From the IMG/VR virus record IMGVR_UViG_3300045020_000054, positions 1 through 45,132 of that record: a DNA stretch of 45,132 nt; one strand, written 5' to 3'. Both the position numbers and the translations under genes were made by a program. The notes beneath the pieces are model-generated. The model had not been told where the DNA came from. It saw only the letters and a list, made by a program, of their open reading frames with translations, and searched no databases. Numbering within the stretch: position 1 is the stretch's first letter; each line of letters starts with the position of its first letter. This document shows, piece after piece, positions 1-45,132 of this stretch. Source of the stretch: a virus.

Positions 1-126
1 AAAGAGGACGCAAATCGATATGCTGATTTATGTGCGTACACATACATCCCTAGGGCTGATGGAGGTGTCGATAACGTACGCGATGAATCAAAACGGCCTG
101 TGGTCGTTCCTCTCTACACCCATCCC
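1..126. repeat. Terminal direct repeat, left copy (pairs with 44967-45092)
   Basis: Bases 1-126 are identical to 44967-45092. At base 127 the copies begin to differ (a versus c), and further scattered differences follow up to the window end, although the encoded residues stay similar (HPKQHNAAEV versus HPQQRNAVEV). The reading frame of the gene starting at 44721 continues in register into the left copy, since 246 bases or 82 codons precede the repeat. The simplest reading is a circular or circularly permuted genome whose contig ends sampled two alleles of one gene. A tandem pair of paralogous genes in a longer molecule is the alternative. Confidence 0.85.
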
Positions 127-711
127 AAGCAGCACAACGCGGCAGAGGTATCGGCAGAAGACGTGAGTGTGGCTGCAAAGGCCATCGCGGATGTCATCGG
201 TCATGGCATGCGTGAAAAGTGTGAGGACATGGCACGTGTCGCCCTTTCCGCCGTCGCGTCGCGGGACAGTGTTTTCCTTGTGGAAGTCGCCCGAATCGCG
301 GATGACTACGTTCCCACTAACGAAAAAGATTGTGCGCTTGCTTTAGGTGAAATGCGCGAAGCGTTGAAATGCGCCATTGATGCCGTTAATCACCAGCAGT
401 GTAACGCGGTTAGCGCTGATCGAGACGCTTACGAAGGTGCACGGGAGGAATTGCTTGACTGGAAGGGCCGTGCACAGCGTGCGGAAGCAAAACTTAGGTC
501 GTTGGGCTACACGGGCGTAGATGCTTCTGAGCCACCCGCCGTCGCGTCGCGGGATCGGGAGGATGCGGAGCGGTATCGTTGGCTCAGAGGTCATTCCATT
601 TTCTGCAACGACTCCATGCATGAAATTTGGTTTGATAAATCAAATGATCGCGGTGATGTTGAAGGGTTTGATGCGGCTATCGACGCCGCACGCCGGGAGA
701 ACAAGTCATGA
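1..711 (+). CDS. Hypothetical phage protein, 5'-partial here; C-terminal part of a junction-spanning gene
   Basis: The frame is open from base 1 to the TGA at 709-711. It begins KEDANRYADLC and continues through VVVPLYTHP, so the true start lies upstream, at 44721 if the genome is circular. Joined that way the protein would have about 318 residues. The C-terminal part carries a DAERYRWLR motif followed by a predicted two-strand/helix segment ending GFDAAIDAARRENKS. That motif is widespread in small accessory proteins of proteobacterial phages and has no assigned function. A 19-bp sequence encoding AVASRD occurs twice in frame (248-266 and 536-554), which suggests modular duplication. The stop overlaps the next start by 4 bases (ATGA). 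Confidence 0.75.
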   Translation, partial: KEDANRYADLCAYTYIPRADGGVDNVRDESKRPVVVPLYTHPKQHNAAEVSAEDVSVAAKAIADVIGHGMREKCEDMARVALSAVASRDSVFLVEVARIADDYVPTNEKDCALALGEMREALKCAIDAVNHQQCNAVSADRDAYEGAREELLDWKGRAQRAEAKLRSLGYTGVDASEPPAVASRDREDAERYRWLRGHSIFCNDSMHEIWFDKSNDRGDVEGFDAAIDAARRENKS

Positions 712-977
712 TGACGCAAGCTTGGGTTGATCGTGTAATGAAATGTGGGCTTGATTCACCCGACGTGGTTGGACCTCCACGCACAGAAGAAGACGACAAA
801 AAGGATGCATGGACTCTCAGATGGTGCGCTCGATTCGTAGAACTTGGCATCCCATTGCATGTAGCACTTGATGCTTATAAGGCCGGGGAGCCTCACGATC
901 TAAGCGAAGATGCCGAGCAAGCAGCGGATGATGAGATTTCTTACTGGTGCGAAGATGATGGTGATAGTCATGACTAA
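708..977 (+). CDS. Hypothetical small acidic protein
   Basis: An 89-residue protein starts at ATG 708, inside the stop of the preceding gene (ATGATGA), so it is probably translationally coupled. It has a central amphipathic segment (WCARFVELGIPLHVALDAYKAG) and a very acidic C terminus rich in D and E, ending GDSHD. I recognise no domain. It belongs to the G+C-richer block of accessory genes that spans the genome junction. Function unknown. Confidence 0.65.
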   Translation: MMTQAWVDRVMKCGLDSPDVVGPPRTEEDDKKDAWTLRWCARFVELGIPLHVALDAYKAGEPHDLSEDAEQAADDEISYWCEDDGDSHD

Positions 978-1443
978 CAACGCAGAGCGCGAGGGTTTCG
1001 AGCAATGGTGGATAGATCGAAAAGGTCAAGGCTACGTGTCTTTCAAGCGGGATAAGCACGGTGAATACGTAGCCGAGTTTGTTCGCGATGCTTGGGATTC
1101 ATGGCAAGGCCGCGCCCAGGCATCGGGTGTGCCGATCCGGCACAAGATTGCTCCCATTGAGCCGACTACAGAAATGATCGAAGCTGGTGCGCAACGATTG
1201 GTGTCATGGGAAGACAACTGCGTATGGCCCAACTCATGGAGCGCCTTGCAAGTGGCCGCTGCTAGAAATGAAGCTGAGCGTGTTTGGCGTTCTATGTGGC
1301 TATGCGCCGAAGCCGCACCCACCCCGCCGAAGTTCGCCAGCGTGCCGGTGGAGAGGTTGGAATCGCTTCAAAGATATCCACACGGTATTCAGGATATCAT
1401 ATTAAGTGATGACCTAGATGAACTAATAAAGGAATACAAGTAA
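970..1443 (+). CDS. Hypothetical protein with FEQWW / AWDSWQGRA motifs
   Basis: The start chosen is ATG 970 (MTNNAEREGFEQWW), which overlaps the previous stop by 8 bases. The open frame extends further upstream, but the FEQWW motif conventionally lies close to the N terminus in this kind of protein. The product has 157 residues. The N-terminal 50 residues contain a tryptophan-rich signature (FEQWW, then FVRDAWDSWQGRA) common in small accessory proteins of proteobacterial phages. A second segment, PTTEMIEAGAQRLVSWE, resembles repeated helices in the same family. The role is not known. The stop TAA overlaps the next ATG (TAATG). Confidence 0.65.
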   Translation: MTNNAEREGFEQWWIDRKGQGYVSFKRDKHGEYVAEFVRDAWDSWQGRAQASGVPIRHKIAPIEPTTEMIEAGAQRLVSWEDNCVWPNSWSALQVAAARNEAERVWRSMWLCAEAAPTPPKFASVPVERLESLQRYPHGIQDIILSDDLDELIKEYK

Positions 1444-1766
1444 TGGCCTTCCGACGTGGTACCCACCAACAATGGTTAGAGGAGCAGAGGAAGAAAAATG
1501 AACAAGCTAGATCCGATCAAACAAACCTACACATGGAAGACATACAAACGCCTTCTGCTTCGGTACCGAAAAGCAGTGGAGGGAATGTCATGGATGGGCA
1601 ACCGGCCAGTAGAGGAACATTATGCAATTATGCAGGAAATGAGAAACGCACAGAGGCAGTTGGATGCCTTCCTGATGTCTCATATGTTCCTAAGAACGAT
1701 GGTGAGTGTCAGAAACCGGCTTATCGATACCACCACAAAACAGGATATTGGAAGAAGGTAAGATGA
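1443..1766 (+). CDS. Hypothetical protein overlapping 1498-1761 in another frame
   Basis: The 107-residue frame begins at ATG 1443 in a TAATG junction with the preceding gene, and its TGA at 1764-1766 overlaps the next start at 1763. The N terminus is helical and charged (WLEEQRKKNEQARSD). The C-terminal half has four cysteines and ends in a basic, aromatic tail (YRYHHKTGYWKKVR). A second open frame with its own ribosome site lies almost wholly inside it. Translational coupling at both ends favours this frame, but which frame is used, or whether both are, cannot be settled here. Confidence 0.5.
   Translation: MAFRRGTHQQWLEEQRKKNEQARSDQTNLHMEDIQTPSASVPKSSGGNVMDGQPASRGTLCNYAGNEKRTEAVGCLPDVSYVPKNDGECQKPAYRYHHKTGYWKKVR
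1498..1761 (+). CDS. Alternative or overlapping hypothetical protein
   Basis: An 87-residue frame starts at ATG 1498, about 5 nt after a GAGGAAG ribosome-binding sequence. It ends at 1759-1761, just before the next gene at 1763. The product looks helical and basic, with alternating hydrophobic and charged positions (YKRLLLRYRKAVEG, EEHYAIMQEMRNAQRQLDAFL) and no cysteine. That composition is typical of a folded helical protein. It lies almost entirely within the frame at 1443-1766, so this is either an overprinted gene or the true gene, with the other frame being a shadow. Confidence 0.5.
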   Translation: MNKLDPIKQTYTWKTYKRLLLRYRKAVEGMSWMGNRPVEEHYAIMQEMRNAQRQLDAFLMSHMFLRTMVSVRNRLIDTTTKQDIGRR

Positions 1767-2089
1767 CAAAGTATTACAAAACACCTTCTGAAGTTATACC
1801 AGGTAAATGGGTATGCCATATCAATGAACAGTCTGGCCGCTTTAAGGAAGGTGATTTTGTATCTTGGTCAGCTGGTTACCGTGGACCAAAACACAAAGGA
1901 TATGTTATCTTAACAGTACCTGCTGGGTCTTACGCCAACCTAGAGGTAGAAAAAAGAAAACTTAATTTGAGTATACCTCCCTTTAAAGGATATTGGAGAT
2001 ACCATGAATCCTATATTGTGGAGGATGAAAGTGGCCGAATGTATTGGCCTCGCGTTGGTAATTTAATCTTGGAGAAAATAGATGAATGA
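1763..2089 (+). CDS. Hypothetical protein (SH3-like beta fold suspected)
   Basis: The start chosen is ATG 1763 (MTKYYKTPSEV), preceded by GAAGAAGGTAAG and overlapping the upstream stop (ATGA). An earlier in-frame ATG at 1706 lies inside the upstream genes and has no ribosome site. The 108-residue product is rich in aromatic residues and in short beta-like segments (GDFVSWSAGY, GYVILTVP, WRYHESYIVED), and it ends LILEKIDE. A compact beta-rich domain is likely, but I recognise no family. The stop overlaps the next gene by 8 bases. Confidence 0.7.
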   Translation: MTKYYKTPSEVIPGKWVCHINEQSGRFKEGDFVSWSAGYRGPKHKGYVILTVPAGSYANLEVEKRKLNLSIPPFKGYWRYHESYIVEDESGRMYWPRVGNLILEKIDE

Positions 2090-2348
2090 TGAAAATGAAG
2101 TAAAGGTAAAAGAAGTGGTAGAAGATCAGGCGACGAATGACGCTTCAACGCTAACGTCAGCTACTCCTACAAGTCCTGTAAAAGAGTCCAAGAAGGAGGA
2201 AAGTGTGGAACAGAAGGTCCACAACGCCTTCGAGGAATTCCGGGAATACCTCGTACACCTTCTTGGGGATATTCCAGGTGTGCATAACACGGTAAATGAT
2301 GCTAAGGCGTCTATTGCACCTCACGTACCGGCTCCAACGAAAGAGTAA
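2082..2348 (+). CDS. Hypothetical acidic/low-complexity protein
   Basis: An 88-residue protein starts at ATG 2082, overlapping the previous gene by 8 bases. The first 45 residues are low complexity (E, K, T, S and P rich) and probably disordered. The second half is a predicted amphipathic helix (VHNAFEEFREYLVHLLGDIP) with a short tail ending PAPTKE. I recognise no domain. It is the last gene before the first copy of the 17-bp palindrome, which begins 6 bases after its TAA. Confidence 0.65.
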   Translation: MNDENEVKVKEVVEDQATNDASTLTSATPTSPVKESKKEESVEQKVHNAFEEFREYLVHLLGDIPGVHNTVNDAKASIAPHVPAPTKE

Positions 2349-2353
2349 GGGCG

Positions 2354-2370
2354 TGTAACAAATTGTTACA
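2354..2370. repeat. 17-bp palindrome copy 1 (TGTAACAAATTGTTACA)
   Basis: This is a perfect inverted repeat with 8-base arms and one central base (A on the plus strand). It lies 5 nt after the stop of the gene ending at 2348 and 16 nt before the ATG at 2387. It is one of eight dispersed copies; see the finding on this family for the combined argument. Confidence 0.9.
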
Positions 2371-2386
2371 TAACCGGGAGAAGTGT

Positions 2387-2629
2387 ATGGTACAGCGACG
2401 GACAAAAGTATCCCTATTCCATTGGAGAAAAACTGTACAAGCCATGTCCTCCGCTATGCGTGATGGGGATAGAAAGGAAGCAAGCAAGCATGCCCATACA
2501 CTTCTCTCCTACCTTACCGAGATGGGACTGCTTGATGACCTGGACAGACAAGGTACTCTACCTACTAGGTGCGATAGGTGCAATGATTTATCTGGTGAGG
2601 CCGAGGCAAAGATGAAGAAAGCCAGTTGA
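2387..2629 (+). CDS. Hypothetical helical protein with CxxC
   Basis: The start chosen is ATG 2387 (MVQRRTKVSLFHW), preceded by CCGGGAGAAG. A TTG eight codons upstream falls inside the palindrome and is less likely. The 80-residue product is basic and helical (WRKTVQAMSSAMRDGDRKEASKHAHTLLSYLTEMGLLDDL). It has one CDRC pair near the C terminus, which would allow metal binding only as a dimer or with other ligands. Function unknown. A sigma70-like promoter overlaps its 3' end (2626-2654). Confidence 0.65.
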   Translation: MVQRRTKVSLFHWRKTVQAMSSAMRDGDRKEASKHAHTLLSYLTEMGLLDDLDRQGTLPTRCDRCNDLSGEAEAKMKKAS

Positions 2630-2654
2630 CATTGCGTTCATAGTGTGATATCGT
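2626..2654 (+). promoter_or_regulatory. Sigma70-like promoter for the gene at 2802
   Basis: A consensus -35 box TTGACA (2626-2631) is separated by exactly 17 bases from a -10 box TATCGT (2649-2654, four of six consensus positions). It sits at the start of a 172-base gap, so it would drive 2802-3155 and perhaps the genes beyond. The start site would fall near 2661, within a small GNRA hairpin. Confidence 0.6.
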
Positions 2655-2780
2655 CGCAAGACGATTGACCATTGACCATTGCATACCGCTACCACTAGGT
2701 AGCTACCAAGAAATGATGTAATATCCGTTTAGCCCATGCTTGTTCATTCCGAGCAAGCGGGCATACCCGCCCATTTGGGC
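2650..2780 (+). promoter_or_regulatory. Structured leader before 2802 (GNRA hairpin, 10-bp palindrome, three small stems)
   Basis: This 172-base gap has no ORF but much dyad symmetry. ATCGTC-GCAA-GACGAT (2650-2665) is a GNRA-loop hairpin, and GGTAGCTACC (2698-2707) is a perfect palindrome. GCTTG/CAAGC (2738-2742 with 2754-2758), GCGGG-CATA-CCCGC (2757-2770) and GCCCA-TT-TGGGC (2769-2780) overlap at their edges and could form alternatives. A tandem ATTGACCATTGACCATTG lies at about 2665-2682, and part of it recurs before 3630. Any regulatory function is inferred from position and symmetry only. Confidence 0.4.
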
Positions 2781-2801
2781 AATCAAACCGAGGAAAGAGA
2801 A

Positions 2802-3155
2802 ATGAGTGAGATTAAGGTTAAGACAGGTAAGGATGAAACTGCCCAGACCGTGACGGTGCAGTATGATATTCCGACCAGCGTAGCTGGCCTTGTAGACAAG
2901 TATGGCGAGGAACAGGTAGTTGCATTGGCAAGCCGTGCGATCACGCTTGCGGTTCAAGCAAATGTTCGCCAGAAAGTTACTGCCGGCGTGACCGGTGATG
3001 CCCTTCAGGCGGCTGTGGATGCATGGGTGCCGGGTGTGCGCGCAGAGTCGGCCAAGAAGTCACCGTATGAACGTGCGGAGTCTGCGCTGGCTCACCTATC
3101 CCAGGATGAGTTGGCAGCCCTGCTCAAGGAATATAAGGGCAAGCACGGGAAGTAA
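2802..3155 (+). CDS. Hypothetical protein with C-terminal LSxxELAxLLKE helix
   Basis: The start is ATG 2802, after GAGGAAAGAGAA, giving 117 residues. The N-terminal part looks like short beta strands (TVTVQYDIP). A helical middle follows (EQVVALASRAITLAVQANVRQKV), then an AEVxxW-like segment, and the C terminus is HLSQDELAALLKEYKG. That last helix resembles the C-terminal helices of the proteins ending at 6778 and 40062. It is transcribed from its own promoter, so it may be abundant and early. I do not know its function. It resembles uncharacterised early phage proteins rather than any enzyme. Confidence 0.75.
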   Translation: MSEIKVKTGKDETAQTVTVQYDIPTSVAGLVDKYGEEQVVALASRAITLAVQANVRQKVTAGVTGDALQAAVDAWVPGVRAESAKKSPYERAESALAHLSQDELAALLKEYKGKHGK

Positions 3156-3171
3156 TAGGAAATACGCTTTC

Positions 3172-3194
3172 GCCCCTTGTGCGTAACAAGGGGC
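3172..3194 (+). terminator. Stem-loop after 2802-3155 (terminator-like, no U tract)
   Basis: GCCCCTTG (3172-3179) and CAAGGGGC (3187-3194) form a perfect 8-bp stem with a 7-base loop, 17 bases after the TAA at 3155. A run of T does not follow, so intrinsic termination would be weak. It may instead protect the 3' end or belong to the larger structure at 3198-3277. Confidence 0.45.
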
Positions 3195-3197
3195 ACC

Positions 3198-3277
3198 TGT
3201 CTACACCCTACCCGTATGAATGGGTTGTTAGGTAACCTCTGACCTAATGATTAATAACAGCAGGTAGGGTGTAGACA
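3198..3277 (+). promoter_or_regulatory. Long inverted repeat leader before 3296
   Basis: TGTCTACACCCTACC (3198-3212) is exactly complementary to 3263-3277, a 15-bp stem closing a 50-base loop. The loop itself contains TTAGGT/ACCTAA and TGTTA/TAACA pairings. The ribosome site of the next gene (AGGAGAGG) starts only a few bases after the right arm, so folding could change access to it. This is a candidate structured 5' UTR or small RNA. No known riboswitch class is evident. Confidence 0.5.
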
Positions 3278-3295
3278 AGTCCTAGGAGAGGAAAT

Positions 3296-3613
3296 ATGTC
3301 AGAAAGAAAAGTATATGTCCTAAGTAAGGGAGGGCATGACTATAGCGATGCGGAACGATTTGGCAAGCTTGTCTTCCTAAATATCCCGAGCTATGCAAAG
3401 TGGGATATTGATCGGTTATATAGGGAATTGCAAGAGGGCATGAAAGATGCCACAAGCGATGACCTATTGATTGTATCACACCTCGCCAGCCATTGTGCTG
3501 TTGCAACCGCAATCCTGACGGAATGGTTTGGCCGGGTAAACTTCCTCATCTTCCGAAAGGATAGGTACGAGGAACACAAACTCATCCTTAATCCTGAGGT
3601 TGAGAACGATTGA
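3296..3613 (+). CDS. Hypothetical alpha/beta protein
   Basis: A 105-residue protein starts at ATG 3296 after CTAGGAGAGGAAAT. The predicted pattern is alternating strands and helices: KVYVLS, DAERFGKLVFLN, RLYRELQEGMK, DDLLIVSHLASHCAVATAILTEWFGRVNFLIF. That fits a small Rossmann-like or flavodoxin-like fold. It resembles conserved hypothetical proteins found beside recombination genes in other phages. No catalytic motif is recognisable. Expression is probably governed by the inverted-repeat leader immediately upstream. Confidence 0.7.
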   Translation: MSERKVYVLSKGGHDYSDAERFGKLVFLNIPSYAKWDIDRLYRELQEGMKDATSDDLLIVSHLASHCAVATAILTEWFGRVNFLIFRKDRYEEHKLILNPEVEND

Positions 3614-3629
3614 CCATTGAGGTATACCG

Positions 3630-4622
3630 GTGAGCATAACACGACAATCCACCTACTACGACAACACAAAGATTTCAACATACAAGGAATGTCCACGAAA
3701 GTACCTAATTCGTCATGTCCTAGATTGGACAACCGAATCGGGCTATAGCATGGATGGCAACGTGACCTTGAAAGCACCAGCTTTGGTATTCGGCGGAGCA
3801 TGGCATGCTGGAATGGATGCAATATGGGGCCTACAAGGCCACAGTGCAAGGGACAAGGCTATTGCCGGTATAACAGCCTTCCTAGACCATTGGACCGGTG
3901 AAGGTTATCCAGCCGAGTTAACAATGGAACAACAAGATGACCTAGGTGCAAGGACGCCAGGTGTGGCGCATGAGATGTTCTTTAACTATGCCACACAAAG
4001 GGAAAGGATGTTGGAGGAGTGTGATGTTATCTCCATCGAGCAGCCTGTTGCAATGCCTTTCCCAAGTCTTGATGATACCTGGTACATCGGAAAGTTAGAT
4101 AAGGTATTCCGGTGGAATGGCCTGCATGTTGGGGAACACAAGACCACCAGTATGTATGCTATCAAAGGTAACTTCCAGCCAGACTGGACGGATAGCTGGG
4201 CAAGTGCCAGTCAGGTCAAGGGATATCAGATGGTTGGTAGTATGTACCATGAAGACCTGCAAGATGTGTGGGTTGACGGTGCTCTGGTACATAAGAAGGT
4301 GCACGATGCTTTCAAATTTGTTCCTGTATCTCACTCCCTACCCTTGCTACAAGAATGGATTATTGATACAGGAAGATGGATCCTATCAATACAGTCTGAC
4401 TTGAAGGAAATGTCAGAAGTTGGTAGCCTGGAAACAGGCGCCTTCAAGAGGAATGAAGATCAGTGCTTCGGAAAGTATAGCCGGTGCCCTTTCCTAAATA
4501 TCTGCGCGACGACAAGGGACCCAACAAAGTTGAAGGAACCACCTCCTGGTTATATTAAGGAAAAGTGGGAACCTTTCGATGAACTTGGCATAGACAAGCT
4601 GGTGCAAGATGGACAGGGATGA
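3630..4622 (+). CDS. PD-(D/E)XK nuclease, Cas4/RecB-like with predicted Fe-S cluster
   Basis: The start is GTG 3630 (MSITRQSTYY), preceded by TTGAGG, giving 330 residues. The motifs are those of the Cas4/AddB-type exonuclease family. C21 sits in ECPRKY and H59 in WHAGMD. D157 lies in GKLDKV, E169 and K171 in GEHKTT, and Q195xxxY199 is the QxxxY box. C279, C286 and C292 near the end (CFGKYSRCPFLNIC) together with C21 would hold a 4Fe-4S cluster. The expected role is ssDNA/dsDNA end resection in recombination or replication. The nearby Sak4-like ATPase and ssDNA-binding protein support this. It overlaps the next gene by 14 bases. Confidence 0.88.
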   Translation: MSITRQSTYYDNTKISTYKECPRKYLIRHVLDWTTESGYSMDGNVTLKAPALVFGGAWHAGMDAIWGLQGHSARDKAIAGITAFLDHWTGEGYPAELTMEQQDDLGARTPGVAHEMFFNYATQRERMLEECDVISIEQPVAMPFPSLDDTWYIGKLDKVFRWNGLHVGEHKTTSMYAIKGNFQPDWTDSWASASQVKGYQMVGSMYHEDLQDVWVDGALVHKKVHDAFKFVPVSHSLPLLQEWIIDTGRWILSIQSDLKEMSEVGSLETGAFKRNEDQCFGKYSRCPFLNICATTRDPTKLKEPPPGYIKEKWEPFDELGIDKLVQDGQG

Positions 4623-4851
4623 TCAAGGAAACACAAGGCCTTGGCAAGTACGTATGTATTGGCGACACCAAGGTCATCATACCCACATGCGAGTATTTAC
4701 TGGTCCGCTTGGCAATAGTTCCTTCTGTGGTCATGTTATAGTAAGTACGGCGGAGTGGGAAAAGTTTAAGGAAACAATGCCAGGCGTGGTATTCATCCTT
4801 GAACAAGACAACGGCAATTACTTCAAAGAGACAGGAGTGACAATACCATGA
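4609..4851 (+). CDS. Hypothetical small protein in recombination operon
   Basis: An 80-residue protein starts at ATG 4609 inside the end of the nuclease gene and stops at 4849-4851, overlapping the next ATG (4848). It is basic at the N terminus (RPWQVRMYWRHQGHHTHMRVF) and has a beta-like core (CGHVIVSTAEWEKFKETMPGVVFILEQ). The alternating strands and one helix suggest a small alpha/beta domain. I recognise no family. Tight coupling on both sides suggests that it acts together with the nuclease and the following proteins. Confidence 0.65.
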   Translation: MDRDDQGNTRPWQVRMYWRHQGHHTHMRVFTGPLGNSSFCGHVIVSTAEWEKFKETMPGVVFILEQDNGNYFKETGVTIP

Positions 4852-5174
4852 AACTGGATAAGCTAGCAATTACCTGGAATAGTTATACCTTTGAGAACGA
4901 TGGTATACCGCCAGAATCTTATGGTGGTAAAGTTGTGTTTAGGGATGCACAAGGCAACCTAACACAAATTACACTTAGCCCTTCTGCTGTGGATCAGATA
5001 ATGCAGACAGTAGCAGCTGAGGTAGCCAACAATGCAAAACGCATGCTGGCAGAAATGACAAAAGAATCTGTCAGGGATTCAGCTCGACCGAAAAGCATTG
5101 CACCGCCTGCGGAAGTCGAAGAGGCAGAATTTACAGAAGCACCCAAGTCTAATGACGACATGGTGCCATTCTAA
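4848..5174 (+). CDS. Hypothetical protein with SSB-like acidic C-terminal tip
   Basis: A 108-residue protein starts at ATG 4848 (ATGA overlap with the upstream stop) and ends at a TAATG junction with the Sak4-like gene. Residues 1-50 look like beta strands (KLAITWNSYTF, GGKVVFRDAQGNLTQITLS). A helix follows (VDQIMQTVAAEVANNAKRMLAEMTKE), then a disordered acidic tail ending SNDDMVPF. The last residues mimic the conserved bacterial SSB tip (DDDIPF) that docks partner proteins. It could be a recombination accessory factor that competes for SSB partners. The domain itself is not recognised. Confidence 0.7.
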   Translation: MKLDKLAITWNSYTFENDGIPPESYGGKVVFRDAQGNLTQITLSPSAVDQIMQTVAAEVANNAKRMLAEMTKESVRDSARPKSIAPPAEVEEAEFTEAPKSNDDMVPF

Positions 5175-5977
5175 TGCCCAACGCAAAAGACCTTCCCGCA
5201 GATGACAGCCACCGTATCCTTGTGCTAGGGGATACAGGTAGTGGCAAAAGCACACAGCTTCTTACACTTCCAGGCAAGAAGTTTGTGTATTGTTTTGATG
5301 CAAACGCCAAACTTGCCTTCAGGGGGTACGACGTAGACTTTGAGGAGTTTATGCCGGACCGCCTTAACCTATCCGTAAAGAGCATGGCGAAGGATAAAGG
5401 CGATAAAACAACAAACCACCAGAACACAACATACCTGGAATGGGAAAAGGACTTTGATACAAAGTATAAGGATGGATTCTTTGACCAGTATGATGTTGTA
5501 GCAATTGATAGTGGTACAACCTTACTGTCCCTCATTATGGATCGAGTGCTAACGATCAACGGACGTGGCGGCAGCTGGCCCCAACAAGATGACTGGGGTC
5601 CACAAATGAATGTTTTTACCAACATCATTCGTACCTTCACAAGTATGGGTAAAACATTCTATATGACCGGGCATCTGGAGCTAAAGCAGGACAAGGTGTC
5701 CGGTCGTATCTTCCGACAGCCTATTATGACTGGTCAACTTCGCAGCCGTATTCCCCTCCTTTTCAGTGATATCTTCTTTGCGGAGGTTAGGAATGACGAT
5801 GGGAAGGGGAAGATGGTACATACCTTCCAGACTGTGCCAGATAAGTTGACTACAACTATCCGCACCAGTATCAAGGGCCTTGATCCATTCGAGGATGTAT
5901 CCCTCGATTTCTCCAAGCCCTTAGAAGAACAGGGACTCGGACTTCTCCTAAAGATGGAGAGGGAAGGGAAACTGTAA
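5174..5977 (+). CDS. Sak4-like RecA-fold ATPase (AAA_24), single-strand annealing/recombination
   Basis: A 267-residue P-loop ATPase. The Walker A motif GDTGSGKST lies at residues 19-27 and the Walker B strand is YDVVAIDS at about 106-113. An arginine-rich segment (GQLRSRIPLLFSDIFFAEV) and a C-terminal domain follow. Length and motif order match the Sak4/AAA_24 phage family, which binds ssDNA and promotes annealing together with a cognate ssDNA-binding protein. Such a protein is encoded next at 6037. Sak4 proteins act on ssDNA at replication forks or breaks. The gene begins in a TAATG junction. The second palindrome follows 9 bases after its stop. Confidence 0.82.
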   Translation: MPNAKDLPADDSHRILVLGDTGSGKSTQLLTLPGKKFVYCFDANAKLAFRGYDVDFEEFMPDRLNLSVKSMAKDKGDKTTNHQNTTYLEWEKDFDTKYKDGFFDQYDVVAIDSGTTLLSLIMDRVLTINGRGGSWPQQDDWGPQMNVFTNIIRTFTSMGKTFYMTGHLELKQDKVSGRIFRQPIMTGQLRSRIPLLFSDIFFAEVRNDDGKGKMVHTFQTVPDKLTTTIRTSIKGLDPFEDVSLDFSKPLEEQGLGLLLKMEREGKL

Positions 5978-5985
5978 AGCGCCTA

Positions 5986-6002
5986 TGTAACAATTTGTTA
6001 CA
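5986..6002. repeat. 17-bp palindrome copy 2 (TGTAACAATTTGTTACA)
   Basis: Perfect 8-base arms with T at the centre on the plus strand. It lies 8 nt after the stop of the Sak4-like gene and 34 nt before the ATG of the ssDNA-binding protein gene, so it separates two functionally linked genes that would otherwise be contiguous. Confidence 0.9.
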
Positions 6003-6036
6003 ATGGCATACAAGCGAACCAAACGAGAGAACGAAA

Positions 6037-6495
6037 ATGCCTTTTATCAACGCAAACCTAGATGATGTCCAGGAACAGAAGGCCGCCCCAAATGGTAGTT
6101 ATGAACTCCAAATCACCGGAGCACAGAATACCGTAACGGGTGAAAAGAGCAAGAATCCTGGCGCCCCAATGATTAAGGTTACCTTGGGGTTCACCGACCC
6201 GGAAGTTAATGCTCCGGTTATTACCCATTACATTACCCTGCCGTATGAAGGTGATGACAACACCGCATTCAAGCTCCTTTTGTTGAAGCGGTTTATGGGA
6301 TTGTTCGGCCTGACCTGGTCCAACGAGGGTATCGATACCGAAGCCCTTGCCTTTGATATGGTGGGTCGCACTGCCATTGTAGAGGTTGGCCAGACAGAAC
6401 CAAACGATAACGGTGACATCTTCAACAACATCAAGGTACCACGTCTCCGTGATGAAGGTACTGGTAAGGGTGCCCGAGGCCGTAAGCGGGCCTAA
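6037..6495 (+). CDS. DUF669-like single-stranded DNA-binding protein
   Basis: The start chosen is ATG 6037 (MPFINANLDDVQ), after AACGAGAGAACG. An upstream TTG in the same frame falls in the palindrome. The product has 152 residues. The pattern NGSYELQITGAQ, then MIKVTLGFTDPE, then ITHYITLP, and later VGRTAIVEVGQTE, is that of the DUF669-type OB fold found beside Sak4-like ATPases in phages. A basic tail ends GKGARGRKRA. The expected role is to coat ssDNA and partner the ATPase at 5174. A strong terminator-like hairpin follows the gene. Confidence 0.7.
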   Translation: MPFINANLDDVQEQKAAPNGSYELQITGAQNTVTGEKSKNPGAPMIKVTLGFTDPEVNAPVITHYITLPYEGDDNTAFKLLLLKRFMGLFGLTWSNEGIDTEALAFDMVGRTAIVEVGQTEPNDNGDIFNNIKVPRLRDEGTGKGARGRKRA

Positions 6496-6504
6496 CGTAA
6501 GGCT

Positions 6505-6532
6505 GCCCCCTCAGAATATCGAGGGGGCTTTT
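6505..6532 (+). terminator. Rho-independent terminator after the ssDNA-binding protein gene
   Basis: GCCCCCTC (6505-6512) pairs perfectly with GAGGGGGC (6521-6528) around an 8-base loop and is followed by TTTT. It lies 10 bases after the stop at 6495 and 16 bases before the next ATG (6548), so it would limit read-through into the ParB-methyltransferase and polymerase genes. Confidence 0.8.
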
Positions 6533-6547
6533 CTGTGGAGTAGGAGA

Positions 6548-6778
6548 ATGCAATTGTCTGACCTGGTCAAACCCATCGAGGAACAGACCGACGAAGAACT
6601 ACGCGAGCGATTGCAGGCATTACGTTCCCGTCGAGAGATGGAACGACCTGCGAAGGCTAAGCATGTACAGAAGGCACAGAAGAAGGAGGTTAGGAAAAAG
6701 ATTTCCCCAATCCAAAAGATGCTTGAACAGTTATCACCTGAAGAAATTGCCCAACTATTGAAGGAGCATGGGGAATGA
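6548..6778 (+). CDS. Small basic helical protein with C-terminal LSPEEIAQLLKE motif
   Basis: The start is ATG 6548, following GTAGGAGA, giving 76 residues. It is almost entirely charged helix: LVKPIEEQTDEELRERLQAL, then a lysine/arginine-rich stretch (AKHVQKAQKKEVRKK), then MLEQLSPEEIAQLLKEHGE. The C-terminal motif resembles those of the proteins ending at 3155 and 40062. An adaptor or DNA-binding role is possible, but nothing is proven. The TGA overlaps the start of the ParB-methyltransferase gene (ATGA), so the two are probably co-translated. Confidence 0.72.
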   Translation: MQLSDLVKPIEEQTDEELRERLQALRSRREMERPAKAKHVQKAQKKEVRKKISPIQKMLEQLSPEEIAQLLKEHGE

Positions 6779-8106
6779 AATACAAAATGAAGGTTGTTAA
6801 GTTATCAGATATTGATGCCTCAAATAGGTATCGTGAAGATATGGGAAACATCGACGAACTTGCAGAAAGTATCAGGGAGAAGGGACTCATACAACCTATC
6901 TGCATAAGCACGGATAATAAGCTGTTAGCTGGTGGCCGCCGTTTTGCCGCATGCACCAAGCTTGGTCTGTTAGATGTTCCTGCTTTAGTGAGGGAAAGCC
7001 AAAGCGAGGTAGATTCACGCGAGATAGAATTAATGGAAAACATCCACCGGAAGGATATGACATGGCAGGAACAAGCCAAGTTGACGGCAGAGATTCATAG
7101 ACTGTATGCGAAGAACGACCCGAACTGGTCGCAACGCAAGACAGCCCAGCTTATCGAACAGAACCCAATGAATGTCACTCGCGCGCTGCGCCTTGATGCA
7201 GCCATGAAGGCTAACCCAGGAATCACCCTCTGCAAGACGGCCGATGACGCACAGAAGGTAATTAAGAAGGCTGAGGAAAATGCCATCGTAGCTGAGATGG
7301 CTAGAAGGCAGCAGGGATTAGTAAAACAGGTTGAATCAGGAGCAGTCAATGGACGTATTGAGAAAGGCCTCGCCATTGCCTGGAAAATGGCCGATGGGAA
7401 CTATAACATCGGAGACGTCTTCGAAGGAATGGCAGGTCTCAAAACAGATGGGGTCGTGGACTTTATTGAGTGCGATCCGCCTTATGGGGTTGACCTGGGA
7501 ACTCTGTCTGACCGGACTGATAAAGGGGCAGACCTTCGGGGCCGTGATAACGATTACCACGAAATTGCCGATGCCCAGTATCCAGAGTTCCTCTCTAAAC
7601 TTACCAAAGAATTGTATCGAGTGGCTGGAAAGAACAGCTGGATGGTATTCTGGTTTGCCTTCCGATGGTATCCAGAAGTTATTTCCTCACTTACTAGCGC
7701 TGGATGGAAACCGGACCTTGTACCTGCAATGTGGATCAAAGATACAGGTCGAACGCCACGCCCAGATATTCTTCTTGGACGATCTTACGAACCTTTTATC
7801 ATTGCAAGGAAGGGCAACCCAACTGTCGTAAAACAAGGAACATTGAATACCTTCATTGTTAATCCTGAAAAGAACAAGTATCATCCTGCACAGCGTCCCG
7901 TACAACTCTTGGAAGATATCATCAACACCTTCCTAGACGAGGGTCGTGGTACGGTATTTGTACCATTCCTCGGCAGTGGTGCAACCCTTCGAGCTTGTTA
8001 TAACCTAGGCCATCGTGGCTTTGGTTATGATACCAATAATGAGTATAAGGATAAATTCCTTCTTGCTGTCGATGAAGACGCAAAGAGGCTCCTTACCAAG
8101 GAGTGA
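6775..8106 (+). CDS. ParB/Srx-like N-terminal domain fused to DNA methyltransferase (N4/N6 class)
   Basis: A 443-residue fusion. Residues 5-110 match a ParB/sulfiredoxin fold, with the GGRR box in LAGGRRFAAC (51-60) and the helix ENIHRKDMTWQEQA (89-102). A helix-turn-helix-like stretch follows (SQRKTAQLIEQNPMNVTRAL, 119-138). Residues about 205-443 are an adenine/cytosine-N4 methyltransferase. DPPY (234-237) precedes the SAM-binding FLGSG (398-402) and GFGYDTNNEY, the beta-class order. The expected role is sequence-specific DNA methylation, for protection or regulation. It is coupled upstream (ATGA) and overlaps the next gene by 4 bases. No cognate restriction enzyme is visible. Confidence 0.88.
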   Translation: MKYKMKVVKLSDIDASNRYREDMGNIDELAESIREKGLIQPICISTDNKLLAGGRRFAACTKLGLLDVPALVRESQSEVDSREIELMENIHRKDMTWQEQAKLTAEIHRLYAKNDPNWSQRKTAQLIEQNPMNVTRALRLDAAMKANPGITLCKTADDAQKVIKKAEENAIVAEMARRQQGLVKQVESGAVNGRIEKGLAIAWKMADGNYNIGDVFEGMAGLKTDGVVDFIECDPPYGVDLGTLSDRTDKGADLRGRDNDYHEIADAQYPEFLSKLTKELYRVAGKNSWMVFWFAFRWYPEVISSLTSAGWKPDLVPAMWIKDTGRTPRPDILLGRSYEPFIIARKGNPTVVKQGTLNTFIVNPEKNKYHPAQRPVQLLEDIINTFLDEGRGTVFVPFLGSGATLRACYNLGHRGFGYDTNNEYKDKFLLAVDEDAKRLLTKE

Positions 8107-9119
8107 CCATGTTTATACAGACACAGGAAAGGAGTCAACTGCCAGGGAGTGGTAAGAAAGAAAGTCGCATTGCGATTGTCGGTGACTACACTGATGGTTT
8201 TGATGCGAATGCCAGAAAGCCTTTTAGTGGACCTGGCGGTACGGTGTTGGAAAACTGCCTGCATAATGCCGGACTGATCCGCGCAGAATGTTACTTCACT
8301 AACCTATTCAAGATCCAGACAAGTAACCCCATGCGATTGTATGGGGAGAAGAATAATGGCAAGTTTTACTTCACGGATGAGGGGCAGGAATATGTGGAGG
8401 CACTCCGGGAGGAATTAAGCCAGGTTAATGCCAACATATTCCTGGCTTGTGGCCCCGCAGCCTTTGCCGCACTATGCGACCTGGGACACCTTAGCATGTA
8501 CCGAGGGTATGTATTTGAAAGTACTCTGTTGCCTGGTCGAAAGGTTATTCCAACATTCCATCCGAAACAAGCCATGCGTGGTATGTATACATACCGCTAC
8601 CTTATAGCAGCAGACCTGCGAAAGGTGAAGGAAGAAAGTGAATTTCCTGGGATTCGTAGACCTGCAAGGACATTGGTGTATAGTTATGCCAGCGTACAAG
8701 AAGCGATCGATTGGCTTGACTTCCACATTGACAAAGCGCAGGTTGGCTTTGACATTGAGGTCATCAACTACGAGGTATCCTGCATCAGTTTCGCGTCTAC
8801 ACCGGACATTGCCTGTGTCATTCCGATTGCTGGCAGATGGAACCTTGACGAAGAATTACAGGTATGGCGGGGTATTCAGCGTGTCCTTGGCAATCCTTCG
8901 AGTACGAAAATCGTACAGAACGGTATGTTCGATATCCCCTTTCTTCTTACTCGCAATGGAATCGTTATTAGGGGACCAATCCATGACACGATGGTTGGAC
9001 ACTCTATCCTCTACCCAGAGCTTCCGAAAAGCTTGGGCTTCCTTGGGGGTATCTATTGCGGAAGCCAGGAGTATTGGAAGGACACGGTAAGGTTTAAGAA
9101 CATTAAGGATGAGTCATGA
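8103..9119 (+). CDS. UDG-like domain plus 3'-5' exonuclease domain (front part of a split DNA polymerase)
   Basis: A 338-residue protein. Residues about 20-180 follow the family 4/5 uracil-DNA glycosylase pattern: IAIVGDYTD in place of VGEAPG, KPFSGPGGTVL, YFTNLFK, CGPAAFAAL and TFHPKQAMR. Residues about 190-320 are a DnaQ/PolA-type exonuclease, with Exo I GFDIEV (D217, E219), Exo II QNGMFDIPF (D277) and HDTMVGHSILYPELPKS. The Exo III motif is absent and appears at the start of the protein at 9531. Together with that protein it gives about 852 residues, the usual size of phage UDG-Exo-Pol fusions. It is therefore probably one half of a two-subunit polymerase. Confidence 0.82.
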   Translation: MTMFIQTQERSQLPGSGKKESRIAIVGDYTDGFDANARKPFSGPGGTVLENCLHNAGLIRAECYFTNLFKIQTSNPMRLYGEKNNGKFYFTDEGQEYVEALREELSQVNANIFLACGPAAFAALCDLGHLSMYRGYVFESTLLPGRKVIPTFHPKQAMRGMYTYRYLIAADLRKVKEESEFPGIRRPARTLVYSYASVQEAIDWLDFHIDKAQVGFDIEVINYEVSCISFASTPDIACVIPIAGRWNLDEELQVWRGIQRVLGNPSSTKIVQNGMFDIPFLLTRNGIVIRGPIHDTMVGHSILYPELPKSLGFLGGIYCGSQEYWKDTVRFKNIKDES

Positions 9120-9298
9120 CACCTGAACGTTATGACCAGCTAATGAATCAATGGCCATCAGTGAAATTAACCCTAGGTGAACTGAAATTAGGCTGGCATT
9201 TTTGTCCTGAATGGGATGGATTACTTATTGGTCCTAATATGGAAGAAATGAAAGCCTGTAGCTGTTTTAGGAAGACATGCCCAACTTGTGAGGATTAA
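9116..9298 (+). CDS. Small cysteine-rich phage protein inserted in the polymerase locus
   Basis: A 60-residue protein starts in an ATGA overlap with the UDG-exonuclease gene. The central GWHFCPEWDGLLIGP motif followed by EMKACSCF and CPTCED is a signature I associate with small conserved phage proteins. Five cysteines could bind zinc. No function is known. Its position between the two parts of the polymerase is odd, and it has its own start and stop in a different frame from them. Confidence 0.7.
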   Translation: MTPERYDQLMNQWPSVKLTLGELKLGWHFCPEWDGLLIGPNMEEMKACSCFRKTCPTCED

Positions 9299-9301
9299 CT
9301 T

Positions 9302-9538
9302 ATGTCCTTAGAAAAATCAGTAACGAGAGATTGTGCCTTCGATGTGAACAAGGAAGGAAAGTATTACTTTACAATCAAGGAAGGTAATAGCACAATCTTC
9401 CAATCAAAGTTGTACGATACCTCAGAAGATTGCACAAGGGATGGTATTGGTATGTTGGATATCCTACATGAAAGGAATCCCATCCGAACTGAGTACGTAC
9501 CATCCAACGCAGAGTACGGGGTGAAGTACAGTGGATGA
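9302..9538 (+). CDS. Small DUF1508/YegP-like protein inserted in the polymerase locus
   Basis: A 78-residue protein starts at ATG 9302, three bases after the previous stop. GKYYFTIKEGNSTIFQSKLY followed by a helix (SEDCTRDGIGMLDIL) resembles the UPF0339/YegP unit, in which a two-strand hairpin with an xFQSxxY motif precedes a helix. The match is by eye only. The function of that family is not established. Its TGA overlaps the GTG start of the polymerase domain at 9531 by 8 bases, so it is coupled to it. Confidence 0.6.
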   Translation: MSLEKSVTRDCAFDVNKEGKYYFTIKEGNSTIFQSKLYDTSEDCTRDGIGMLDILHERNPIRTEYVPSNAEYGVKYSG

Positions 9539-11075
9539 AACCTTCCTAAAGTATAGTGCCCTTGATTCTGCTTGTATGGTAGAAATACATGATAAGTTTT
9601 GGCAAGACCTGGAAGAACAAGGGTACATGCCTACCTACCAGATGACACTTTCCCTTATGGAAGTTTTGCAGTTTATGCAGACTAGGGGAATGAAAGTCAA
9701 CCACACACTGCTTAATGAAACGAAAAGGGAAATCATACAGAGCCAGAAAGAAAAGCAGGCAGAACTAGATGAGTTGGTAGGCCATCCCCTAAACGTCAAT
9801 AGCAGCAAACAATGCCAGGCATACTTCTATGTCGAACTTGGACTTGCCCCTATCTTCAATCCCAAGACAAAAAAAGTCACCACCGACGACATGGCAATGC
9901 AGCGTCTTGTACGTGGGACCGCTAAGCAACCTGGCATACGTCAAGCTAAACTGGTACAAGAAATCCGAGGATTGTCCAAGCTATACAGCACATACCTTGA
10001 CATTAGCTTTGATGAAGATGACCGCATGCGGGGTTCCTATAATCCACGAGGGACTAAGTTTGGTCGGTTATCCAGCAGTAAAACGGTTTTTGATACCGGA
10101 ATGAATTTCCAAAACCTGCCACCGGAATTCAAGAAGTTCCTTGTGGCAGATGATGGATACATCCTGATTGAGGTCGATAAAAGGCAAGCAGAATGGGTTG
10201 TAGTGGCGTATAACGCCGACGATCCAAATATGATTAATGCCATAAAGGAAGGTAAGGACGTGCATGCGTATACCGCAAGCCTAATGTTTGACCTTCCAAT
10301 CAACCTAATCGAGTATGAAAATGAGTTGATTGGTCACAGTACAAATGCCGAGCAAATTCATATTGCCCGTATGAACGACGAACAGATTAGGAAGGTATAC
10401 ACACCTCGATGGATCAGAGGTATGTCACTTCGACAGTGTGGGAAGAAGTCAAACCATGGACTAAACTACGATGAAGGTTACCGTAACTTCGCCTTGCTAA
10501 ACGAGATGGAGGAAAAGGAAGCCCGGAGAATTGTGGAGATGTACCATGAAATCTATCCAGGCATCAGAAAGTCTTACGAAGTCACCAAGCGCCAATTGCA
10601 GAAGGATCGGACCCTTACTAATTGTTTCGGGCGTAAGGTCAGGTTCATGGGTGAGTGGGGTAATGATCTTTGGAAGTCAGCCTATTCCTTCATCCCACAA
10701 AGCACCGTTGTTGACTCTCTCAACCAGGGTATGGTCCGTATCTATAACGATACGCTCATTACCAAAACGTGGAATGTCGATATCTTGGCGCAAGTACATG
10801 ACTCCATCTTGATGCAGATACCGATAAAGGTTGCCAGAAATCAGGGAGCTTTTGAAGCCTTCATGCAGAAGGTTAATGAGTATACCAGCCCAACCGTGTC
10901 ATACAACGGCAATGAGTTCAAGATTGCCACAGATGCCAAGATTGGATTCAATTGGGGGGGTAAGCATAAGGTCAATAATGTGGAAGGAATGCGAGACCTG
11001 AAATCATATCAGGATGTTATTGACCTTCTCTCCTTAAGGGATACCAATGAGTCGGGAACTCTCGAACTGGCTTGA
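9531..11075 (+). CDS. Family A DNA polymerase, polymerase domain with residual Exo III motif
   Basis: The start is GTG 9531 (MDETFLKYSALD), giving 514 residues. The first 20 residues carry the Exo III motif (YSALDSACMVEI, Y8 and D12), which belongs to the exonuclease domain encoded at 8103. Motif A is IEVDKRQAEWVVVAY (D216), motif B is GKKSNHGLNY (about 304-313) and motif C is QVHDSIL (D424). Serine replaces the usual glutamate of HDE in motif C, a variant I believe also occurs in phage PolA proteins. The enzyme would replicate phage DNA. It needs the upstream protein for a complete exonuclease site. It overlaps the next gene by 29 bases. Confidence 0.9.
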   Translation: MDETFLKYSALDSACMVEIHDKFWQDLEEQGYMPTYQMTLSLMEVLQFMQTRGMKVNHTLLNETKREIIQSQKEKQAELDELVGHPLNVNSSKQCQAYFYVELGLAPIFNPKTKKVTTDDMAMQRLVRGTAKQPGIRQAKLVQEIRGLSKLYSTYLDISFDEDDRMRGSYNPRGTKFGRLSSSKTVFDTGMNFQNLPPEFKKFLVADDGYILIEVDKRQAEWVVVAYNADDPNMINAIKEGKDVHAYTASLMFDLPINLIEYENELIGHSTNAEQIHIARMNDEQIRKVYTPRWIRGMSLRQCGKKSNHGLNYDEGYRNFALLNEMEEKEARRIVEMYHEIYPGIRKSYEVTKRQLQKDRTLTNCFGRKVRFMGEWGNDLWKSAYSFIPQSTVVDSLNQGMVRIYNDTLITKTWNVDILAQVHDSILMQIPIKVARNQGAFEAFMQKVNEYTSPTVSYNGNEFKIATDAKIGFNWGGKHKVNNVEGMRDLKSYQDVIDLLSLRDTNESGTLELA

Positions 11076-12300
11076 TGCCTATCTTGAGTATACCGATAAC
11101 TCTGAATCACCACTTTCCTACCATATATGGTGTGGACTTGCTACCATAGCAGGTGCGTTACAGAGAAAGGTATACCTACGATGGGGTATTGGGCAGGTTA
11201 TTTATCCAAACTTATATGTTGTGCTGATCGGGCCTTCCGGCAAAACAAGAAAGGGTGTGGCTCTTGGAATAGCAAAAGACCTATTAAAACAGGTACCAGG
11301 AGTAACAGTGGCCCCGGAAAGTTCTTCCGGTAAGCAGTCAACAATTTTGGTGATGAAACGTGCTGGTTTAGACTTTGTGGATCCTACTGATGGTAAAACA
11401 AAACGTCATTGTTCAGTCACAGCGTTCAGCGAAGAGCTATCTGTTTTTTTGGGTCAGGGCGATATCGCTTATCTCTCTTCGCTTACCGATTGGTACGACT
11501 CTAAAGATGATTGGGAATATGAAACTGTCGGAAGAGGGAAAGACTCGATTAAAGGAGTATGTCTTAATCTTGTGGGAGGCACAGCGCCAGACTGGATTCA
11601 AAGCATGATTCCCCACGAGGCAGTTGGAGGGGGATTCACCAGCCGGGTTATCTTCATTGTGGAAGAGGTAAGAAGGAAGATTGTACCGGAACATACCATG
11701 ACAGTTCGGGAAATAGAATTGCAGGAAATGTTAGTGCATGACCTAGAAAGAATTAGCAAAATGAGTGGTGAGGTAAGGATGACAGCGGAGGCAAAACAGC
11801 TATATGTCGATTGGTACCTTGAAGAAAGTAGGAAGGCTGACCTGGGATATCCTGCTGTTGACGACCCTCGTTTCGCTGGATATAACGAACGCCGTGCAAC
11901 TCATCTTAGGAAGCTTCTCCTGGTATGTAGTGCTGGCAGGGGCGATGACCTTCTTATTATCCCTGATGACTTCACCCGTGCAGTCAGTCTACTTACCGGC
12001 GCAGAATTAAACATGCATAAAACGTTCGGCGGCTTCGGTAAGAGTAGGACAAGTGAGGCTACCGAAACAATCAAGAACTACATTGAGAAGGTAGGCATTA
12101 CAACAAGGAAGACAGTGCTACAAAGATTCTACCGTGATGTGGATGCCTTTAGCTTAACCCAGGTAGAAGAAACATTGCGTCAGATGGGTTTGGTAAAGGT
12201 AGACCTTATTCCAAAATCCCTAGACAAGTCCTATGTATGGACCGGAGGCAACAATGTGGCGGGTAGTGACGAACGGAAAAAAGTTTCGGGTGATGAATGA
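11047..12300 (+). CDS. DUF3987 / YfjI-like helicase-type ATPase
   Basis: A 417-residue protein. The N terminus (NWLDAYLEYTDNSESPLSYHIWCGLATIAGALQRKVYL) and the nucleotide-binding segment YVVLIGPSGKTRKGVALG match the DUF3987 family of phage primase-helicase-like ATPases. CSVTAFSEELSVFLG is the probable Walker B/sensor region and GGFTSRVIFIVEE a putative arginine finger. The P-loop reads RKG instead of the usual RKS/GKS, so the hydroxyl-bearing residue is displaced. The C-terminal 90 residues look like a winged helix (RKTVLQRFYRDVDAFSLTQVEETLRQMGLV). It is the likely replicative helicase beside the polymerase. It begins inside the polymerase gene. Confidence 0.78.
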   Translation: MSRELSNWLDAYLEYTDNSESPLSYHIWCGLATIAGALQRKVYLRWGIGQVIYPNLYVVLIGPSGKTRKGVALGIAKDLLKQVPGVTVAPESSSGKQSTILVMKRAGLDFVDPTDGKTKRHCSVTAFSEELSVFLGQGDIAYLSSLTDWYDSKDDWEYETVGRGKDSIKGVCLNLVGGTAPDWIQSMIPHEAVGGGFTSRVIFIVEEVRRKIVPEHTMTVREIELQEMLVHDLERISKMSGEVRMTAEAKQLYVDWYLEESRKADLGYPAVDDPRFAGYNERRATHLRKLLLVCSAGRGDDLLIIPDDFTRAVSLLTGAELNMHKTFGGFGKSRTSEATETIKNYIEKVGITTRKTVLQRFYRDVDAFSLTQVEETLRQMGLVKVDLIPKSLDKSYVWTGGNNVAGSDERKKVSGDE

Positions 12301-12442
12301 AAAGGGGGAATTTGCACTTGAACAACGGCAGGACTGGGCATTTCCACGAACATGGAATACATACCAGGAGGCAGAATCTTGGTGTTCTGAAAGGAATTGG
12401 ATTACAGCAACCCCACCGCAAAATGAAGAAGCCCCCGAGTAG
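12254..12442 (+). CDS. Hypothetical small protein, last gene of the rightward arm
   Basis: The start chosen is ATG 12254 (MWRVVTNGKKFRV), immediately after a GGAGG ribosome site. An earlier in-frame ATG at 12233 lacks one. The product has 62 residues. The sequence VTNGKKFRVMNEKGEFALEQRQDWAFPRTWNTYQEAESWC has the strand-strand-helix pattern of small phage proteins whose function is unknown. It overlaps the end of the helicase gene. Its stop codon is part of the loop of the terminator at 12431-12453. Confidence 0.7.
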   Translation: MWRVVTNGKKFRVMNEKGEFALEQRQDWAFPRTWNTYQEAESWCSERNWITATPPQNEEAPE

Positions 12443-12453
12443 GGGGCTTTTTT
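12431..12453 (+). terminator. Rho-independent terminator of the rightward arm
   Basis: GCCCCC (12431-12436) and GGGGGC (12442-12447) form a GC-only stem with the short loop GAGTA, followed by six T. The stop codon TAG of the last gene lies at the loop and stem boundary. It ends the plus-strand arm just before the convergent holin gene. Confidence 0.88.
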
Positions 12454-12458
12454 ACCGC

Positions 12459-12475
12459 TGTAACAAATTGTTACA
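12459..12475. repeat. 17-bp palindrome copy 3, between convergent arms
   Basis: TGTAACAAATTGTTACA, a perfect match. It lies 16 nt after the plus-strand stop at 12442 and 4 nt after the minus-strand holin stop at 12480. It is the only copy with converging genes on both sides, which argues against a purely promoter-linked role for the family. Confidence 0.9.
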
Positions 12476-12479
12476 AGAC

Positions 12480-12878
12480 CTAATGTCCGGCCTTAATGCC
12501 ATTAACCTTCTCAACGGTACGCATTGCCCCAAGTCCTAACATACCCATAAGGACGGGGGATAGCTGCGATAAGTCAAGAGTTGGTAACACAATGGTTGAT
12601 CCCATCAGTCGGGCAATATAGCTTGCAATAGGTCCCGCTACAAAGGCCCATGCGAAGGCCGACCCACATACCCAACCAATAAAAGGCCGCCAACCCGCTA
12701 CAAAAACCGATTGGTTGGTAGCTTCCGCCTTGTCAATATCAGTCTGTCCAGTTACGGCCGCTTGCTGTTGCTGTAGTTGTGCTAACTGCAATGCAAAAGC
12801 ATTCTGTTCCTCCGCACTCTTGTCCGGGAAGAACTTCCCAACAAGGCTAGCAATCTCACCAATACCTGTAATGCTCAT
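12480..12878 (-). CDS. Holin, GTA/3TM type
   Basis: A 132-residue membrane protein. A soluble, glutamine-rich N-terminal 60 residues (FALQLAQLQQQQAAVTGQ) is followed by SVFVAGWRPFIGWVCGSAFAWAFVAG, a second hydrophobic stretch and MGMLGLGAMRTVEKVNG. The WRPFIGW and GLGAxRTxEK signatures are those of the three-TM GTA-type holin family. It would form lesions in the inner membrane that release the lysozyme. It is the last gene of the late arm, directly after the lysozyme gene. Confidence 0.82.
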   Translation of the reverse strand: MSITGIGEIASLVGKFFPDKSAEEQNAFALQLAQLQQQQAAVTGQTDIDKAEATNQSVFVAGWRPFIGWVCGSAFAWAFVAGPIASYIARLMGSTIVLPTLDLSQLSPVLMGMLGLGAMRTVEKVNGIKAGH

Positions 12879-12890
12879 AGTTTTACCTCA

Positions 12891-13322
12891 TCAGGTGTAA
12901 TAGATTCGCTGCTCACATTCCCTACGATTTTCCAATCCTTGTACCTTCTCCCCGGCAGACATATCCCATACAAGGAATTGGTCTCCCGCTCCCGGCACAT
13001 TTCCCTCATTAAACAACCGCAGTAGGGTGCTAGCGGCAAAGGCACCAATACCAATATTATAGGCTAGATCGATCATTGACGCCAGTTGGTTGTCTGTAGC
13101 CGGCTTCGCAACCAACGAACGTACCTTATTTCCCAACACAATAACTCTATTGTTTAGGTCAGCATCTGCCTGCTCCTGTGTCCATACAGTATCCTCCGTA
13201 ATGTCGGAGCCAGTAGCTCCCCATCCAATAGTCCAAGGATCTGTAGGAAGTGGCTTATAGGCACGAAGCCTACACTTCTCCCAATCTTTGATAATTAAGG
13301 TAGCAATACTTTCTGCCGTCAT
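12891..13322 (-). CDS. Endolysin, GH24 phage lysozyme
   Basis: A 143-residue lysozyme. The catalytic glutamate E15 is in DWEKCRLRAYKPLP, followed by TDPWTIGWGATG with D28 and T31. The ISxxQAD-like helix WTQEQADADL and the region NQLASMIDLAYNIGIGAF (in place of FDAxVSFAFNxG) also match. It hydrolyses the glycan bond of peptidoglycan. The N terminus is not hydrophobic, so this is not a signal-anchor endolysin and must be released by the adjacent holin. It overlaps the upstream gene by 4 bases (13319-13322). Confidence 0.88.
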   Translation of the reverse strand: MTAESIATLIIKDWEKCRLRAYKPLPTDPWTIGWGATGSDITEDTVWTQEQADADLNNRVIVLGNKVRSLVAKPATDNQLASMIDLAYNIGIGAFAASTLLRLFNEGNVPGAGDQFLVWDMSAGEKVQGLENRRECEQRIYYT

Positions 13323-13738
13323 GCCATTGTCTCCGTACCACTAGCGGTCACTTGTGCACCCTTTGCTGGCGCGGTGATAGTTATCAATCCATATCCATTA
13401 TCTGTCCAGCTTACGCTGCTACCATTTACATATACAGCGGTAACAGTTGTCACATATAGCCCATCCCCCAACTGAAACTGTGTAGTTACACCGTCACCAA
13501 ACCCAATCAGTTGCATTGTATACGTATAGACAGCGGCCGGCCAAGGTTGCGTCCAGGGAGGGTTCTGATTGTCTGGTACGCCTCGTACAAAATCCTGAGT
13601 TTGCCTGGGTTCATTATGTTCCGGGTGTACGTAATAGCCTTGCCAATTCCTAACAGCTTCAGATGCCTTCATCTTAAAGCCGCATTGGTAGCACTGGACA
13701 TTCCAGTCACCAAGGCGAAGAAAGTCTGCCCTACCCAT
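13319..13738 (-). CDS. Conserved phage protein with CxxC-HxxH zinc-ribbon-like N terminus
   Basis: A 139-residue protein. The N-terminal motif CYQCGFKMKASE then HPEHNEPRQTQDFVRGVPDNQNPPW matches a common phage domain that normally carries two CxxC pairs. Here the second pair is replaced by H38 and H41, giving a possible CCHH site. The C-terminal half is a beta-rich repeat typical of tail proteins (FGDGVTTQFQLGDG, TAVYVNGSSVSW). It is probably a minor virion protein between the ejection and lysis genes. Confidence 0.7.
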   Translation of the reverse strand: MGRADFLRLGDWNVQCYQCGFKMKASEAVRNWQGYYVHPEHNEPRQTQDFVRGVPDNQNPPWTQPWPAAVYTYTMQLIGFGDGVTTQFQLGDGLYVTTVTAVYVNGSSVSWTDNGYGLITITAPAKGAQVTASGTETMA

Positions 13739-13739
13739 A

Positions 13740-16700
13740 TCAACCTCCGTAGAGTTTCTTGAGGCGCTCTGCTGCTCTTTTCTCGGCGGCGGCTTTTGCC
13801 GATGCGGAGCGTTTCGCGTGTTCTTGCGACTGCCATGCCTTATCTTGTGTAGGCTGACCTATCACATTTCGACCGGCAAGATTCCACATTAGCTGTTGGG
13901 GTGTTTCTTGCCCAAGGTTTTGGAAAGGAATAGGCACCACATTCTTTACAACGTGGGCTAACCTATCTTTCATATCGGGTGAATAACCAGAAGTATTGAT
14001 ATATTCCTTATGTGTTAGCTGGTCTAGAATTTCTTTAGGAAATACTCCCATCTTATTAACTATTGCTTGTGCAGGACGCCTAGCAATATCATAAGGTTCC
14101 GTCCAGTGTTTGTTCCATTGCATTCTCTGTCCATTGCCAAGGTCAATAGTTGTAGGATCCTTGTTATCCCAAATATAGTGACCGGAATAGGCGTAGTTGA
14201 TGACCCCACCAATTAAGGCATACAACATAGCAGATCTAAATTGGTAAATACGATGAAGGTCGGCAACTGTCTTAGGGTTATGCAATCCTTGAATACCCCT
14301 ACTAATCTTACCCAAAGTACCTGTACCAAACTGTTCGCTTCCCTTTCCAAATGTCTTAGTAAAGGACATAACAGTGGAGGTTGTCCAGTCGGGTGCAAAC
14401 AAAAGGTAAGAAGCGATCTTTCTACCAACGGGAGAGCCAAGTGCATTAAGGTAATAACGACCTAGCCGGGTGCTTGCCTCATTAGCAGCCTGTAACCAAT
14501 TCTGTGCGCCGAGTAGGTTATTTACATAGCCGCCTGCCATTTTATCAATGGCTGTTTGTTCAGGTACCTTTACACTTGGATTAACTCTGGCCTCCTTTGC
14601 CCATGCCTCATTCATCTTCTGTACCGCATGCATCCAAAGAGAAAACTTGGCAGATGACATGGCATTTTCAAAGATGACATGATCCATTACATGGCTAACC
14701 TTCCCAGCAATGTCAGGAATTTTACCAAGACCTGGCATAGCCTTGTCAAGGTACTCCTGCATCTGCTTTAATCCTTCATAGTAATCATTGCCGGAAAGAT
14801 CAATGTCACGACCCATACCTTTTGGAATTTGTGGCACCGCCCCACTGGCAATAAAACGGTTACCAAGTGCGGTAATATCTGGATCTGCCTTACCTTGCAA
14901 AAAGTCATGCCAACTACTTTTTCCAACTACACCACCAACAAACCTTCCAACGGTCTTTATTGGTTGTGTAAAGGTGGGCATACCACCAAGGTATGCATCT
15001 AGTTCGGAAGTAAGATGGAATGCAGAAAAAGAGACCTCTGACCTTTTCAAGGCCATATTCAAAGTTGATAATGCACCTTGTACTGGACCCATATCATACG
15101 TATAAAAGACATTCCTAAGTTCGGGTGCAATGGTTGGGTGTGCTGACATACCCCTTAGCTGCGGATGATTAATTGGTACATAATTGAAAGGAGCCTTACG
15201 CGCAGGAGTTATAAGGTATGACTGACCAGTTGAATCCTTGGTATTCTTTAGCCCCTCAATAAGTTGCTTATTACGAATGGCATTCATTACTGACTTGGCA
15301 TAAATACCAAGAATCTCCGAAACATCCTCTGTTACAGGTGTCAGACCCATTGCCTTACCTTGGGCAATCGATCGAAGTTGGCGGGCTGTCGCAAAGGCCG
15401 TCTTTGGAGACATATTGGCAATTACCTGGCTATTAACCATATCTTTGTATGCCTTTAATTTTTCATCATTCTTCCAGATATGGGAGATATGGTTATTAAT
15501 AAGTTGGGGTAATACACCAGCTTTCTGACCAAGTTGGCCTAAATAGTCATCAAACTGCCGAGCAATTTTGTAGGCAGCTAATTCCTTAGGAGACAATCCT
15601 TTCGTATCCCCAGTATCCAGGGCATGTGTAATGCGAATACGGCTAGCCTTGGTAGGTGCAATACGTTGAATCGCTTTCTGTATTCGGTAGATCGCAATCT
15701 CTTGGTGCAGGCCGGCTTCTTGCCACCTGGAGGTAGCATCACTGATATTCTCTTTCGGCGGGGCTGTAGCTGTCTCTTTAAGATTCGTAGAAATTCGTTT
15801 AACAGACTCCACAGGATGCATCAGAAATTGTGTAAGCAAAGGTCCAGATAGTACTGCGAGTCCTGCACCGGTTAAAGCACCTCGCCACTTATCATCATCA
15901 TCAGGAGAAAGGCGCATACCAATGGTAGCGCCAACAGTACCCAATATAGCAGCTCTGGCAATACGCCCCAACATTTCTGGATCAACATTACCTTGTTGTC
16001 CTTTTGGCATACGAATTAACTGGGACTTACTTTGTGTATCCTGTGTTTGCCTTGGAGTAGTTTGCCTACGTTCTTCCTCAGACATATCAAGGCGTTCTTG
16101 CGTATTACGTGCTTGTACCTCTCCCGCCTGCCTGGAGTAGTCAGCAAAGGCACCATATTCCATACCAGCCTGTGTGTAGTTACTGGTAAGTTGGTCTTGA
16201 ATTTTATTATATTGTTCCTCTAATTTATCTAGCTCCCCTTTAGATGCACCCCTTCTTTCTGCCTCTACAATCTTGTTAAAAATTACATCAAACCTACCCT
16301 CTAGATATTTCTGTACAGTTTTTAATTTATCCAACTGTAGCCTTGAACTACTTCCTGTGGGAAACCCTTCTATTGATTGAATAACATGTTGAATTTCGTG
16401 GGCAATAATAGACTCAGGTGTTTGGTTTTTTCCAGGACCTACTTTCTCCCAACCATATTCTTCTTCCTTAGGTGCTTCCCTTAGTGTAATAGTATCTGTA
16501 TTAGGATTAAAACTACCTAAACTTTTTAACTCAGAATTAATCCTAATTTTAATTTGGTCAAGGAGGCCAGGATAAGACTTATCCAGCTTATCATGATCCA
16601 TCACAGCACTAAGAGGTATAGCCTCCTTCTTAGCACGGACCCAATTTGGATGGTCAGGCGGCACAAGCTTCATATCCTTATCAGATATTTCACCCGTCCA

Positions 16701-19412
16701 TTGTCCGGCAGTATTACGATGGAGTCCAGTTGCTAAGGTAATTTCATCAGGTGACTTCCCAATCCTTTCCATCCTTTCCGCCATCTGTGCATCTGTGCCC
16801 TTCCAGGTGCGCGCAGTAGGACCTACAAACATCCCACCTTCTTTTAAAGCCTTCCCCCGTACACCAACATCACCGCCCCAAAAGAGTGCGGAAGTTGCGA
16901 GGCCGGCAATACCCCCAAGCAATGCATTCTTTTCCTTATCACCTGGCATAAGAGTACCAGCCAAGGCACCTCCACCAGCTACTGCCCCGGTTGCTAGAAG
17001 GCGGGGATCAATCTTGCCAGATTGTTTATTAGTAAGGTCTAACAGTTTATCTCCAAGGCTAGGCCCTATTCCATATACTTTTTTTCCTGTAGGACTGATA
17101 ACCTCTAACTTACTATACAATTTTCCATTAATGAACTCTTTTCCTAAAAAACCTATACGCCTATTTAATCTATCTACTAAGGTACCTTTTAACTCTGGGC
17201 TGTCTATAGGAAGTGTGGTATCAACAGAAGGAATAGGTCGAGGGGAGGCAATTTTTTGAGCCTGATTATCCGTATTTTCCTCTGCACCAGGCTCAACATT
17301 ATCAACTGTTGGCCTATCACCCTGACCCTTCAGCTGGTCAGATTGGCCAACATCATCATATGGTTTGGTATCCATTGTGTCTGGGATATTGGCATGCTCC
17401 CCAGGCTTTTGTGAATCCTTTGCAACTTCCTTAATATGTGGTTTCAGATTATTCTGGTAGATCTCTGGATCCATATCATATAAGGTACTAACCATATGGT
17501 TCTCAGCCCACGTGGCAATCTCATGCCCACCCGGATCTGTATCCTCATGGTCAGGATTGGTGTAGACAAGAGATTCCCCCCTCTTCAATTTTTCAATTGT
17601 CTTGGGTGGTAATGTATGGTCAGGACCTATACGTTCTTCTAGATCAGCAATAGTTTCATCATCTACTGGGCCGGTTACATGGATTAACGGACCTTCAACA
17701 GCCTCATGGTACCCAACTGTTTGTAGGACGGGAATATTAACAGTCTTACCTTTCCTATTCTCCATAGGAAGACTTTCTGGAAAACCCTTATGGATATGAA
17801 TCCCATCCATATTAGCGTCAATAGAACCTGTATAAGGAACGGTTCCATCATGACTAATCGGAGTATCGGGAGATAATGGTTGTCCAGGCTTATTATTAGC
17901 ATTTGCACCAGTAGGTAAATCATCACTAGGATGTGTTCCTTTATCCTGGACGCGATCTTTTAGGTCAGTTTTTAGGTCAACCTTATTACCGCGAAGAGCT
18001 GCACCAATTTCTCCAAGAAGGTGTACACCACCACCAAAGGCTGCACCAGTTACTTCTGCTAAGGTAAGTGATCCCTTCTTTACATAACCTTGATTTGCCT
18101 CCTGGGAAGCTGCTTCGGTGGCTGCATTAATACCAGCACCGGCACCAGTGGTACCAACAATATTACCTACATGTTTTAATGCCTGAAGACGTTTGGCCGA
18201 CGCTGCTGCCTCCCCACCAATCTCCGCATAATTCTTAGCTGCGGTAGCTGCTGCTTCCTGTATGTGTGGTGCATTAGCGGCTGCGCCGCGAACAGCATCC
18301 GCGAGACCGCGAAGTTTCGCTGCCGTACCAACTGTCCCGAGTGCAGTGGCATCTCGCCCAGCCACCGCGAAAGAGCCCAGCTTAGCTTCTGGTGCTAGTA
18401 ACAGTTCTGGATCAGACAGTGCACCCCCAGCAAATCCCTTCACCGCCCCAACCGGGTTCTTTTTAATATCACCGGCATAATCTTTGATCTTTTGGATTGT
18501 GCCAGTTTCATTCATTTTTTTATATGCTAGGATTTTATCGGCACTATACTTTACAAACTTTGGGTTGTACTTCTCAGGATGATCCACGGCATCCATATTT
18601 TCCATCATATCCTGGATGGCTTGATACTTCTTGGTTGTAGCCAGCTCTGGGCTGAAAGCTTGACTGGCAAGATGGGTAACCATTGAATCATTGAGAAAGT
18701 TACCGTAAGGATCAAATCCACCCTTCGCGTTGGGGTCAGTTGTTTTGGAAAGGCGTGCCATTGTCTGATCGGGGTGAAGACCGATAGATTCCTGATACTT
18801 TTTATCTAAGGCTTCTCTATCAGTAGGAGACATTTTGTAGACAGGTCCCCAGATAGGAAAATTTGGTAAATCCATTCCAAGGAGTTTGGCAGCAGCCTTC
18901 TGCTGTGTGGTGATTGGACCCCCGTCAGTTAGTTCATGTTCCTGTGTGTAGTTGTGGAAGTATGCCCCCACATTGCCTAGAGCTTGTAGGGTATCTTCTC
19001 TTTTATTCTCACCGAATTCATTGAACCACTTCAAGGTCTTTTGAAGGGTATTACTGACATTGGTGTGAGGTGTTTCAGTGTTATGTTCCTCCTCCCCTTT
19101 TGCCTGTGATAGGGAGATGCCACGATCCTGGGGCTGACCACCAGTAACTTGCGATAAGTCCAATCCCTTAGTTTGTACACCATTATCAGTGAAGGATTTA
19201 CCATCCTTAGATAGAGAGAAACTCACCCCATTCGCTTCGGGATATTTTTCATAGGCAGCACGGATTGCATCATCGGGGTCCATACCAGAGGATAGGTGGG
19301 AATTGGCCTCTGCCAACATATCTGGATTTGGGGTAGCCTGAGCGGAGCCAGAAGGGCTGGTTGGATTCCCAAGAACCTGGTCAAGGGATAGTCCGGTAGT
19401 CTGCTGATCCAT
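13740..19412 (-). CDS. Giant polyvalent/ejection virion protein with LPD23-like and HExxH metallopeptidase-like region
   Basis: A 1890-residue protein, the largest in the genome. The N terminus has a short motif three times (GLSLDQVLG at 7, GLDLSQVTG at 83, GISLSQAKG at 98). Two Gly/Ala-rich hydrophobic stretches follow at about 800-840. Next is a segment matching the large polyvalent protein domain LPD23 (MFVGPTARTWKGTDAQMAERMERIGKS... reduced here; GQWTGEISDKDM), which contains AHEIQHVI with H1005, E1006 and H1009. Another hydrophobic patch is near 1170, and a long helical C-terminal half follows. By position after the Q-rich protein and before lysozyme it is likely an internal protein ejected with the DNA. 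The enzymatic role is inferred. Confidence 0.75.
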   Translation of the reverse strand: MDQQTTGLSLDQVLGNPTSPSGSAQATPNPDMLAEANSHLSSGMDPDDAIRAAYEKYPEANGVSFSLSKDGKSFTDNGVQTKGLDLSQVTGGQPQDRGISLSQAKGEEEHNTETPHTNVSNTLQKTLKWFNEFGENKREDTLQALGNVGAYFHNYTQEHELTDGGPITTQQKAAAKLLGMDLPNFPIWGPVYKMSPTDREALDKKYQESIGLHPDQTMARLSKTTDPNAKGGFDPYGNFLNDSMVTHLASQAFSPELATTKKYQAIQDMMENMDAVDHPEKYNPKFVKYSADKILAYKKMNETGTIQKIKDYAGDIKKNPVGAVKGFAGGALSDPELLLAPEAKLGSFAVAGRDATALGTVGTAAKLRGLADAVRGAAANAPHIQEAAATAAKNYAEIGGEAAASAKRLQALKHVGNIVGTTGAGAGINAATEAASQEANQGYVKKGSLTLAEVTGAAFGGGVHLLGEIGAALRGNKVDLKTDLKDRVQDKGTHPSDDLPTGANANNKPGQPLSPDTPISHDGTVPYTGSIDANMDGIHIHKGFPESLPMENRKGKTVNIPVLQTVGYHEAVEGPLIHVTGPVDDETIADLEERIGPDHTLPPKTIEKLKRGESLVYTNPDHEDTDPGGHEIATWAENHMVSTLYDMDPEIYQNNLKPHIKEVAKDSQKPGEHANIPDTMDTKPYDDVGQSDQLKGQGDRPTVDNVEPGAEENTDNQAQKIASPRPIPSVDTTLPIDSPELKGTLVDRLNRRIGFLGKEFINGKLYSKLEVISPTGKKVYGIGPSLGDKLLDLTNKQSGKIDPRLLATGAVAGGGALAGTLMPGDKEKNALLGGIAGLATSALFWGGDVGVRGKALKEGGMFVGPTARTWKGTDAQMAERMERIGKSPDEITLATGLHRNTAGQWTGEISDKDMKLVPPDHPNWVRAKKEAIPLSAVMDHDKLDKSYPGLLDQIKIRINSELKSLGSFNPNTDTITLREAPKEEEYGWEKVGPGKNQTPESIIAHEIQHVIQSIEGFPTGSSSRLQLDKLKTVQKYLEGRFDVIFNKIVEAERRGASKGELDKLEEQYNKIQDQLTSNYTQAGMEYGAFADYSRQAGEVQARNTQERLDMSEEERRQTTPRQTQDTQSKSQLIRMPKGQQGNVDPEMLGRIARAAILGTVGATIGMRLSPDDDDKWRGALTGAGLAVLSGPLLTQFLMHPVESVKRISTNLKETATAPPKENISDATSRWQEAGLHQEIAIYRIQKAIQRIAPTKASRIRITHALDTGDTKGLSPKELAAYKIARQFDDYLGQLGQKAGVLPQLINNHISHIWKNDEKLKAYKDMVNSQVIANMSPKTAFATARQLRSIAQGKAMGLTPVTEDVSEILGIYAKSVMNAIRNKQLIEGLKNTKDSTGQSYLITPARKAPFNYVPINHPQLRGMSAHPTIAPELRNVFYTYDMGPVQGALSTLNMALKRSEVSFSAFHLTSELDAYLGGMPTFTQPIKTVGRFVGGVVGKSSWHDFLQGKADPDITALGNRFIASGAVPQIPKGMGRDIDLSGNDYYEGLKQMQEYLDKAMPGLGKIPDIAGKVSHVMDHVIFENAMSSAKFSLWMHAVQKMNEAWAKEARVNPSVKVPEQTAIDKMAGGYVNNLLGAQNWLQAANEASTRLGRYYLNALGSPVGRKIASYLLFAPDWTTSTVMSFTKTFGKGSEQFGTGTLGKISRGIQGLHNPKTVADLHRIYQFRSAMLYALIGGVINYAYSGHYIWDNKDPTTIDLGNGQRMQWNKHWTEPYDIARRPAQAIVNKMGVFPKEILDQLTHKEYINTSGYSPDMKDRLAHVVKNVVPIPFQNLGQETPQQLMWNLAGRNVIGQPTQDKAWQSQEHAKRSASAKAAAEKRAAERLKKLYGG

Positions 19413-19423
19413 TTAATCACCAC

Positions 19424-19440
19424 TGTAACAAATTGTTACA
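19424..19440. repeat. 17-bp palindrome copy 4
   Basis: TGTAACAAATTGTTACA, perfect. It lies 7 nt after the minus-strand stop at 19448 and 11 nt upstream of the start (19412) of the giant virion protein. It separates two ejection-type genes within the late arm. Confidence 0.9.
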
Positions 19441-19447
19441 TACATTA

Positions 19448-20716
19448 TCACTGAACTAGGTTAAGTTTTCCGCCTTGTGCCTGGTATGTATGTGTCTGAC
19501 CTTGTTTATTGGTGAAGGTATAATACTTCCCATCCACCAGATCGGATTCAGTCTTTACCTGTTTATCACCATTGATGGGCTGTTGAGGTGTACTACCTTT
19601 ATCCTGGAAGGTAGCTTTTGTGGTAGTTTTAGCGCCAACCGTTCCTACTAAGGGGAGAGTTACACCACCAGTAGTGGTAGTTTTATCACCAATTTCCCCG
19701 GCGTTCTTTGCTTCTTGAGCTGCCATTTGAACCGCCTGCTCAGCATTCACTGCACGGTTGTCCTTCATAATTTGTTGCGCACGAGAGGCAATGGAATTAC
19801 GGGCATTCTTAAAGTCATCCGAATCTGTATCAACATCAGGTCCCATAGCCTGTTTAGTTGCCGCAGTTGCAAAGGTAATATCATTGGAAGAAGGTACCTT
19901 GTTAGTAGCACCAACTTTAGTTTGGTTAGCCCAATGCTGTTCCTGCGCCTTCTCCCTCTGTTCAGAAAGTGTATTTTTAACTTGGTCATCTTGTTGACGG
20001 AAGTTATCTTGCCTAATTCTTTCCGCCAAATTCTGCTGTTGGATTTGAAGGCGTAATGTTTCGGACTGTTTCATCCCCTCAGTTTTAATGTGGTCAACAA
20101 TAGCAGGGGAATAGTTACTAGGAAGCGAGGCAATGGCTTGACGTGCAGACTGAGGCATACCAGGATCAGACATAATGTTCATACGTACCTGGTCATAGGA
20201 TGCTTGATCAGTCACACCCTGAAACATTTGAGCAGTTGTTTCCAATGCCTGCTGGCGTGCCTTCATATCAGACGTCTGCATGGCTGCTTGCTTAGCTGCC
20301 TGATTTGCCTGTTCAGTCCTCATGTTGATGAGGTTAGTTGCGAGTTCCTGTGCATGTGTTACATCGCCGGATTTTGCAGCATAGTTAAAGGCTTCTTGTG
20401 TATATTGGCCAGGATCAACATTACCTCCTGACATAGCACCCATCTGGTCTTGTGGATTTTGTCCCTGTTGGCCTGGCTGCCCAGGCGGTTTTGGTCCAGG
20501 GGTCTGTGGATTAAAGGTTTGAATCATGTGGTCAGATAGCTTTTGCATCCTATCTGTATCCAACTTCTTTTGCTGGAAATCAAGAGCCGCCTGATCATAT
20601 GCCAACTTCTGCATATTATTCTTATATTGGTTGTCCTGGGACTGTTGCTGTCCTTGGAGATAACCCTGCCCGGCATTAGCAGCAGCCTCAAGTCCTGCAC
20701 CGATATTAAAGGCCAT
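19448..20716 (-). CDS. Glutamine-rich ejection (internal virion) protein
   Basis: A 422-residue protein with an Ala/Gln/Asn-rich helical N terminus (GAGLEAAANAGQGYLQGQQQSQDNQYKNNM) and a proline-glycine linker near residue 95. Long polar coiled segments follow (QAAKQAAMQTSDMKARQQALETT; LRLQIQQQNLAERIRQDNFRQQ), and the C-terminal domain ends YTFTNKQGQTHTYQAQGGKLNLVQ. Composition and place, beside the small gp7-like protein and the giant protein, match the podovirus ejection proteins that pass into the host with DNA. There is no enzymatic motif. Confidence 0.68.
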   Translation of the reverse strand: MAFNIGAGLEAAANAGQGYLQGQQQSQDNQYKNNMQKLAYDQAALDFQQKKLDTDRMQKLSDHMIQTFNPQTPGPKPPGQPGQQGQNPQDQMGAMSGGNVDPGQYTQEAFNYAAKSGDVTHAQELATNLINMRTEQANQAAKQAAMQTSDMKARQQALETTAQMFQGVTDQASYDQVRMNIMSDPGMPQSARQAIASLPSNYSPAIVDHIKTEGMKQSETLRLQIQQQNLAERIRQDNFRQQDDQVKNTLSEQREKAQEQHWANQTKVGATNKVPSSNDITFATAATKQAMGPDVDTDSDDFKNARNSIASRAQQIMKDNRAVNAEQAVQMAAQEAKNAGEIGDKTTTTGGVTLPLVGTVGAKTTTKATFQDKGSTPQQPINGDKQVKTESDLVDGKYYTFTNKQGQTHTYQAQGGKLNLVQ

Positions 20717-20724
20717 ATGCCACC

Positions 20725-21234
20725 TCAGATGTCAAAAAATGAACCGCTGCTATCCCACATGCCACCACCACCGCCACCACCACCACCAAACACATTCCCA
20801 ACCAAATTACCAATTTGCCCCCACATTTGGTTACTCTGGTTCTGTTGGTAATCTGCCTGTTGATTGGCAGCAGCTTGTGCACTGGCAGGACTTTGACCTG
20901 CGCCAGATAGTGTTACAAGGTTATTGAATTCTTGCTGGTAGGCAGTACCACCAGCATTAGCTGATGCTACAAGCGCATTGCCAGAACCTGTGTAGCCTTG
21001 ACTGGCCATAGTACGACTGGCGGCTTGCTGCATGGCCTGTCCGTAGCTAGTATTAGCGGCGTTGCCAGGATTAGCCATAAGGCTTTGAAGTTGTTGTGCG
21101 GCAGCCCCTCGATAAGGTGCATATGGATCATACACCGAGGTATTACTTGATGCGCCAGAGCTACTAGATCCGCCGCCTGACATAGCTCCTGCGATTAGGG
21201 AACCGCCAATTGATGCTGCTACTCCCCACGGCAT
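20725..21234 (-). CDS. Small ejection/DNA-transfer-type protein with polyglycine tract
   Basis: A 169-residue protein. DPYAPYRGAAAQQLQSLMANPG followed by GYTGSGNALVASANAGGTAYQQEFNNLV is typical of small phage internal or DNA-transfer proteins of gp7 type. The C terminus has nine consecutive glycines encoded by a CCN-type trinucleotide array on the plus strand (about 20760-20788), which could vary in length by slippage. An alanine/glycine-rich hydrophobic N terminus (VAASIGGSLIAGAMSGG) may insert in membranes. It overlaps the next upstream gene by 16 bases. Confidence 0.65.
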   Translation of the reverse strand: MPWGVAASIGGSLIAGAMSGGGSSSSGASSNTSVYDPYAPYRGAAAQQLQSLMANPGNAANTSYGQAMQQAASRTMASQGYTGSGNALVASANAGGTAYQQEFNNLVTLSGAGQSPASAQAAANQQADYQQNQSNQMWGQIGNLVGNVFGGGGGGGGGMWDSSGSFFDI

Positions 21235-21449
21235 AGTGGTACTTCCTCTAAGTTTGGTTGTCCGTGCACCGAAAGACTTCGGCGAATCTTAAGCATATCT
21301 AGTGCCATATCCTTGCACTGTTCCAAACTCATTTTCTTTGTACCTTTGGTACCAGCCCCGGGATGAACTTGCATAGCCGCAAGGGAGGCAAAATACATAT
21401 CAAAGGTAATCCATTCCTGTGGATACAAGCCGTGGTAATTGACGTTCAT
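21219..21449 (-). CDS. Hypothetical small protein
   Basis: A 76-residue protein starts one base into the stop region of the oxygenase gene and overlaps the following ejection gene by 16 bases. It has an aromatic N terminus (YHGLYPQEWITFDMYFASLAAM) and a helical C-terminal half (MSLEQCKDMALDMLKIRRSL). I recognise no domain. Overlap on both sides suggests co-translation with the tail operon. Confidence 0.65.
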   Translation of the reverse strand: MNVNYHGLYPQEWITFDMYFASLAAMQVHPGAGTKGTKKMSLEQCKDMALDMLKIRRSLSVHGQPNLEEVPLCRGE

Positions 21450-22051
21450 TATCCCCTCCTAATGCAGATAATGAGGGTCATTCTATCTTCCTCACTATCA
21501 TTGGTAACCCAATGCAAACGGGAATTATCAAAGGTATACAACTCTCCTGGCATAGCGGAGTGGGAATAACCTTCAAAGCAAAATGCTTGCCTTTTATTCC
21601 CCATCAATTGTACTGCAAACTTTTCATAGTAGCTAGCATGCCAGCCCTGATCAACATGTGGCTCTACCTTGCTGCCAGGAGGTATCTTTGTAATGAGTAC
21701 CCCACCAATTGATGAGCCGCCAACATGATGGCAAACGCCATAGGAGAGATCAATAACTGCTGGTATTTTATAGGCTTCTGGATACCAGACTGAGAGATGT
21801 TCTTTATTGAATGACTCCATGTCCCCGTGAAAGTTGGTATAGTCATTATACCGAACCCATATGTCGGACATTTGCCTATGTTGATACACTTCCTTCCTGG
21901 CCGAATATTTATTCCAAATTTCTGGATGGCCGGCAATTTGTGATAAGGCGCCAGAAACGGCAAAACAACCAGGAATAGGAAAGATAGGCCATTCCATATC
22001 CTTAGCCCGGGAAAAATATAAGGGATTATTTGTTTGCTTATTTATTCCCAT
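21449..22051 (-). CDS. 2-oxoglutarate/Fe(II)-dependent oxygenase (aspartyl/asparaginyl beta-hydroxylase-like)
   Basis: A 200-residue double-stranded beta-helix enzyme. PPGSKVEPHVDQGWH provides the HxD iron ligands (H132, D134). GELYTFDNSRLHWVTN supplies the distal ligand H180. DRMTLIICIR contains R190, positioned to bind 2-oxoglutarate. Such enzymes hydroxylate Asp/Asn or other side chains. The substrate is unknown; a virion protein or a host surface target is possible because the gene lies in the tail/ejection operon. The gene overlaps its upstream neighbour by 14 bases and its downstream neighbour by one base. Confidence 0.82.
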   Translation of the reverse strand: MGINKQTNNPLYFSRAKDMEWPIFPIPGCFAVSGALSQIAGHPEIWNKYSARKEVYQHRQMSDIWVRYNDYTNFHGDMESFNKEHLSVWYPEAYKIPAVIDLSYGVCHHVGGSSIGGVLITKIPPGSKVEPHVDQGWHASYYEKFAVQLMGNKRQAFCFEGYSHSAMPGELYTFDNSRLHWVTNDSEEDRMTLIICIRRG

Positions 22052-22184
22052 CAGAAGTATCTTCCGAAGTTAAGGTACCCAGAATAAGATTTTCCAATTG
22101 GGTGGTGTCAACACCCGTATCGTTGTTTACTACCTCCACTTGAGGGCCAGAAGATCCATGGGATATTATAATAATGGTAGTCAT
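22038..22184 (-). CDS. Hypothetical 48-residue protein
   Basis: The ATG at 22184-22182 overlaps the stop of the upstream gene (ATGA), and the TAA at 22040-22038 lies inside the oxygenase start, so there is no room for chance spacing. The product begins with a hydrophobic strand (MTTIIIISHG) followed by an acidic, polar stretch with a helix (TTQLENLILGTLTSED). No family is recognised. The coupling on both sides is the main evidence that it is real. Confidence 0.55.
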   Translation of the reverse strand: MTTIIIISHGSSGPQVEVVNNDTGVDTTQLENLILGTLTSEDTSDGNK

Positions 22185-22480
22185 TTGAAATCCTTTGGTT
22201 TCAGTTGCGGTGCATATTGGTATACGACATTGAGGTAATCGTGTAAATCGTCGATTTGCTTCTGCTGGTGTAATACAGCAAGACCTAAACAGAAAACAAG
22301 GCCGGCCATAAAAGCTGCAAGGCCTGTTGTAATAAGTACACCTATTCCACCGGCATTTATATGTATTGTTGAGGTACCAACATTGGAAGAGGTTAGGTTA
22401 GAATGTTTATCCAAGGCTTCTAATAACTGCTCAGAACTCTCCAAAAACTTCTCCATATCCTCCTTGGTTTTATCATCCAT
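22181..22480 (-). CDS. Small membrane protein in tail/lysis region
   Basis: A 99-residue protein with an acidic helical N terminus (KEDMEKFLESSEQLLEALDK). One long hydrophobic segment follows (IGVLITTGLAAFMAGLVFCLGLAVL, about residues 46-70), with a short helical C terminus (HQQKQIDDLHDYLNVVY). The topology would fit a membrane-anchored accessory, for example a spanin-like or holin-like component. There is no lipobox and no holin signature. It lies directly after another one-TM protein gene. Confidence 0.62.
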   Translation of the reverse strand: MDDKTKEDMEKFLESSEQLLEALDKHSNLTSSNVGTSTIHINAGGIGVLITTGLAAFMAGLVFCLGLAVLHQQKQIDDLHDYLNVVYQYAPQLKPKDFK

Positions 22481-22483
22481 ATA

Positions 22484-22771
22484 TTACCCCTTATCGGTAT
22501 GTTGGTTAAGTAACATATCAAAACGTGTATGGAGAGCTTCTACCCTATTCTTCACCTCCCCAAGAAGTGTGTTTGTTTCTGTCTTATCATGGTATTGACT
22601 TAATACCCGATCATTCAAGGATTTATGGAGACCTTCTAAGGTTGTTAATCGCCGGTCAAGTGACTTGGAATAGGCAGCTACCATAGAAATAACCACACTT
22701 AGAAGGATAGTTATAATGGTTCCCCCAATGATAGCTACAGATTCCCAAGTAGGTCCAGTTGCTTCTAGCAT
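22484..22771 (-). CDS. Small membrane protein with coiled-coil tail
   Basis: A 95-residue protein. An N-terminal transmembrane helix (VAIIGGTIITILLSVVISMVAAY, about 12-34) is followed by a charged heptad-like helix (SLDRRLTTLEGLHKSLNDRV; LLGEVKNRVEALHTRFDMLL). This looks like the XhlA/holin-associated or inner-membrane spanin architecture. The resemblance is structural only. It is paired with the one-TM protein at 22181. Confidence 0.62.
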   Translation of the reverse strand: MLEATGPTWESVAIIGGTIITILLSVVISMVAAYSKSLDRRLTTLEGLHKSLNDRVLSQYHDKTETNTLLGEVKNRVEALHTRFDMLLNQHTDKG

Positions 22772-22783
22772 GATAAGTTACCT

Positions 22784-23002
22784 TTAACTGAAATTAACCC
22801 ACCCTGATGGACCGGAACCACCACCTCCACCATATGCGTTGTATACTATTCCTGGCCTAGTTACATGACCAATAGTCGACCATGTTGTATCAATTACTAT
22901 ATATTGTTGTATAGGTAGTGCTTGCCTTGTACTATTTGTGTGCCCAGCACCTGACCACAAAGGTGTCACTATAACTAGTGGTTGTACTACATATGTGGTC
23001 AT
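22784..23002 (-). CDS. Hypothetical small tail-associated protein
   Basis: A 72-residue beta-rich protein (VVQPLVIVTPLW; YIVIDTTW) ending in a glycine-rich stretch (YNAYGGGGGSGPSGWVNFS). It starts within a 4-base overlap with the larger tail protein upstream. The short length and glycine-rich end suggest an accessory of the tail tip or fibre. No family is recognised. Confidence 0.58.
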   Translation of the reverse strand: MTTYVVQPLVIVTPLWSGAGHTNSTRQALPIQQYIVIDTTWSTIGHVTRPGIVYNAYGGGGGSGPSGWVNFS

Positions 23003-23931
23003 TGATATAACATCAACATGGAATAATTAGCATTACTTGGTAAACCCCATCCCTGAGTACCTATACCTAGCATTATGTATGTGTTGGCTGTTGATCCTAC
23101 AGGCGTTGCCGATACAGTAGATCCCTGAGCAATTTCAGCATTTAAACCATAAAGTGCCCAAGGTATTGGTGTAACCTGATTAAATATTCCCCAGACAGGA
23201 AATAATTGAAACTCAGAACCACCTACGGCAGTGCTAGTCATTGAGAACGGTACAAAAGTAAAATAACCATTAGTTGTAGTATAATTAGTAGATGAGGCAG
23301 TAGCTGTACATATTACATTAGCATTACCATAAGTATTAGTACCGTTATTAGCTGGCTGCATCATGGTCATTATCTGACCACCTACATAAGTACCGCTACT
23401 ATTGCAAGCTCTACCAACCATGAAACAAAAACCACCAAAAGTTACGTTGTTACTGGTAGATAGTAATCCACCAATCTTATGTGCTACACCAAGATAACTA
23501 CCAGTAAAACATATATAGGTAGGATATGATATAGTTGTAGTGTTTATTTCTTGGTTAGTATTAGTGCAACCTATTTGCGTTCTAGTAGTTAGTGTGCCGG
23601 TAAGTGTGCCAGATCCATTAGATCCTTGTCCGACAGTTAACCAAATTGTTGGAGACCCATTAGCTGCCGCTGGATCATCTCCTGTACCATATTCTATCTT
23701 TAGGTAAATTGGATAAGTAGATTGTAGTGCATCGGTAAATTCATAAATCTCGTAACCAGAAGATGTATTGGCAGTAGAACTATAAGTAACAGTGGTCCAA
23801 TTGACTTGACCTGTATCAGCAGTCTGAGTCAATCCACACAATTGCATAGCTGCGGATAGGGCAGACCCCCAAGCTTGGAAGGTGGCAGTGGAGGTATGTT
23901 GCCAAGTAGTAGAATAGGTTGCAGTTGTCAC
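22999..23931 (-). CDS. Putative tail fibre/receptor-binding-type protein
   Basis: A 310-residue protein extremely rich in T, S, G, N and Y, with few charged residues and repeated beta-type segments (WTTVTYSSTANTSSGYEIYEF, IYLKIEYGTGDD, TIWLTVGQG). This composition is typical of phage fibre or adsorption proteins exposed on the virion. It lies after the P22 gp10-like and following tail genes, where adhesion genes often sit. There is no catalytic signature and no identifiable tailspike fold. Confidence 0.55.
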   Translation of the reverse strand: MTTATYSTTWQHTSTATFQAWGSALSAAMQLCGLTQTADTGQVNWTTVTYSSTANTSSGYEIYEFTDALQSTYPIYLKIEYGTGDDPAAANGSPTIWLTVGQGSNGSGTLTGTLTTRTQIGCTNTNQEINTTTISYPTYICFTGSYLGVAHKIGGLLSTSNNVTFGGFCFMVGRACNSSGTYVGGQIMTMMQPANNGTNTYGNANVICTATASSTNYTTTNGYFTFVPFSMTSTAVGGSEFQLFPVWGIFNQVTPIPWALYGLNAEIAQGSTVSATPVGSTANTYIMLGIGTQGWGLPSNANYSMLMLYQ

Positions 23932-24515
23932 GACCTAGTTCCTTGAAGTGAGATGGTAAACCATTCGATACTGCCGGAGAAAGAGGTAACTTTAAATGTT
24001 ACCAAGTTCCCTTTTGTTATAGCTACAGACGTCCAACCAGAAATATTAGCACTATTGGAAACTGCGGAGCTAATATTAGGCGTATTTCCAGAACCTACAA
24101 TACTAGTTGTTGACGAACCTAATGCACCTTGTTGAACATCAATGGATATACTTCCAGAGGGATAACATTCAATGGCCCAACTAGCAAGGGTATAATTAGC
24201 TGTCGCTATTCCCGTAATAGTTGGAGTACCTGTTATAGGAGATCCACCAATAGTACCATATGTGCCTTGTATTCCCCCATTGCTGCTAATTGATTCTGTT
24301 GTGAAGTTACCATTTCCATCTGTTACAACAACTCCTGAGCCGGATATATTAGAAATGCCTACGACATTGCTATTGATGGTATTTAACTTTTTTTGTATGG
24401 CGTAAAACCAACGTTGCCAAGCTTGTGAAAATCTAGAGGTTATTGACGCCTGTAAGACAGGCTGATCAACAGGAGGTGTTACCGCATTTTGTATTTGTAT
24501 CTGCGCCCCTGCCAT
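23928..24515 (-). CDS. Tail protein with FSQAWQRWFYAIQKK N-terminal segment
   Basis: A 195-residue protein. The N-terminal 50 residues include a helical segment (SRFSQAWQRWFYAIQKKLNTIN) of a kind common in phage tail/fibre anchoring proteins. The remainder is a G, S, T and N-rich beta domain (GGIQGTYGTIGGSPITGTPT; VAITKGNLVTFKVTSFSGSIEWFTISLQG) that resembles a jelly-roll. It overlaps both neighbours by 1-4 bases. It is likely part of the tail tip. Confidence 0.6.
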   Translation of the reverse strand: MAGAQIQIQNAVTPPVDQPVLQASITSRFSQAWQRWFYAIQKKLNTINSNVVGISNISGSGVVVTDGNGNFTTESISSNGGIQGTYGTIGGSPITGTPTITGIATANYTLASWAIECYPSGSISIDVQQGALGSSTTSIVGSGNTPNISSAVSNSANISGWTSVAITKGNLVTFKVTSFSGSIEWFTISLQGTRS

Positions 24516-25966
24516 TATAGTGTACCAAGATCAAATTGAGGTTCCATACTACTTAAGCGAAGAGGACCATACTGGTTGAATTTGATCCACCACGACCTAC
24601 GGCGAAAAGTACCACAGTCTGGGAGTAGCATACGCTCTAGTCCCATATCGACACGGCGAGGTTGTGACCATGTATTATAATCATCATCGCTAACTTGTAC
24701 GGTTAGGTAATTACCTATCTGCTTATCCCCCACAAGTTCCAGCTGTGATAGGAATTTATTCCTTCTAGTATTAGCATCCCAAATGGGGGTAACAATATCT
24801 ACCTCAATACTATTTCCATTATCATCGCCATAAATGTAGGCAGAGTCCATGTAGTATAGGCAACCATTAGTTGCATGCTGCACTACCTTATGCCCGTTTG
24901 CATCATAGGTACTGGCAATGATCGGAATATAGTTGCCGTTTGTATCTTGCCATTGAGCCCAACTTTGTTCGACTATATCATAGGCAAGTGTTAGATTATT
25001 ACCAACAATTGTCAAGATATAGAAGAGATGTCCATCAACCTTTAATTGCCAACTATATACACCACTTGATAGGTTAGCATTATTCAGCAGACGATCAACG
25101 GACTTTGTGGAGATAACTTGAACGGCAAGGTTAGCCATTATACATACTTGATAGGATGCTGATTGGTTTGTTGACAACCAGAATAAGGTATCCTCAATGC
25201 GTTGAACGCTATCCTGGTGTGCACAACCATACCTTGCCTTATTACCTGGTACAGATTGAAGTGGAGAACCTGTTGCATTACCTACGTCAGCAAAAACTTC
25301 TGTCGTCCATTGCTTGTAGGCAATGACATATGACAATTGTTTGTTTAAGGCAACTGGATAGTCTGGCTCAATCTGTGCGGTAATAAAGTCGAGAGGATCC
25401 CAGTCCGTTGACTGTGTAACACTGTTAATGGCAGAACCCCAGATAACAGCAGGCGTTAGTAAGGTGCCGAAAAATCGTTGCATAACATAGGTTGCACCAT
25501 CAAGGTATGCAAGACCTTTTACCGTATATTCTGGGTAAACATTACCACTTGTTGTATATAGGTTATTGGAAAGCAGGGCAGTATCATCATATGCATAGCC
25601 CTGCACACCATTCTGCATTACAATCTTAGGATCACTTCCTTTAATCTCACTAAAGGTATAAATACCATTACTGGTATCCATACCGCTAGCTACCTCAGCA
25701 CCATTCTTGTAAAGTTTTCCGGCAAAGATGGAGTAGACATTTCCATTCCAGGTATACAGTCCCATACCTGCATCTGTCGTACCCCCAACCTGTTGCTGAC
25801 TACCATATCCCGGCCGCTTATATACATGGAACTGTTTGGTAAGTTTGTCGGCAGTTTCCATGTAGGCATTAACTAGCCTTGCATCTTGGGAGGTGGTATT
25901 ATACCTATTCTCTGGATCAAGTACCAGAGGAATGCGAGGCGGTTGCTGGAGAGAGGGGGATGCCAT
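24515..25966 (-). CDS. P22 gp10-like tail accessory (packaged DNA stabilisation) protein
   Basis: A 483-residue protein. The N terminus (RIPLVLDPENRYNTTSQDARLVNAYMETADKLTKQFHVYKRPGYG) and repeated short strands (GMGLYTWNGNVYSIFAGKLYKNG; WDPLDFITAQIEPDYPVAL) match the P22 gp10 family, which plugs the portal after packaging and holds the tail. The length is close to that of P22 gp10. It is immediately downstream of the gp4-like gene with a one-base overlap, the same order as in P22. Confidence 0.8.
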   Translation of the reverse strand: MASPSLQQPPRIPLVLDPENRYNTTSQDARLVNAYMETADKLTKQFHVYKRPGYGSQQQVGGTTDAGMGLYTWNGNVYSIFAGKLYKNGAEVASGMDTSNGIYTFSEIKGSDPKIVMQNGVQGYAYDDTALLSNNLYTTSGNVYPEYTVKGLAYLDGATYVMQRFFGTLLTPAVIWGSAINSVTQSTDWDPLDFITAQIEPDYPVALNKQLSYVIAYKQWTTEVFADVGNATGSPLQSVPGNKARYGCAHQDSVQRIEDTLFWLSTNQSASYQVCIMANLAVQVISTKSVDRLLNNANLSSGVYSWQLKVDGHLFYILTIVGNNLTLAYDIVEQSWAQWQDTNGNYIPIIASTYDANGHKVVQHATNGCLYYMDSAYIYGDDNGNSIEVDIVTPIWDANTRRNKFLSQLELVGDKQIGNYLTVQVSDDDYNTWSQPRRVDMGLERMLLPDCGTFRRRSWWIKFNQYGPLRLSSMEPQFDLGTL

Positions 25967-26685
25967 TATTTAAACTTTCCTTGTCCGGCATAAAATCGGC
26001 TATCCACACCAAACATTGTTGGCGCATCCTCAACGTCCCAATCCTCCAAAGCTGTCCGGTACTTTAAGGCATTCTTCTCACAACGTGCAATAACGTCAGG
26101 AGGTTGACCTGTGCTAATGTCATCGGCAAGGGCCCATCGTAAGGCCATCCGCCATTCCTGTGGGAAGGAGGTTTCATCGGTTATATATACAGGACCAGCA
26201 GCCTGTATCTGGGTAAGGAATACAGCGGTATTTAATACCTCTGTATTGTCGGGAGGCGGCCACAGGTTGAGGTTAAGTTGGTATGCTTGCTTATCAACCA
26301 TGTAACTGTTGATGGTACCATTGTTGCCTATTGTCTGGGACAGGCGTTCCCATTCATCACGGGATAGGGGTACAAGAGGACGGCGGATGTTGCTCGTATC
26401 TAGGATATAACCTTGTAGGACACGAGATGGTTTTGGCATAACAACCGCCGGACCAGAGGGACCAAGCACATACAAGGTTTGCCCAACAGCAAGGGGAACT
26501 GTTACCTCCTGTTGCAGGAATAACTTCAACCCCTGGGTTTGCCAGAGGTTGATAATGTCATTCAGGCGGAGAAGGTTGTCGGCAAGCTGTTGAGAGTTAG
26601 GGCGTTGTCCTTCCTGCAATTTACCGGCATCATGCATGCCTTGGTCTATGATACCATATGCGGTATTGTTGACAATGGTTGCCAT
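25966..26685 (-). CDS. P22 gp4-like head-tail adaptor / tail accessory factor
   Basis: A 239-residue protein. AYGIIDQGMHDAGKLQEGQRPNSQQLADNLLRLNDIINLWQTQGL is the helical signature of the P22 gp4-type adaptor, followed by the ring-forming strand region (VPLAVGQTLYVLGPSG) and LSRDEWERLSQ. It would bind the portal and start tail assembly after packaging. It directly precedes the gp10-like gene. Confidence 0.8.
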   Translation of the reverse strand: MATIVNNTAYGIIDQGMHDAGKLQEGQRPNSQQLADNLLRLNDIINLWQTQGLKLFLQQEVTVPLAVGQTLYVLGPSGPAVVMPKPSRVLQGYILDTSNIRRPLVPLSRDEWERLSQTIGNNGTINSYMVDKQAYQLNLNLWPPPDNTEVLNTAVFLTQIQAAGPVYITDETSFPQEWRMALRWALADDISTGQPPDVIARCEKNALKYRTALEDWDVEDAPTMFGVDSRFYAGQGKFK

Positions 26686-26686
26686 G

Positions 26687-27157
26687 TTACAAAGGATACT
26701 TTACTTGTAATTTTACACATTCAACAATAATTGCAAAGGTAAGTACAGTTCCGGCAACTATTGTATTCAAGGCACTAGTAGTTGAAGTTCCTTGTGTACC
26801 TGAGGTTAGACCACTAGTACCCCACATTAGATTACCAGTAAATCCTGCAGGAAGATTATTTACAATACCTCCTACATTCCAAAAATCATCTGTATCGCCA
26901 CCTGAAGTACCCCAAGCCAACTCATTAGTAGTAGCCTGCCAATACAACTGAACATCAAAGGGAGAACCATGAGGCATAGAATATTTAACCCTGTCAATTC
27001 TAAGAACAGAACAGGGTGGATTAAGATTGGCCACCGTGACTAACACGGTAGGTAGTTGATCTGTGTCAGTACCAACCACAGCGGCCCCCGTAAGACGGAT
27101 AACATAGTTACGATACCCATCTCGGATGACCTGAGAATTGTAATTGGCGATGGACAT
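26687..27157 (-). CDS. Conserved virion protein
   Basis: A 156-residue, beta-rich protein (YRNYVIRLTGAAV; LRIDRVKYSMPHGSPFDVQLYW; GNLMWGTSGLTSGTQG). The strand pattern and the position between the capsid cluster and the gp4/gp10-like genes suggest a decoration or minor structural protein. I recognise similar conserved hypothetical proteins in podovirus structural clusters, but no named family. Confidence 0.62.
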   Translation of the reverse strand: MSIANYNSQVIRDGYRNYVIRLTGAAVVGTDTDQLPTVLVTVANLNPPCSVLRIDRVKYSMPHGSPFDVQLYWQATTNELAWGTSGGDTDDFWNVGGIVNNLPAGFTGNLMWGTSGLTSGTQGTSTTSALNTIVAGTVLTFAIIVECVKLQVKYPL

Positions 27158-27159
27158 AA

Positions 27160-27942
27160 TTAACGCTCCGTACCAGCTGCCTGGAAATCTGCAACAAGTG
27201 ATTCAGCCGCTGCTGCGGTTGTAAATACCGCAATGGTTGGATTAAGGTAGGCAGTAGTAATAGTTCCAGAAAGAACAGGGGAACCCGTTGAAATACTTTG
27301 ACCACTGGCATACATTTTGCCGATTGGTTGAATAGTCGAATATGCATATTGCTGGCTTTTGTTACCAAACAAACCTGGCCCACAGAAGGCAATAATATTG
27401 CCACGACGATCTACATAGAAGGCAACATCAAGGTCAGTATTATTTACAGGAGCAACCGATGTTGGTAAATTCAATGTACCAATCACCGTACTGCCAGTAA
27501 CGGCGATCAATTGAACGTAGGTACCGCCAGCAGTAAACTTGAAATAAATACCATCCGTGATAGTTGCAGGCGTTGCAGTAGTCTGGCAAAGACCTGCAAT
27601 AAAAGTGGTATTAGCAATTGCTGCTACCTGCACCCGTGCACAGTAGAACATTTTATAACCGGCAGTATACAAGAAGGGAGCTGCCGTCAATTGAAGACCT
27701 ACAAAGTCACTAGAAACAGCGGCTGTGGTAAGTTTTACACGACCACCACCACCATTGGCAACAGTCTGGGCAGCGGTACCACCATCGAGTGTCGCCGTAT
27801 AAAGGGCACCATTATAAGGGACGAAATCATCCTCATAATAGGAGTAGAAGAAGGGATCAGGAATACCAATCTGCCCAAGAGGCTGATAGGATTCATCTTG
27901 CGTAAAGCCATTCGGCCAACGGGTCGGATTGCCAGAAGCCAT
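27160..27942 (-). CDS. Virion structural protein, lectin-like beta fold suspected
   Basis: A 260-residue protein beginning PTRWPNGFTQDESYQPLGQIGIPDPFFYSYYEDDF, followed by strand-rich sequence with FCGPGLFGNKSQQ. Proteins with this beginning occur in phage structural clusters after the capsid gene. The interior (FVGLQLTAAPFLYTAGYKMFYCARVQV; GIYFKFTAGGTYVQLIAV) fits a concanavalin-like jelly-roll, so it may decorate the capsid. Its ribosome site GGAG lies 8 nt before the ATG and follows the hairpin element at 27961-28005. Confidence 0.62.
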   Translation of the reverse strand: MASGNPTRWPNGFTQDESYQPLGQIGIPDPFFYSYYEDDFVPYNGALYTATLDGGTAAQTVANGGGGRVKLTTAAVSSDFVGLQLTAAPFLYTAGYKMFYCARVQVAAIANTTFIAGLCQTTATPATITDGIYFKFTAGGTYVQLIAVTGSTVIGTLNLPTSVAPVNNTDLDVAFYVDRRGNIIAFCGPGLFGNKSQQYAYSTIQPIGKMYASGQSISTGSPVLSGTITTAYLNPTIAVFTTAAAAESLVADFQAAGTER

Positions 27943-27960
27943 GAGTTTTTCTCCGGTATA

Positions 27961-28005
27961 TAACGTCTTGAGGAAGACGTCCTCCCCATTGCGAGGAGGA
28001 CGTTA
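27961..28005 (-). promoter_or_regulatory. Mutually exclusive hairpins before 27160-27942
   Basis: Three pairings compete in this short spacer. ACGTCTT/AAGACGT (27963-27969 with 27974-27980) has a 4-base loop. ACGTCCTCC/GGAGGACGT (27977-27985 with 27995-28003) has a 9-base loop. An outer TAACGTC/GACGTTA pairing joins 27961-27967 with 27999-28005. The first two share bases 27977-27980 and cannot both form. No T tract follows on the transcribed strand. An attenuator- or switch-like role is inferred. Confidence 0.5.
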
Positions 28006-28012
28006 TTACCAG

Positions 28013-28029
28013 TGTAACAATTTGTTACA
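28013..28029. repeat. 17-bp palindrome copy 5
   Basis: TGTAACAATTTGTTACA on the plus strand, a perfect match. It lies 4 nt after the stop of the small basic virion gene (28034) and 70 nt upstream of the start at 27942, next to the switch-like hairpins. Confidence 0.9.
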
Positions 28030-28033
28030 ATGC

Positions 28034-28219
28034 TTATTTCCTTTTCTTGCCACGTTTGCCATGGTAGTTTTTCTGTCCTGGTGCAGCCTGAGCCAATCGG
28101 GCCATTTTACCAATAACGCCACCAGGAACACCGGCTGCCTTCATCTGAGCAGCCCTACCACCATGACCCAACTTGTTACTCTTGCCATGAAACTTTCCAG
28201 TTTTACGGATAGTTGCCAT
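28034..28219 (-). CDS. Small basic virion-associated protein
   Basis: A 61-residue protein, strongly basic, with many K, R and H. The stretch KTGKFHGKSNKLGHGGRAAQMKAAGVPGGVIGKMARLAQAAPG... (first half quoted in part) resembles small basic proteins encoded after phage capsid genes, with the characteristic GHGGRAAQ and GVPGGVIG segments. It may bind packaged DNA or another capsid component. Function unproven. Confidence 0.65.
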   Translation of the reverse strand: MATIRKTGKFHGKSNKLGHGGRAAQMKAAGVPGGVIGKMARLAQAAPGQKNYHGKRGKKRK

Positions 28220-28229
28220 GACCTACTCC

Positions 28230-29147
28230 TTACGGGCCGTTGCTACCGTAGATACCGCGAGCATCCGTGCAACCCAGGCTAAGGCGCATATATGTAGCCG
28301 CCTTTGCATTCTTGGTGTCAAAGTCGTTGTCCTGAGAGAACTCAGGCTTTTCACGCCAGAAATAGGTCATACCCTGCGGAATATTAGTGCGCACGAACCA
28401 TGCACTTGGTGCCGTGAAGTAGTGGTTGAGTTTGATGCCACGAGGGAATGCATTCGTTGCCTTGAGGACATTGATTGCATTGTTTGCGGTATCATTCTGC
28501 AACACCGACTTCATGATGCGGTTGGCGTTGAAGAACTCATTAGGTGCCACATGGAGAGACTGGCCCATTGCAGAGATTCGGAGACCGCGATCCATGGTCA
28601 TCTGCATGATCTGGATACTGATATCCTCAAGGGCTGCCTCTGACAAGTCGGCATCCGGCGATAACCGGTTACTGAAGGTACCGCCTGTCACCTGTACGTG
28701 TGCCGTACTAATGAGGGGCTGACCGTCTGGCATGGTAAAGTACGAGGACGAGAAGGCATTGTTATACAGGAATGCAGCCACCGTCTCAACCGTCTGGTTG
28801 ATGGAGAATGCATTTGCCTTCGCACGGCGGGTTGAAACTTCCTTATAGAGGTTATCACGCAATTCCTCATGCGTTACGATATACCCGAGTGCATAAGCAA
28901 CGTGCGTATACGTGGATACATAACCCTGTTCTTCGGAATCGTACTGGATGGGGGCACCTTGTCCCTTCACCGTAGCGAGACCAAAGCCAGTGATCTGAAC
29001 ATCCTGTTCATATGCCTTATCACTGGTTTCGATTTCGTACAGGTCCGTATATTCCTTCTCATGCGCTTGGTAAATTTGACCCCAAGTGGCACGAACGCCA
29101 GGCCACAGTAGTTTGGGATGCGAACCGGTATTAATTACGCCTGCCAT
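28230..29147 (-). CDS. Major capsid protein, HK97 fold (Mu gpT-like group)
   Basis: A 305-residue protein. The features are WGQIYQAHEKEYTDLYEIETSDKAYEQD near the N terminus and GYIVTHEELRDNLY, followed by the loop motif PLISTAHVQVTGGTFSNRL. DADLSEAALEDISIQIMQM comes next, then ALYxxP-like LHVAPNEFF. These match major head subunits of the Mu gpT-like group. The gene lies in the usual order after scaffold and decoration genes. It would form the icosahedral shell, about the size expected for this family. Confidence 0.85.
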   Translation of the reverse strand: MAGVINTGSHPKLLWPGVRATWGQIYQAHEKEYTDLYEIETSDKAYEQDVQITGFGLATVKGQGAPIQYDSEEQGYVSTYTHVAYALGYIVTHEELRDNLYKEVSTRRAKANAFSINQTVETVAAFLYNNAFSSSYFTMPDGQPLISTAHVQVTGGTFSNRLSPDADLSEAALEDISIQIMQMTMDRGLRISAMGQSLHVAPNEFFNANRIMKSVLQNDTANNAINVLKATNAFPRGIKLNHYFTAPSAWFVRTNIPQGMTYFWREKPEFSQDNDFDTKNAKAATYMRLSLGCTDARGIYGSNGP

Positions 29148-29162
29148 ATTCCGTTACTCCTC

Positions 29163-29786
29163 TTAAACGCCGGCCGTATTCGGCGCGAGTTCGTGGTTGT
29201 TAATAAGGACCAGGAACTTGGCATACTGACCGAAGGTATTGTCATCCGGTCGTGTGCGAACCAGGCCAAGAATCTTGACCTGCAAGGTACTGGTAGTGGC
29301 GGCAAGCGTAGCATCGATGGTCCACGTAGACTGGAAGCCATTATTGGTTCCAGCATACAGGTTGGTATTGTCACCGATATTTGCAGCAGTAAGCTGTGTG
29401 GAGGCGTCGTTACCTTCTTGCACGGCAAAGATAACGTCGGGAGAATCGACCACAAGAGCATACCAGTCGGAAGACTGCGCACCTGACGGACGAATGGTCT
29501 GATTAAGGTTGTTAGGGTTAAAAAGACCTGCTTCAAAAGCCAGGGAGTTGCCGGTGCTAATGCCCAGACCCACAATGACACCGCGAATGGCTCCGGTGGT
29601 GGCGGCGAGTGTTACACCCGCCACACCATTAGCATCAGCGCTGCCAGTGGATTTTACAGGGTCACCAATGGCGTAACCATTGGTATCGGCCGCTGCAATC
29701 TGGTACAAATTAGCTTGGCCATTGAACGGCGAACCGTTCAGGTGCTTAACGGGCCATAGGCCCGAAGGACGATTGGCGTTTGCCAT
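29163..29786 (-). CDS. Head decoration / minor capsid protein
   Basis: A 207-residue protein. NANRPSGLWPVKHLNGSPFNGQANLYQI at the N terminus, GYAIGDPVKSTG, and the beta-rich body (GAIRGVIVGLGISTG) are characteristic of the protein encoded just upstream of the capsid gene in many phages. By position it is a decoration or stabilising protein on the head surface. The assignment is by synteny and signature, not by experimental homology. Confidence 0.68.
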   Translation of the reverse strand: MANANRPSGLWPVKHLNGSPFNGQANLYQIAAADTNGYAIGDPVKSTGSADANGVAGVTLAATTGAIRGVIVGLGISTGNSLAFEAGLFNPNNLNQTIRPSGAQSSDWYALVVDSPDVIFAVQEGNDASTQLTAANIGDNTNLYAGTNNGFQSTWTIDATLAATTSTLQVKILGLVRTRPDDNTFGQYAKFLVLINNHELAPNTAGV

Positions 29787-29810
29787 TGTACTGCTCCACA
29801 GTCAAAAGGG

Positions 29811-30311
29811 TTATGATTTACGGGTAAAAAGGTTGCGTCCCTTTACACTAACTTCCGAATACCTATTTTCTACATCTTTCCCTGTCTCGCCTTGCTTGCC
29901 TTTACCCACCATACCACCCTTGAGTGCTTCTGCTGTCTTGTGTACCTCTTCCATATGGATATTCTGACCATGTTGGTACAAGTGTTCAGGACATTCCATA
30001 AGGACTAACTTGTCTGTGCCATCACCTGATGTGACGGTAACTCTGGACCCCAGGTCAGTACCTTTAGACTGGCCATCACCGGCAAGGTCAAAGTCGTTCA
30101 GGTCTACTTCATCCTGTTCAACAAACCTATAACCGGCCTGTTTGGCCCGTGCAATATTACCTGCTGTTGCCCTAAACCAATGCCGATGCCATCCATCCTT
30201 TTCAGCTACCTCAAGGCGTCGCATACCGACGCTCATTGGTTTATAGCCGGCTGGAATGGAAAGGTCAGCCTTTTCTTCTGCGGGGTTTGCTTTGCTGGGA
30301 GTGTTTGCCAT
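29811..30311 (-). CDS. Conserved structural-cluster protein
   Basis: A 166-residue hydrophilic protein. It contains SIPAGYKPMSVGMRRLEVAEKDGWHRHWF and AKQAGYRFVEQDEVDLND, then DKLVLMECPEHLYQHGQ and a basic C terminus. This pattern (a gating domain plus an xLVLMExPEHL motif) recurs in hypothetical proteins between scaffold and decoration genes of phages. No function is known. It starts 4 bases after the scaffold gene stop. Confidence 0.62.
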   Translation of the reverse strand: MANTPSKANPAEEKADLSIPAGYKPMSVGMRRLEVAEKDGWHRHWFRATAGNIARAKQAGYRFVEQDEVDLNDFDLAGDGQSKGTDLGSRVTVTSGDGTDKLVLMECPEHLYQHGQNIHMEEVHKTAEALKGGMVGKGKQGETGKDVENRYSEVSVKGRNLFTRKS

Positions 30312-30314
30312 GTC

Positions 30315-31175
30315 TTAGTCCTCATACTCATTATAGGACGTAGCGTAGGCTTCTTCCCATTCTGCTACTGTCTTATACATTTTACCTTGACCAACAAAGC
30401 GGTCACTGTCTGCATGGCAAGCATCTTTTGCTTCCTTAGGAAGCTTATCAAATGCACGTCCGGCAGTTCCCCTTGCTCCACTATTTCCGCCTTCTACTTT
30501 TGAGGATGGTCGACGATCTTTTGTGGTTGTGGTGTTACCTTCCCGTTCGTTCAAAACTTCCATACACTTCTCCATGAAAGCTCGACCTACGGTAGTATCA
30601 CCCTCTTCTCGAAGATCTTCACCGATACGAATTAGGGCTTTTGTCCTCTTCCGGTCTTCTGCATTATTTGCATTACCGAACCAAGGATTATCCCTATTCC
30701 ATGACTCAAACTCTAGCTGGGTTGCATTTTTGGTCTCAACCTTTTCAGGTTCATCTTTCTTTTCTTCGGCATTTTTCTTAGCTTGTTTTTCTGTCTCTCG
30801 CAGGTCAGACATTTGATCCAAAAGTTGGATTTCAAGGTCTGTATCACCCGCCTCCCTTGCTTCTTTAATCTGTCCGGCAAGGTCACGTTTTGCTTGTGCT
30901 ACCTGTTGTTGAACCGAAGCATCATAGTGCTTCTGCATAACGCCCATAGCTTTCTGGACGTTTGCTACGGTTTCCTTGAGAGTATTGATTTCCTTGTCTC
31001 GTGTCAACAAGTCGTCCTTCAAACGCTTGTTATTGGCACGAAGCATTGGAAGGAAGTGTTCGCCACGCTCAACAAACTCCTTGGCATCTACCCATTTGGT
31101 AGGATCACCACGGAATTGTTCCTTTTCCACCCAACCCATTTCACGTGCTTGTGTTTCGAAATTTTCGTCGCTCAT
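30315..31175 (-). CDS. Scaffolding protein
   Basis: A 286-residue, strongly coiled protein. The N terminus (EMGWVEKEQFRGDPTKWVDAKEFVERGEHFLPMLRANN) matches phage scaffold proteins. It is followed by a long charged coiled coil (LKDDLLTRDKEINTLKETV; QVAQAKRDLAGQIKEAREAGD; KQAKKNAEEKKDE) and a tail with aromatic residues. It would direct assembly of the capsid protein at 28230 and be released later. It overlaps the GroES-like gene by 4 bases. Confidence 0.78.
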   Translation of the reverse strand: MSDENFETQAREMGWVEKEQFRGDPTKWVDAKEFVERGEHFLPMLRANNKRLKDDLLTRDKEINTLKETVANVQKAMGVMQKHYDASVQQQVAQAKRDLAGQIKEAREAGDTDLEIQLLDQMSDLRETEKQAKKNAEEKKDEPEKVETKNATQLEFESWNRDNPWFGNANNAEDRKRTKALIRIGEDLREEGDTTVGRAFMEKCMEVLNEREGNTTTTKDRRPSSKVEGGNSGARGTAGRAFDKLPKEAKDACHADSDRFVGQGKMYKTVAEWEEAYATSYNEYED

Positions 31176-31501
31176 GCCTCTACCTCAATACTTGCGAAAA
31201 TGTCTCGGTCATTAACGAACCTATATTGTTCGCCATCTTTGGTGCCTACAGCCATTACACCGGCAAGGCCACTAATCATAACATGCTCCCCTGCCGCTGC
31301 ACGAGGTCCATGGCCTTGGGCAATTTCATCATGCCATGCAGCAATACCTACCTCAATTACCACTGCCCTCTGCTCGATAGTATCCTGTTGCTTCCTGACA
31401 GATTCAGGAAGTTCAATGATACTTTTCTTCACCTCTGGCGTGTATGGCTTTACTAGGACGGCACGTCCGCGAGGGTGAAGTCCACTTTTATTTTCAATCA
31501 T
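31172..31501 (-). CDS. GroES-like co-chaperonin (Cpn10)
   Basis: A 109-residue protein. LHPRGRAVLVKPYTPE opens the Cpn10 fold, KKSIIELPESVRKQQ is the mobile-loop region, and RAVVIEVGIAAW, GEHVMISGLAGVM and YRFVNDRDIFASIE follow the GroES pattern. It probably works with host GroEL in folding the capsid or another virion protein, as phage-encoded co-chaperonins are known to do. It is coupled to the scaffold gene downstream. The length is close to that of bacterial GroES (about 95-100). Confidence 0.85.
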   Translation of the reverse strand: MIENKSGLHPRGRAVLVKPYTPEVKKSIIELPESVRKQQDTIEQRAVVIEVGIAAWHDEIAQGHGPRAAAGEHVMISGLAGVMAVGTKDGEQYRFVNDRDIFASIEVEA

Positions 31502-31775
31502 GGCTATTAACTCCGAGGTCTATTGCCTCTATCTCTAGAATTAGTTTAATTACCTCACACTCTGCATGCACTAAGGTGTTTTGCAGTGCGTACTGAAAGG
31601 CATCTGGCATTACTGTATCACCAGATGCCCATCTTTCTTTCAGGTCCTCTCGATGTTCCCTAAGATGCTGGAAGAGTGCCTGTGTCACCGGGTGGCGTTT
31701 CCATTCCAGGAACACCTCCGCCTCCTCCTTGGCCACCGCCTCCCTGATTTCCTCCTTGGTCAGCTTGCTGCTCAT
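31494..31775 (-). CDS. Small helical protein overlapping the portal gene 3' end
   Basis: A 93-residue protein whose ATG at 31775 is preceded on the minus strand by GGGAGGTCCAG, a strong ribosome site. It overlaps the last 116 bases of the portal gene in another frame, and overlaps the co-chaperonin gene by 8 bases. It is acidic/helical (EEIREAVAKEEAEVFLEWKRHPVTQALFQHLREHREDLKERW). I believe similar small proteins follow portal genes in related phages. Function unknown. Confidence 0.72.
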   Translation of the reverse strand: MSSKLTKEEIREAVAKEEAEVFLEWKRHPVTQALFQHLREHREDLKERWASGDTVMPDAFQYALQNTLVHAECEVIKLILEIEAIDLGVNSHD

Positions 31776-33771
31776 CTGGACCTCCCATGCCTGCTTGTTG
31801 TGCTATCTGATTGTCTATGCCCTCATTCATTACCTTAATACTATCAATCACAGCTTGGAAGGCTTGAATCTGCTGTGCTGATTTTACACCACCTGCCTGT
31901 TGTTCCAGTAAGGCTGCTTGTGCATACAACTGGACAATTTTTGCTTCATTAAGTTTCCGTTGCTCAAGGAGGGAACTAATCCATTTCAACTTCTCCCAAT
32001 ACAACTTCTGTAGTTGTACCTGTGCCTTCATCTGCTCGACCATTACCTTTTCTGGTGGGGCGAGTGGTACCATCTTCTTCTTACCGAGGAAGACTTGATC
32101 GATGTTCGGTACCTTAAGGGCACGAAGGAAGTTCTTATATACCTCATCCTGGTCAAAGAATGGATTACCCTTACCTACTGCCATGAGGGCTTGTGCCTGC
32201 ATTAGGCGAGATTGGTCACTCATGATGTTGGGATCGGCAGAAGGAATTACTGCACTGGGGTCTCCAAGGTAATCACCACGGCTAATATAGTTTTCACCGC
32301 CCGCAAATTGCACACGATCTACTGGGAGGTGAACACCATTGAGTTGGTATATCTTTTTAAATTCCTCTTTGAGGGATCGCCAGATGCGTTTAAAGATAGC
32401 AGCAAAGACTTTTTGGCCTTGTGTTACCATTTCCTGCATACTGGTAGATGGGGTATTCTGCCCAGGATTACCTCCAGTGGTTACATCCACGGCACCGCTG
32501 ATCTTCTCAGTATAGTTGATAAGGAGGGACAAAAGTTGGAACATCACATTGCTAGGCTCACGTACAGGCATCGGGAAGATAGACTTCCTTAGATCGTCAC
32601 CTGTAGAATCAACACGATTCCACTCAAAAGGAGAGAACTGGTATAGACCACCTCGGATTTTAGCCCCACGACCGAGGAACCCACCGGCAGTGTTCGCCAT
32701 AGTACCAGCATCAAAAAGCTGATTAATGGCACCATTGGTAGATTCATTAAGAGGCCCAAGGAGGACACCAAAGCCAATATCGTAGAAACCACCATCTGGA
32801 GATGGGATAAATGGAATCTTGGTAAAGTATTGGATAGGGTGGATTCGGATAATTTCACCACTTTTTGTACGTTCAATATCTTGCTCCCTATCAAAACGGC
32901 AGACAATACGGACAACACAATGGCTACTTTCTTCAATGGTTATGATGTACGGTTCAGCATAACCATCACCATCGAGGTCCATACAGCGATGCTGTTCTAG
33001 GAACTGAAACGGTGTACGACTGTCCGGCATTGGTTCTTCCAGACCCTTACGGTTATCTGATTCAATACCATAAGGTGTTTGATCCCTCTGGGGGGCATCT
33101 TCTTTATACCAATTCTCTTCTCGAATATCTCGGAATACCTCTTCCATGATTCGGGAATGTACATCATTCTTATCGAGGGGAATAACATGCGTGCACATAT
33201 CATCTAGGTTTTTCGCCCAGTAATTAATTACTAGGTCTTTGGCAAGGACAAGATCACTGTCTACATATCCCTTGCCTGCACTATAATAAGATTTCTTAAA
33301 GGCACACCCTACAATAGGTACATTGATAAGTGCTAGGTCCTGCTGTTCCTCCCAATCACAATCCTGTTCCAGTCTTTGCCATGACATATGGCATGCAATA
33401 CGTTGGGAACGTTCTAGCTTGGAACCGTCTGGATCTGGTCCAATAACCTGACATTGCACAATGTTGGGAGCCTGCACAATGGCAGGATATGCACGGCTAT
33501 GGAATTGTAAGGCTGCAATGGTAACAAGGGGGAAGGCGATGTTACTGCAACCTGGCCACGGGAAAGTCTTATCCTTCTGAACCTGCATAGCCAGATCCAT
33601 AGCAGCTGATGTACGCCTCAGCCACTTTTCTCGGGAGGTTACATCAACCTTATAATCATCCCAACATTGCTCACCAATCTTTTTCAGGTCTTCATCACTG
33701 AAAAGGTGGGTGAGATTTGGAGATTCGATAACTTCTTTGGTTAGTTTAATATGGTGATCTAAATTCAGCAT
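31660..33771 (-). CDS. Portal protein
   Basis: A 703-residue protein. The N terminus (EKWLRRTSAAMDLAMQVQKDKTFPWPGCSNIAFPLVTIAALQFHSRAYP, quoted in part) and the helical core (VPIVGCAFKKSYY; DLVLAKDLVINYWAKNLDD; YITISxx-like segments) are characteristic of podovirus portal proteins of about 700 residues, similar in length to P22 gp1. The C terminus is a disordered Gly/Gln tail (NQGGGGQGGGGGVPG). The protein is the DNA entry vertex and the binding site of terminase and the gp4-like adaptor. The start has no good Shine-Dalgarno and lies just below a GC-rich hairpin. Confidence 0.85.
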   Translation of the reverse strand: MLNLDHHIKLTKEVIESPNLTHLFSDEDLKKIGEQCWDDYKVDVTSREKWLRRTSAAMDLAMQVQKDKTFPWPGCSNIAFPLVTIAALQFHSRAYPAIVQAPNIVQCQVIGPDPDGSKLERSQRIACHMSWQRLEQDCDWEEQQDLALINVPIVGCAFKKSYYSAGKGYVDSDLVLAKDLVINYWAKNLDDMCTHVIPLDKNDVHSRIMEEVFRDIREENWYKEDAPQRDQTPYGIESDNRKGLEEPMPDSRTPFQFLEQHRCMDLDGDGYAEPYIITIEESSHCVVRIVCRFDREQDIERTKSGEIIRIHPIQYFTKIPFIPSPDGGFYDIGFGVLLGPLNESTNGAINQLFDAGTMANTAGGFLGRGAKIRGGLYQFSPFEWNRVDSTGDDLRKSIFPMPVREPSNVMFQLLSLLINYTEKISGAVDVTTGGNPGQNTPSTSMQEMVTQGQKVFAAIFKRIWRSLKEEFKKIYQLNGVHLPVDRVQFAGGENYISRGDYLGDPSAVIPSADPNIMSDQSRLMQAQALMAVGKGNPFFDQDEVYKNFLRALKVPNIDQVFLGKKKMVPLAPPEKVMVEQMKAQVQLQKLYWEKLKWISSLLEQRKLNEAKIVQLYAQAALLEQQAGGVKSAQQIQAFQAVIDSIKVMNEGIDNQIAQQAGMGGPDEQQADQGGNQGGGGQGGGGGVPGMETPPGDTGTLPAS

Positions 33772-33791
33772 TTGAGAGCCCGCGCGAGTGT

Positions 33792-33810
33792 GCCGCGCTT
33801 CGCGCGCAGC
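33792..33810 (-). promoter_or_regulatory. GC-rich hairpin upstream of the portal start
   Basis: GCCGCGC (33792-33798) pairs with GCGCAGC (33804-33810) apart from one G.U wobble, around TTCGC. The flanking 55 bases (about 33780-33835) are far richer in G+C than the rest of the genome. The portal ATG at 33771 lies about 20 bases downstream on the minus strand and has no evident ribosome site, so the structure may influence its translation. A further CCACC/GGTGG pairing lies between the palindrome and this hairpin. Confidence 0.5.
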
Positions 33811-33864
33811 GGCCGTGAGAAGGAGCAGCAGCCGAGCACCACCATTGCAGTGATCCTTAGGTGG

Positions 33865-33881
33865 TGTAACAATTTGTTACG
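33865..33881. repeat. 17-bp palindrome copy 6, one mismatch
   Basis: TGTAACAATTTGTTACG: G replaces the final A, the only deviation among the eight copies. It lies 4 nt after the large terminase stop (33886) and 93 nt before the portal start. Confidence 0.85.
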
Positions 33882-33885
33882 ATAC

Positions 33886-35421
33886 CTAGTAACCTGTGAC
33901 ACGATTTCTTTCTCCAAGGCGGCCTTGTGACCGGTAATATTCCCTTTCCTCTTCCTCGATCTCATCCTCTTCCTCGATCAGGTTCCCTTCCACAATGTCC
34001 TCCTCTGTCAGGTTTGGTATATTGTCCAGGCCAATGCAGAGTGTGGCGGTGCTATCGAATTGATCGTCTAACCTTGCCTGTGCAATACCAGTAAATCGGA
34101 GGTTCTCTAACTTGTATGACTCATACCATTCCGTCTGCTGGTCAAACCTCATGGTTCCAGCCTTCATCCTCTTCTGGTATGATCGTCCTCGTACACCCTT
34201 ATCTTTGACCGGATTGAGTACCTCAATGTTCAGGTATATATCTTTATTGCCAAAAATCTCCCTCATTGGAGGACTTCTAGTGTCCGCAATCATTTCCTGA
34301 TATACCAGCGGAGATACTGCATTCCAAATTACCCCACCCTCAACAAACCACATTTGTATGTTGTAGGTAATCTGTAGCTCAAACATCTCCGTTATCCATT
34401 CCAGGGGATCCCACCTATCTACCCTCTCATCAACGATGTATGTATTCGGCCCAACCGACTTTCCACCCACTGTAAGGGAGGTTCGGTTAGCATGATCGGC
34501 TTTGGAAACGGCAAAATCACAGCCAGCATAATACAGCTTTTCAATAGCCTTGTCAGCATCGGACATTGGACAAAATTGTGACTCACGTAGGTATGTATCA
34601 TTCCTATCTGACGGATCATTTAGGAACTCCTGTGCATACCCCGTTGCATCTCCATCCTCCTCAAACTCCTTCTGCTTATCTCGGAGTTGCTGCTCTGTCC
34701 ACCTTTGCGGCCAAAGGATGTTGGAGAAGTCGTCATAGGATTCGTGTGCCTTATAGAATCGAAAGGTCCACATCCTATTCTTACGAAGGCGAGATAGGAG
34801 GGAATCTTCATGCAGGATGGTGCCATGCACACGGATTTTGCCAGTCTTTGACAGCGATTGCTTGGCGGCACGAAAGAACCAGCGTCGGAACTTCTTCCTA
34901 CGTTCTACTGACTCTACCTGCTCGTCATCCTCCATATCGTCGCAGACAATCAAGTTTGGACGCTTGCCTTTCCACATCGCACCGCGTATCTTCTGTTCCG
35001 CACCTCTTGCCAATATCCTAAACTTATGACCATCATCACATACCACAATGATTTCTGTCTTCTGATCGGTCTCAAAGTGGGAGATGGCAAACGCTTCCCG
35101 TAACTCCACGTTAGTGTGGAGTTCGTCAGAAATATTGGATAGCTGTTCGGCCGCTTTATCCTCCGTCGAACCTACAATGATAACGTAATCTGCCCAGCGG
35201 GTAAGTACGGCAGCCATCGTGAAGTCAAAGGTTAATGCTGTTGACTTTGCATGGTCACGAGGTGCAATAGCACCAGCCGACTGTGCATCACTACAATATA
35301 ACTCCCAACACTCTCTATGGAAGTCAGGAGTAGGCATCGGGTTATCATACCGGGGTGATAGGTAGATACCTGAGATAGCCTCAATCAACTTGGCGGTAAG
35401 TTTTGGGGGATTATAGGTCAT
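33886..35421 (-). CDS. Terminase large subunit
   Basis: A 511-residue packaging motor. The Walker A-like motif APRDHAKST lies at 53-61, the Walker B with adjacent acids is NLIVCDDMEDDE at about 156-167, and HGTILHED at about 199-206 probably forms the coupling motif. The C-terminal nuclease domain has GCDFAVSKADHANRTS (D302), and DDQFDST later supplies acidic residues. The acidic tail (EEEDEIEEEEREYY) is unusual but compatible. It cuts and translocates concatemeric DNA into heads at the portal. It starts within a 4-base overlap with the upstream tail gene. Confidence 0.88.
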   Translation of the reverse strand: MTYNPPKLTAKLIEAISGIYLSPRYDNPMPTPDFHRECWELYCSDAQSAGAIAPRDHAKSTALTFDFTMAAVLTRWADYVIIVGSTEDKAAEQLSNISDELHTNVELREAFAISHFETDQKTEIIVVCDDGHKFRILARGAEQKIRGAMWKGKRPNLIVCDDMEDDEQVESVERRKKFRRWFFRAAKQSLSKTGKIRVHGTILHEDSLLSRLRKNRMWTFRFYKAHESYDDFSNILWPQRWTEQQLRDKQKEFEEDGDATGYAQEFLNDPSDRNDTYLRESQFCPMSDADKAIEKLYYAGCDFAVSKADHANRTSLTVGGKSVGPNTYIVDERVDRWDPLEWITEMFELQITYNIQMWFVEGGVIWNAVSPLVYQEMIADTRSPPMREIFGNKDIYLNIEVLNPVKDKGVRGRSYQKRMKAGTMRFDQQTEWYESYKLENLRFTGIAQARLDDQFDSTATLCIGLDNIPNLTEEDIVEGNLIEEEDEIEEEEREYYRSQGRLGERNRVTGY

Positions 35422-36035
35422 TGATAAAGATTGCCAAATAACTGAAACTGTAGGCGTTCTATTGCGTTCATACCGATTTTATTGATTACTGGATTAGCAA
35501 TGAGTACATCAATGTTTGGGTATAAGACATATTCAATGGTGAAGCGATCCCTCTCTTGCCGAAAGCACAGGTTATGGTTATAGATATATGCCAGTATGAT
35601 ATCCGACAAACCTAACGAGACGTCTATAGCCCTCTTATCATCAAGGGTGCAACGAGGCGATACTGTGCCGGCTGCCAGATTGATGATCGTATAGCCTGGG
35701 ATGGTTGCATCATACCACCAGAACTTTGGATTGCCTTGACTGACATAAGCCACAGCAGGCCTCATATTCTGGTCGAAGGATAGGCTTATCTCTGTAATGT
35801 CCGGTGCGCTAAAGAGGATAATGGGCTGTGTGTTAGGGGCACTGATAACTACATTGTTACTTGCCGGTGTCCCAGATAGGGAGAGGAACCATGCCTGCAC
35901 CTGCAACCCCTCACTTGCATCGGACAGACCAACACCACCCAATTGATAATCCGTAGTATTGAATACAGGGATATTGTCGGGATATTGGAATGGGGCGTAT
36001 AGTGTTGGATTGGAGAGAGCATTATCCGGGATCAT
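35418..36035 (-). CDS. Conserved tail/virion protein
   Basis: A 205-residue beta-rich protein. The segments ISAPNTQPIILFSAPDITEISLSFDQNMRPAVAYVSQG and KFWWYDATIPGY recur in hypothetical proteins of many phage tail clusters. That suggests a six-bladed or repeat-type beta structure used in a fibre or tail assembly. It is coupled by 4-base overlaps to both neighbours. It lies unusually between the terminase subunits. Confidence 0.62.
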   Translation of the reverse strand: MIPDNALSNPTLYAPFQYPDNIPVFNTTDYQLGGVGLSDASEGLQVQAWFLSLSGTPASNNVVISAPNTQPIILFSAPDITEISLSFDQNMRPAVAYVSQGNPKFWWYDATIPGYTIINLAAGTVSPRCTLDDKRAIDVSLGLSDIILAYIYNHNLCFRQERDRFTIEYVLYPNIDVLIANPVINKIGMNAIERLQFQLFGNLYQ

Positions 36036-37015
36036 GGGTACCTAGCCCAACTGATACTGTAGTTGATGGTCAACTGATAGGAGGACGTTTTAGGGATTGC
36101 TGGGCTGACAGAGAATTGCCAACTGCCCTGCGAGGAATGAACAATCTCAATGGCAGTTATACCGCCAGACAAATTACCTTGTCCGATACTGACATTGTTG
36201 GAAAAGGTGTTATAGTAGGTACCACCAGTGTATGGAGTTGGTTGTCCTGATGTGCTGTTGTTGGGACCACCTGCACTGGACCCACTTGGATTACCCGTTA
36301 TAGTACCGATAGTGCCGTTGTAGTAGTTTAGGTAGGTACTAGCATTACCAAATTGAGATAGGCCACAGGCAAGGAATAATTCTGGTGCTGATGTTACACG
36401 AGAGCGAAGGTAATTACCGCTGTACGTGACAGTAGAGATAACCATCGAGTAGGAATTGGTAGTTGTATTGATGTAGTAGTCAAGTTCATAGGTAACAATG
36501 AGCGACTCACTAGAGAGGACGGTAATTGTTGTGGGAGAGCCACCACTAACAATCAGGGCATGGCTAAACAATTCTGGCTGTGTATCCGCTGAGTGATACC
36601 AGTTGCCTACACCTATCTCAGACCAAGTACCAGTTGCTACACCAGTGGAGAAGGTATATGTCCAGATGGCTGACCAGTAGGGGGTTGTACCTGCATTGTA
36701 GGCAGTAGTTGCTCCCCACACGCCACTGTTTTGTGGTGAGGAGGCACAACCGTAGGCACCTAGTTGTGTGTCCGTATATTGTGGCGTTGTGGTACTAGTA
36801 CCAAGGGAGCAGATAGAGTTAAGATAGCCAGCTCCATATGGTGCATTCATTGGGCTGGCATTAAAACCAATCTGATCCAATCCTTGATTGGTTATCAAAT
36901 TGTCAAACCAATCCGACTCAAATCGGCAAGAGCCGTCTTCCCGCAGAATCTGGAACTTGTAACGCCCCTTCATCTGAATCTCAAGTTTTAGGTCTAAGGA
37001 AGGTTTCCGGCTCAC
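36032..37015 (-). CDS. Putative tail or fibre protein
   Basis: A 327-residue protein. The N terminus (MKGRYKFQILREDGSCRFESDWFDNLITNQGLDQIG) is a conserved start found in phage tail-associated proteins. The rest is rich in T, S, G, N and Y with alternating strand-like segments, typical of fibres. It overlaps both neighbours by 4 bases. No catalytic motif. An exact role (fibre, tip or sheath) cannot be assigned. Confidence 0.6.
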   Translation of the reverse strand: MSRKPSLDLKLEIQMKGRYKFQILREDGSCRFESDWFDNLITNQGLDQIGFNASPMNAPYGAGYLNSICSLGTSTTTPQYTDTQLGAYGCASSPQNSGVWGATTAYNAGTTPYWSAIWTYTFSTGVATGTWSEIGVGNWYHSADTQPELFSHALIVSGGSPTTITVLSSESLIVTYELDYYINTTTNSYSMVISTVTYSGNYLRSRVTSAPELFLACGLSQFGNASTYLNYYNGTIGTITGNPSGSSAGGPNNSTSGQPTPYTGGTYYNTFSNNVSIGQGNLSGGITAIEIVHSSQGSWQFSVSPAIPKTSSYQLTINYSISWARYP

Positions 37016-37740
37016 ATTAATGTCCCTGAGTTGAGTGTTGCATTACCTTGTATTGCTTCTGCGGGATTGGTGAATGATACCTGTCCCTGATAGAATGTCC
37101 CGTTGAGGAGGGCTGCATTCCCTTGTATAGCATCCGGCACATCTGTGTAGAAGATCGCGGCCAGTGTAATCGTTCCACTCAGAAGGACCGCACTGCCTTG
37201 TATTGCCTCTGGTACCATTGAGTAACTGGTAGCACCAACAAACAAGCTACCACTAAGTAGCATTGCTGATCCCTGGAACTGATCCCCGAAGGAGGGGTTG
37301 TACCAAAGGGGTCCGCCACTCAAGTTACCAATACCTTGTATACCCTCCGCAGCCATATTATACGGGTAGTTATAGGTGGTAAACCAAAAAGTTGTATGTT
37401 GCTGCTCTGCTGTTAGGTTATCTGGTAGGATGACAAGTCTTGTGAATTTTTGAAAGGTATTATTGAGGGAGGTGCCAACGGTAAAGAGTATATCATATGT
37501 TGCACCAATGACTCCTTCCTCAATCCTCTGCTCAATAGTATTCCCATTGTGTACCTCAATACCACTATATAGCATGGCACTAGGATCTGGATCATCACCA
37601 CTTATACAAGTTACTGTAACAAGTTGGCTGGTGATTGCCTCTCCAGAAGAAAGGACATCCCGAAAATCACCAAAATATGAAATAGTTTCTGAATACCTTT
37701 TTGTTTCTGATACATACAGGAGGGGGGATTGTGAGATCAC
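37012..37740 (-). CDS. Tail/fibre-type protein with Ig-like domain and tandem repeats
   Basis: A 242-residue protein. Residues about 1-110 resemble the protein at 37737-38048 (PDPSAMLYSG, EGVIGATYDILFTV versus GSPSSMLGS, GGVIGVTYMVIFVV), which suggests a duplicated Ig-like fibre domain. Residues about 130-242 contain about four imperfect repeats of roughly 26 residues centred on PEAIQGSAVLLSGT (also PDAIQGNAALLNGT and AEAIQGNATLNSGT). These look like a repetitive shaft or plug. It is coupled to both neighbours by 4-base overlaps. Confidence 0.62.
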   Translation of the reverse strand: MISQSPLLYVSETKRYSETISYFGDFRDVLSSGEAITSQLVTVTCISGDDPDPSAMLYSGIEVHNGNTIEQRIEEGVIGATYDILFTVGTSLNNTFQKFTRLVILPDNLTAEQQHTTFWFTTYNYPYNMAAEGIQGIGNLSGGPLWYNPSFGDQFQGSAMLLSGSLFVGATSYSMVPEAIQGSAVLLSGTITLAAIFYTDVPDAIQGNAALLNGTFYQGQVSFTNPAEAIQGNATLNSGTLM

Positions 37741-38048
37741 TGCACACCTGCCTGTGTCACAACAAGGCGCCCCTCCTTAATATAATTATGACTGGCAGTG
37801 CCAGTCACAACAAAAATCACCATGTAGGTAACACCAATAACTCCGCCAGTGATGACCTGTGTAACAGTTGTTGACGTGTAGGAGAGGGAACCTAACATGG
37901 AAGATGGGCTACCGTCTACACCAGACAAAACAGTAACGGAGCAAGATGCACCATTAATCGTCTCCCCATATTGTAGGCGATCAGAAAAGTTAACGACAAG
38001 TGGGATTGTTTCCCCGCTTGCCTTTTCTGGCAAAATAATGGTATCCAT
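37737..38048 (-). CDS. Ig-like phage fibre-domain protein
   Basis: A 103-residue protein consisting of a single beta-sandwich-like domain (ETINGASCSVTVLSGVDGSPSSML; VTQVITGGVIGVTYMVIFVV). Similar stand-alone domains are common in phage tail clusters and probably bind surfaces or other fibres. It is paralogous to the N-terminal half of the next protein. It lies between the small terminase and the following tail genes with a 4-base overlap downstream. Confidence 0.65.
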   Translation of the reverse strand: MDTIILPEKASGETIPLVVNFSDRLQYGETINGASCSVTVLSGVDGSPSSMLGSLSYTSTTVTQVITGGVIGVTYMVIFVVTGTASHNYIKEGRLVVTQAGVQ

Positions 38049-38057
38049 TACCGTTCT

Positions 38058-38693
38058 TTATTCCTTCCCAACTTCTCCACCTTCCCACCCTTCAGGATCG
38101 TGCAACCCTCCGCCAGCATTTTGTGCTGATTCATGTTCTTGTTGTCCGGTGCACATTCCTGCCTCATTCCTTTCGGAAAAGATGGCATCTTCGACTTGAA
38201 GGTTTTCGCTTTCATGTACTGTCACCCTATCATCAGCCATTTTATTTTCGAGGAGACCGACAAGGCGTTCAGACAGGCCAATCAACCTGTCTTCTGCATT
38301 CGGCTTTACTTCACTTGAATTGGTACGACTGCCAACCCGCCCCGTTAACTCTGACTGGAGGCGGGCAGCTGCAATCTTTGACTTATGGTCACCATTCTCC
38401 AATACATCACCAATTGCCGTAACAGTCTTGGCGAACTGTGCTTCCAATTGAATGCCGGCAAACTCCGACAACTCCTGTATGTATGCACGCATGAGGGGTT
38501 GCTTAGCAAGGCGTGTCACATGGGTTTCCGAACAGCCCATCATGTTGGCGATGGTGCCACGAGGAATGCCTTGTGCAATAAGGCTTGCGACATTCTTATG
38601 CCACAAGCTCATTTCTTTCATTTCCCATCCACCACGATCCGCAGCATCCTGTTCGTCTTGTGGGACGGTCAATTGGCGAAGTGCAACGCTCAT
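38058..38693 (-). CDS. Probable terminase small subunit
   Basis: A 211-residue protein. A helix-turn-helix region (VASLIAQGIPRGTIANMMGCSETHVTRLAKQP) is followed by a helical oligomerisation core (YIQELSEFAGIQLEAQFAKTVTAIGDVLENGD; AARLQSELTGR) and a long acidic, disordered tail. This is the usual organisation of phage small terminases that recognise the packaging site. It lies upstream of the large terminase in the same operon, separated by four tail genes. A start at an internal ATG is possible. Confidence 0.68.
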   Translation of the reverse strand: MSVALRQLTVPQDEQDAADRGGWEMKEMSLWHKNVASLIAQGIPRGTIANMMGCSETHVTRLAKQPLMRAYIQELSEFAGIQLEAQFAKTVTAIGDVLENGDHKSKIAAARLQSELTGRVGSRTNSSEVKPNAEDRLIGLSERLVGLLENKMADDRVTVHESENLQVEDAIFSERNEAGMCTGQQEHESAQNAGGGLHDPEGWEGGEVGKE

Positions 38694-38974
38694 GGCTTTA
38701 AAGAGTTCTCACAATGGTTTTTCTGAATGTGGTCAAGTACCCAACAAAGAATGCAACCCCATCGCTTTCCAGCATTCATAGCTGTTGCTGCCCTCTGGGA
38801 GATTGATTGATCCACACGTCCGTTCGCATCCACATTGCAGGTCTGATCTATCATCAGGGCAATGTTCCACGCCTTCTGTGGGTTCCCAATTATTGATGCT
38901 AGGAGCCGTACTGAAGTAAGTAAGAGGCCAAGTAATAGTAGGGGGTATAATAACCATAAATATAACCTTGTCAT
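38690..38974 (-). CDS. Small conserved phage protein with N-terminal membrane helix
   Basis: A 94-residue protein. A hydrophobic N terminus (LYLWLLYPLLLLGLLLTSVRLLASII) precedes NPQKAWNIALMIDQTCNVDANGRVDQSISQRAATAMNAGKRWG... and a CILCWVLDHIQKNHCENS end. I recognise the NPxxAWxIAxxxDQxxN...ISxRA...GxRWGCxLCxxLDxxxxxHCExS pattern from small phage proteins of unknown function, often placed near lysis or terminase genes. The membrane anchor and paired cysteines suggest envelope function. It overlaps both neighbours by 4 bases. Confidence 0.72.
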   Translation of the reverse strand: MTRLYLWLLYPLLLLGLLLTSVRLLASIIGNPQKAWNIALMIDQTCNVDANGRVDQSISQRAATAMNAGKRWGCILCWVLDHIQKNHCENSLKP

Positions 38975-39174
38975 AGCTTAGTTCCGGGGTTACGTCCTGG
39001 CATCTTCGGCGCTTTCTTTGCTGCCTTGACGGTTGATTCTAGCCGGAGGACTGGCCGCTTCAACGTATTAACCTTCCCACCATGCATAGACATGTATCCA
39101 TTATTGATGGCCCGTTCATGCACCTTCGGGATCGCCATCTTCGATGCTTGATACCCCTTGAATACATTTCTCAT
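38971..39174 (-). CDS. Small basic protein, first clear gene of the late arm
   Basis: A 67-residue protein starts at 39174 after a GGAAGAAAG ribosome sequence and overlaps the next gene by 4 bases (ATGA). It is rich in K, R, M and G (GYQASKMAIPKVHERAINNG; TVKAAKKAPKMPGRNPG). The composition resembles a nucleic acid-binding or virion-associated small protein. No family is recognised. Confidence 0.65.
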   Translation of the reverse strand: MRNVFKGYQASKMAIPKVHERAINNGYMSMHGGKVNTLKRPVLRLESTVKAAKKAPKMPGRNPGTKL

Positions 39175-39292
39175 CTTCTTTCTTCCTATCTAAGCAAGTC
39201 GGATCACGGTCAAGCGCACCCTTCACACATTGCAGTTGGTATAACTGCCTGGGGGATAGCATGGATTGCAGGAGGGAGAGGCGTGCGTTCAT
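39116..39292 (-). CDS. Possible small protein upstream of the late arm
   Basis: A 58-residue frame starts at ATG 39292 (MNARLSLLQSMLSPRQLYQLQC) and overlaps the next gene by 59 bases. It has a credible helical start and cysteines, but no ribosome site. A longer version from GTG 39502 is also open. A TTGACA box on the minus strand at 39345-39340 with TACACG 17 bases on (39322-39317) could supply transcription. It is included as possible only. Confidence 0.3.
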   Translation of the reverse strand: MNARLSLLQSMLSPRQLYQLQCVKGALDRDPTCLDRKKEDEKCIQGVSSIEDGDPEGA

Positions 39293-39744
39293 ATCGAAAG
39301 TATGAAGGATCGTGTGCGTGTACTGTAACGCATACAAGATGTCAACACAAGGAATGCTAGTTATGGAAGGAATGGCAATGGGATCATCATACCTAGAAGT
39401 TTGGAATTTCTCGCGGGTAGGATGGGGCCTTTTTGCTTTTTCTGCGCGTGTGGATTTTGCCTCCCCTAGGCAATTATTGCCAAGGCAAATATATGCTGGC
39501 ACATTGTTGCCTGATGCATGTTTGCCAATCTGATTACTGCGTAAGCAGTTGTATCATTCAGGTATGTGACGGTGGTGTTAGTGTACTTGTTGGTATAGTA
39601 ATGGATGGTGCTATGCAGCAATTAGGTTTAGAATTCTTTACACTTCTTTACATACCTAAACATGCACAACCGCCGATGTGTGCTAGTATTGACTCACTTG
39701 CAGGCATTCCGTCTGACAAGCTTAACCATTGAGGAGTCATAGTC
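39175..39744. other. Divergent region between late and early arms
   Basis: Apart from the possible gene at 39116-39292, this 570-base stretch has no convincing ORF. It separates leftward late genes from rightward early genes, so both arms probably start here. It contains a GGCAAT-T-ATTGCC near-palindrome (about 39469-39481), an ACTGC-GTAA-GCAGT GNRA hairpin (about 39535-39548) and an extended -10 sequence at 39591-39599. Open but unsupported frames on the plus strand (39364-39533 and 39601-39732) might be decayed coding sequence. Confidence 0.55.
39591..39599 (+). promoter_or_regulatory. Extended -10 promoter for the early arm
   Basis: TGGTATAGT gives a TGn extension and a five-of-six -10 hexamer (TATAGT, 39594-39599). 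No -35 box is present, as is acceptable for extended -10 promoters. A transcript would begin near 39606 and reach the ribosome site of the gene at 39745 after about 140 nt. Confidence 0.42.
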
Positions 39745-40062
39745 ATGAAAACTGAAACATTTGTAACTGCCAGCACGAAAGTGGGTGGGATTGATCACAA
39801 GTCAAATGTGACGATCGACTGGACTGGTGTAACCGATGATGAAATGCAAGCGCTGGCACAACGCAGCCTGATCATCCGTAAGCAAAACGCCGACAGGACC
39901 AAGGGTGTCATACCCGCCAGTTCGTACACCATCAAGGCGAAGGAGTACGTGATCGGGGCGCGTGTACCGGCACAGCCGGTTGACATTCGTGACCTATTGG
40001 CGAAGTTGACACCAGAGGAGGCGCTTGCCTTGTTGGACGAAGTAGTTAGTAAGGCAAGATAA
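39745..40062 (+). CDS. Hypothetical early protein with C-terminal LTPEEALALLDE helix
   Basis: The start is ATG 39745, after GAGGAGTCATAGTC, giving 105 residues. The N-terminal beta-like part (TKVGGIDHKSNVTIDWTGVTDDEMQALAQRS) is followed by a basic segment (IRKQNADRTKG), VPAQPVDIRDLLAKLTPEEALALLDEVVSKAR. The last helix resembles the C termini of the proteins at 2802-3155 and 6548-6778. It is the first gene of the rightward arm. I do not recognise a fold. A shared partner for the three C-terminal helices is an inference. Confidence 0.7.
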   Translation: MKTETFVTASTKVGGIDHKSNVTIDWTGVTDDEMQALAQRSLIIRKQNADRTKGVIPASSYTIKAKEYVIGARVPAQPVDIRDLLAKLTPEEALALLDEVVSKAR

Positions 40063-40082
40063 TACCTACACGCGGGAGGTCG

Positions 40083-40099
40083 TGTAACAAATTGTTACA
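40083..40099. repeat. 17-bp palindrome copy 7
   Basis: TGTAACAAATTGTTACA, perfect, 20 nt after the stop of the gene ending at 40062. It opens the longest gene-free stretch after the divergent region. Confidence 0.9.
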
Positions 40100-40464
40100 A
40101 CACCTTGCTATGCAAGGATTATATGCCGCTGCTAGTACCTGCTGTATGGCTATTGGCGGCGGTATACCTTTTGTTGGACGTTGTGTATGTTGTATGTTTT
40201 ATGTAATGTCATTGCTTGTATAAACCCCCCATCCCCTCGTGACCCGTACAAAAAAATAGTTAAAAAATAAAAAAAAATATATAAAAAAAGAATTAAGAGA
40301 AAGGAGGGCATATACGGTTCCAACATCATGGGATAGATTACACACCAACTTACATATGACAACACAACGTTCTACATGTCTGCTACAATCAGACGTCGAG
40401 CAGCGATCTATGCTGCATCGCATCAATTCCCTATAACCTAGTACCACAAGCTACGGAGAAAACC
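40100..40464. other. Noncoding, A-rich region; origin candidate
   Basis: This stretch has no ORF longer than 26 codons. A C-rich patch (AACCCCCCATCCCCTC, about 40223-40238) is followed by a nearly pure A/T tract at 40250-40299, with A on the plus strand. It ends in a perfect AAGGAGG (40300-40306) with no following start. Small stems (CCTTG/CAAGG near 40103; GTCTG/CAGAC near 40378) and a TATAAA (40219-40224) are present. An easily melted tract beside ordered sites suits a replication origin or a noncoding RNA. Neither is proven. Confidence 0.4.
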
Positions 40465-40674
40465 ATGTCTGACATCTCATATAGCAGCATCGGTCGGGAA
40501 ATTGTAATGAGGGTTGATCTTTCTAAACTTTCAGGAAGGAGTAAATCAAACCTCCTATATGACCTCCTTGAAATGACTGGTGTAGATTATGATTCTATCA
40601 AGGCATGTAATACCGTGGATGAGGTAGAACAACTCCTTAGTAATGGTCTCCTCAAATTGTGGGAAGAGAAATGA
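40465..40674 (+). CDS. Hypothetical small protein
   Basis: A 69-residue protein with a start at ATG 40465 after ACGGAG. It is helical and mixed-charge (IVMRVDLSKLSGRSKSNLLYDLLEMTGVDYDS; DEVEQLLSNGLLKLWEEK). It is a candidate small early regulator or host-takeover protein by position and size. I recognise no domain. Confidence 0.6.
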   Translation: MSDISYSSIGREIVMRVDLSKLSGRSKSNLLYDLLEMTGVDYDSIKACNTVDEVEQLLSNGLLKLWEEK

Positions 40675-40684
40675 GGTAAAAGCC

Positions 40685-40870
40685 ATGCAAATATTAGAAG
40701 GCTACAAGGTAGTTATAGGTATTACAGATTGGACGGACTTAGTCAAAAAACTTTACCCAGAAGCAGCCATAGAAACTAACGGAAATCACCACTATGCTGT
40801 ATTAAATGGGAAAGATGTTGGGTTTTATGGAAGTATCCTTGGTTATGGTAGGGTAAAGGAAAGCGAATGA
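40685..40870 (+). CDS. Hypothetical small protein
   Basis: A 61-residue protein. The start chosen is ATG 40685 (MQILEGYKVV), after GAGGTAAAAGCC; an earlier ATG at 40643 lies inside the preceding gene. Short strands and one helix (VVIGITDWTDLVKKLYPEAAIE; HHYAVLNGKDVGFYG) suggest a small beta-alpha-beta unit. Function unknown. The stop overlaps the next start (ATGA). Confidence 0.6.
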   Translation: MQILEGYKVVIGITDWTDLVKKLYPEAAIETNGNHHYAVLNGKDVGFYGSILGYGRVKESE

Positions 40871-41418
40871 AACCTGGTATGGTCACCCAGATTCGAGTCA
40901 ATACGAAGGATTGCTTAGCAATCCTTGACTTGATGGGAGTGCTTGGTGTAGATCCGTATGATGGCAGGTCATTTGCGCAGTGTGTATCCCTGGCGCTGTC
41001 ATCCATGTTGCAAACCATGCGGGATCGGTCAGTTATACCGAGCGAGGAAGATGGTTTCCAATTCCTCAATCGCATGGCACCATTCCTCAATAGTGGTAAT
41101 AACAAGAGGAAGTACATTATGTCCTCTTCACTATCTGACCGAATGGGCCAGCAGAGTGTATCTGTTAAGTTGCCACAACATGAAGTTAAGAATCCCGGGC
41201 AATATGTGCCGGAAACAGTCACGCGACTACAACCAACGGGATGGACAGAACGGGGTGCAACAAGCACTGCCGCTACCCCCATGTTGTTGGATGAGGAAAC
41301 AAAGGTTATGCTTGCCGAGGAGATGAAAATCCTTGACGACAAGAGGAATTCTGTCAACACGTTAACACCGGAGGAACAGACACGCTATGACGAACTCAAT
41401 AGAATCCTCTTCTCCTGA
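40867..41418 (+). CDS. Hypothetical protein, 183 residues
   Basis: It starts at ATG 40867 in an ATGA overlap. The N-terminal half is helical with an antisigma- or HTH-like look (VNTKDCLAILDLMGVLGVDPYDGRSFAQCVSLALSSMLQTMRDR). A disordered S/T/P-rich linker follows, then a charged C-terminal helix (LLDEETKVMLAEEMKILDDKRN; PEEQTRYDELNRILF). The layout could suit a DNA- or RNA polymerase-binding regulator. This is conjecture, because no motif is decisive. Confidence 0.62.
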   Translation: MKPGMVTQIRVNTKDCLAILDLMGVLGVDPYDGRSFAQCVSLALSSMLQTMRDRSVIPSEEDGFQFLNRMAPFLNSGNNKRKYIMSSSLSDRMGQQSVSVKLPQHEVKNPGQYVPETVTRLQPTGWTERGATSTAATPMLLDEETKVMLAEEMKILDDKRNSVNTLTPEEQTRYDELNRILFS

Positions 41419-41659
41419 TGCCAGGACATACTGGTACGGGACATACCATGACGTTAGGTACTATAGATATCGAATAGGGGTACTGCAAGAAGATGCCTCT
41501 GATATAACAATTGATAACCTAATAGAAACCTTAAGTATAGCAGAAAATTCATGCCTACTTGGGGCGGTATATAAACCAATAAGGCTAGGGAAGTGGGCTA
41601 TGTACGGACAATTTCCTAAATGGTTTAGCAGAAGGTATGCGATAGGAAACTGCCCCTAA
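41387..41659 (+). CDS. Hypothetical small aromatic-rich protein
   Basis: A 90-residue protein starts at ATG 41387, overlapping the previous gene by 32 bases. It contains many Y, W and R residues (TYWYGTYHDVRYYRYRIGVLQ; KWAMYGQFPKWFSRRYAIG) and a central helix (DNLIETLSIAEN). No family is recognised. The overlap is longer than most here, so the start may be slightly different, but the strand and end are well supported. Confidence 0.58.
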   Translation: MTNSIESSSPDARTYWYGTYHDVRYYRYRIGVLQEDASDITIDNLIETLSIAENSCLLGAVYKPIRLGKWAMYGQFPKWFSRRYAIGNCP

Positions 41660-41671
41660 CGGTGTGCAAGT

Positions 41672-41744
41672 AATACCCACTAATGGAATAGTGGGTATTG
41701 CTGGACCACCAAGTGACGTAAGGACACGTCTGCGCAACCAGCAA
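41672..41744 (+). promoter_or_regulatory. Two-hairpin structured leader before 41776
   Basis: AATACCCACTA (41672-41682) pairs exactly with 41689-41699, an 11-bp stem with a 6-base loop. A second element has TTGCTGG (41698-41704) paired with CCAGCAA (41738-41744) and an inner GACGT/ACGTC stem (41715-41719 with 41726-41730). The first and second stems share two bases at 41698-41699. No T tract follows. It may be an attenuator-like leader for the gene at 41776. A five-codon ORF (ATG 41762) ends in ATGA overlap with that start. Confidence 0.5.
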
Positions 41745-41775
41745 CCCCACAAACAACAAACATGAGGATACCTAG

Positions 41776-42198
41776 ATGAAAATGTATAAGATTGACCCGG
41801 CGAAAAAGGAAATCACGTCCATCGAATACAATGGGACGTACGATGGGATGCAACCCCACATCAAGTATGAATGCCTTGACCATGCCTGTATGACTCAGGC
41901 AAGGGATATGGTATTCGTCAACGACGTAGGTCTGATCGATGGCAGTGAGGCAACCGACGGGGCGTGGTGGTTCCTCCATGACAACGGAACATGGGAGAAG
42001 TTCGTGGGGGAAGCTTTGTACTGGGGTACGGATGGAGAGGATAACGCAGATCCATCCTTGACAATCGAAGAACTCCGTGCCCGAGTGTGCTATACTGCAC
42101 CGAAGGGTTGGGTTGAGCCGGATTACACGCCACTAATCATCAGTTTCGATACCCCGGAAGAATTGTTGGCCTACCTGCAAGGTACTGATAGGAGTTAA
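41776..42198 (+). CDS. Hypothetical protein, paralogous at its N terminus to 42717-43247
   Basis: A 140-residue protein. The N terminus MKMYKIDPAKKEITSIEYNG parallels MKAYIIDPVKRTIEMVEYDG of the later gene. The rest is aromatic and acidic (FLHDNGTWEKFVGEALYWGTDGEDNAD; PEELLAYLQGTD). A small beta-sheet N-terminal domain is likely. Such MKxYxIDPxxxxIxxxEYxG proteins occur in several phage early regions, with unknown function. The structured leader precedes it. Confidence 0.65.
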   Translation: MKMYKIDPAKKEITSIEYNGTYDGMQPHIKYECLDHACMTQARDMVFVNDVGLIDGSEATDGAWWFLHDNGTWEKFVGEALYWGTDGEDNADPSLTIEELRARVCYTAPKGWVEPDYTPLIISFDTPEELLAYLQGTDRS

Positions 42199-42202
42199 GG
42201 CT

Positions 42203-42412
42203 ATGCCTGCCATGCCCAACAGCTTCAAGAACGACCTGATTGCCAAGTACACAGAGCAATCCCTTGCAGAAGCTGCACAAGCGGCCGCAGCGCAGCAGGA
42301 CACCGAGCATACATACAAAGTTCGGTATTCCTGGAAAAATGGCGTTTGGATTGTGGCAGTGATGGATAAGAATGGTGGCCTGTATGGCTACCTCCATCCA
42401 ATCAAACAGTAG
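42203..42412 (+). CDS. Hypothetical small protein
   Basis: A 69-residue protein whose ATG at 42203 lies 5 bases after the preceding stop. The N-terminal half is an Ala/Gln-rich helix (QSLAEAAQAAAAQQDTEH) and the C-terminal half contains two strands (KVRYSWKNGVWIVAVMDKNGGLYG). Function unknown. A short linker separates it from the next gene (42421). Confidence 0.58.
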   Translation: MPAMPNSFKNDLIAKYTEQSLAEAAQAAAAQQDTEHTYKVRYSWKNGVWIVAVMDKNGGLYGYLHPIKQ

Positions 42413-42420
42413 GGGTTCCC

Positions 42421-42720
42421 ATGCCGATATACCACTCCAGCGTATACGACATATTCGTGCCTAGGCATATTGGTGCTACCAGTAATCATGTCTTGGTACG
42501 ATTGACACTTGTGCACGATCGGACAGATATCGATATACGAATGGAACCCCTTCTGCAGGCGGCAACAGAATGCCTATCACAATGGCCACAACTGCCGGAC
42601 AAGTGTGCCATTACCCTCTCCATAACAGACATCCTTCTCCACATCATCGAGCAAAACCTCGAACTTGTGGAATCATGGCGCTTTGAACGCGACCAACATA
42701 CAGTGGAGGTACCAACATGA
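42421..42720 (+). CDS. Hypothetical protein
   Basis: A 99-residue protein starting at ATG 42421. It seems to combine strands (HVLVRLTLVHDRTDIDIRME) with helices (LLQAATECLSQWPQLPD; DILLHIIEQNLELVESWRFER). It overlaps the next gene by 4 bases (ATGA) and is probably co-translated with it. No recognised family. Confidence 0.6.
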   Translation: MPIYHSSVYDIFVPRHIGATSNHVLVRLTLVHDRTDIDIRMEPLLQAATECLSQWPQLPDKCAITLSITDILLHIIEQNLELVESWRFERDQHTVEVPT

Positions 42721-43247
42721 AAGCCTACATCATCGACCCGGTCAAGCGTACCATCGAAATGGTGGAATATGATGGCAGCGCAAAAGGAACTATGTCCTTC
42801 ATGCCTTACAATTTTGATATGTGCACCCCAATGGAAATCAATGATCACAATGACCTCATGATAATCATACAGCCTAAAATGGCGAGCCTGCTCCTAGGCA
42901 TTGATGCTGTCCAAGTAGGAAGGGAATTTGGCTACTTTGGCTATGTTTGTGGTAAGTGTGATGGGTTCCACAAGATTATTGGTACAGCTCTACTACTTGG
43001 CAGGGATACAGCGAAGGAAAATCCCGACGACGATTATGTGGTACTAGCAGACCCTTACATTTCCATGAAATGCCTGAGAGATAGCATCCATTGGGGACGA
43101 TTCTTACAAGTAACAGAGGAAGAGTCAGAAGAATTGGCGGAAGGAAGAATGCCAGAAAGCCTAAAAACCCAGGATGTGAATGATGCTAAATCGGCAGTAA
43201 CAGTCGGTCTGGAACTTGGCCGCATTGGCTCCCGTAGCCTTCACTAA
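42717..43247 (+). CDS. Hypothetical protein with MKxYxIDPxxxxIxxxEYxG N terminus (paralog of 41776)
   Basis: A 176-residue protein. The N terminus resembles that of 41776-42198. It continues with a mixed alpha/beta body containing FGYVCGKCDGFHKIIGTALLLGRD, in which two close cysteines may bind metal, and ends with a polar C terminus (SAVTVGLELGRIGSRSLH). A duplicated gene family is suggested by N-terminal likeness only. It is followed, 5 nt after the stop, by the eighth palindrome. Confidence 0.62.
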   Translation: MKAYIIDPVKRTIEMVEYDGSAKGTMSFMPYNFDMCTPMEINDHNDLMIIIQPKMASLLLGIDAVQVGREFGYFGYVCGKCDGFHKIIGTALLLGRDTAKENPDDDYVVLADPYISMKCLRDSIHWGRFLQVTEEESEELAEGRMPESLKTQDVNDAKSAVTVGLELGRIGSRSLH

Positions 43248-43252
43248 ACCAC

Positions 43253-43269
43253 TGTAACAAATTGTTACA
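43253..43269. repeat. 17-bp palindrome copy 8, touching the HNH gene start
   Basis: TGTAACAAATTGTTACA, perfect, 5 nt after the stop at 43247. The ATG of the HNH endonuclease gene follows immediately at 43270, so the palindrome occupies the place of its ribosome-binding region. Confidence 0.9.
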
Positions 43270-43620
43270 ATGCCACTTCCAGCATACCAACGAGTGATGC
43301 AAAAGGTCGTCATAGACGACAATGGATGCTGGTTGTGGCAAGGTTGTATGGACGGCAGAGGCTATGGGAAAATTAGCCTCTACCGTCTTGGAAAAAGAAC
43401 TGTGAAGGAAAGAGTCCATCGCATTATGTATATGGCTGTACATGGCCCTATACCTAATGGTTTGGTAGTACGTCACAGGTGTGACAATAAAAGATGTTGC
43501 AATCCCTACCACTTAGAGGTAGGAACAAAATCAGAAAATGCCTACGATTATTACCTTCGCGGTAGGGCACAAAAGCACTATGAGGAACAAGAGGTTGAAA
43601 TAAAAGAACCACCTTTCTGA
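43270..43620 (+). CDS. HNH homing-type endonuclease
   Basis: A 116-residue protein. CWLWQGCMDGRGYGKI is followed by VHRIMYMAVHGPIPNGLVVRHRCDNKRCCNPYHLEVGT. The catalytic signature H69, N78 and H81 (with surrounding cysteines) belongs to the HNH_3 family of small free-standing endonucleases, which nick or cut DNA and are often mobile in phages. The start at 43270 directly abuts the palindrome and has no ribosome site. An internal start at about residue 10 is the alternative. The tail is acidic (HYEEQEVEIKEPPF). Confidence 0.85.
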   Translation: MPLPAYQRVMQKVVIDDNGCWLWQGCMDGRGYGKISLYRLGKRTVKERVHRIMYMAVHGPIPNGLVVRHRCDNKRCCNPYHLEVGTKSENAYDYYLRGRAQKHYEEQEVEIKEPPF

Positions 43621-43632
43621 TATAGGTGTACC

Positions 43633-43947
43633 ATGAGAACTAATAAAATTCCTCGACACCGCATGGTTGCCCATCGACTTCAAAGGTCGAAGGAACGGCA
43701 ACTTAATGCTGTTAGGAATAGGTATACCCAAATTGACAAGTTCCTCTGTGTCTTCGAGCGGGCATATACCGAATACTATCTTATGCCGTGTAACATTCGG
43801 TATGCACATGGCTGGTACTACTTGAATGGTGCGAGATATCGCCACCATCAGATTGAGAGAATGTTAGGAATCATCCTAGCAAAGATACAGGAATTACAGT
43901 GTCCAAACCCTGATGAGGAGACTAACGATGGACAACAAGCTGCATAA
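43633..43947 (+). CDS. Hypothetical basic protein
   Basis: A 104-residue protein starting at ATG 43633. It is strongly basic, with R/H-rich helices (HRMVAHRLQRSKERQLNAVRNRY; FERAYTEYYLMP; HHQIERMLGIILAKIQELQ). Nucleic acid binding is possible. No family is recognised. It overlaps the next small membrane protein gene by 20 bases. Confidence 0.6.
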   Translation: MRTNKIPRHRMVAHRLQRSKERQLNAVRNRYTQIDKFLCVFERAYTEYYLMPCNIRYAHGWYYLNGARYRHHQIERMLGIILAKIQELQCPNPDEETNDGQQAA

Positions 43948-44032
43948 GGCAATTTTTGTATTGGTGGTTGGTATGGCTGCTATATTGGTGATTGGCAGCA
44001 TACTGGCTGTGAAGAAATGCACAGGAGGTTGA
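43928..44032 (+). CDS. Small single-pass membrane protein
   Basis: A 34-residue frame from ATG 43928 to TGA 44032, 10 nt after GAGGAG. The product is MDNKLHK followed by a 20-residue hydrophobic segment (AIFVLVVGMAAILVIGSILA) and VKKCTGG. It is shorter than the usual ORF threshold, but the ribosome site, hydrophobic core and close packing support it. Its last codons (AGGAGG) also provide the ribosome site of the next gene. It could be a superinfection-exclusion or membrane-modifying peptide; unknown. Confidence 0.55.
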   Translation: MDNKLHKAIFVLVVGMAAILVIGSILAVKKCTGG

Positions 44033-44033
44033 T

Positions 44034-44231
44034 ATGTGCCACGCCATAATCAAGATAGATTATCGCAGCGCCACCGAACAATCTCAGTTAGTACAGGTGG
44101 AGGCAGAAGAAGACCTAATAGAGAGGGTAGAAGCAATAAAGAATAGGCCAGAAGTAAAGAAGGTAACCTGGTTCCTAAAACATATGTCAACGGAATTGGT
44201 ATCAACGTGGAAGGAAACAACCTATGAATAA
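44034..44231 (+). CDS. Hypothetical small protein
   Basis: A 65-residue protein, ATG 44034, preceded by a perfect AGGAGG (44023-44028) inside the small membrane gene. The composition is acidic/helical with strands (AIIKIDYRSATEQSQLVQVEAEEDLIERVEAIKN; VKKVTWFLKHM). Function unknown. Overlap with the next gene is 8 bases. Confidence 0.6.
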   Translation: MCHAIIKIDYRSATEQSQLVQVEAEEDLIERVEAIKNRPEVKKVTWFLKHMSTELVSTWKETTYE

Positions 44232-44421
44232 GGCAACAAAGGTGGCATATCTGCCAGCACAGAGGCATACCAGGAAGTTTCTGCATGACCTAGATCGGCA
44301 GAAACATAATGGTTACCTCTATGACCTCCAGAAACAGATGGAAAAAGAGGTTCCAAGGCCAGCAGGCCATTGGAGGGTGAAAGGAGATAAGAAGGTTTGG
44401 GTAAGGTATGAAGGTCCCTAA
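44224..44421 (+). CDS. Hypothetical small basic protein
   Basis: A 65-residue protein starting at ATG 44224 inside the end of the preceding gene. It is basic and helical (QRHTRKFLHDLDRQKHNGYLYDLQKQMEKEVPRP), ending with a beta-like tail (GHWRVKGDKKVWVRYEGP). No family is recognised. It is the last gene before the G+C-richer accessory block around the junction. Confidence 0.6.
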   Translation: MNKATKVAYLPAQRHTRKFLHDLDRQKHNGYLYDLQKQMEKEVPRPAGHWRVKGDKKVWVRYEGP

Positions 44422-44452
44422 AGCAACAATACACAAGGCAAAGGAGTATCAT

Positions 44453-44524
44453 ATGAAACAAGACACCAAGAGCGTGGGCCAGCTGCAATATCAAGCGAAG
44501 CGCCAGCGCTGGAGAGGGTTATGA
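44453..44524 (+). CDS. Possible 23-residue peptide
   Basis: ATG 44453 follows an AAGGAG ribosome site by 7 nt, and the frame ends at TGA 44522-44524, overlapping the next ATG (44521). The peptide is basic (MKQDTKSVGQLQYQAKRQRW). It might be a leader that couples translation of the zinc-ribbon protein rather than a functional product. Confidence 0.35.
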   Translation: MKQDTKSVGQLQYQAKRQRWRGL

Positions 44525-44721
44525 GCCGACACACTAAAGACGGCCGTCTAATCGACGGGCAAGGCCATATTGACCCACGTCCTCCGCTTGACCCCACCAG
44601 TAACGAACCGCGTTGGGATTTTGCGTGTGACGTATGCGGCGCAACACCTGTGCATCCGCTAACGGGTCTGTGCGGACCTTGCACATTTGGCGAAGCCGAA
44701 ACAATAGGAGGGAATTGGTAA
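44521..44721 (+). CDS. Small zinc-ribbon-like phage protein
   Basis: A 66-residue protein starting at ATG 44521 (ATGA coupling with the small peptide upstream). The motif CDVCGATPVHPLTGLCGPCTFGEAET gives CxxC-CxxC, a zinc-ribbon-like module found in small conserved phage proteins. It may bind nucleic acid or protein. Codon usage is G+C-richer than in genes to the left, as for the next gene. The stop overlaps the next ATG (TAATG). Confidence 0.68.
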   Translation: MSRHTKDGRLIDGQGHIDPRPPLDPTSNEPRWDFACDVCGATPVHPLTGLCGPCTFGEAETIGGNW

Positions 44722-45132
44722 TGACCATCACACCAAAACCGATGACGCTTGCTCAAGTGAGTCAATCACTTCGTAACCGAGCAAAAACCATACGCGAATC
44801 TGAAGATTACGTTGAGGGCATATATGATCGCATGGCTGATTGGTTTGACGTTCGCGCCGACGCCATCGACGCCGAGCTAGCCAAGCAACGCGAGGCTGAG
44901 CCGAGGGCGTGGACTCTGCAATTTCCAAATAGCGTCTCGATTAATGCCGCAACCACTTACGGCACCAAAGAGGACGCAAATCGATATGCTGATTTATGTG
45001 CGTACACATACATCCCTAGGGCTGATGGAGGTGTCGATAACGTACGCGATGAATCAAAACGGCCTGTGGTCGTTCCTCTCTACACCCATCCCCAGCAGCG
45101 CAACGCGGTGGAGGTGACCAAAGAAGATGTTG
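44721..45132 (+). CDS. Hypothetical protein, 3'-partial; N-terminal part of the junction-spanning gene
   Basis: ATG 44721 lies in a TAATG junction, and the frame stays open to the window end. The N terminus is helical (LAQVSQSLRNRAKTIRESEDYVEGIYDRMADWFDVRADAIDAELAK), followed by EAEPRAWTLQFPNS and an alpha/beta segment containing DANRYADLCAYTYIPRADGG. From 44967 the sequence repeats the first bases of the window in the same frame, so it continues into 1-711 on a circular map, giving about 318 residues. No function is known for this accessory type. Confidence 0.72.
   Translation, partial: MTITPKPMTLAQVSQSLRNRAKTIRESEDYVEGIYDRMADWFDVRADAIDAELAKQREAEPRAWTLQFPNSVSINAATTYGTKEDANRYADLCAYTYIPRADGGVDNVRDESKRPVVVPLYTHPQQRNAVEVTKEDV
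44967..45092. repeat. Terminal direct repeat, right copy
   Basis: Identical over 126 bases to 1-126. The 40 bases that follow to the window end correspond to 127-166 of the left end but differ at several positions, largely conserving the protein sequence. This favours sampling of two alleles in a population over a technical duplication of one molecule. Confidence 0.85.

Follow-up and report, generated by a model that had tools for sequence, protein, structure and literature searches.

Several described systems resemble the one analysed here. As far as the available text of its report goes, KorB of plasmid RK2 is a ParB-family CTPase clamp that loads at operators (OB) on a small replicon and slides (PMC11790492), while Bacillus Noc, in the accessible part of its own report, is a ParB paralog which nucleates on dispersed 16-bp palindromes (NBS) and spreads to neighbouring DNA (PMC8429893). 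In the crystal structure of Caulobacter ParB with parS, R173 acts as a specificity residue and N178 as a DNA contact (PMC7383237). The stoperators of cluster A mycobacteriophages are short scattered sites, the specificity of which shifts with that of the cognate protein (PMC6550527). Fusions of ParB to an N6/N4-methyltransferase are frequent in phages according to Kaljevic et al. 2025; the accessible sections of this December 2025 survey of ParB-CTPase fusions suggest an anti-defence or phage-host role, and leave the targets and the role open (PMC12704722). Here we describe candidate target sites for such fusions, predicted by sequence analysis of a viral DNA of 45,132 nucleotides (IMG/VR record IMGVR_UViG_3300045020_000054, hereafter the window) and of related phages.

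Palindromic sites in the window

A 17-bp palindrome was observed in eight copies in the window, seven of them exact and one (33865) with one mismatch, all at the places listed in the original prediction, which a model had made from the sequence; a search of the window allowing up to 3 mismatches gave no further copies. Dinucleotide shuffles, which that prediction had named as a refuting test, gave a mean of 0.14 matches and never reached eight. The proposed architecture was also verified: each site has 8-bp arms and a single central A/T, with the central base on either strand, and the flanking bases are not conserved, giving a unit of 17 bp. The sites, to which no strand is assigned, are as follows.

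2354..2370, parS-like site 1, TGTAACAAATTGTTACA, at a junction, with a stop 5 nt before
5986..6002, parS-like site 2, in the Sak4/SSB gene gap, syntenic in several relatives
12459..12475, parS-like site 3, at a convergent junction past the primase/helicase block
19424..19440, parS-like site 4, flanked by p422 and the 1890-aa tail gene, with synteny in many relatives
28013..28029, parS-like site 5, in the gap between the major capsid gene and p260, syntenic
33865..33881, parS-like site 6, with one mismatch, in the TerL/portal gap, syntenic in nearly all site-bearing relatives
40083..40099, parS-like site 7, from the match to the 17-mer and the junction survey
43253..43269, parS-like site 8, on the same basis as site 7

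All eight sit at gene junctions. The claim that a stop codon lies 4-20 nt from every site stands numerically (8 of 8), but at 28013 it depends solely on a small unnamed ORF ending at 28034, the major capsid stop being 200 nt away. In related phages the sites are mostly at junctions too; since their distance from a stop ranges between 0 and more than 100 nt, with a few sites falling within called ORFs, the position just after a stop looks like a by-product of compact genomes and not a rule. The spacing had been called fairly regular, and this turned out to be an understatement: the sites span the entire window genome, roughly every 5-6 kb, with a coefficient of variation (CV) on the circle of 0.31 against about 0.85 by chance (P = 0.0012 versus random placement). 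Even spacing was observed at P < 0.06 in 11 of 12 contigs, tests over related phages being non-independent.

It had been left undecided whether the sites act in DNA or RNA, with 3'-end punctuation suggested by their position. In favour of RNA 3'-end hairpins, terminators or processing signals, the sites come after stop codons and a 7-8 bp stem can form in the transcript. However, the stems are short and AU-rich with a 3-nt loop, their energies are ordinary at one extreme (z -0.3) and modest at the other (z -3.2), and the two features of an intrinsic terminator, a G+C-rich stem and an adjacent T-run, are both absent at the sites. Neither an identical sequence at every site nor co-variation with a DNA-binding helix (see below) is expected of hairpins. 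Punctuation is thus unsupported, an RNA role is highly improbable, and DNA recognition is the supported alternative.

The ParB-methyltransferase protein

The proposed binder is encoded within the window, and its features are listed below.

6775..8106, forward strand, protein of 443 aa with a ParB N-domain, a ParB HTH and an N6/N4 DNA methyltransferase, proposed site binder
6826..7047, forward strand, ParB_N domain, residues 18-91, with Box II (AGGRR) (Pfam PF02195, 3.5e-13)
7132..7212, forward strand, ParB-type helix-turn-helix, residues 120-146 (helices 120-127 and 131-146), from a model and a profile match to ParB/Spo0J/Noc structures
7165..7185, forward strand, recognition-helix residues 131-137 (PMNVTRA), co-varying with bases 4-6 of the sites
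7423..8052, forward strand, methyltransferase domain spanning residues 217-426 and carrying motif IV (DPPYG) and the SAM-binding motif I (VPFLGSG)

The protein has two traits of the ParB/Noc/KorB clamp family, namely a ParB N-domain with Box II and III (PF02195) and a profile-matched, ParB-type HTH that co-varies with the sites. Box II and III are conserved across members as LLAGGRR and ELMENIHRKD, the latter extending to residue 94, past the ParB_N match. Since the Box II glutamate is replaced by glycine in most members (GGRR for GERR), nucleotide use may differ from that of canonical ParB.

The canonical C-terminal ParB dimerisation domain is missing and the methyltransferase stands in its place. 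This domain has the features of the beta class of N6/N4 methyltransferases (DPPY, a SAM-binding FxGxG and the fold), and nearly every member retains an intact DPPY and SAM motif I, suggesting that catalysis is normally kept. In one clade (G011), 10-13 of the 34 conserved methyltransferase residues are gone, whereas the ParB part retains all 20 of its own and the phages still have their sites. Methylation is thus not essential to site function in this clade, and cannot account for the function of the system as a whole.

These observations bear on a second explanation, that a ParB coat organises or protects the phage DNA through nucleoid-like compaction, exclusion of host nucleases or an aid to replication or packaging, with the methyltransferase serving as a dimeriser or gate and not as an enzyme. 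Beta-class methyltransferases such as CcrM are dimeric, and the position of the domain, the retention of sites alongside a degenerate methyltransferase and the even genome-wide spacing would all suit such a coat. The intact catalytic motifs in nearly all members speak against it, and we consider it improbable.

Partition of a phage-plasmid by a ParABS-type system, with the sites as centromeres, was also considered, as ParB and parS-like sites are both present and some plasmid replicons have dispersed ParB sites. However, the ParA family is absent among the 69 window proteins, and the N-terminus, read directly from the translation, has no ParA-binding LG(K/R)GL motif. No repressor or integrase family was found among the same 69 proteins either, though divergent repressors could be missed. 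The absence of ParA, integrase and repressor genes argues against both partition and immunity. Among about 85,000 species genomes, the full fusion is encoded on just two small MAG contigs, so that it is almost absent from bacterial genomes and the phage is neither a common plasmid nor a common prophage; this rarity likewise counts against a temperate lifestyle. Partition is, on these grounds, very improbable.

Related phages and the co-variation of helix and site

The first 25 kb of the window gave no nucleotide match to known phages. Related phages were nevertheless observed to carry dispersed 17-bp palindromes of the same design, with inner bases that differ between phages and are self-consistent within each. 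The junctions are often shared with relatives, examples being TerL|portal, p422|tail and Sak4|SSB. At syntenic gene ends, where a missing motif would have refuted the original prediction, the motif is present in altered but self-consistent form, an outcome in favour of that prediction. Orthologs of the 6775-8106 protein, at 43-50% identity, occur in eleven site-bearing relatives. In another relative (G012), the otherwise syntenic locus is without exactly the ParB-methyltransferase gene, and the sites are absent too. Two phages with 27-28% homologs (G023 and G046), in which the recognition-helix region is mismatched, have no sites and were used as negative controls.

In a palindrome search blind to the protein, 22 of 80 real loci but 0 of 160 shuffles scored 2.0 or more, and 29 of 80 against 5 of 160 scored 1.6 or more; none of 16 TerL-related control loci scored above 1.2. 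A recurrent palindrome was not found in about 50 of the 80 ParB-MTase loci; many of these are short fragments or distant homologs, but five 20-kb loci (L217, L231, L233, L259 and L266) are among them. No dispersed palindrome family was found in Vibrio phage eugene 12A10, which has a ParB domain and no methyltransferase.

Co-variation was analysed in 28 non-redundant phages, the sites of which had been identified without reference to the protein. The half-site sequence follows the recognition helix (131-137) more closely than any other stretch of the 443 residues, and the six best 8-residue windows all fall on residues 127-139 (partial Mantel r 0.485; 0 of 5000 permutations). In the per-residue test, from which the weak family L257 was left out, residues 132 and 131 took the two highest ranks among the 443 for base 4, residue 132 was the top for base 5, and residue 136 was second for base 6. 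In the profile alignment to ParB structures, residue 131 aligns with Caulobacter R173 and residue 136 with N178. Held-out loci with a near-matching helix, some of which are near-duplicates, had the predicted site in 9 of 19 cases, against 15 matches in about 470 other-specificity tests. An independent record, Desulfofustis phage OP947158, encodes a protein 35% identical with the helix KSS, and its eight CCC-type sites (CV 0.36) agree with the prediction from KSA/KSD helices.

Based on ortholog presence, the joint absence in G012 and the co-variation of helix and site, the palindromes are almost certainly the cognate, putative parS-like binding sites of the phage's own ParB-HTH-methyltransferase; this binder had been one of several guesses and is now strongly supported by the co-variation. 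Dozens of related phages carry their own evenly spaced set, with a sequence changed in step with the reading part of the protein. Binding by another regulator, of phage or host, was weighed against this pairing. Members of the small protein family at 39745-40062 also turn up often in site-bearing phages, and the window 17-mer fits the Bacillus TnrA/GlnR box as well, but some site-bearing phages lack this family, no HTH was recognised in it, and a host factor would not shift specificity phage by phage in step with the ParB helix. Operators of such a regulator are extremely improbable. As individual candidates, the families at 39745-40062 and 2802-3155, widespread and not universal and with no recognised HTH, were rejected, as were the TnrA/GlnR-box and NtcA-box readings, bases 4-6 being variable between phages.

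Clamp loading and comparison with known systems

In the mechanism we propose, a symmetric dimer of the ParB-HTH-methyltransferase would bind each 17-bp palindrome via its recognition helix and, like ParB, Noc and KorB, would close on loading into a nucleotide-gated clamp. Loaded clamps would move outward along the phage DNA, so that about eight loading sites, one roughly every 5-6 kb, could cover the whole phage genome, and the fused methyltransferase would be delivered in cis to phage DNA rather than to host DNA. By analogy with these clamps, loading and genome-wide coverage are quite likely. That methylation in cis is the main output is put forward tentatively, with the balance slightly against it, and the full picture of a methyltransferase acting as a sliding clamp, which enters only at evenly spaced sites, slides genome-wide and methylates phage DNA in cis, is possible but somewhat doubtful. 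Taken together, cognate sites, clamp loading with coverage and in-cis methyltransferase delivery probably form the best explanation.

The same protein-site pair could instead be mainly a transcription regulator, with clamps, loaded at gene junctions, sliding to nearby promoters or blocking elongation in the manner of KorB on plasmid RK2 or of L5-type stoperators, and the methyltransferase secondary. The sites are at gene junctions, often syntenic, and are retained in the clade with the decayed methyltransferase; promoters as far as 1.5 kb away are silenced by KorB, itself a CTPase clamp of the ParB family, in the available text of its report (PMC11790492). However, the sites are found in early as well as late blocks and at one convergent junction, and are not confined to positions upstream of operons, promoter-linked operators would not be expected to be evenly spaced, and no repressor-like, KorA-like or lysogeny protein was recognised among the window proteins. 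We regard a mainly regulatory role as unlikely.

If loading and delivery in cis hold true, the phage would mark or protect its own DNA and not that of the host, and the systems of co-infecting relatives would stay orthogonal to one another through the joint divergence of helix and site. The analysis supplies predicted target sites for the fusions and shows that site and recognition helix evolve jointly in dozens of natural variants, giving a specificity code around known ParB contacts, and the function of the fusions becomes testable with short oligonucleotides.

A likeness to lambda operators and L5 stoperators had been suggested, and this proved superficial, since the sites are symmetric, their binder belongs to the ParB type and neither a repressor-like nor an integration gene was recognised. 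Stoperators are likewise scattered over the genome in similar number per phage, with specificity following the cognate protein, but they are asymmetric, lie mostly in one orientation to transcription and are bound by a temperate-phage immunity repressor, whereas the sites here are palindromic. In the accessible parts of their reports, KorB differs in being a co-repressor with KorA and without an enzyme domain, a KorA-like partner not being recognised here, and Noc in being chromosomal and membrane-binding, with no methyltransferase. The fusions of Kaljevic et al. 2025 are the same domain fusion, and cognate DNA sites are not reported in the available text (PMC12704722).

Chromosomal ParB-parS (Spo0J, Caulobacter ParB) differs in having ParA; here neither ParA nor a ParA-binding motif is present, and the methyltransferase replaces the dimerisation domain. 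Its parS is a 16-bp sequence (TGTTTCACGTGAAACA), whereas the sites here are 17-bp odd palindromes, the nearest being that of phage G028, TGTTTCAYSRTGAAACA, which is nearly parS. About 8-10 sites are spread over the genome in these phages. The findings also suggest a use of ParB-type clamps in treating the phage genome as a whole and not in marking one centromere. The two systems are alike in the ParB N-domain, Box II and III and an HTH reading a TGT...ACA palindrome, and the co-varying residues align with the known Caulobacter contacts.

The sites and a candidate binder

Exactly eight matches to TGTAACAAWTTGTTACA were observed in the window at up to three mismatches, where the original prediction had placed them, against an average of 0.14 in shuffled sequence. 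They lie at gene junctions, and a simple gene caller puts the coding share of the genome at ~95%. Since the 45,132-base virus record carries a 164-bp end repeat, it was read as circular; neighbouring sites on the circle are 3.2-8.6 kb apart (CV 0.31; P = 0.0012 versus random placement).

A candidate binder was picked by comparing the window's genes for presence in site-bearing and absence from site-free relatives. The relatives compared are metagenomic, TerL relatives numbering about 60 in IMG/VR with almost none among named phages. This left one product, listed here with other genes referred to below.

6775-8106 (+), 443-aa ParB-methyltransferase fusion
6548-6778, 76-aa ORF immediately before the fusion gene, weak Nif11 match
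8109-9119 and 9531-11075, family-A DNA polymerase divided between an exonuclease ORF and a polymerase ORF
39745-40062 and 2802-3155, two families of small proteins (105 and 117 aa) related to each other, without known domain

Orthologs with 43-50% identity were found in the relatives G001, G002, G005, G006, G011, G016, G018, G020, G028, G042 and G043. The relative G012 has a 60-aa ORF where the fusion gene would be, and no sites; its neighbouring replication proteins are 48-67% identical to the window's. The fusion comprises a ParB N-domain, a ParB-type HTH and an N6/N4 methyltransferase, and its structure model (mean pLDDT 79.6) places HTH helices at 120-127 and 131-146. A structure search with the model returned beta-class methyltransferases (M1.HpyAVI, CcrM) and ParB/Noc, and a profile search gave matches to ParB, Spo0J and Noc that extend across the HTH.

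PHROG/Pfam matches in the window also include a Sak4-like annealing protein, SSB, exonuclease and primase/helicase, together with TerL, portal, major head protein, lysozyme and holin. The polymerase split is conserved in relatives, the 76-aa ORF is kept in them, including the one without the fusion, and the 105- and 117-aa families have several copies in most.

Co-variation of protein and sites

Recurrent palindromes were sought in the relatives independently of the window's sequence. Many have sets of 17-bp palindromes with inner bases particular to each phage (half-sites TGTAAA, TGTACA, CGTAAC, TGTTCA, TGTTCC, TGTCCC, TGTGCC and TGTTTC) and mostly AAWTT-like centres. In nearly all site-bearing relatives one copy lies a few bases past the TerL stop, and the junctions p422/tail, capsid/p260 and Sak4/SSB recur. 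Position is thus kept across relatives while sequence is altered symmetrically in both arms, all copies of a genome together, the pattern expected if one diffusible protein reads all sites.

Exactly the same TGTAACAAWTTGTTACA sites occur in phages with a different structural module: L070/L071 (G005), L068 (G003) and L072/L073 (G006). Since the replication block is shared by G005 and G006, this suggests that the ParB-site system moves together with the replication module.

Among 80 retrieved loci with a fusion gene, many yielded no recurrent palindrome, short fragments accounting for part of these; 28 loci with mutual identity <92% and a palindrome found blind to the protein formed the co-variation set. 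A sliding 8-residue window was scanned over the protein, correcting for overall distance, and all six best windows fell within residues 127-139 (maximum partial r 0.485, 0/5000 permutations). At the level of single residues, base 4 of the half-site is tracked best by 132 and next best by 131 out of all 443; residue 132 is also top-ranked for base 5, and for base 6 residue 136 comes second. Recognition helices with PMN/PMT go with site bases AAC or AAA/ACA, VGG/VGA with TCA, KSA/KSD with CCC, and IAT/VAT/IGS with TTC or TCC. In the profile alignment residue 131 lines up with R173 of Caulobacter ParB, which has a role in specificity, and residue 136 with N178, which contacts DNA (PMC7383237).

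Beyond this set, the predicted site was sought at 19 loci whose helix nearly matches, a few of them near-duplicates; it was present in 9, versus 15 matches in about 470 other-specificity searches. The Desulfofustis phage OP947158, reached by a separate route, has helix KSS and eight evenly spread CCC-type sites. These comparisons support a predicted protein-site pair of ParB-methyltransferase and palindromes. Reading the sites as RNA hairpins was rejected, the hairpins being weak and the co-variation left unexplained.

Two other records were observed to carry recurrent sequences. In the early region (25207-48091) of Alcaligenes phage vB_Af_QDWS535 (OK172329), a 16-bp palindrome of another kind, about ATCCTAATATTAGGAT, occurs thirteen times, and no ParB-methyltransferase was seen in this phage despite these copies. 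Aphanizomenon phage Yong-DA (ON073792), with ParA and ParB genes, has five scattered GTTCAGACGTCTGAAC copies (3727, 15525, 19738, 31876, 38138); with polysaccharide enzymes and without annotated structural genes, it looks plasmid rather than phage.

Proposed function and known systems

Genome-wide even spacing of the sites is likewise supported: in twelve contigs it was more even than random, 11/12 at P < 0.06, a combined P overstating the case as the genomes are related. Even coverage is expected if every site serves a several-kilobase stretch; promoter-bound operators do not need it. By analogy with the ParB family, the fusion would load at the sites in a nucleotide-gated manner and then spread along the DNA. 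Nearly all members keep the methyltransferase's catalytic motifs intact, which points to putative methylation in cis.

The exception is the G011 clade (loci L200, which is G011 itself, L197, L202 and L204), in which DPPY has become DPPF/DAPF, followed by a ~26-residue deletion. Here 10-13 of 34 conserved methyltransferase residues are lost and 0 of 20 in the ParB part, the ParB and HTH portion ahead of the degenerate domain being fully conserved, and the eight sites persist. Because the ParB part and sites were kept while the methyltransferase decayed, the predicted clamp must serve this clade in some way apart from methylation. It may act by regulation, in a KorB-like manner, or as a structural coating.

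Partition and immunity are unlikely roles, since no integrase or ParA family, nor any repressor family, was recognised among the 69 window proteins (PHROG/Pfam). When ~85,000 species genomes were searched, only two small MAG contigs among the best 80 matches encoded the full fusion, the remainder matching the ParB part only. The sites also differ from stoperators, which lack symmetry, are oriented and are bound by a repressor (PMC6550527).

What the first reader, a model, noticed from the sequence alone, without database searches (positions are those of the whole stretch)
8103..11075. DNA polymerase split inside its exonuclease domain by two small genes
The protein at 8103-9119 has a UDG-like domain and Exo I and Exo II motifs. 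The Exo III motif (YSALDSACMVEI) is at the N terminus of the polymerase protein at 9531. Between them sit two complete ORFs (9116-9298 and 9302-9538) in another frame, overlapping both parts by 4-8 bases. The two polymerase parts share a frame. Single-chain UDG-Exo-Pol proteins of about 850 residues are the usual arrangement, and the parts total 852. The data therefore suggest insertion of genes into a once-continuous polymerase, with the exonuclease site rebuilt across two chains.
Basis: partly seen in the sequence, partly recalled or inferred. Interest (0 to 1): 0.75.

Follow-up and report, generated by a model that had tools for sequence, protein, structure and literature searches.

The report
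Two-part phage polymerase with swappable genes
This phage makes its DNA-copying enzyme as two separate proteins whose proofreading site needs parts of both; the same cut recurs in dozens of related phages, and the gap between the two genes is used as a docking place for small genes and selfish endonucleases.

Summary
The UDG/exonuclease ORF (8103-9119) holds Exo I and II, the polymerase ORF (9531-11075) holds Exo III and all polymerase motifs, and two small genes lie between.

Intact relatives show that the enzyme was once one chain. But the two genes did not split it. About 30 related viral contigs carry the same cut in the same Exo II-Exo III linker and form one well-supported clade nested among intact polymerases. 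At least four members (L032, L041, L044, L045) have no inserted gene: exo stop and polymerase start simply overlap. Sister phages carry different cargo at that point. A second, separate clade (with Caulobacter phage Kuura) was cut at the same linker independently.

Best reading: an old, loss-free fission left an overlapping stop/start junction, which became a docking site for small genes and HNH endonucleases. In L008 one HNH inserted inside the exonuclease gene's 3' end, supplied a new end, and carries the old end fused to its own C terminus.

A read-through AlphaFold model closes the exonuclease domain and matches whole Klenow fragment. Assembly of two real chains is untested. Split phage polymerases are known, so this is a new variant of a known kind.

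The parts
8103..9119 (+). First chain: UDG-like domain plus the first part of the 3'-5' exonuclease domain (338 aa; probable true start ATG 8109)
   Evidence: Pfam UDG and DNA_pol_A_exo1; phrog_17 476-800
8751..8759 (+). Exo I motif, D217-I-E219
   Evidence: invariant in 11 aligned relatives
8919..8933 (+). Exo II motif, N273...D277
   Evidence: invariant in 11 aligned relatives
9081..9116 (+). Conserved exo tail DTVRFKNIKDES, the upstream half of the former Exo II-Exo III linker; its codons contain an AAGGA ribosome-binding-like run (about 9105-9113)
   Evidence: [IV]K[DEGSK][DEN] in 24 of 26 split relatives; anti-SD duplex stronger than the gene background, p 2e-4, but not than the same linker in intact relatives
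9116..9119 (+). ATGA stop/start overlap, the junction motif
   Evidence: ATGA or TAATG at most of the exo ends compared, whatever gene follows
9116..9298 (+). Small gene 1 (60 aa), Cys-rich GWHFC..WDGLLIGP...CPTCED protein; cargo
   Evidence: relatives at the same junction in other members; homologues in small-gene runs of unrelated phages
9302..9538 (+). Small gene 2 (78 aa), beta-beta-beta-alpha protein resembling DUF1508/YegP; cargo
   Evidence: Pfam DUF1508 sub-threshold, AlphaFold model, weak Foldseek hits 6q2z and YegP 2k8e; family of 7 at this junction
9531..11075 (+). Second chain: Exo III segment plus the complete family-A polymerase domain (514 aa, GTG start)
   Evidence: Pfam DNA_pol_A 4.9e-44; phrog_17 804-1244
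9552..9566 (+). Exo III motif, Y8-S-A-L-D12
   Evidence: invariant in 8 aligned polymerase chains

Best explanation
A UDG-Exo-Pol family-A phage polymerase underwent an old fission in the loop between Exo II and Exo III, without loss of residues. The two genes stayed adjacent with overlapping stop and start (TAATG/ATGA), so both chains are made from one message by translational coupling, and the chains assemble into one Klenow-like polymerase with a proofreading site completed across the interface (inferred). The junction then became a docking site: small genes and HNH endonucleases enter at the exo 3' end, use the coupling motif and pass it on to the next gene. The window's two genes are the current, replaceable cargo. 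Shown by sequence: the shared cut, the clade, cargo-free members, cargo turnover, conserved motifs, one HNH insertion that swapped the exo tail. Inferred: assembly, proofreading activity, coupling.
For: Same cut in about 30 contigs. Tree: main split clade of 27-30 rows, support 100/97 to 100/99, nested among intact polymerases. Cargo-free members with overlapping genes: L032, L041, L044, L045. Linker length kept: exo tail plus polymerase N-terminus is mostly 18-23 residues, against 16-22 in most intact relatives. Cargo swap: L012/L013 are 95% identical up to the exo stop, hold different genes, then 89% again; L027 and L018 carry an extra gene compared with sisters L011 and L015. HNH in L008, L034, L043, L050 and L107, absent from sisters L140, L035, L042, L045. 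L008 HNH: its last 44 nt are 91% identical to the exo end of sister L140, whereas L008's own exo end has diverged. Purifying selection: dN/dS 0.04-0.07 for both chains and 0.05-0.22 for small genes in close pairs where dS is measurable. Read-through model: pTM 0.81, nearly all of both parts at pLDDT about 90 or more, spacer below 50, matching Klenow 1kfs/8oo6 with TM 0.79-0.81 of the target.
Against: Ignoring what the cargo is, parsimony at the root of the split clade slightly favours 'cargo present' (cost 5 against 6), so a lost first insert cannot be excluded. The model is a single-chain proxy informed by intact relatives; it does not test whether two free chains bind. The ribosome-binding-like signal in the exo tail is no stronger than in the same linker of intact relatives (p 0.27). 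L034, L035, L012 and L013 show weak ribosome-binding signals before the polymerase start.
Confidence: 0.78

Rival explanations
1. Insertion first: a homing endonuclease (or another gene) inserted into the continuous gene and split it, as with mobE in Aeh1 nrdA; it was later lost or replaced, and the window's genes are later arrivals.
For: HNH genes sit directly after the exo end in five loci in two split clades; published precedents (PMC2988022); parsimony that ignores cargo identity does not exclude it.
Against: Sister loci lack the HNH genes, and homologues of those of L008 and L034 lie in unrelated phages, so they look like recent arrivals in an already split gene; cargo-free members occur in several branches; no other cargo family is shared between deep branches.
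Confidence: 0.2
2. The two products do not assemble: the phage has a stand-alone UDG/exonuclease remnant and an exonuclease-free polymerase.
For: No experiment shows association; a complex of the two chains was not modelled.
Against: Exo I, II and III residues all stay invariant although they lie on different chains; both chains are under strong purifying selection; the read-through model forms one compact Klenow-like body.
Confidence: 0.12
3. The break is bridged in RNA or protein (self-splicing intron, intein or programmed frameshift), giving a single chain.
For: Introns in phage polymerase genes are well known; the authors of PMC10580990 raised this for OM43 phages.
Against: No Rfam match at the junction even at relaxed thresholds, nor anywhere in the window; the intervening sequence encodes conserved proteins under purifying selection; cargo-free members use a plain stop/start overlap, and frame differences vary among relatives.
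Confidence: 0.03
4. Assembly or sequencing artefact.
For: The window is an uncultivated virus record.
Against: Same arrangement in about 30 independent contigs, in a bacterial MAG (L139, L140), and at the same linker in the isolate Caulobacter phage Kuura.
Confidence: 0.005

Closest known systems
[quoted passage not shown] PMC2988022)
   Same: A replicative phage polymerase encoded as two adjacent genes; an endonuclease gene or untranslated spacer in the break; order of fission and endonuclease arrival debated; the two parts co-purify and are active
   Different: Family B, unrelated enzyme and unrelated cut; here family A with an N-terminal UDG domain, cut between Exo II and Exo III, and exchangeable small-gene cargo across a large clade
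mobE-split nrdA of phage Aeh1 (PMC2988022)
   Same: Essential enzyme in two chains with a free-standing HNH endonuclease in the break; stop/start overlap with the upstream gene is described for T4 mobE
   Different: Single described insertion, and the HEG is regarded as the cause of the split; here HNH genes look like later arrivals and L008's HNH replaced the tail of the upstream gene
Split family-A polymerase of OM43 phages MEP401/MEP402 (PMC10580990)
   Same: Family-A phage polymerase in two ORFs with one small ORF of unknown function between them; conserved in a phage group
   Different: Cut lies within the polymerase domain (exonuclease plus N-terminal polymerase / C-terminal polymerase), not inside the exonuclease domain; no UDG domain and no cargo turnover in the passages read
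Intact UDG-Exo-Pol polymerases (Desulfofustis phage LS06-2018-MD01, Microcystis phage Mel-JY34, Pseudomonas phage PaBG gp205)
   Same: Same domain order (PaBG from PMC7412058); the first two align with the window proteins along their length
   Different: One chain; in the first two the linker at the cut is continuous

Membership tests
UDG-Exo-Pol family-A phage DNA polymerase (phrog_17 type) | UDG-like, 3'-5' exonuclease and family-A polymerase domains in this order | tested here: met
   Pfam and PHROG matches
UDG-Exo-Pol family-A phage DNA polymerase (phrog_17 type) | Exo I, II and III residues and polymerase motifs A, B and C conserved | tested here: met
   Invariant columns, (polymerase D216, R301...K305...Y313, H423-D424)
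UDG-Exo-Pol family-A phage DNA polymerase (phrog_17 type) | Single chain | tested here: not met
   Two ORFs; a member by descent, not by architecture
Split ('genes in pieces') phage enzymes | Two adjacent ORFs together equal one intact homologue | tested here: met
   Intact relatives align across the cut
Split ('genes in pieces') phage enzymes | Homing endonuclease in or beside the break | tested here: not met
   None in the window; present in relatives L008, L034, L043, L050, L107
Split ('genes in pieces') phage enzymes | Parts assemble into an active enzyme | not testable with these tools
   Only a single-chain proxy model
Intron-interrupted phage polymerase gene | Group I or II intron RNA at the junction | tested here: not met
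   No Rfam match at E up to 5 in 8800-9900, nor at gathering score in the whole window
Split-intein polymerase | Intein splicing motifs at the two ends | tested here: not met
   Exo tail NIKDES* and polymerase start MDETFLKY carry no Cys/Ser block A and no terminal Asn block G, by inspection
DUF1508 (YegP-like), for small gene 2 | Pfam gathering score and fold | tested here: inconclusive
   17.5 bits against cut-off 22; weak fold hits to HVO_2922 and YegP

The most novel reading that the evidence does not exclude
The junction is more than a safe landing place: the small proteins made between the two halves act as exchangeable accessory subunits that bind or regulate the assembling split polymerase, so that the phage changes polymerase behaviour by swapping cargo.
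Probability: 0.1. Interest if true: 0.8.

Novelty: new variant of a known kind. Interest (0 to 1): 0.52.

Why it matters
The order of events in split phage genes (fission first, or endonuclease first) was left open for the T4-like polymerase. Here a graded series of relatives, from intact to cut without cargo to cut with cargo, favours fission first. One locus also shows how an HNH gene can enter an essential gene without breaking it, by supplying a new end. If the chains assemble, the family gives natural two-part proofreading polymerases whose exonuclease site crosses a subunit boundary, useful for studying or controlling proofreading.

Tried and rejected
Group I/II intron at the break: no Rfam match. 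Shared frame of the two parts as evidence: rejected, since frame differences vary among relatives. HNH as the universal cause: rejected as shown fact, because sister loci lack it and homologues of two of the HNH proteins lie in unrelated phages. One origin of all splits at this linker: rejected by the AU test (p about 2e-58), though two origins plus a poorly placed L049 remain. Exo tail as an evolved ribosome-binding site: stronger than the gene background (p 2e-4) but not than the same linker in intact relatives (p 0.27), so left as a possible pre-adaptation. Using A1 (8 diverse sequences) for a collection scan failed, no conserved stretch. A 17-nt overlap at the L027 insertion was examined and is mostly ribosome-binding-like sequence, not a clear target duplication. 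One row of the first tree (L050) was frame-shifted by a wrong start; corrected in later trees.

Full report
WHAT IS THERE. The window is an uncultivated virus record of 45,132 bases. Pfam finds UDG and DNA_pol_A_exo1 in the first protein and DNA_pol_A in the last. The PHROG polymerase profile phrog_17 matches the two proteins at consecutive stretches, 476-800 and 804-1244. Exo I (D217, E219) and Exo II (D277) are on the first chain and invariant among close relatives; Exo III (Y8, D12) and the polymerase motifs are invariant on the second.

RELATIVES. In named phages the same polymerase is intact in Desulfofustis phage LS06-2018-MD01, Microcystis phage Mel-JY34 and others. It is cut at the same place in Caulobacter phage Kuura, with two unrelated small genes in between. 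Scans of IMG/VR with the window proteins and with alignments of them gave about 30 contigs with the cut at exactly this linker, and more than 50 intact ones (with classification). Two more cut copies lie in a Pseudomonadota MAG (L139, L140).

ORDER OF EVENTS. In maximum-likelihood trees the main split group (27-30 rows) is one clade with support 100/97 to 100/99, inside a larger group of intact polymerases. Four members, L032, L041, L044 and L045, have no gene in the break: the exo stop and the polymerase ATG overlap as TAATG. L042 also has no room for an insert, its polymerase frame opening at or just before the exo stop. The summed linker (exo tail plus polymerase N terminus) is mostly 18-23 residues, as in most intact relatives (16-22), so the cut removed nothing. 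The window's two genes therefore did not make the split. Kuura, L107, L108 and L137 form a second split clade, sister to intact polymerases; forcing all split rows into one clade is rejected (AU p about 2e-58). The same linker has thus been cut at least twice, unless chains were re-fused. Whether the very first event was a stop/start mutation or a since-lost insert is open: parsimony blind to cargo identity is nearly tied.

THE JUNCTION AS A DOCKING SITE. Sister phages differ in cargo. L012 and L013 are 95% identical in DNA up to the exo stop, then carry different genes, then are 89% identical again; L027 has an extra 182-aa gene compared with L011, and L018 an extra 60-aa gene compared with L015. 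Clustering the inserted proteins gives one family of 13 (Cys-rich, window gene 1), one of 7 (window gene 2), a group of 4 HNH proteins, and many singletons. Relatives of window gene 1 sit in runs of small genes in unrelated phages, so it is general phage cargo. Most exo ends compared have ATGA or TAATG, whatever gene follows, and the tail nearly always reads [IV]K[DEGSK][DEN] (24 of 26), which often encodes AAGGA-like sequence. This suggests that cargo plugs into a translational-coupling motif; the ribosome-binding part of that claim is weak, since the same linker in intact relatives is about as purine-rich.

A CAUGHT INSERTION. HNH endonuclease genes follow the exo gene directly in L008, L034, L043, L050 and L107 (L008's HNH has no Pfam hit and is called from phmmer clustering and phage homologues). 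In L008 the last 44 nt of the HNH gene are 91% identical to the exo 3' end of its sister L140, which has no HNH, whereas L008's own exo end is far more diverged from L140. The HNH gene therefore inserted inside the exo coding end, brought a substitute end (SLVNFHDIKENS), and carries the displaced original (VKFNDIKENS) as its own C terminus. Homologues of the L008 and L034 HNH proteins are found in unrelated phages, which fits independent arrivals.

DOES IT WORK AS ONE ENZYME? Both chains are under strong purifying selection (dN/dS 0.04-0.07 in close pairs), and small genes too (0.05-0.22 where measurable, except the window/L009 pair of gene 2 at 0.47 and an unassigned ORF shared by L012 and L013 at 0.64). 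The in-frame read-through of 8103-11075, with the out-of-frame stretch acting as a nonsense spacer, was folded with 43 other rows from the loci (intact chains and separate halves): pTM 0.81, almost all of both parts at pLDDT about 90 or more, spacer residues 333-474 below 50. The model matches the whole Klenow fragment (TM 0.79-0.81 of the target). The exonuclease domain closes, but this is a tethered proxy built with intact relatives in the alignment and does not prove that free chains bind.

KNOWN PARALLELS. T4-like phages have split polymerase (43A/43B) and NrdA genes with endonucleases in the break; the split products assemble or co-purify, and the order of events for gene 43 is stated to be unclear (PMC2988022). 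OM43 phages have a family-A polymerase cut within the polymerase domain with a small ORF between (PMC10580990). I found no description of the present cut, its clade, or its cargo turnover in the library searched; most subscription literature is not in it.

VERDICT. Real, conserved, of at least two independent origins, and probably a working two-subunit proofreading polymerase; a new variant of a known kind.

Noticed in passing
L008:2089-2559 and L140:1055-1098: HNH gene whose last 44 nt are the displaced 3' end of the upstream exonuclease gene (91% identical to the sister phage's exo end); the upstream gene received a substitute end. A self-compensating insertion.
   Followed up: yes
L014:6648-9119, L055:4968-7454, L079:3998-7441: Intein-like in-frame inserts of about 306-312 aa: at polymerase motif B in L014 and apparently the same site in L055 (56% identical), and before motif A in L079 (32%). 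N-terminal Cys and C-terminal VTGN|S in L014 and L079; no intein or LAGLIDADG Pfam hit in L014.
   Followed up: partly
L054:5603-5649, L059:3318-4992, L007:5662-6194, L126, L127, L129: A second fission site in the same polymerase family, just before polymerase motif A, with about 0 to 2.3 kb between the halves; in L127 and L129 the insert includes a DnaQ-like exonuclease by eye.
   Followed up: partly
L002, L107, L108, L137: A second split clade (Kuura-like) cut at the same linker, with about 0.6-2.7 kb of genes in between, including an HNH/AP2-type endonuclease (L107) and, by eye, MazG-like and HD-domain-like genes (L137).
   Followed up: partly
window 8103-8650: UDG-like domain with a degenerate motif A (GDYTDGFDANARKPFSG, against GEAPGEEE..PFVG in intact Mel-JY34), so it may have lost glycosylase activity.
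   Followed up: no
window 6775-8106: ParB-like domain fused to a DNA methyltransferase directly upstream of the polymerase; the same kind of neighbour occurs in intact and split relatives.
   Followed up: no
L006:1727-4364: Podovirus ctLwi270 has its UDG-Exo-Pol cut after Exo III, with an ORF of 86 aa resembling an NrdR-type zinc ribbon (by eye) between the parts.
   Followed up: no
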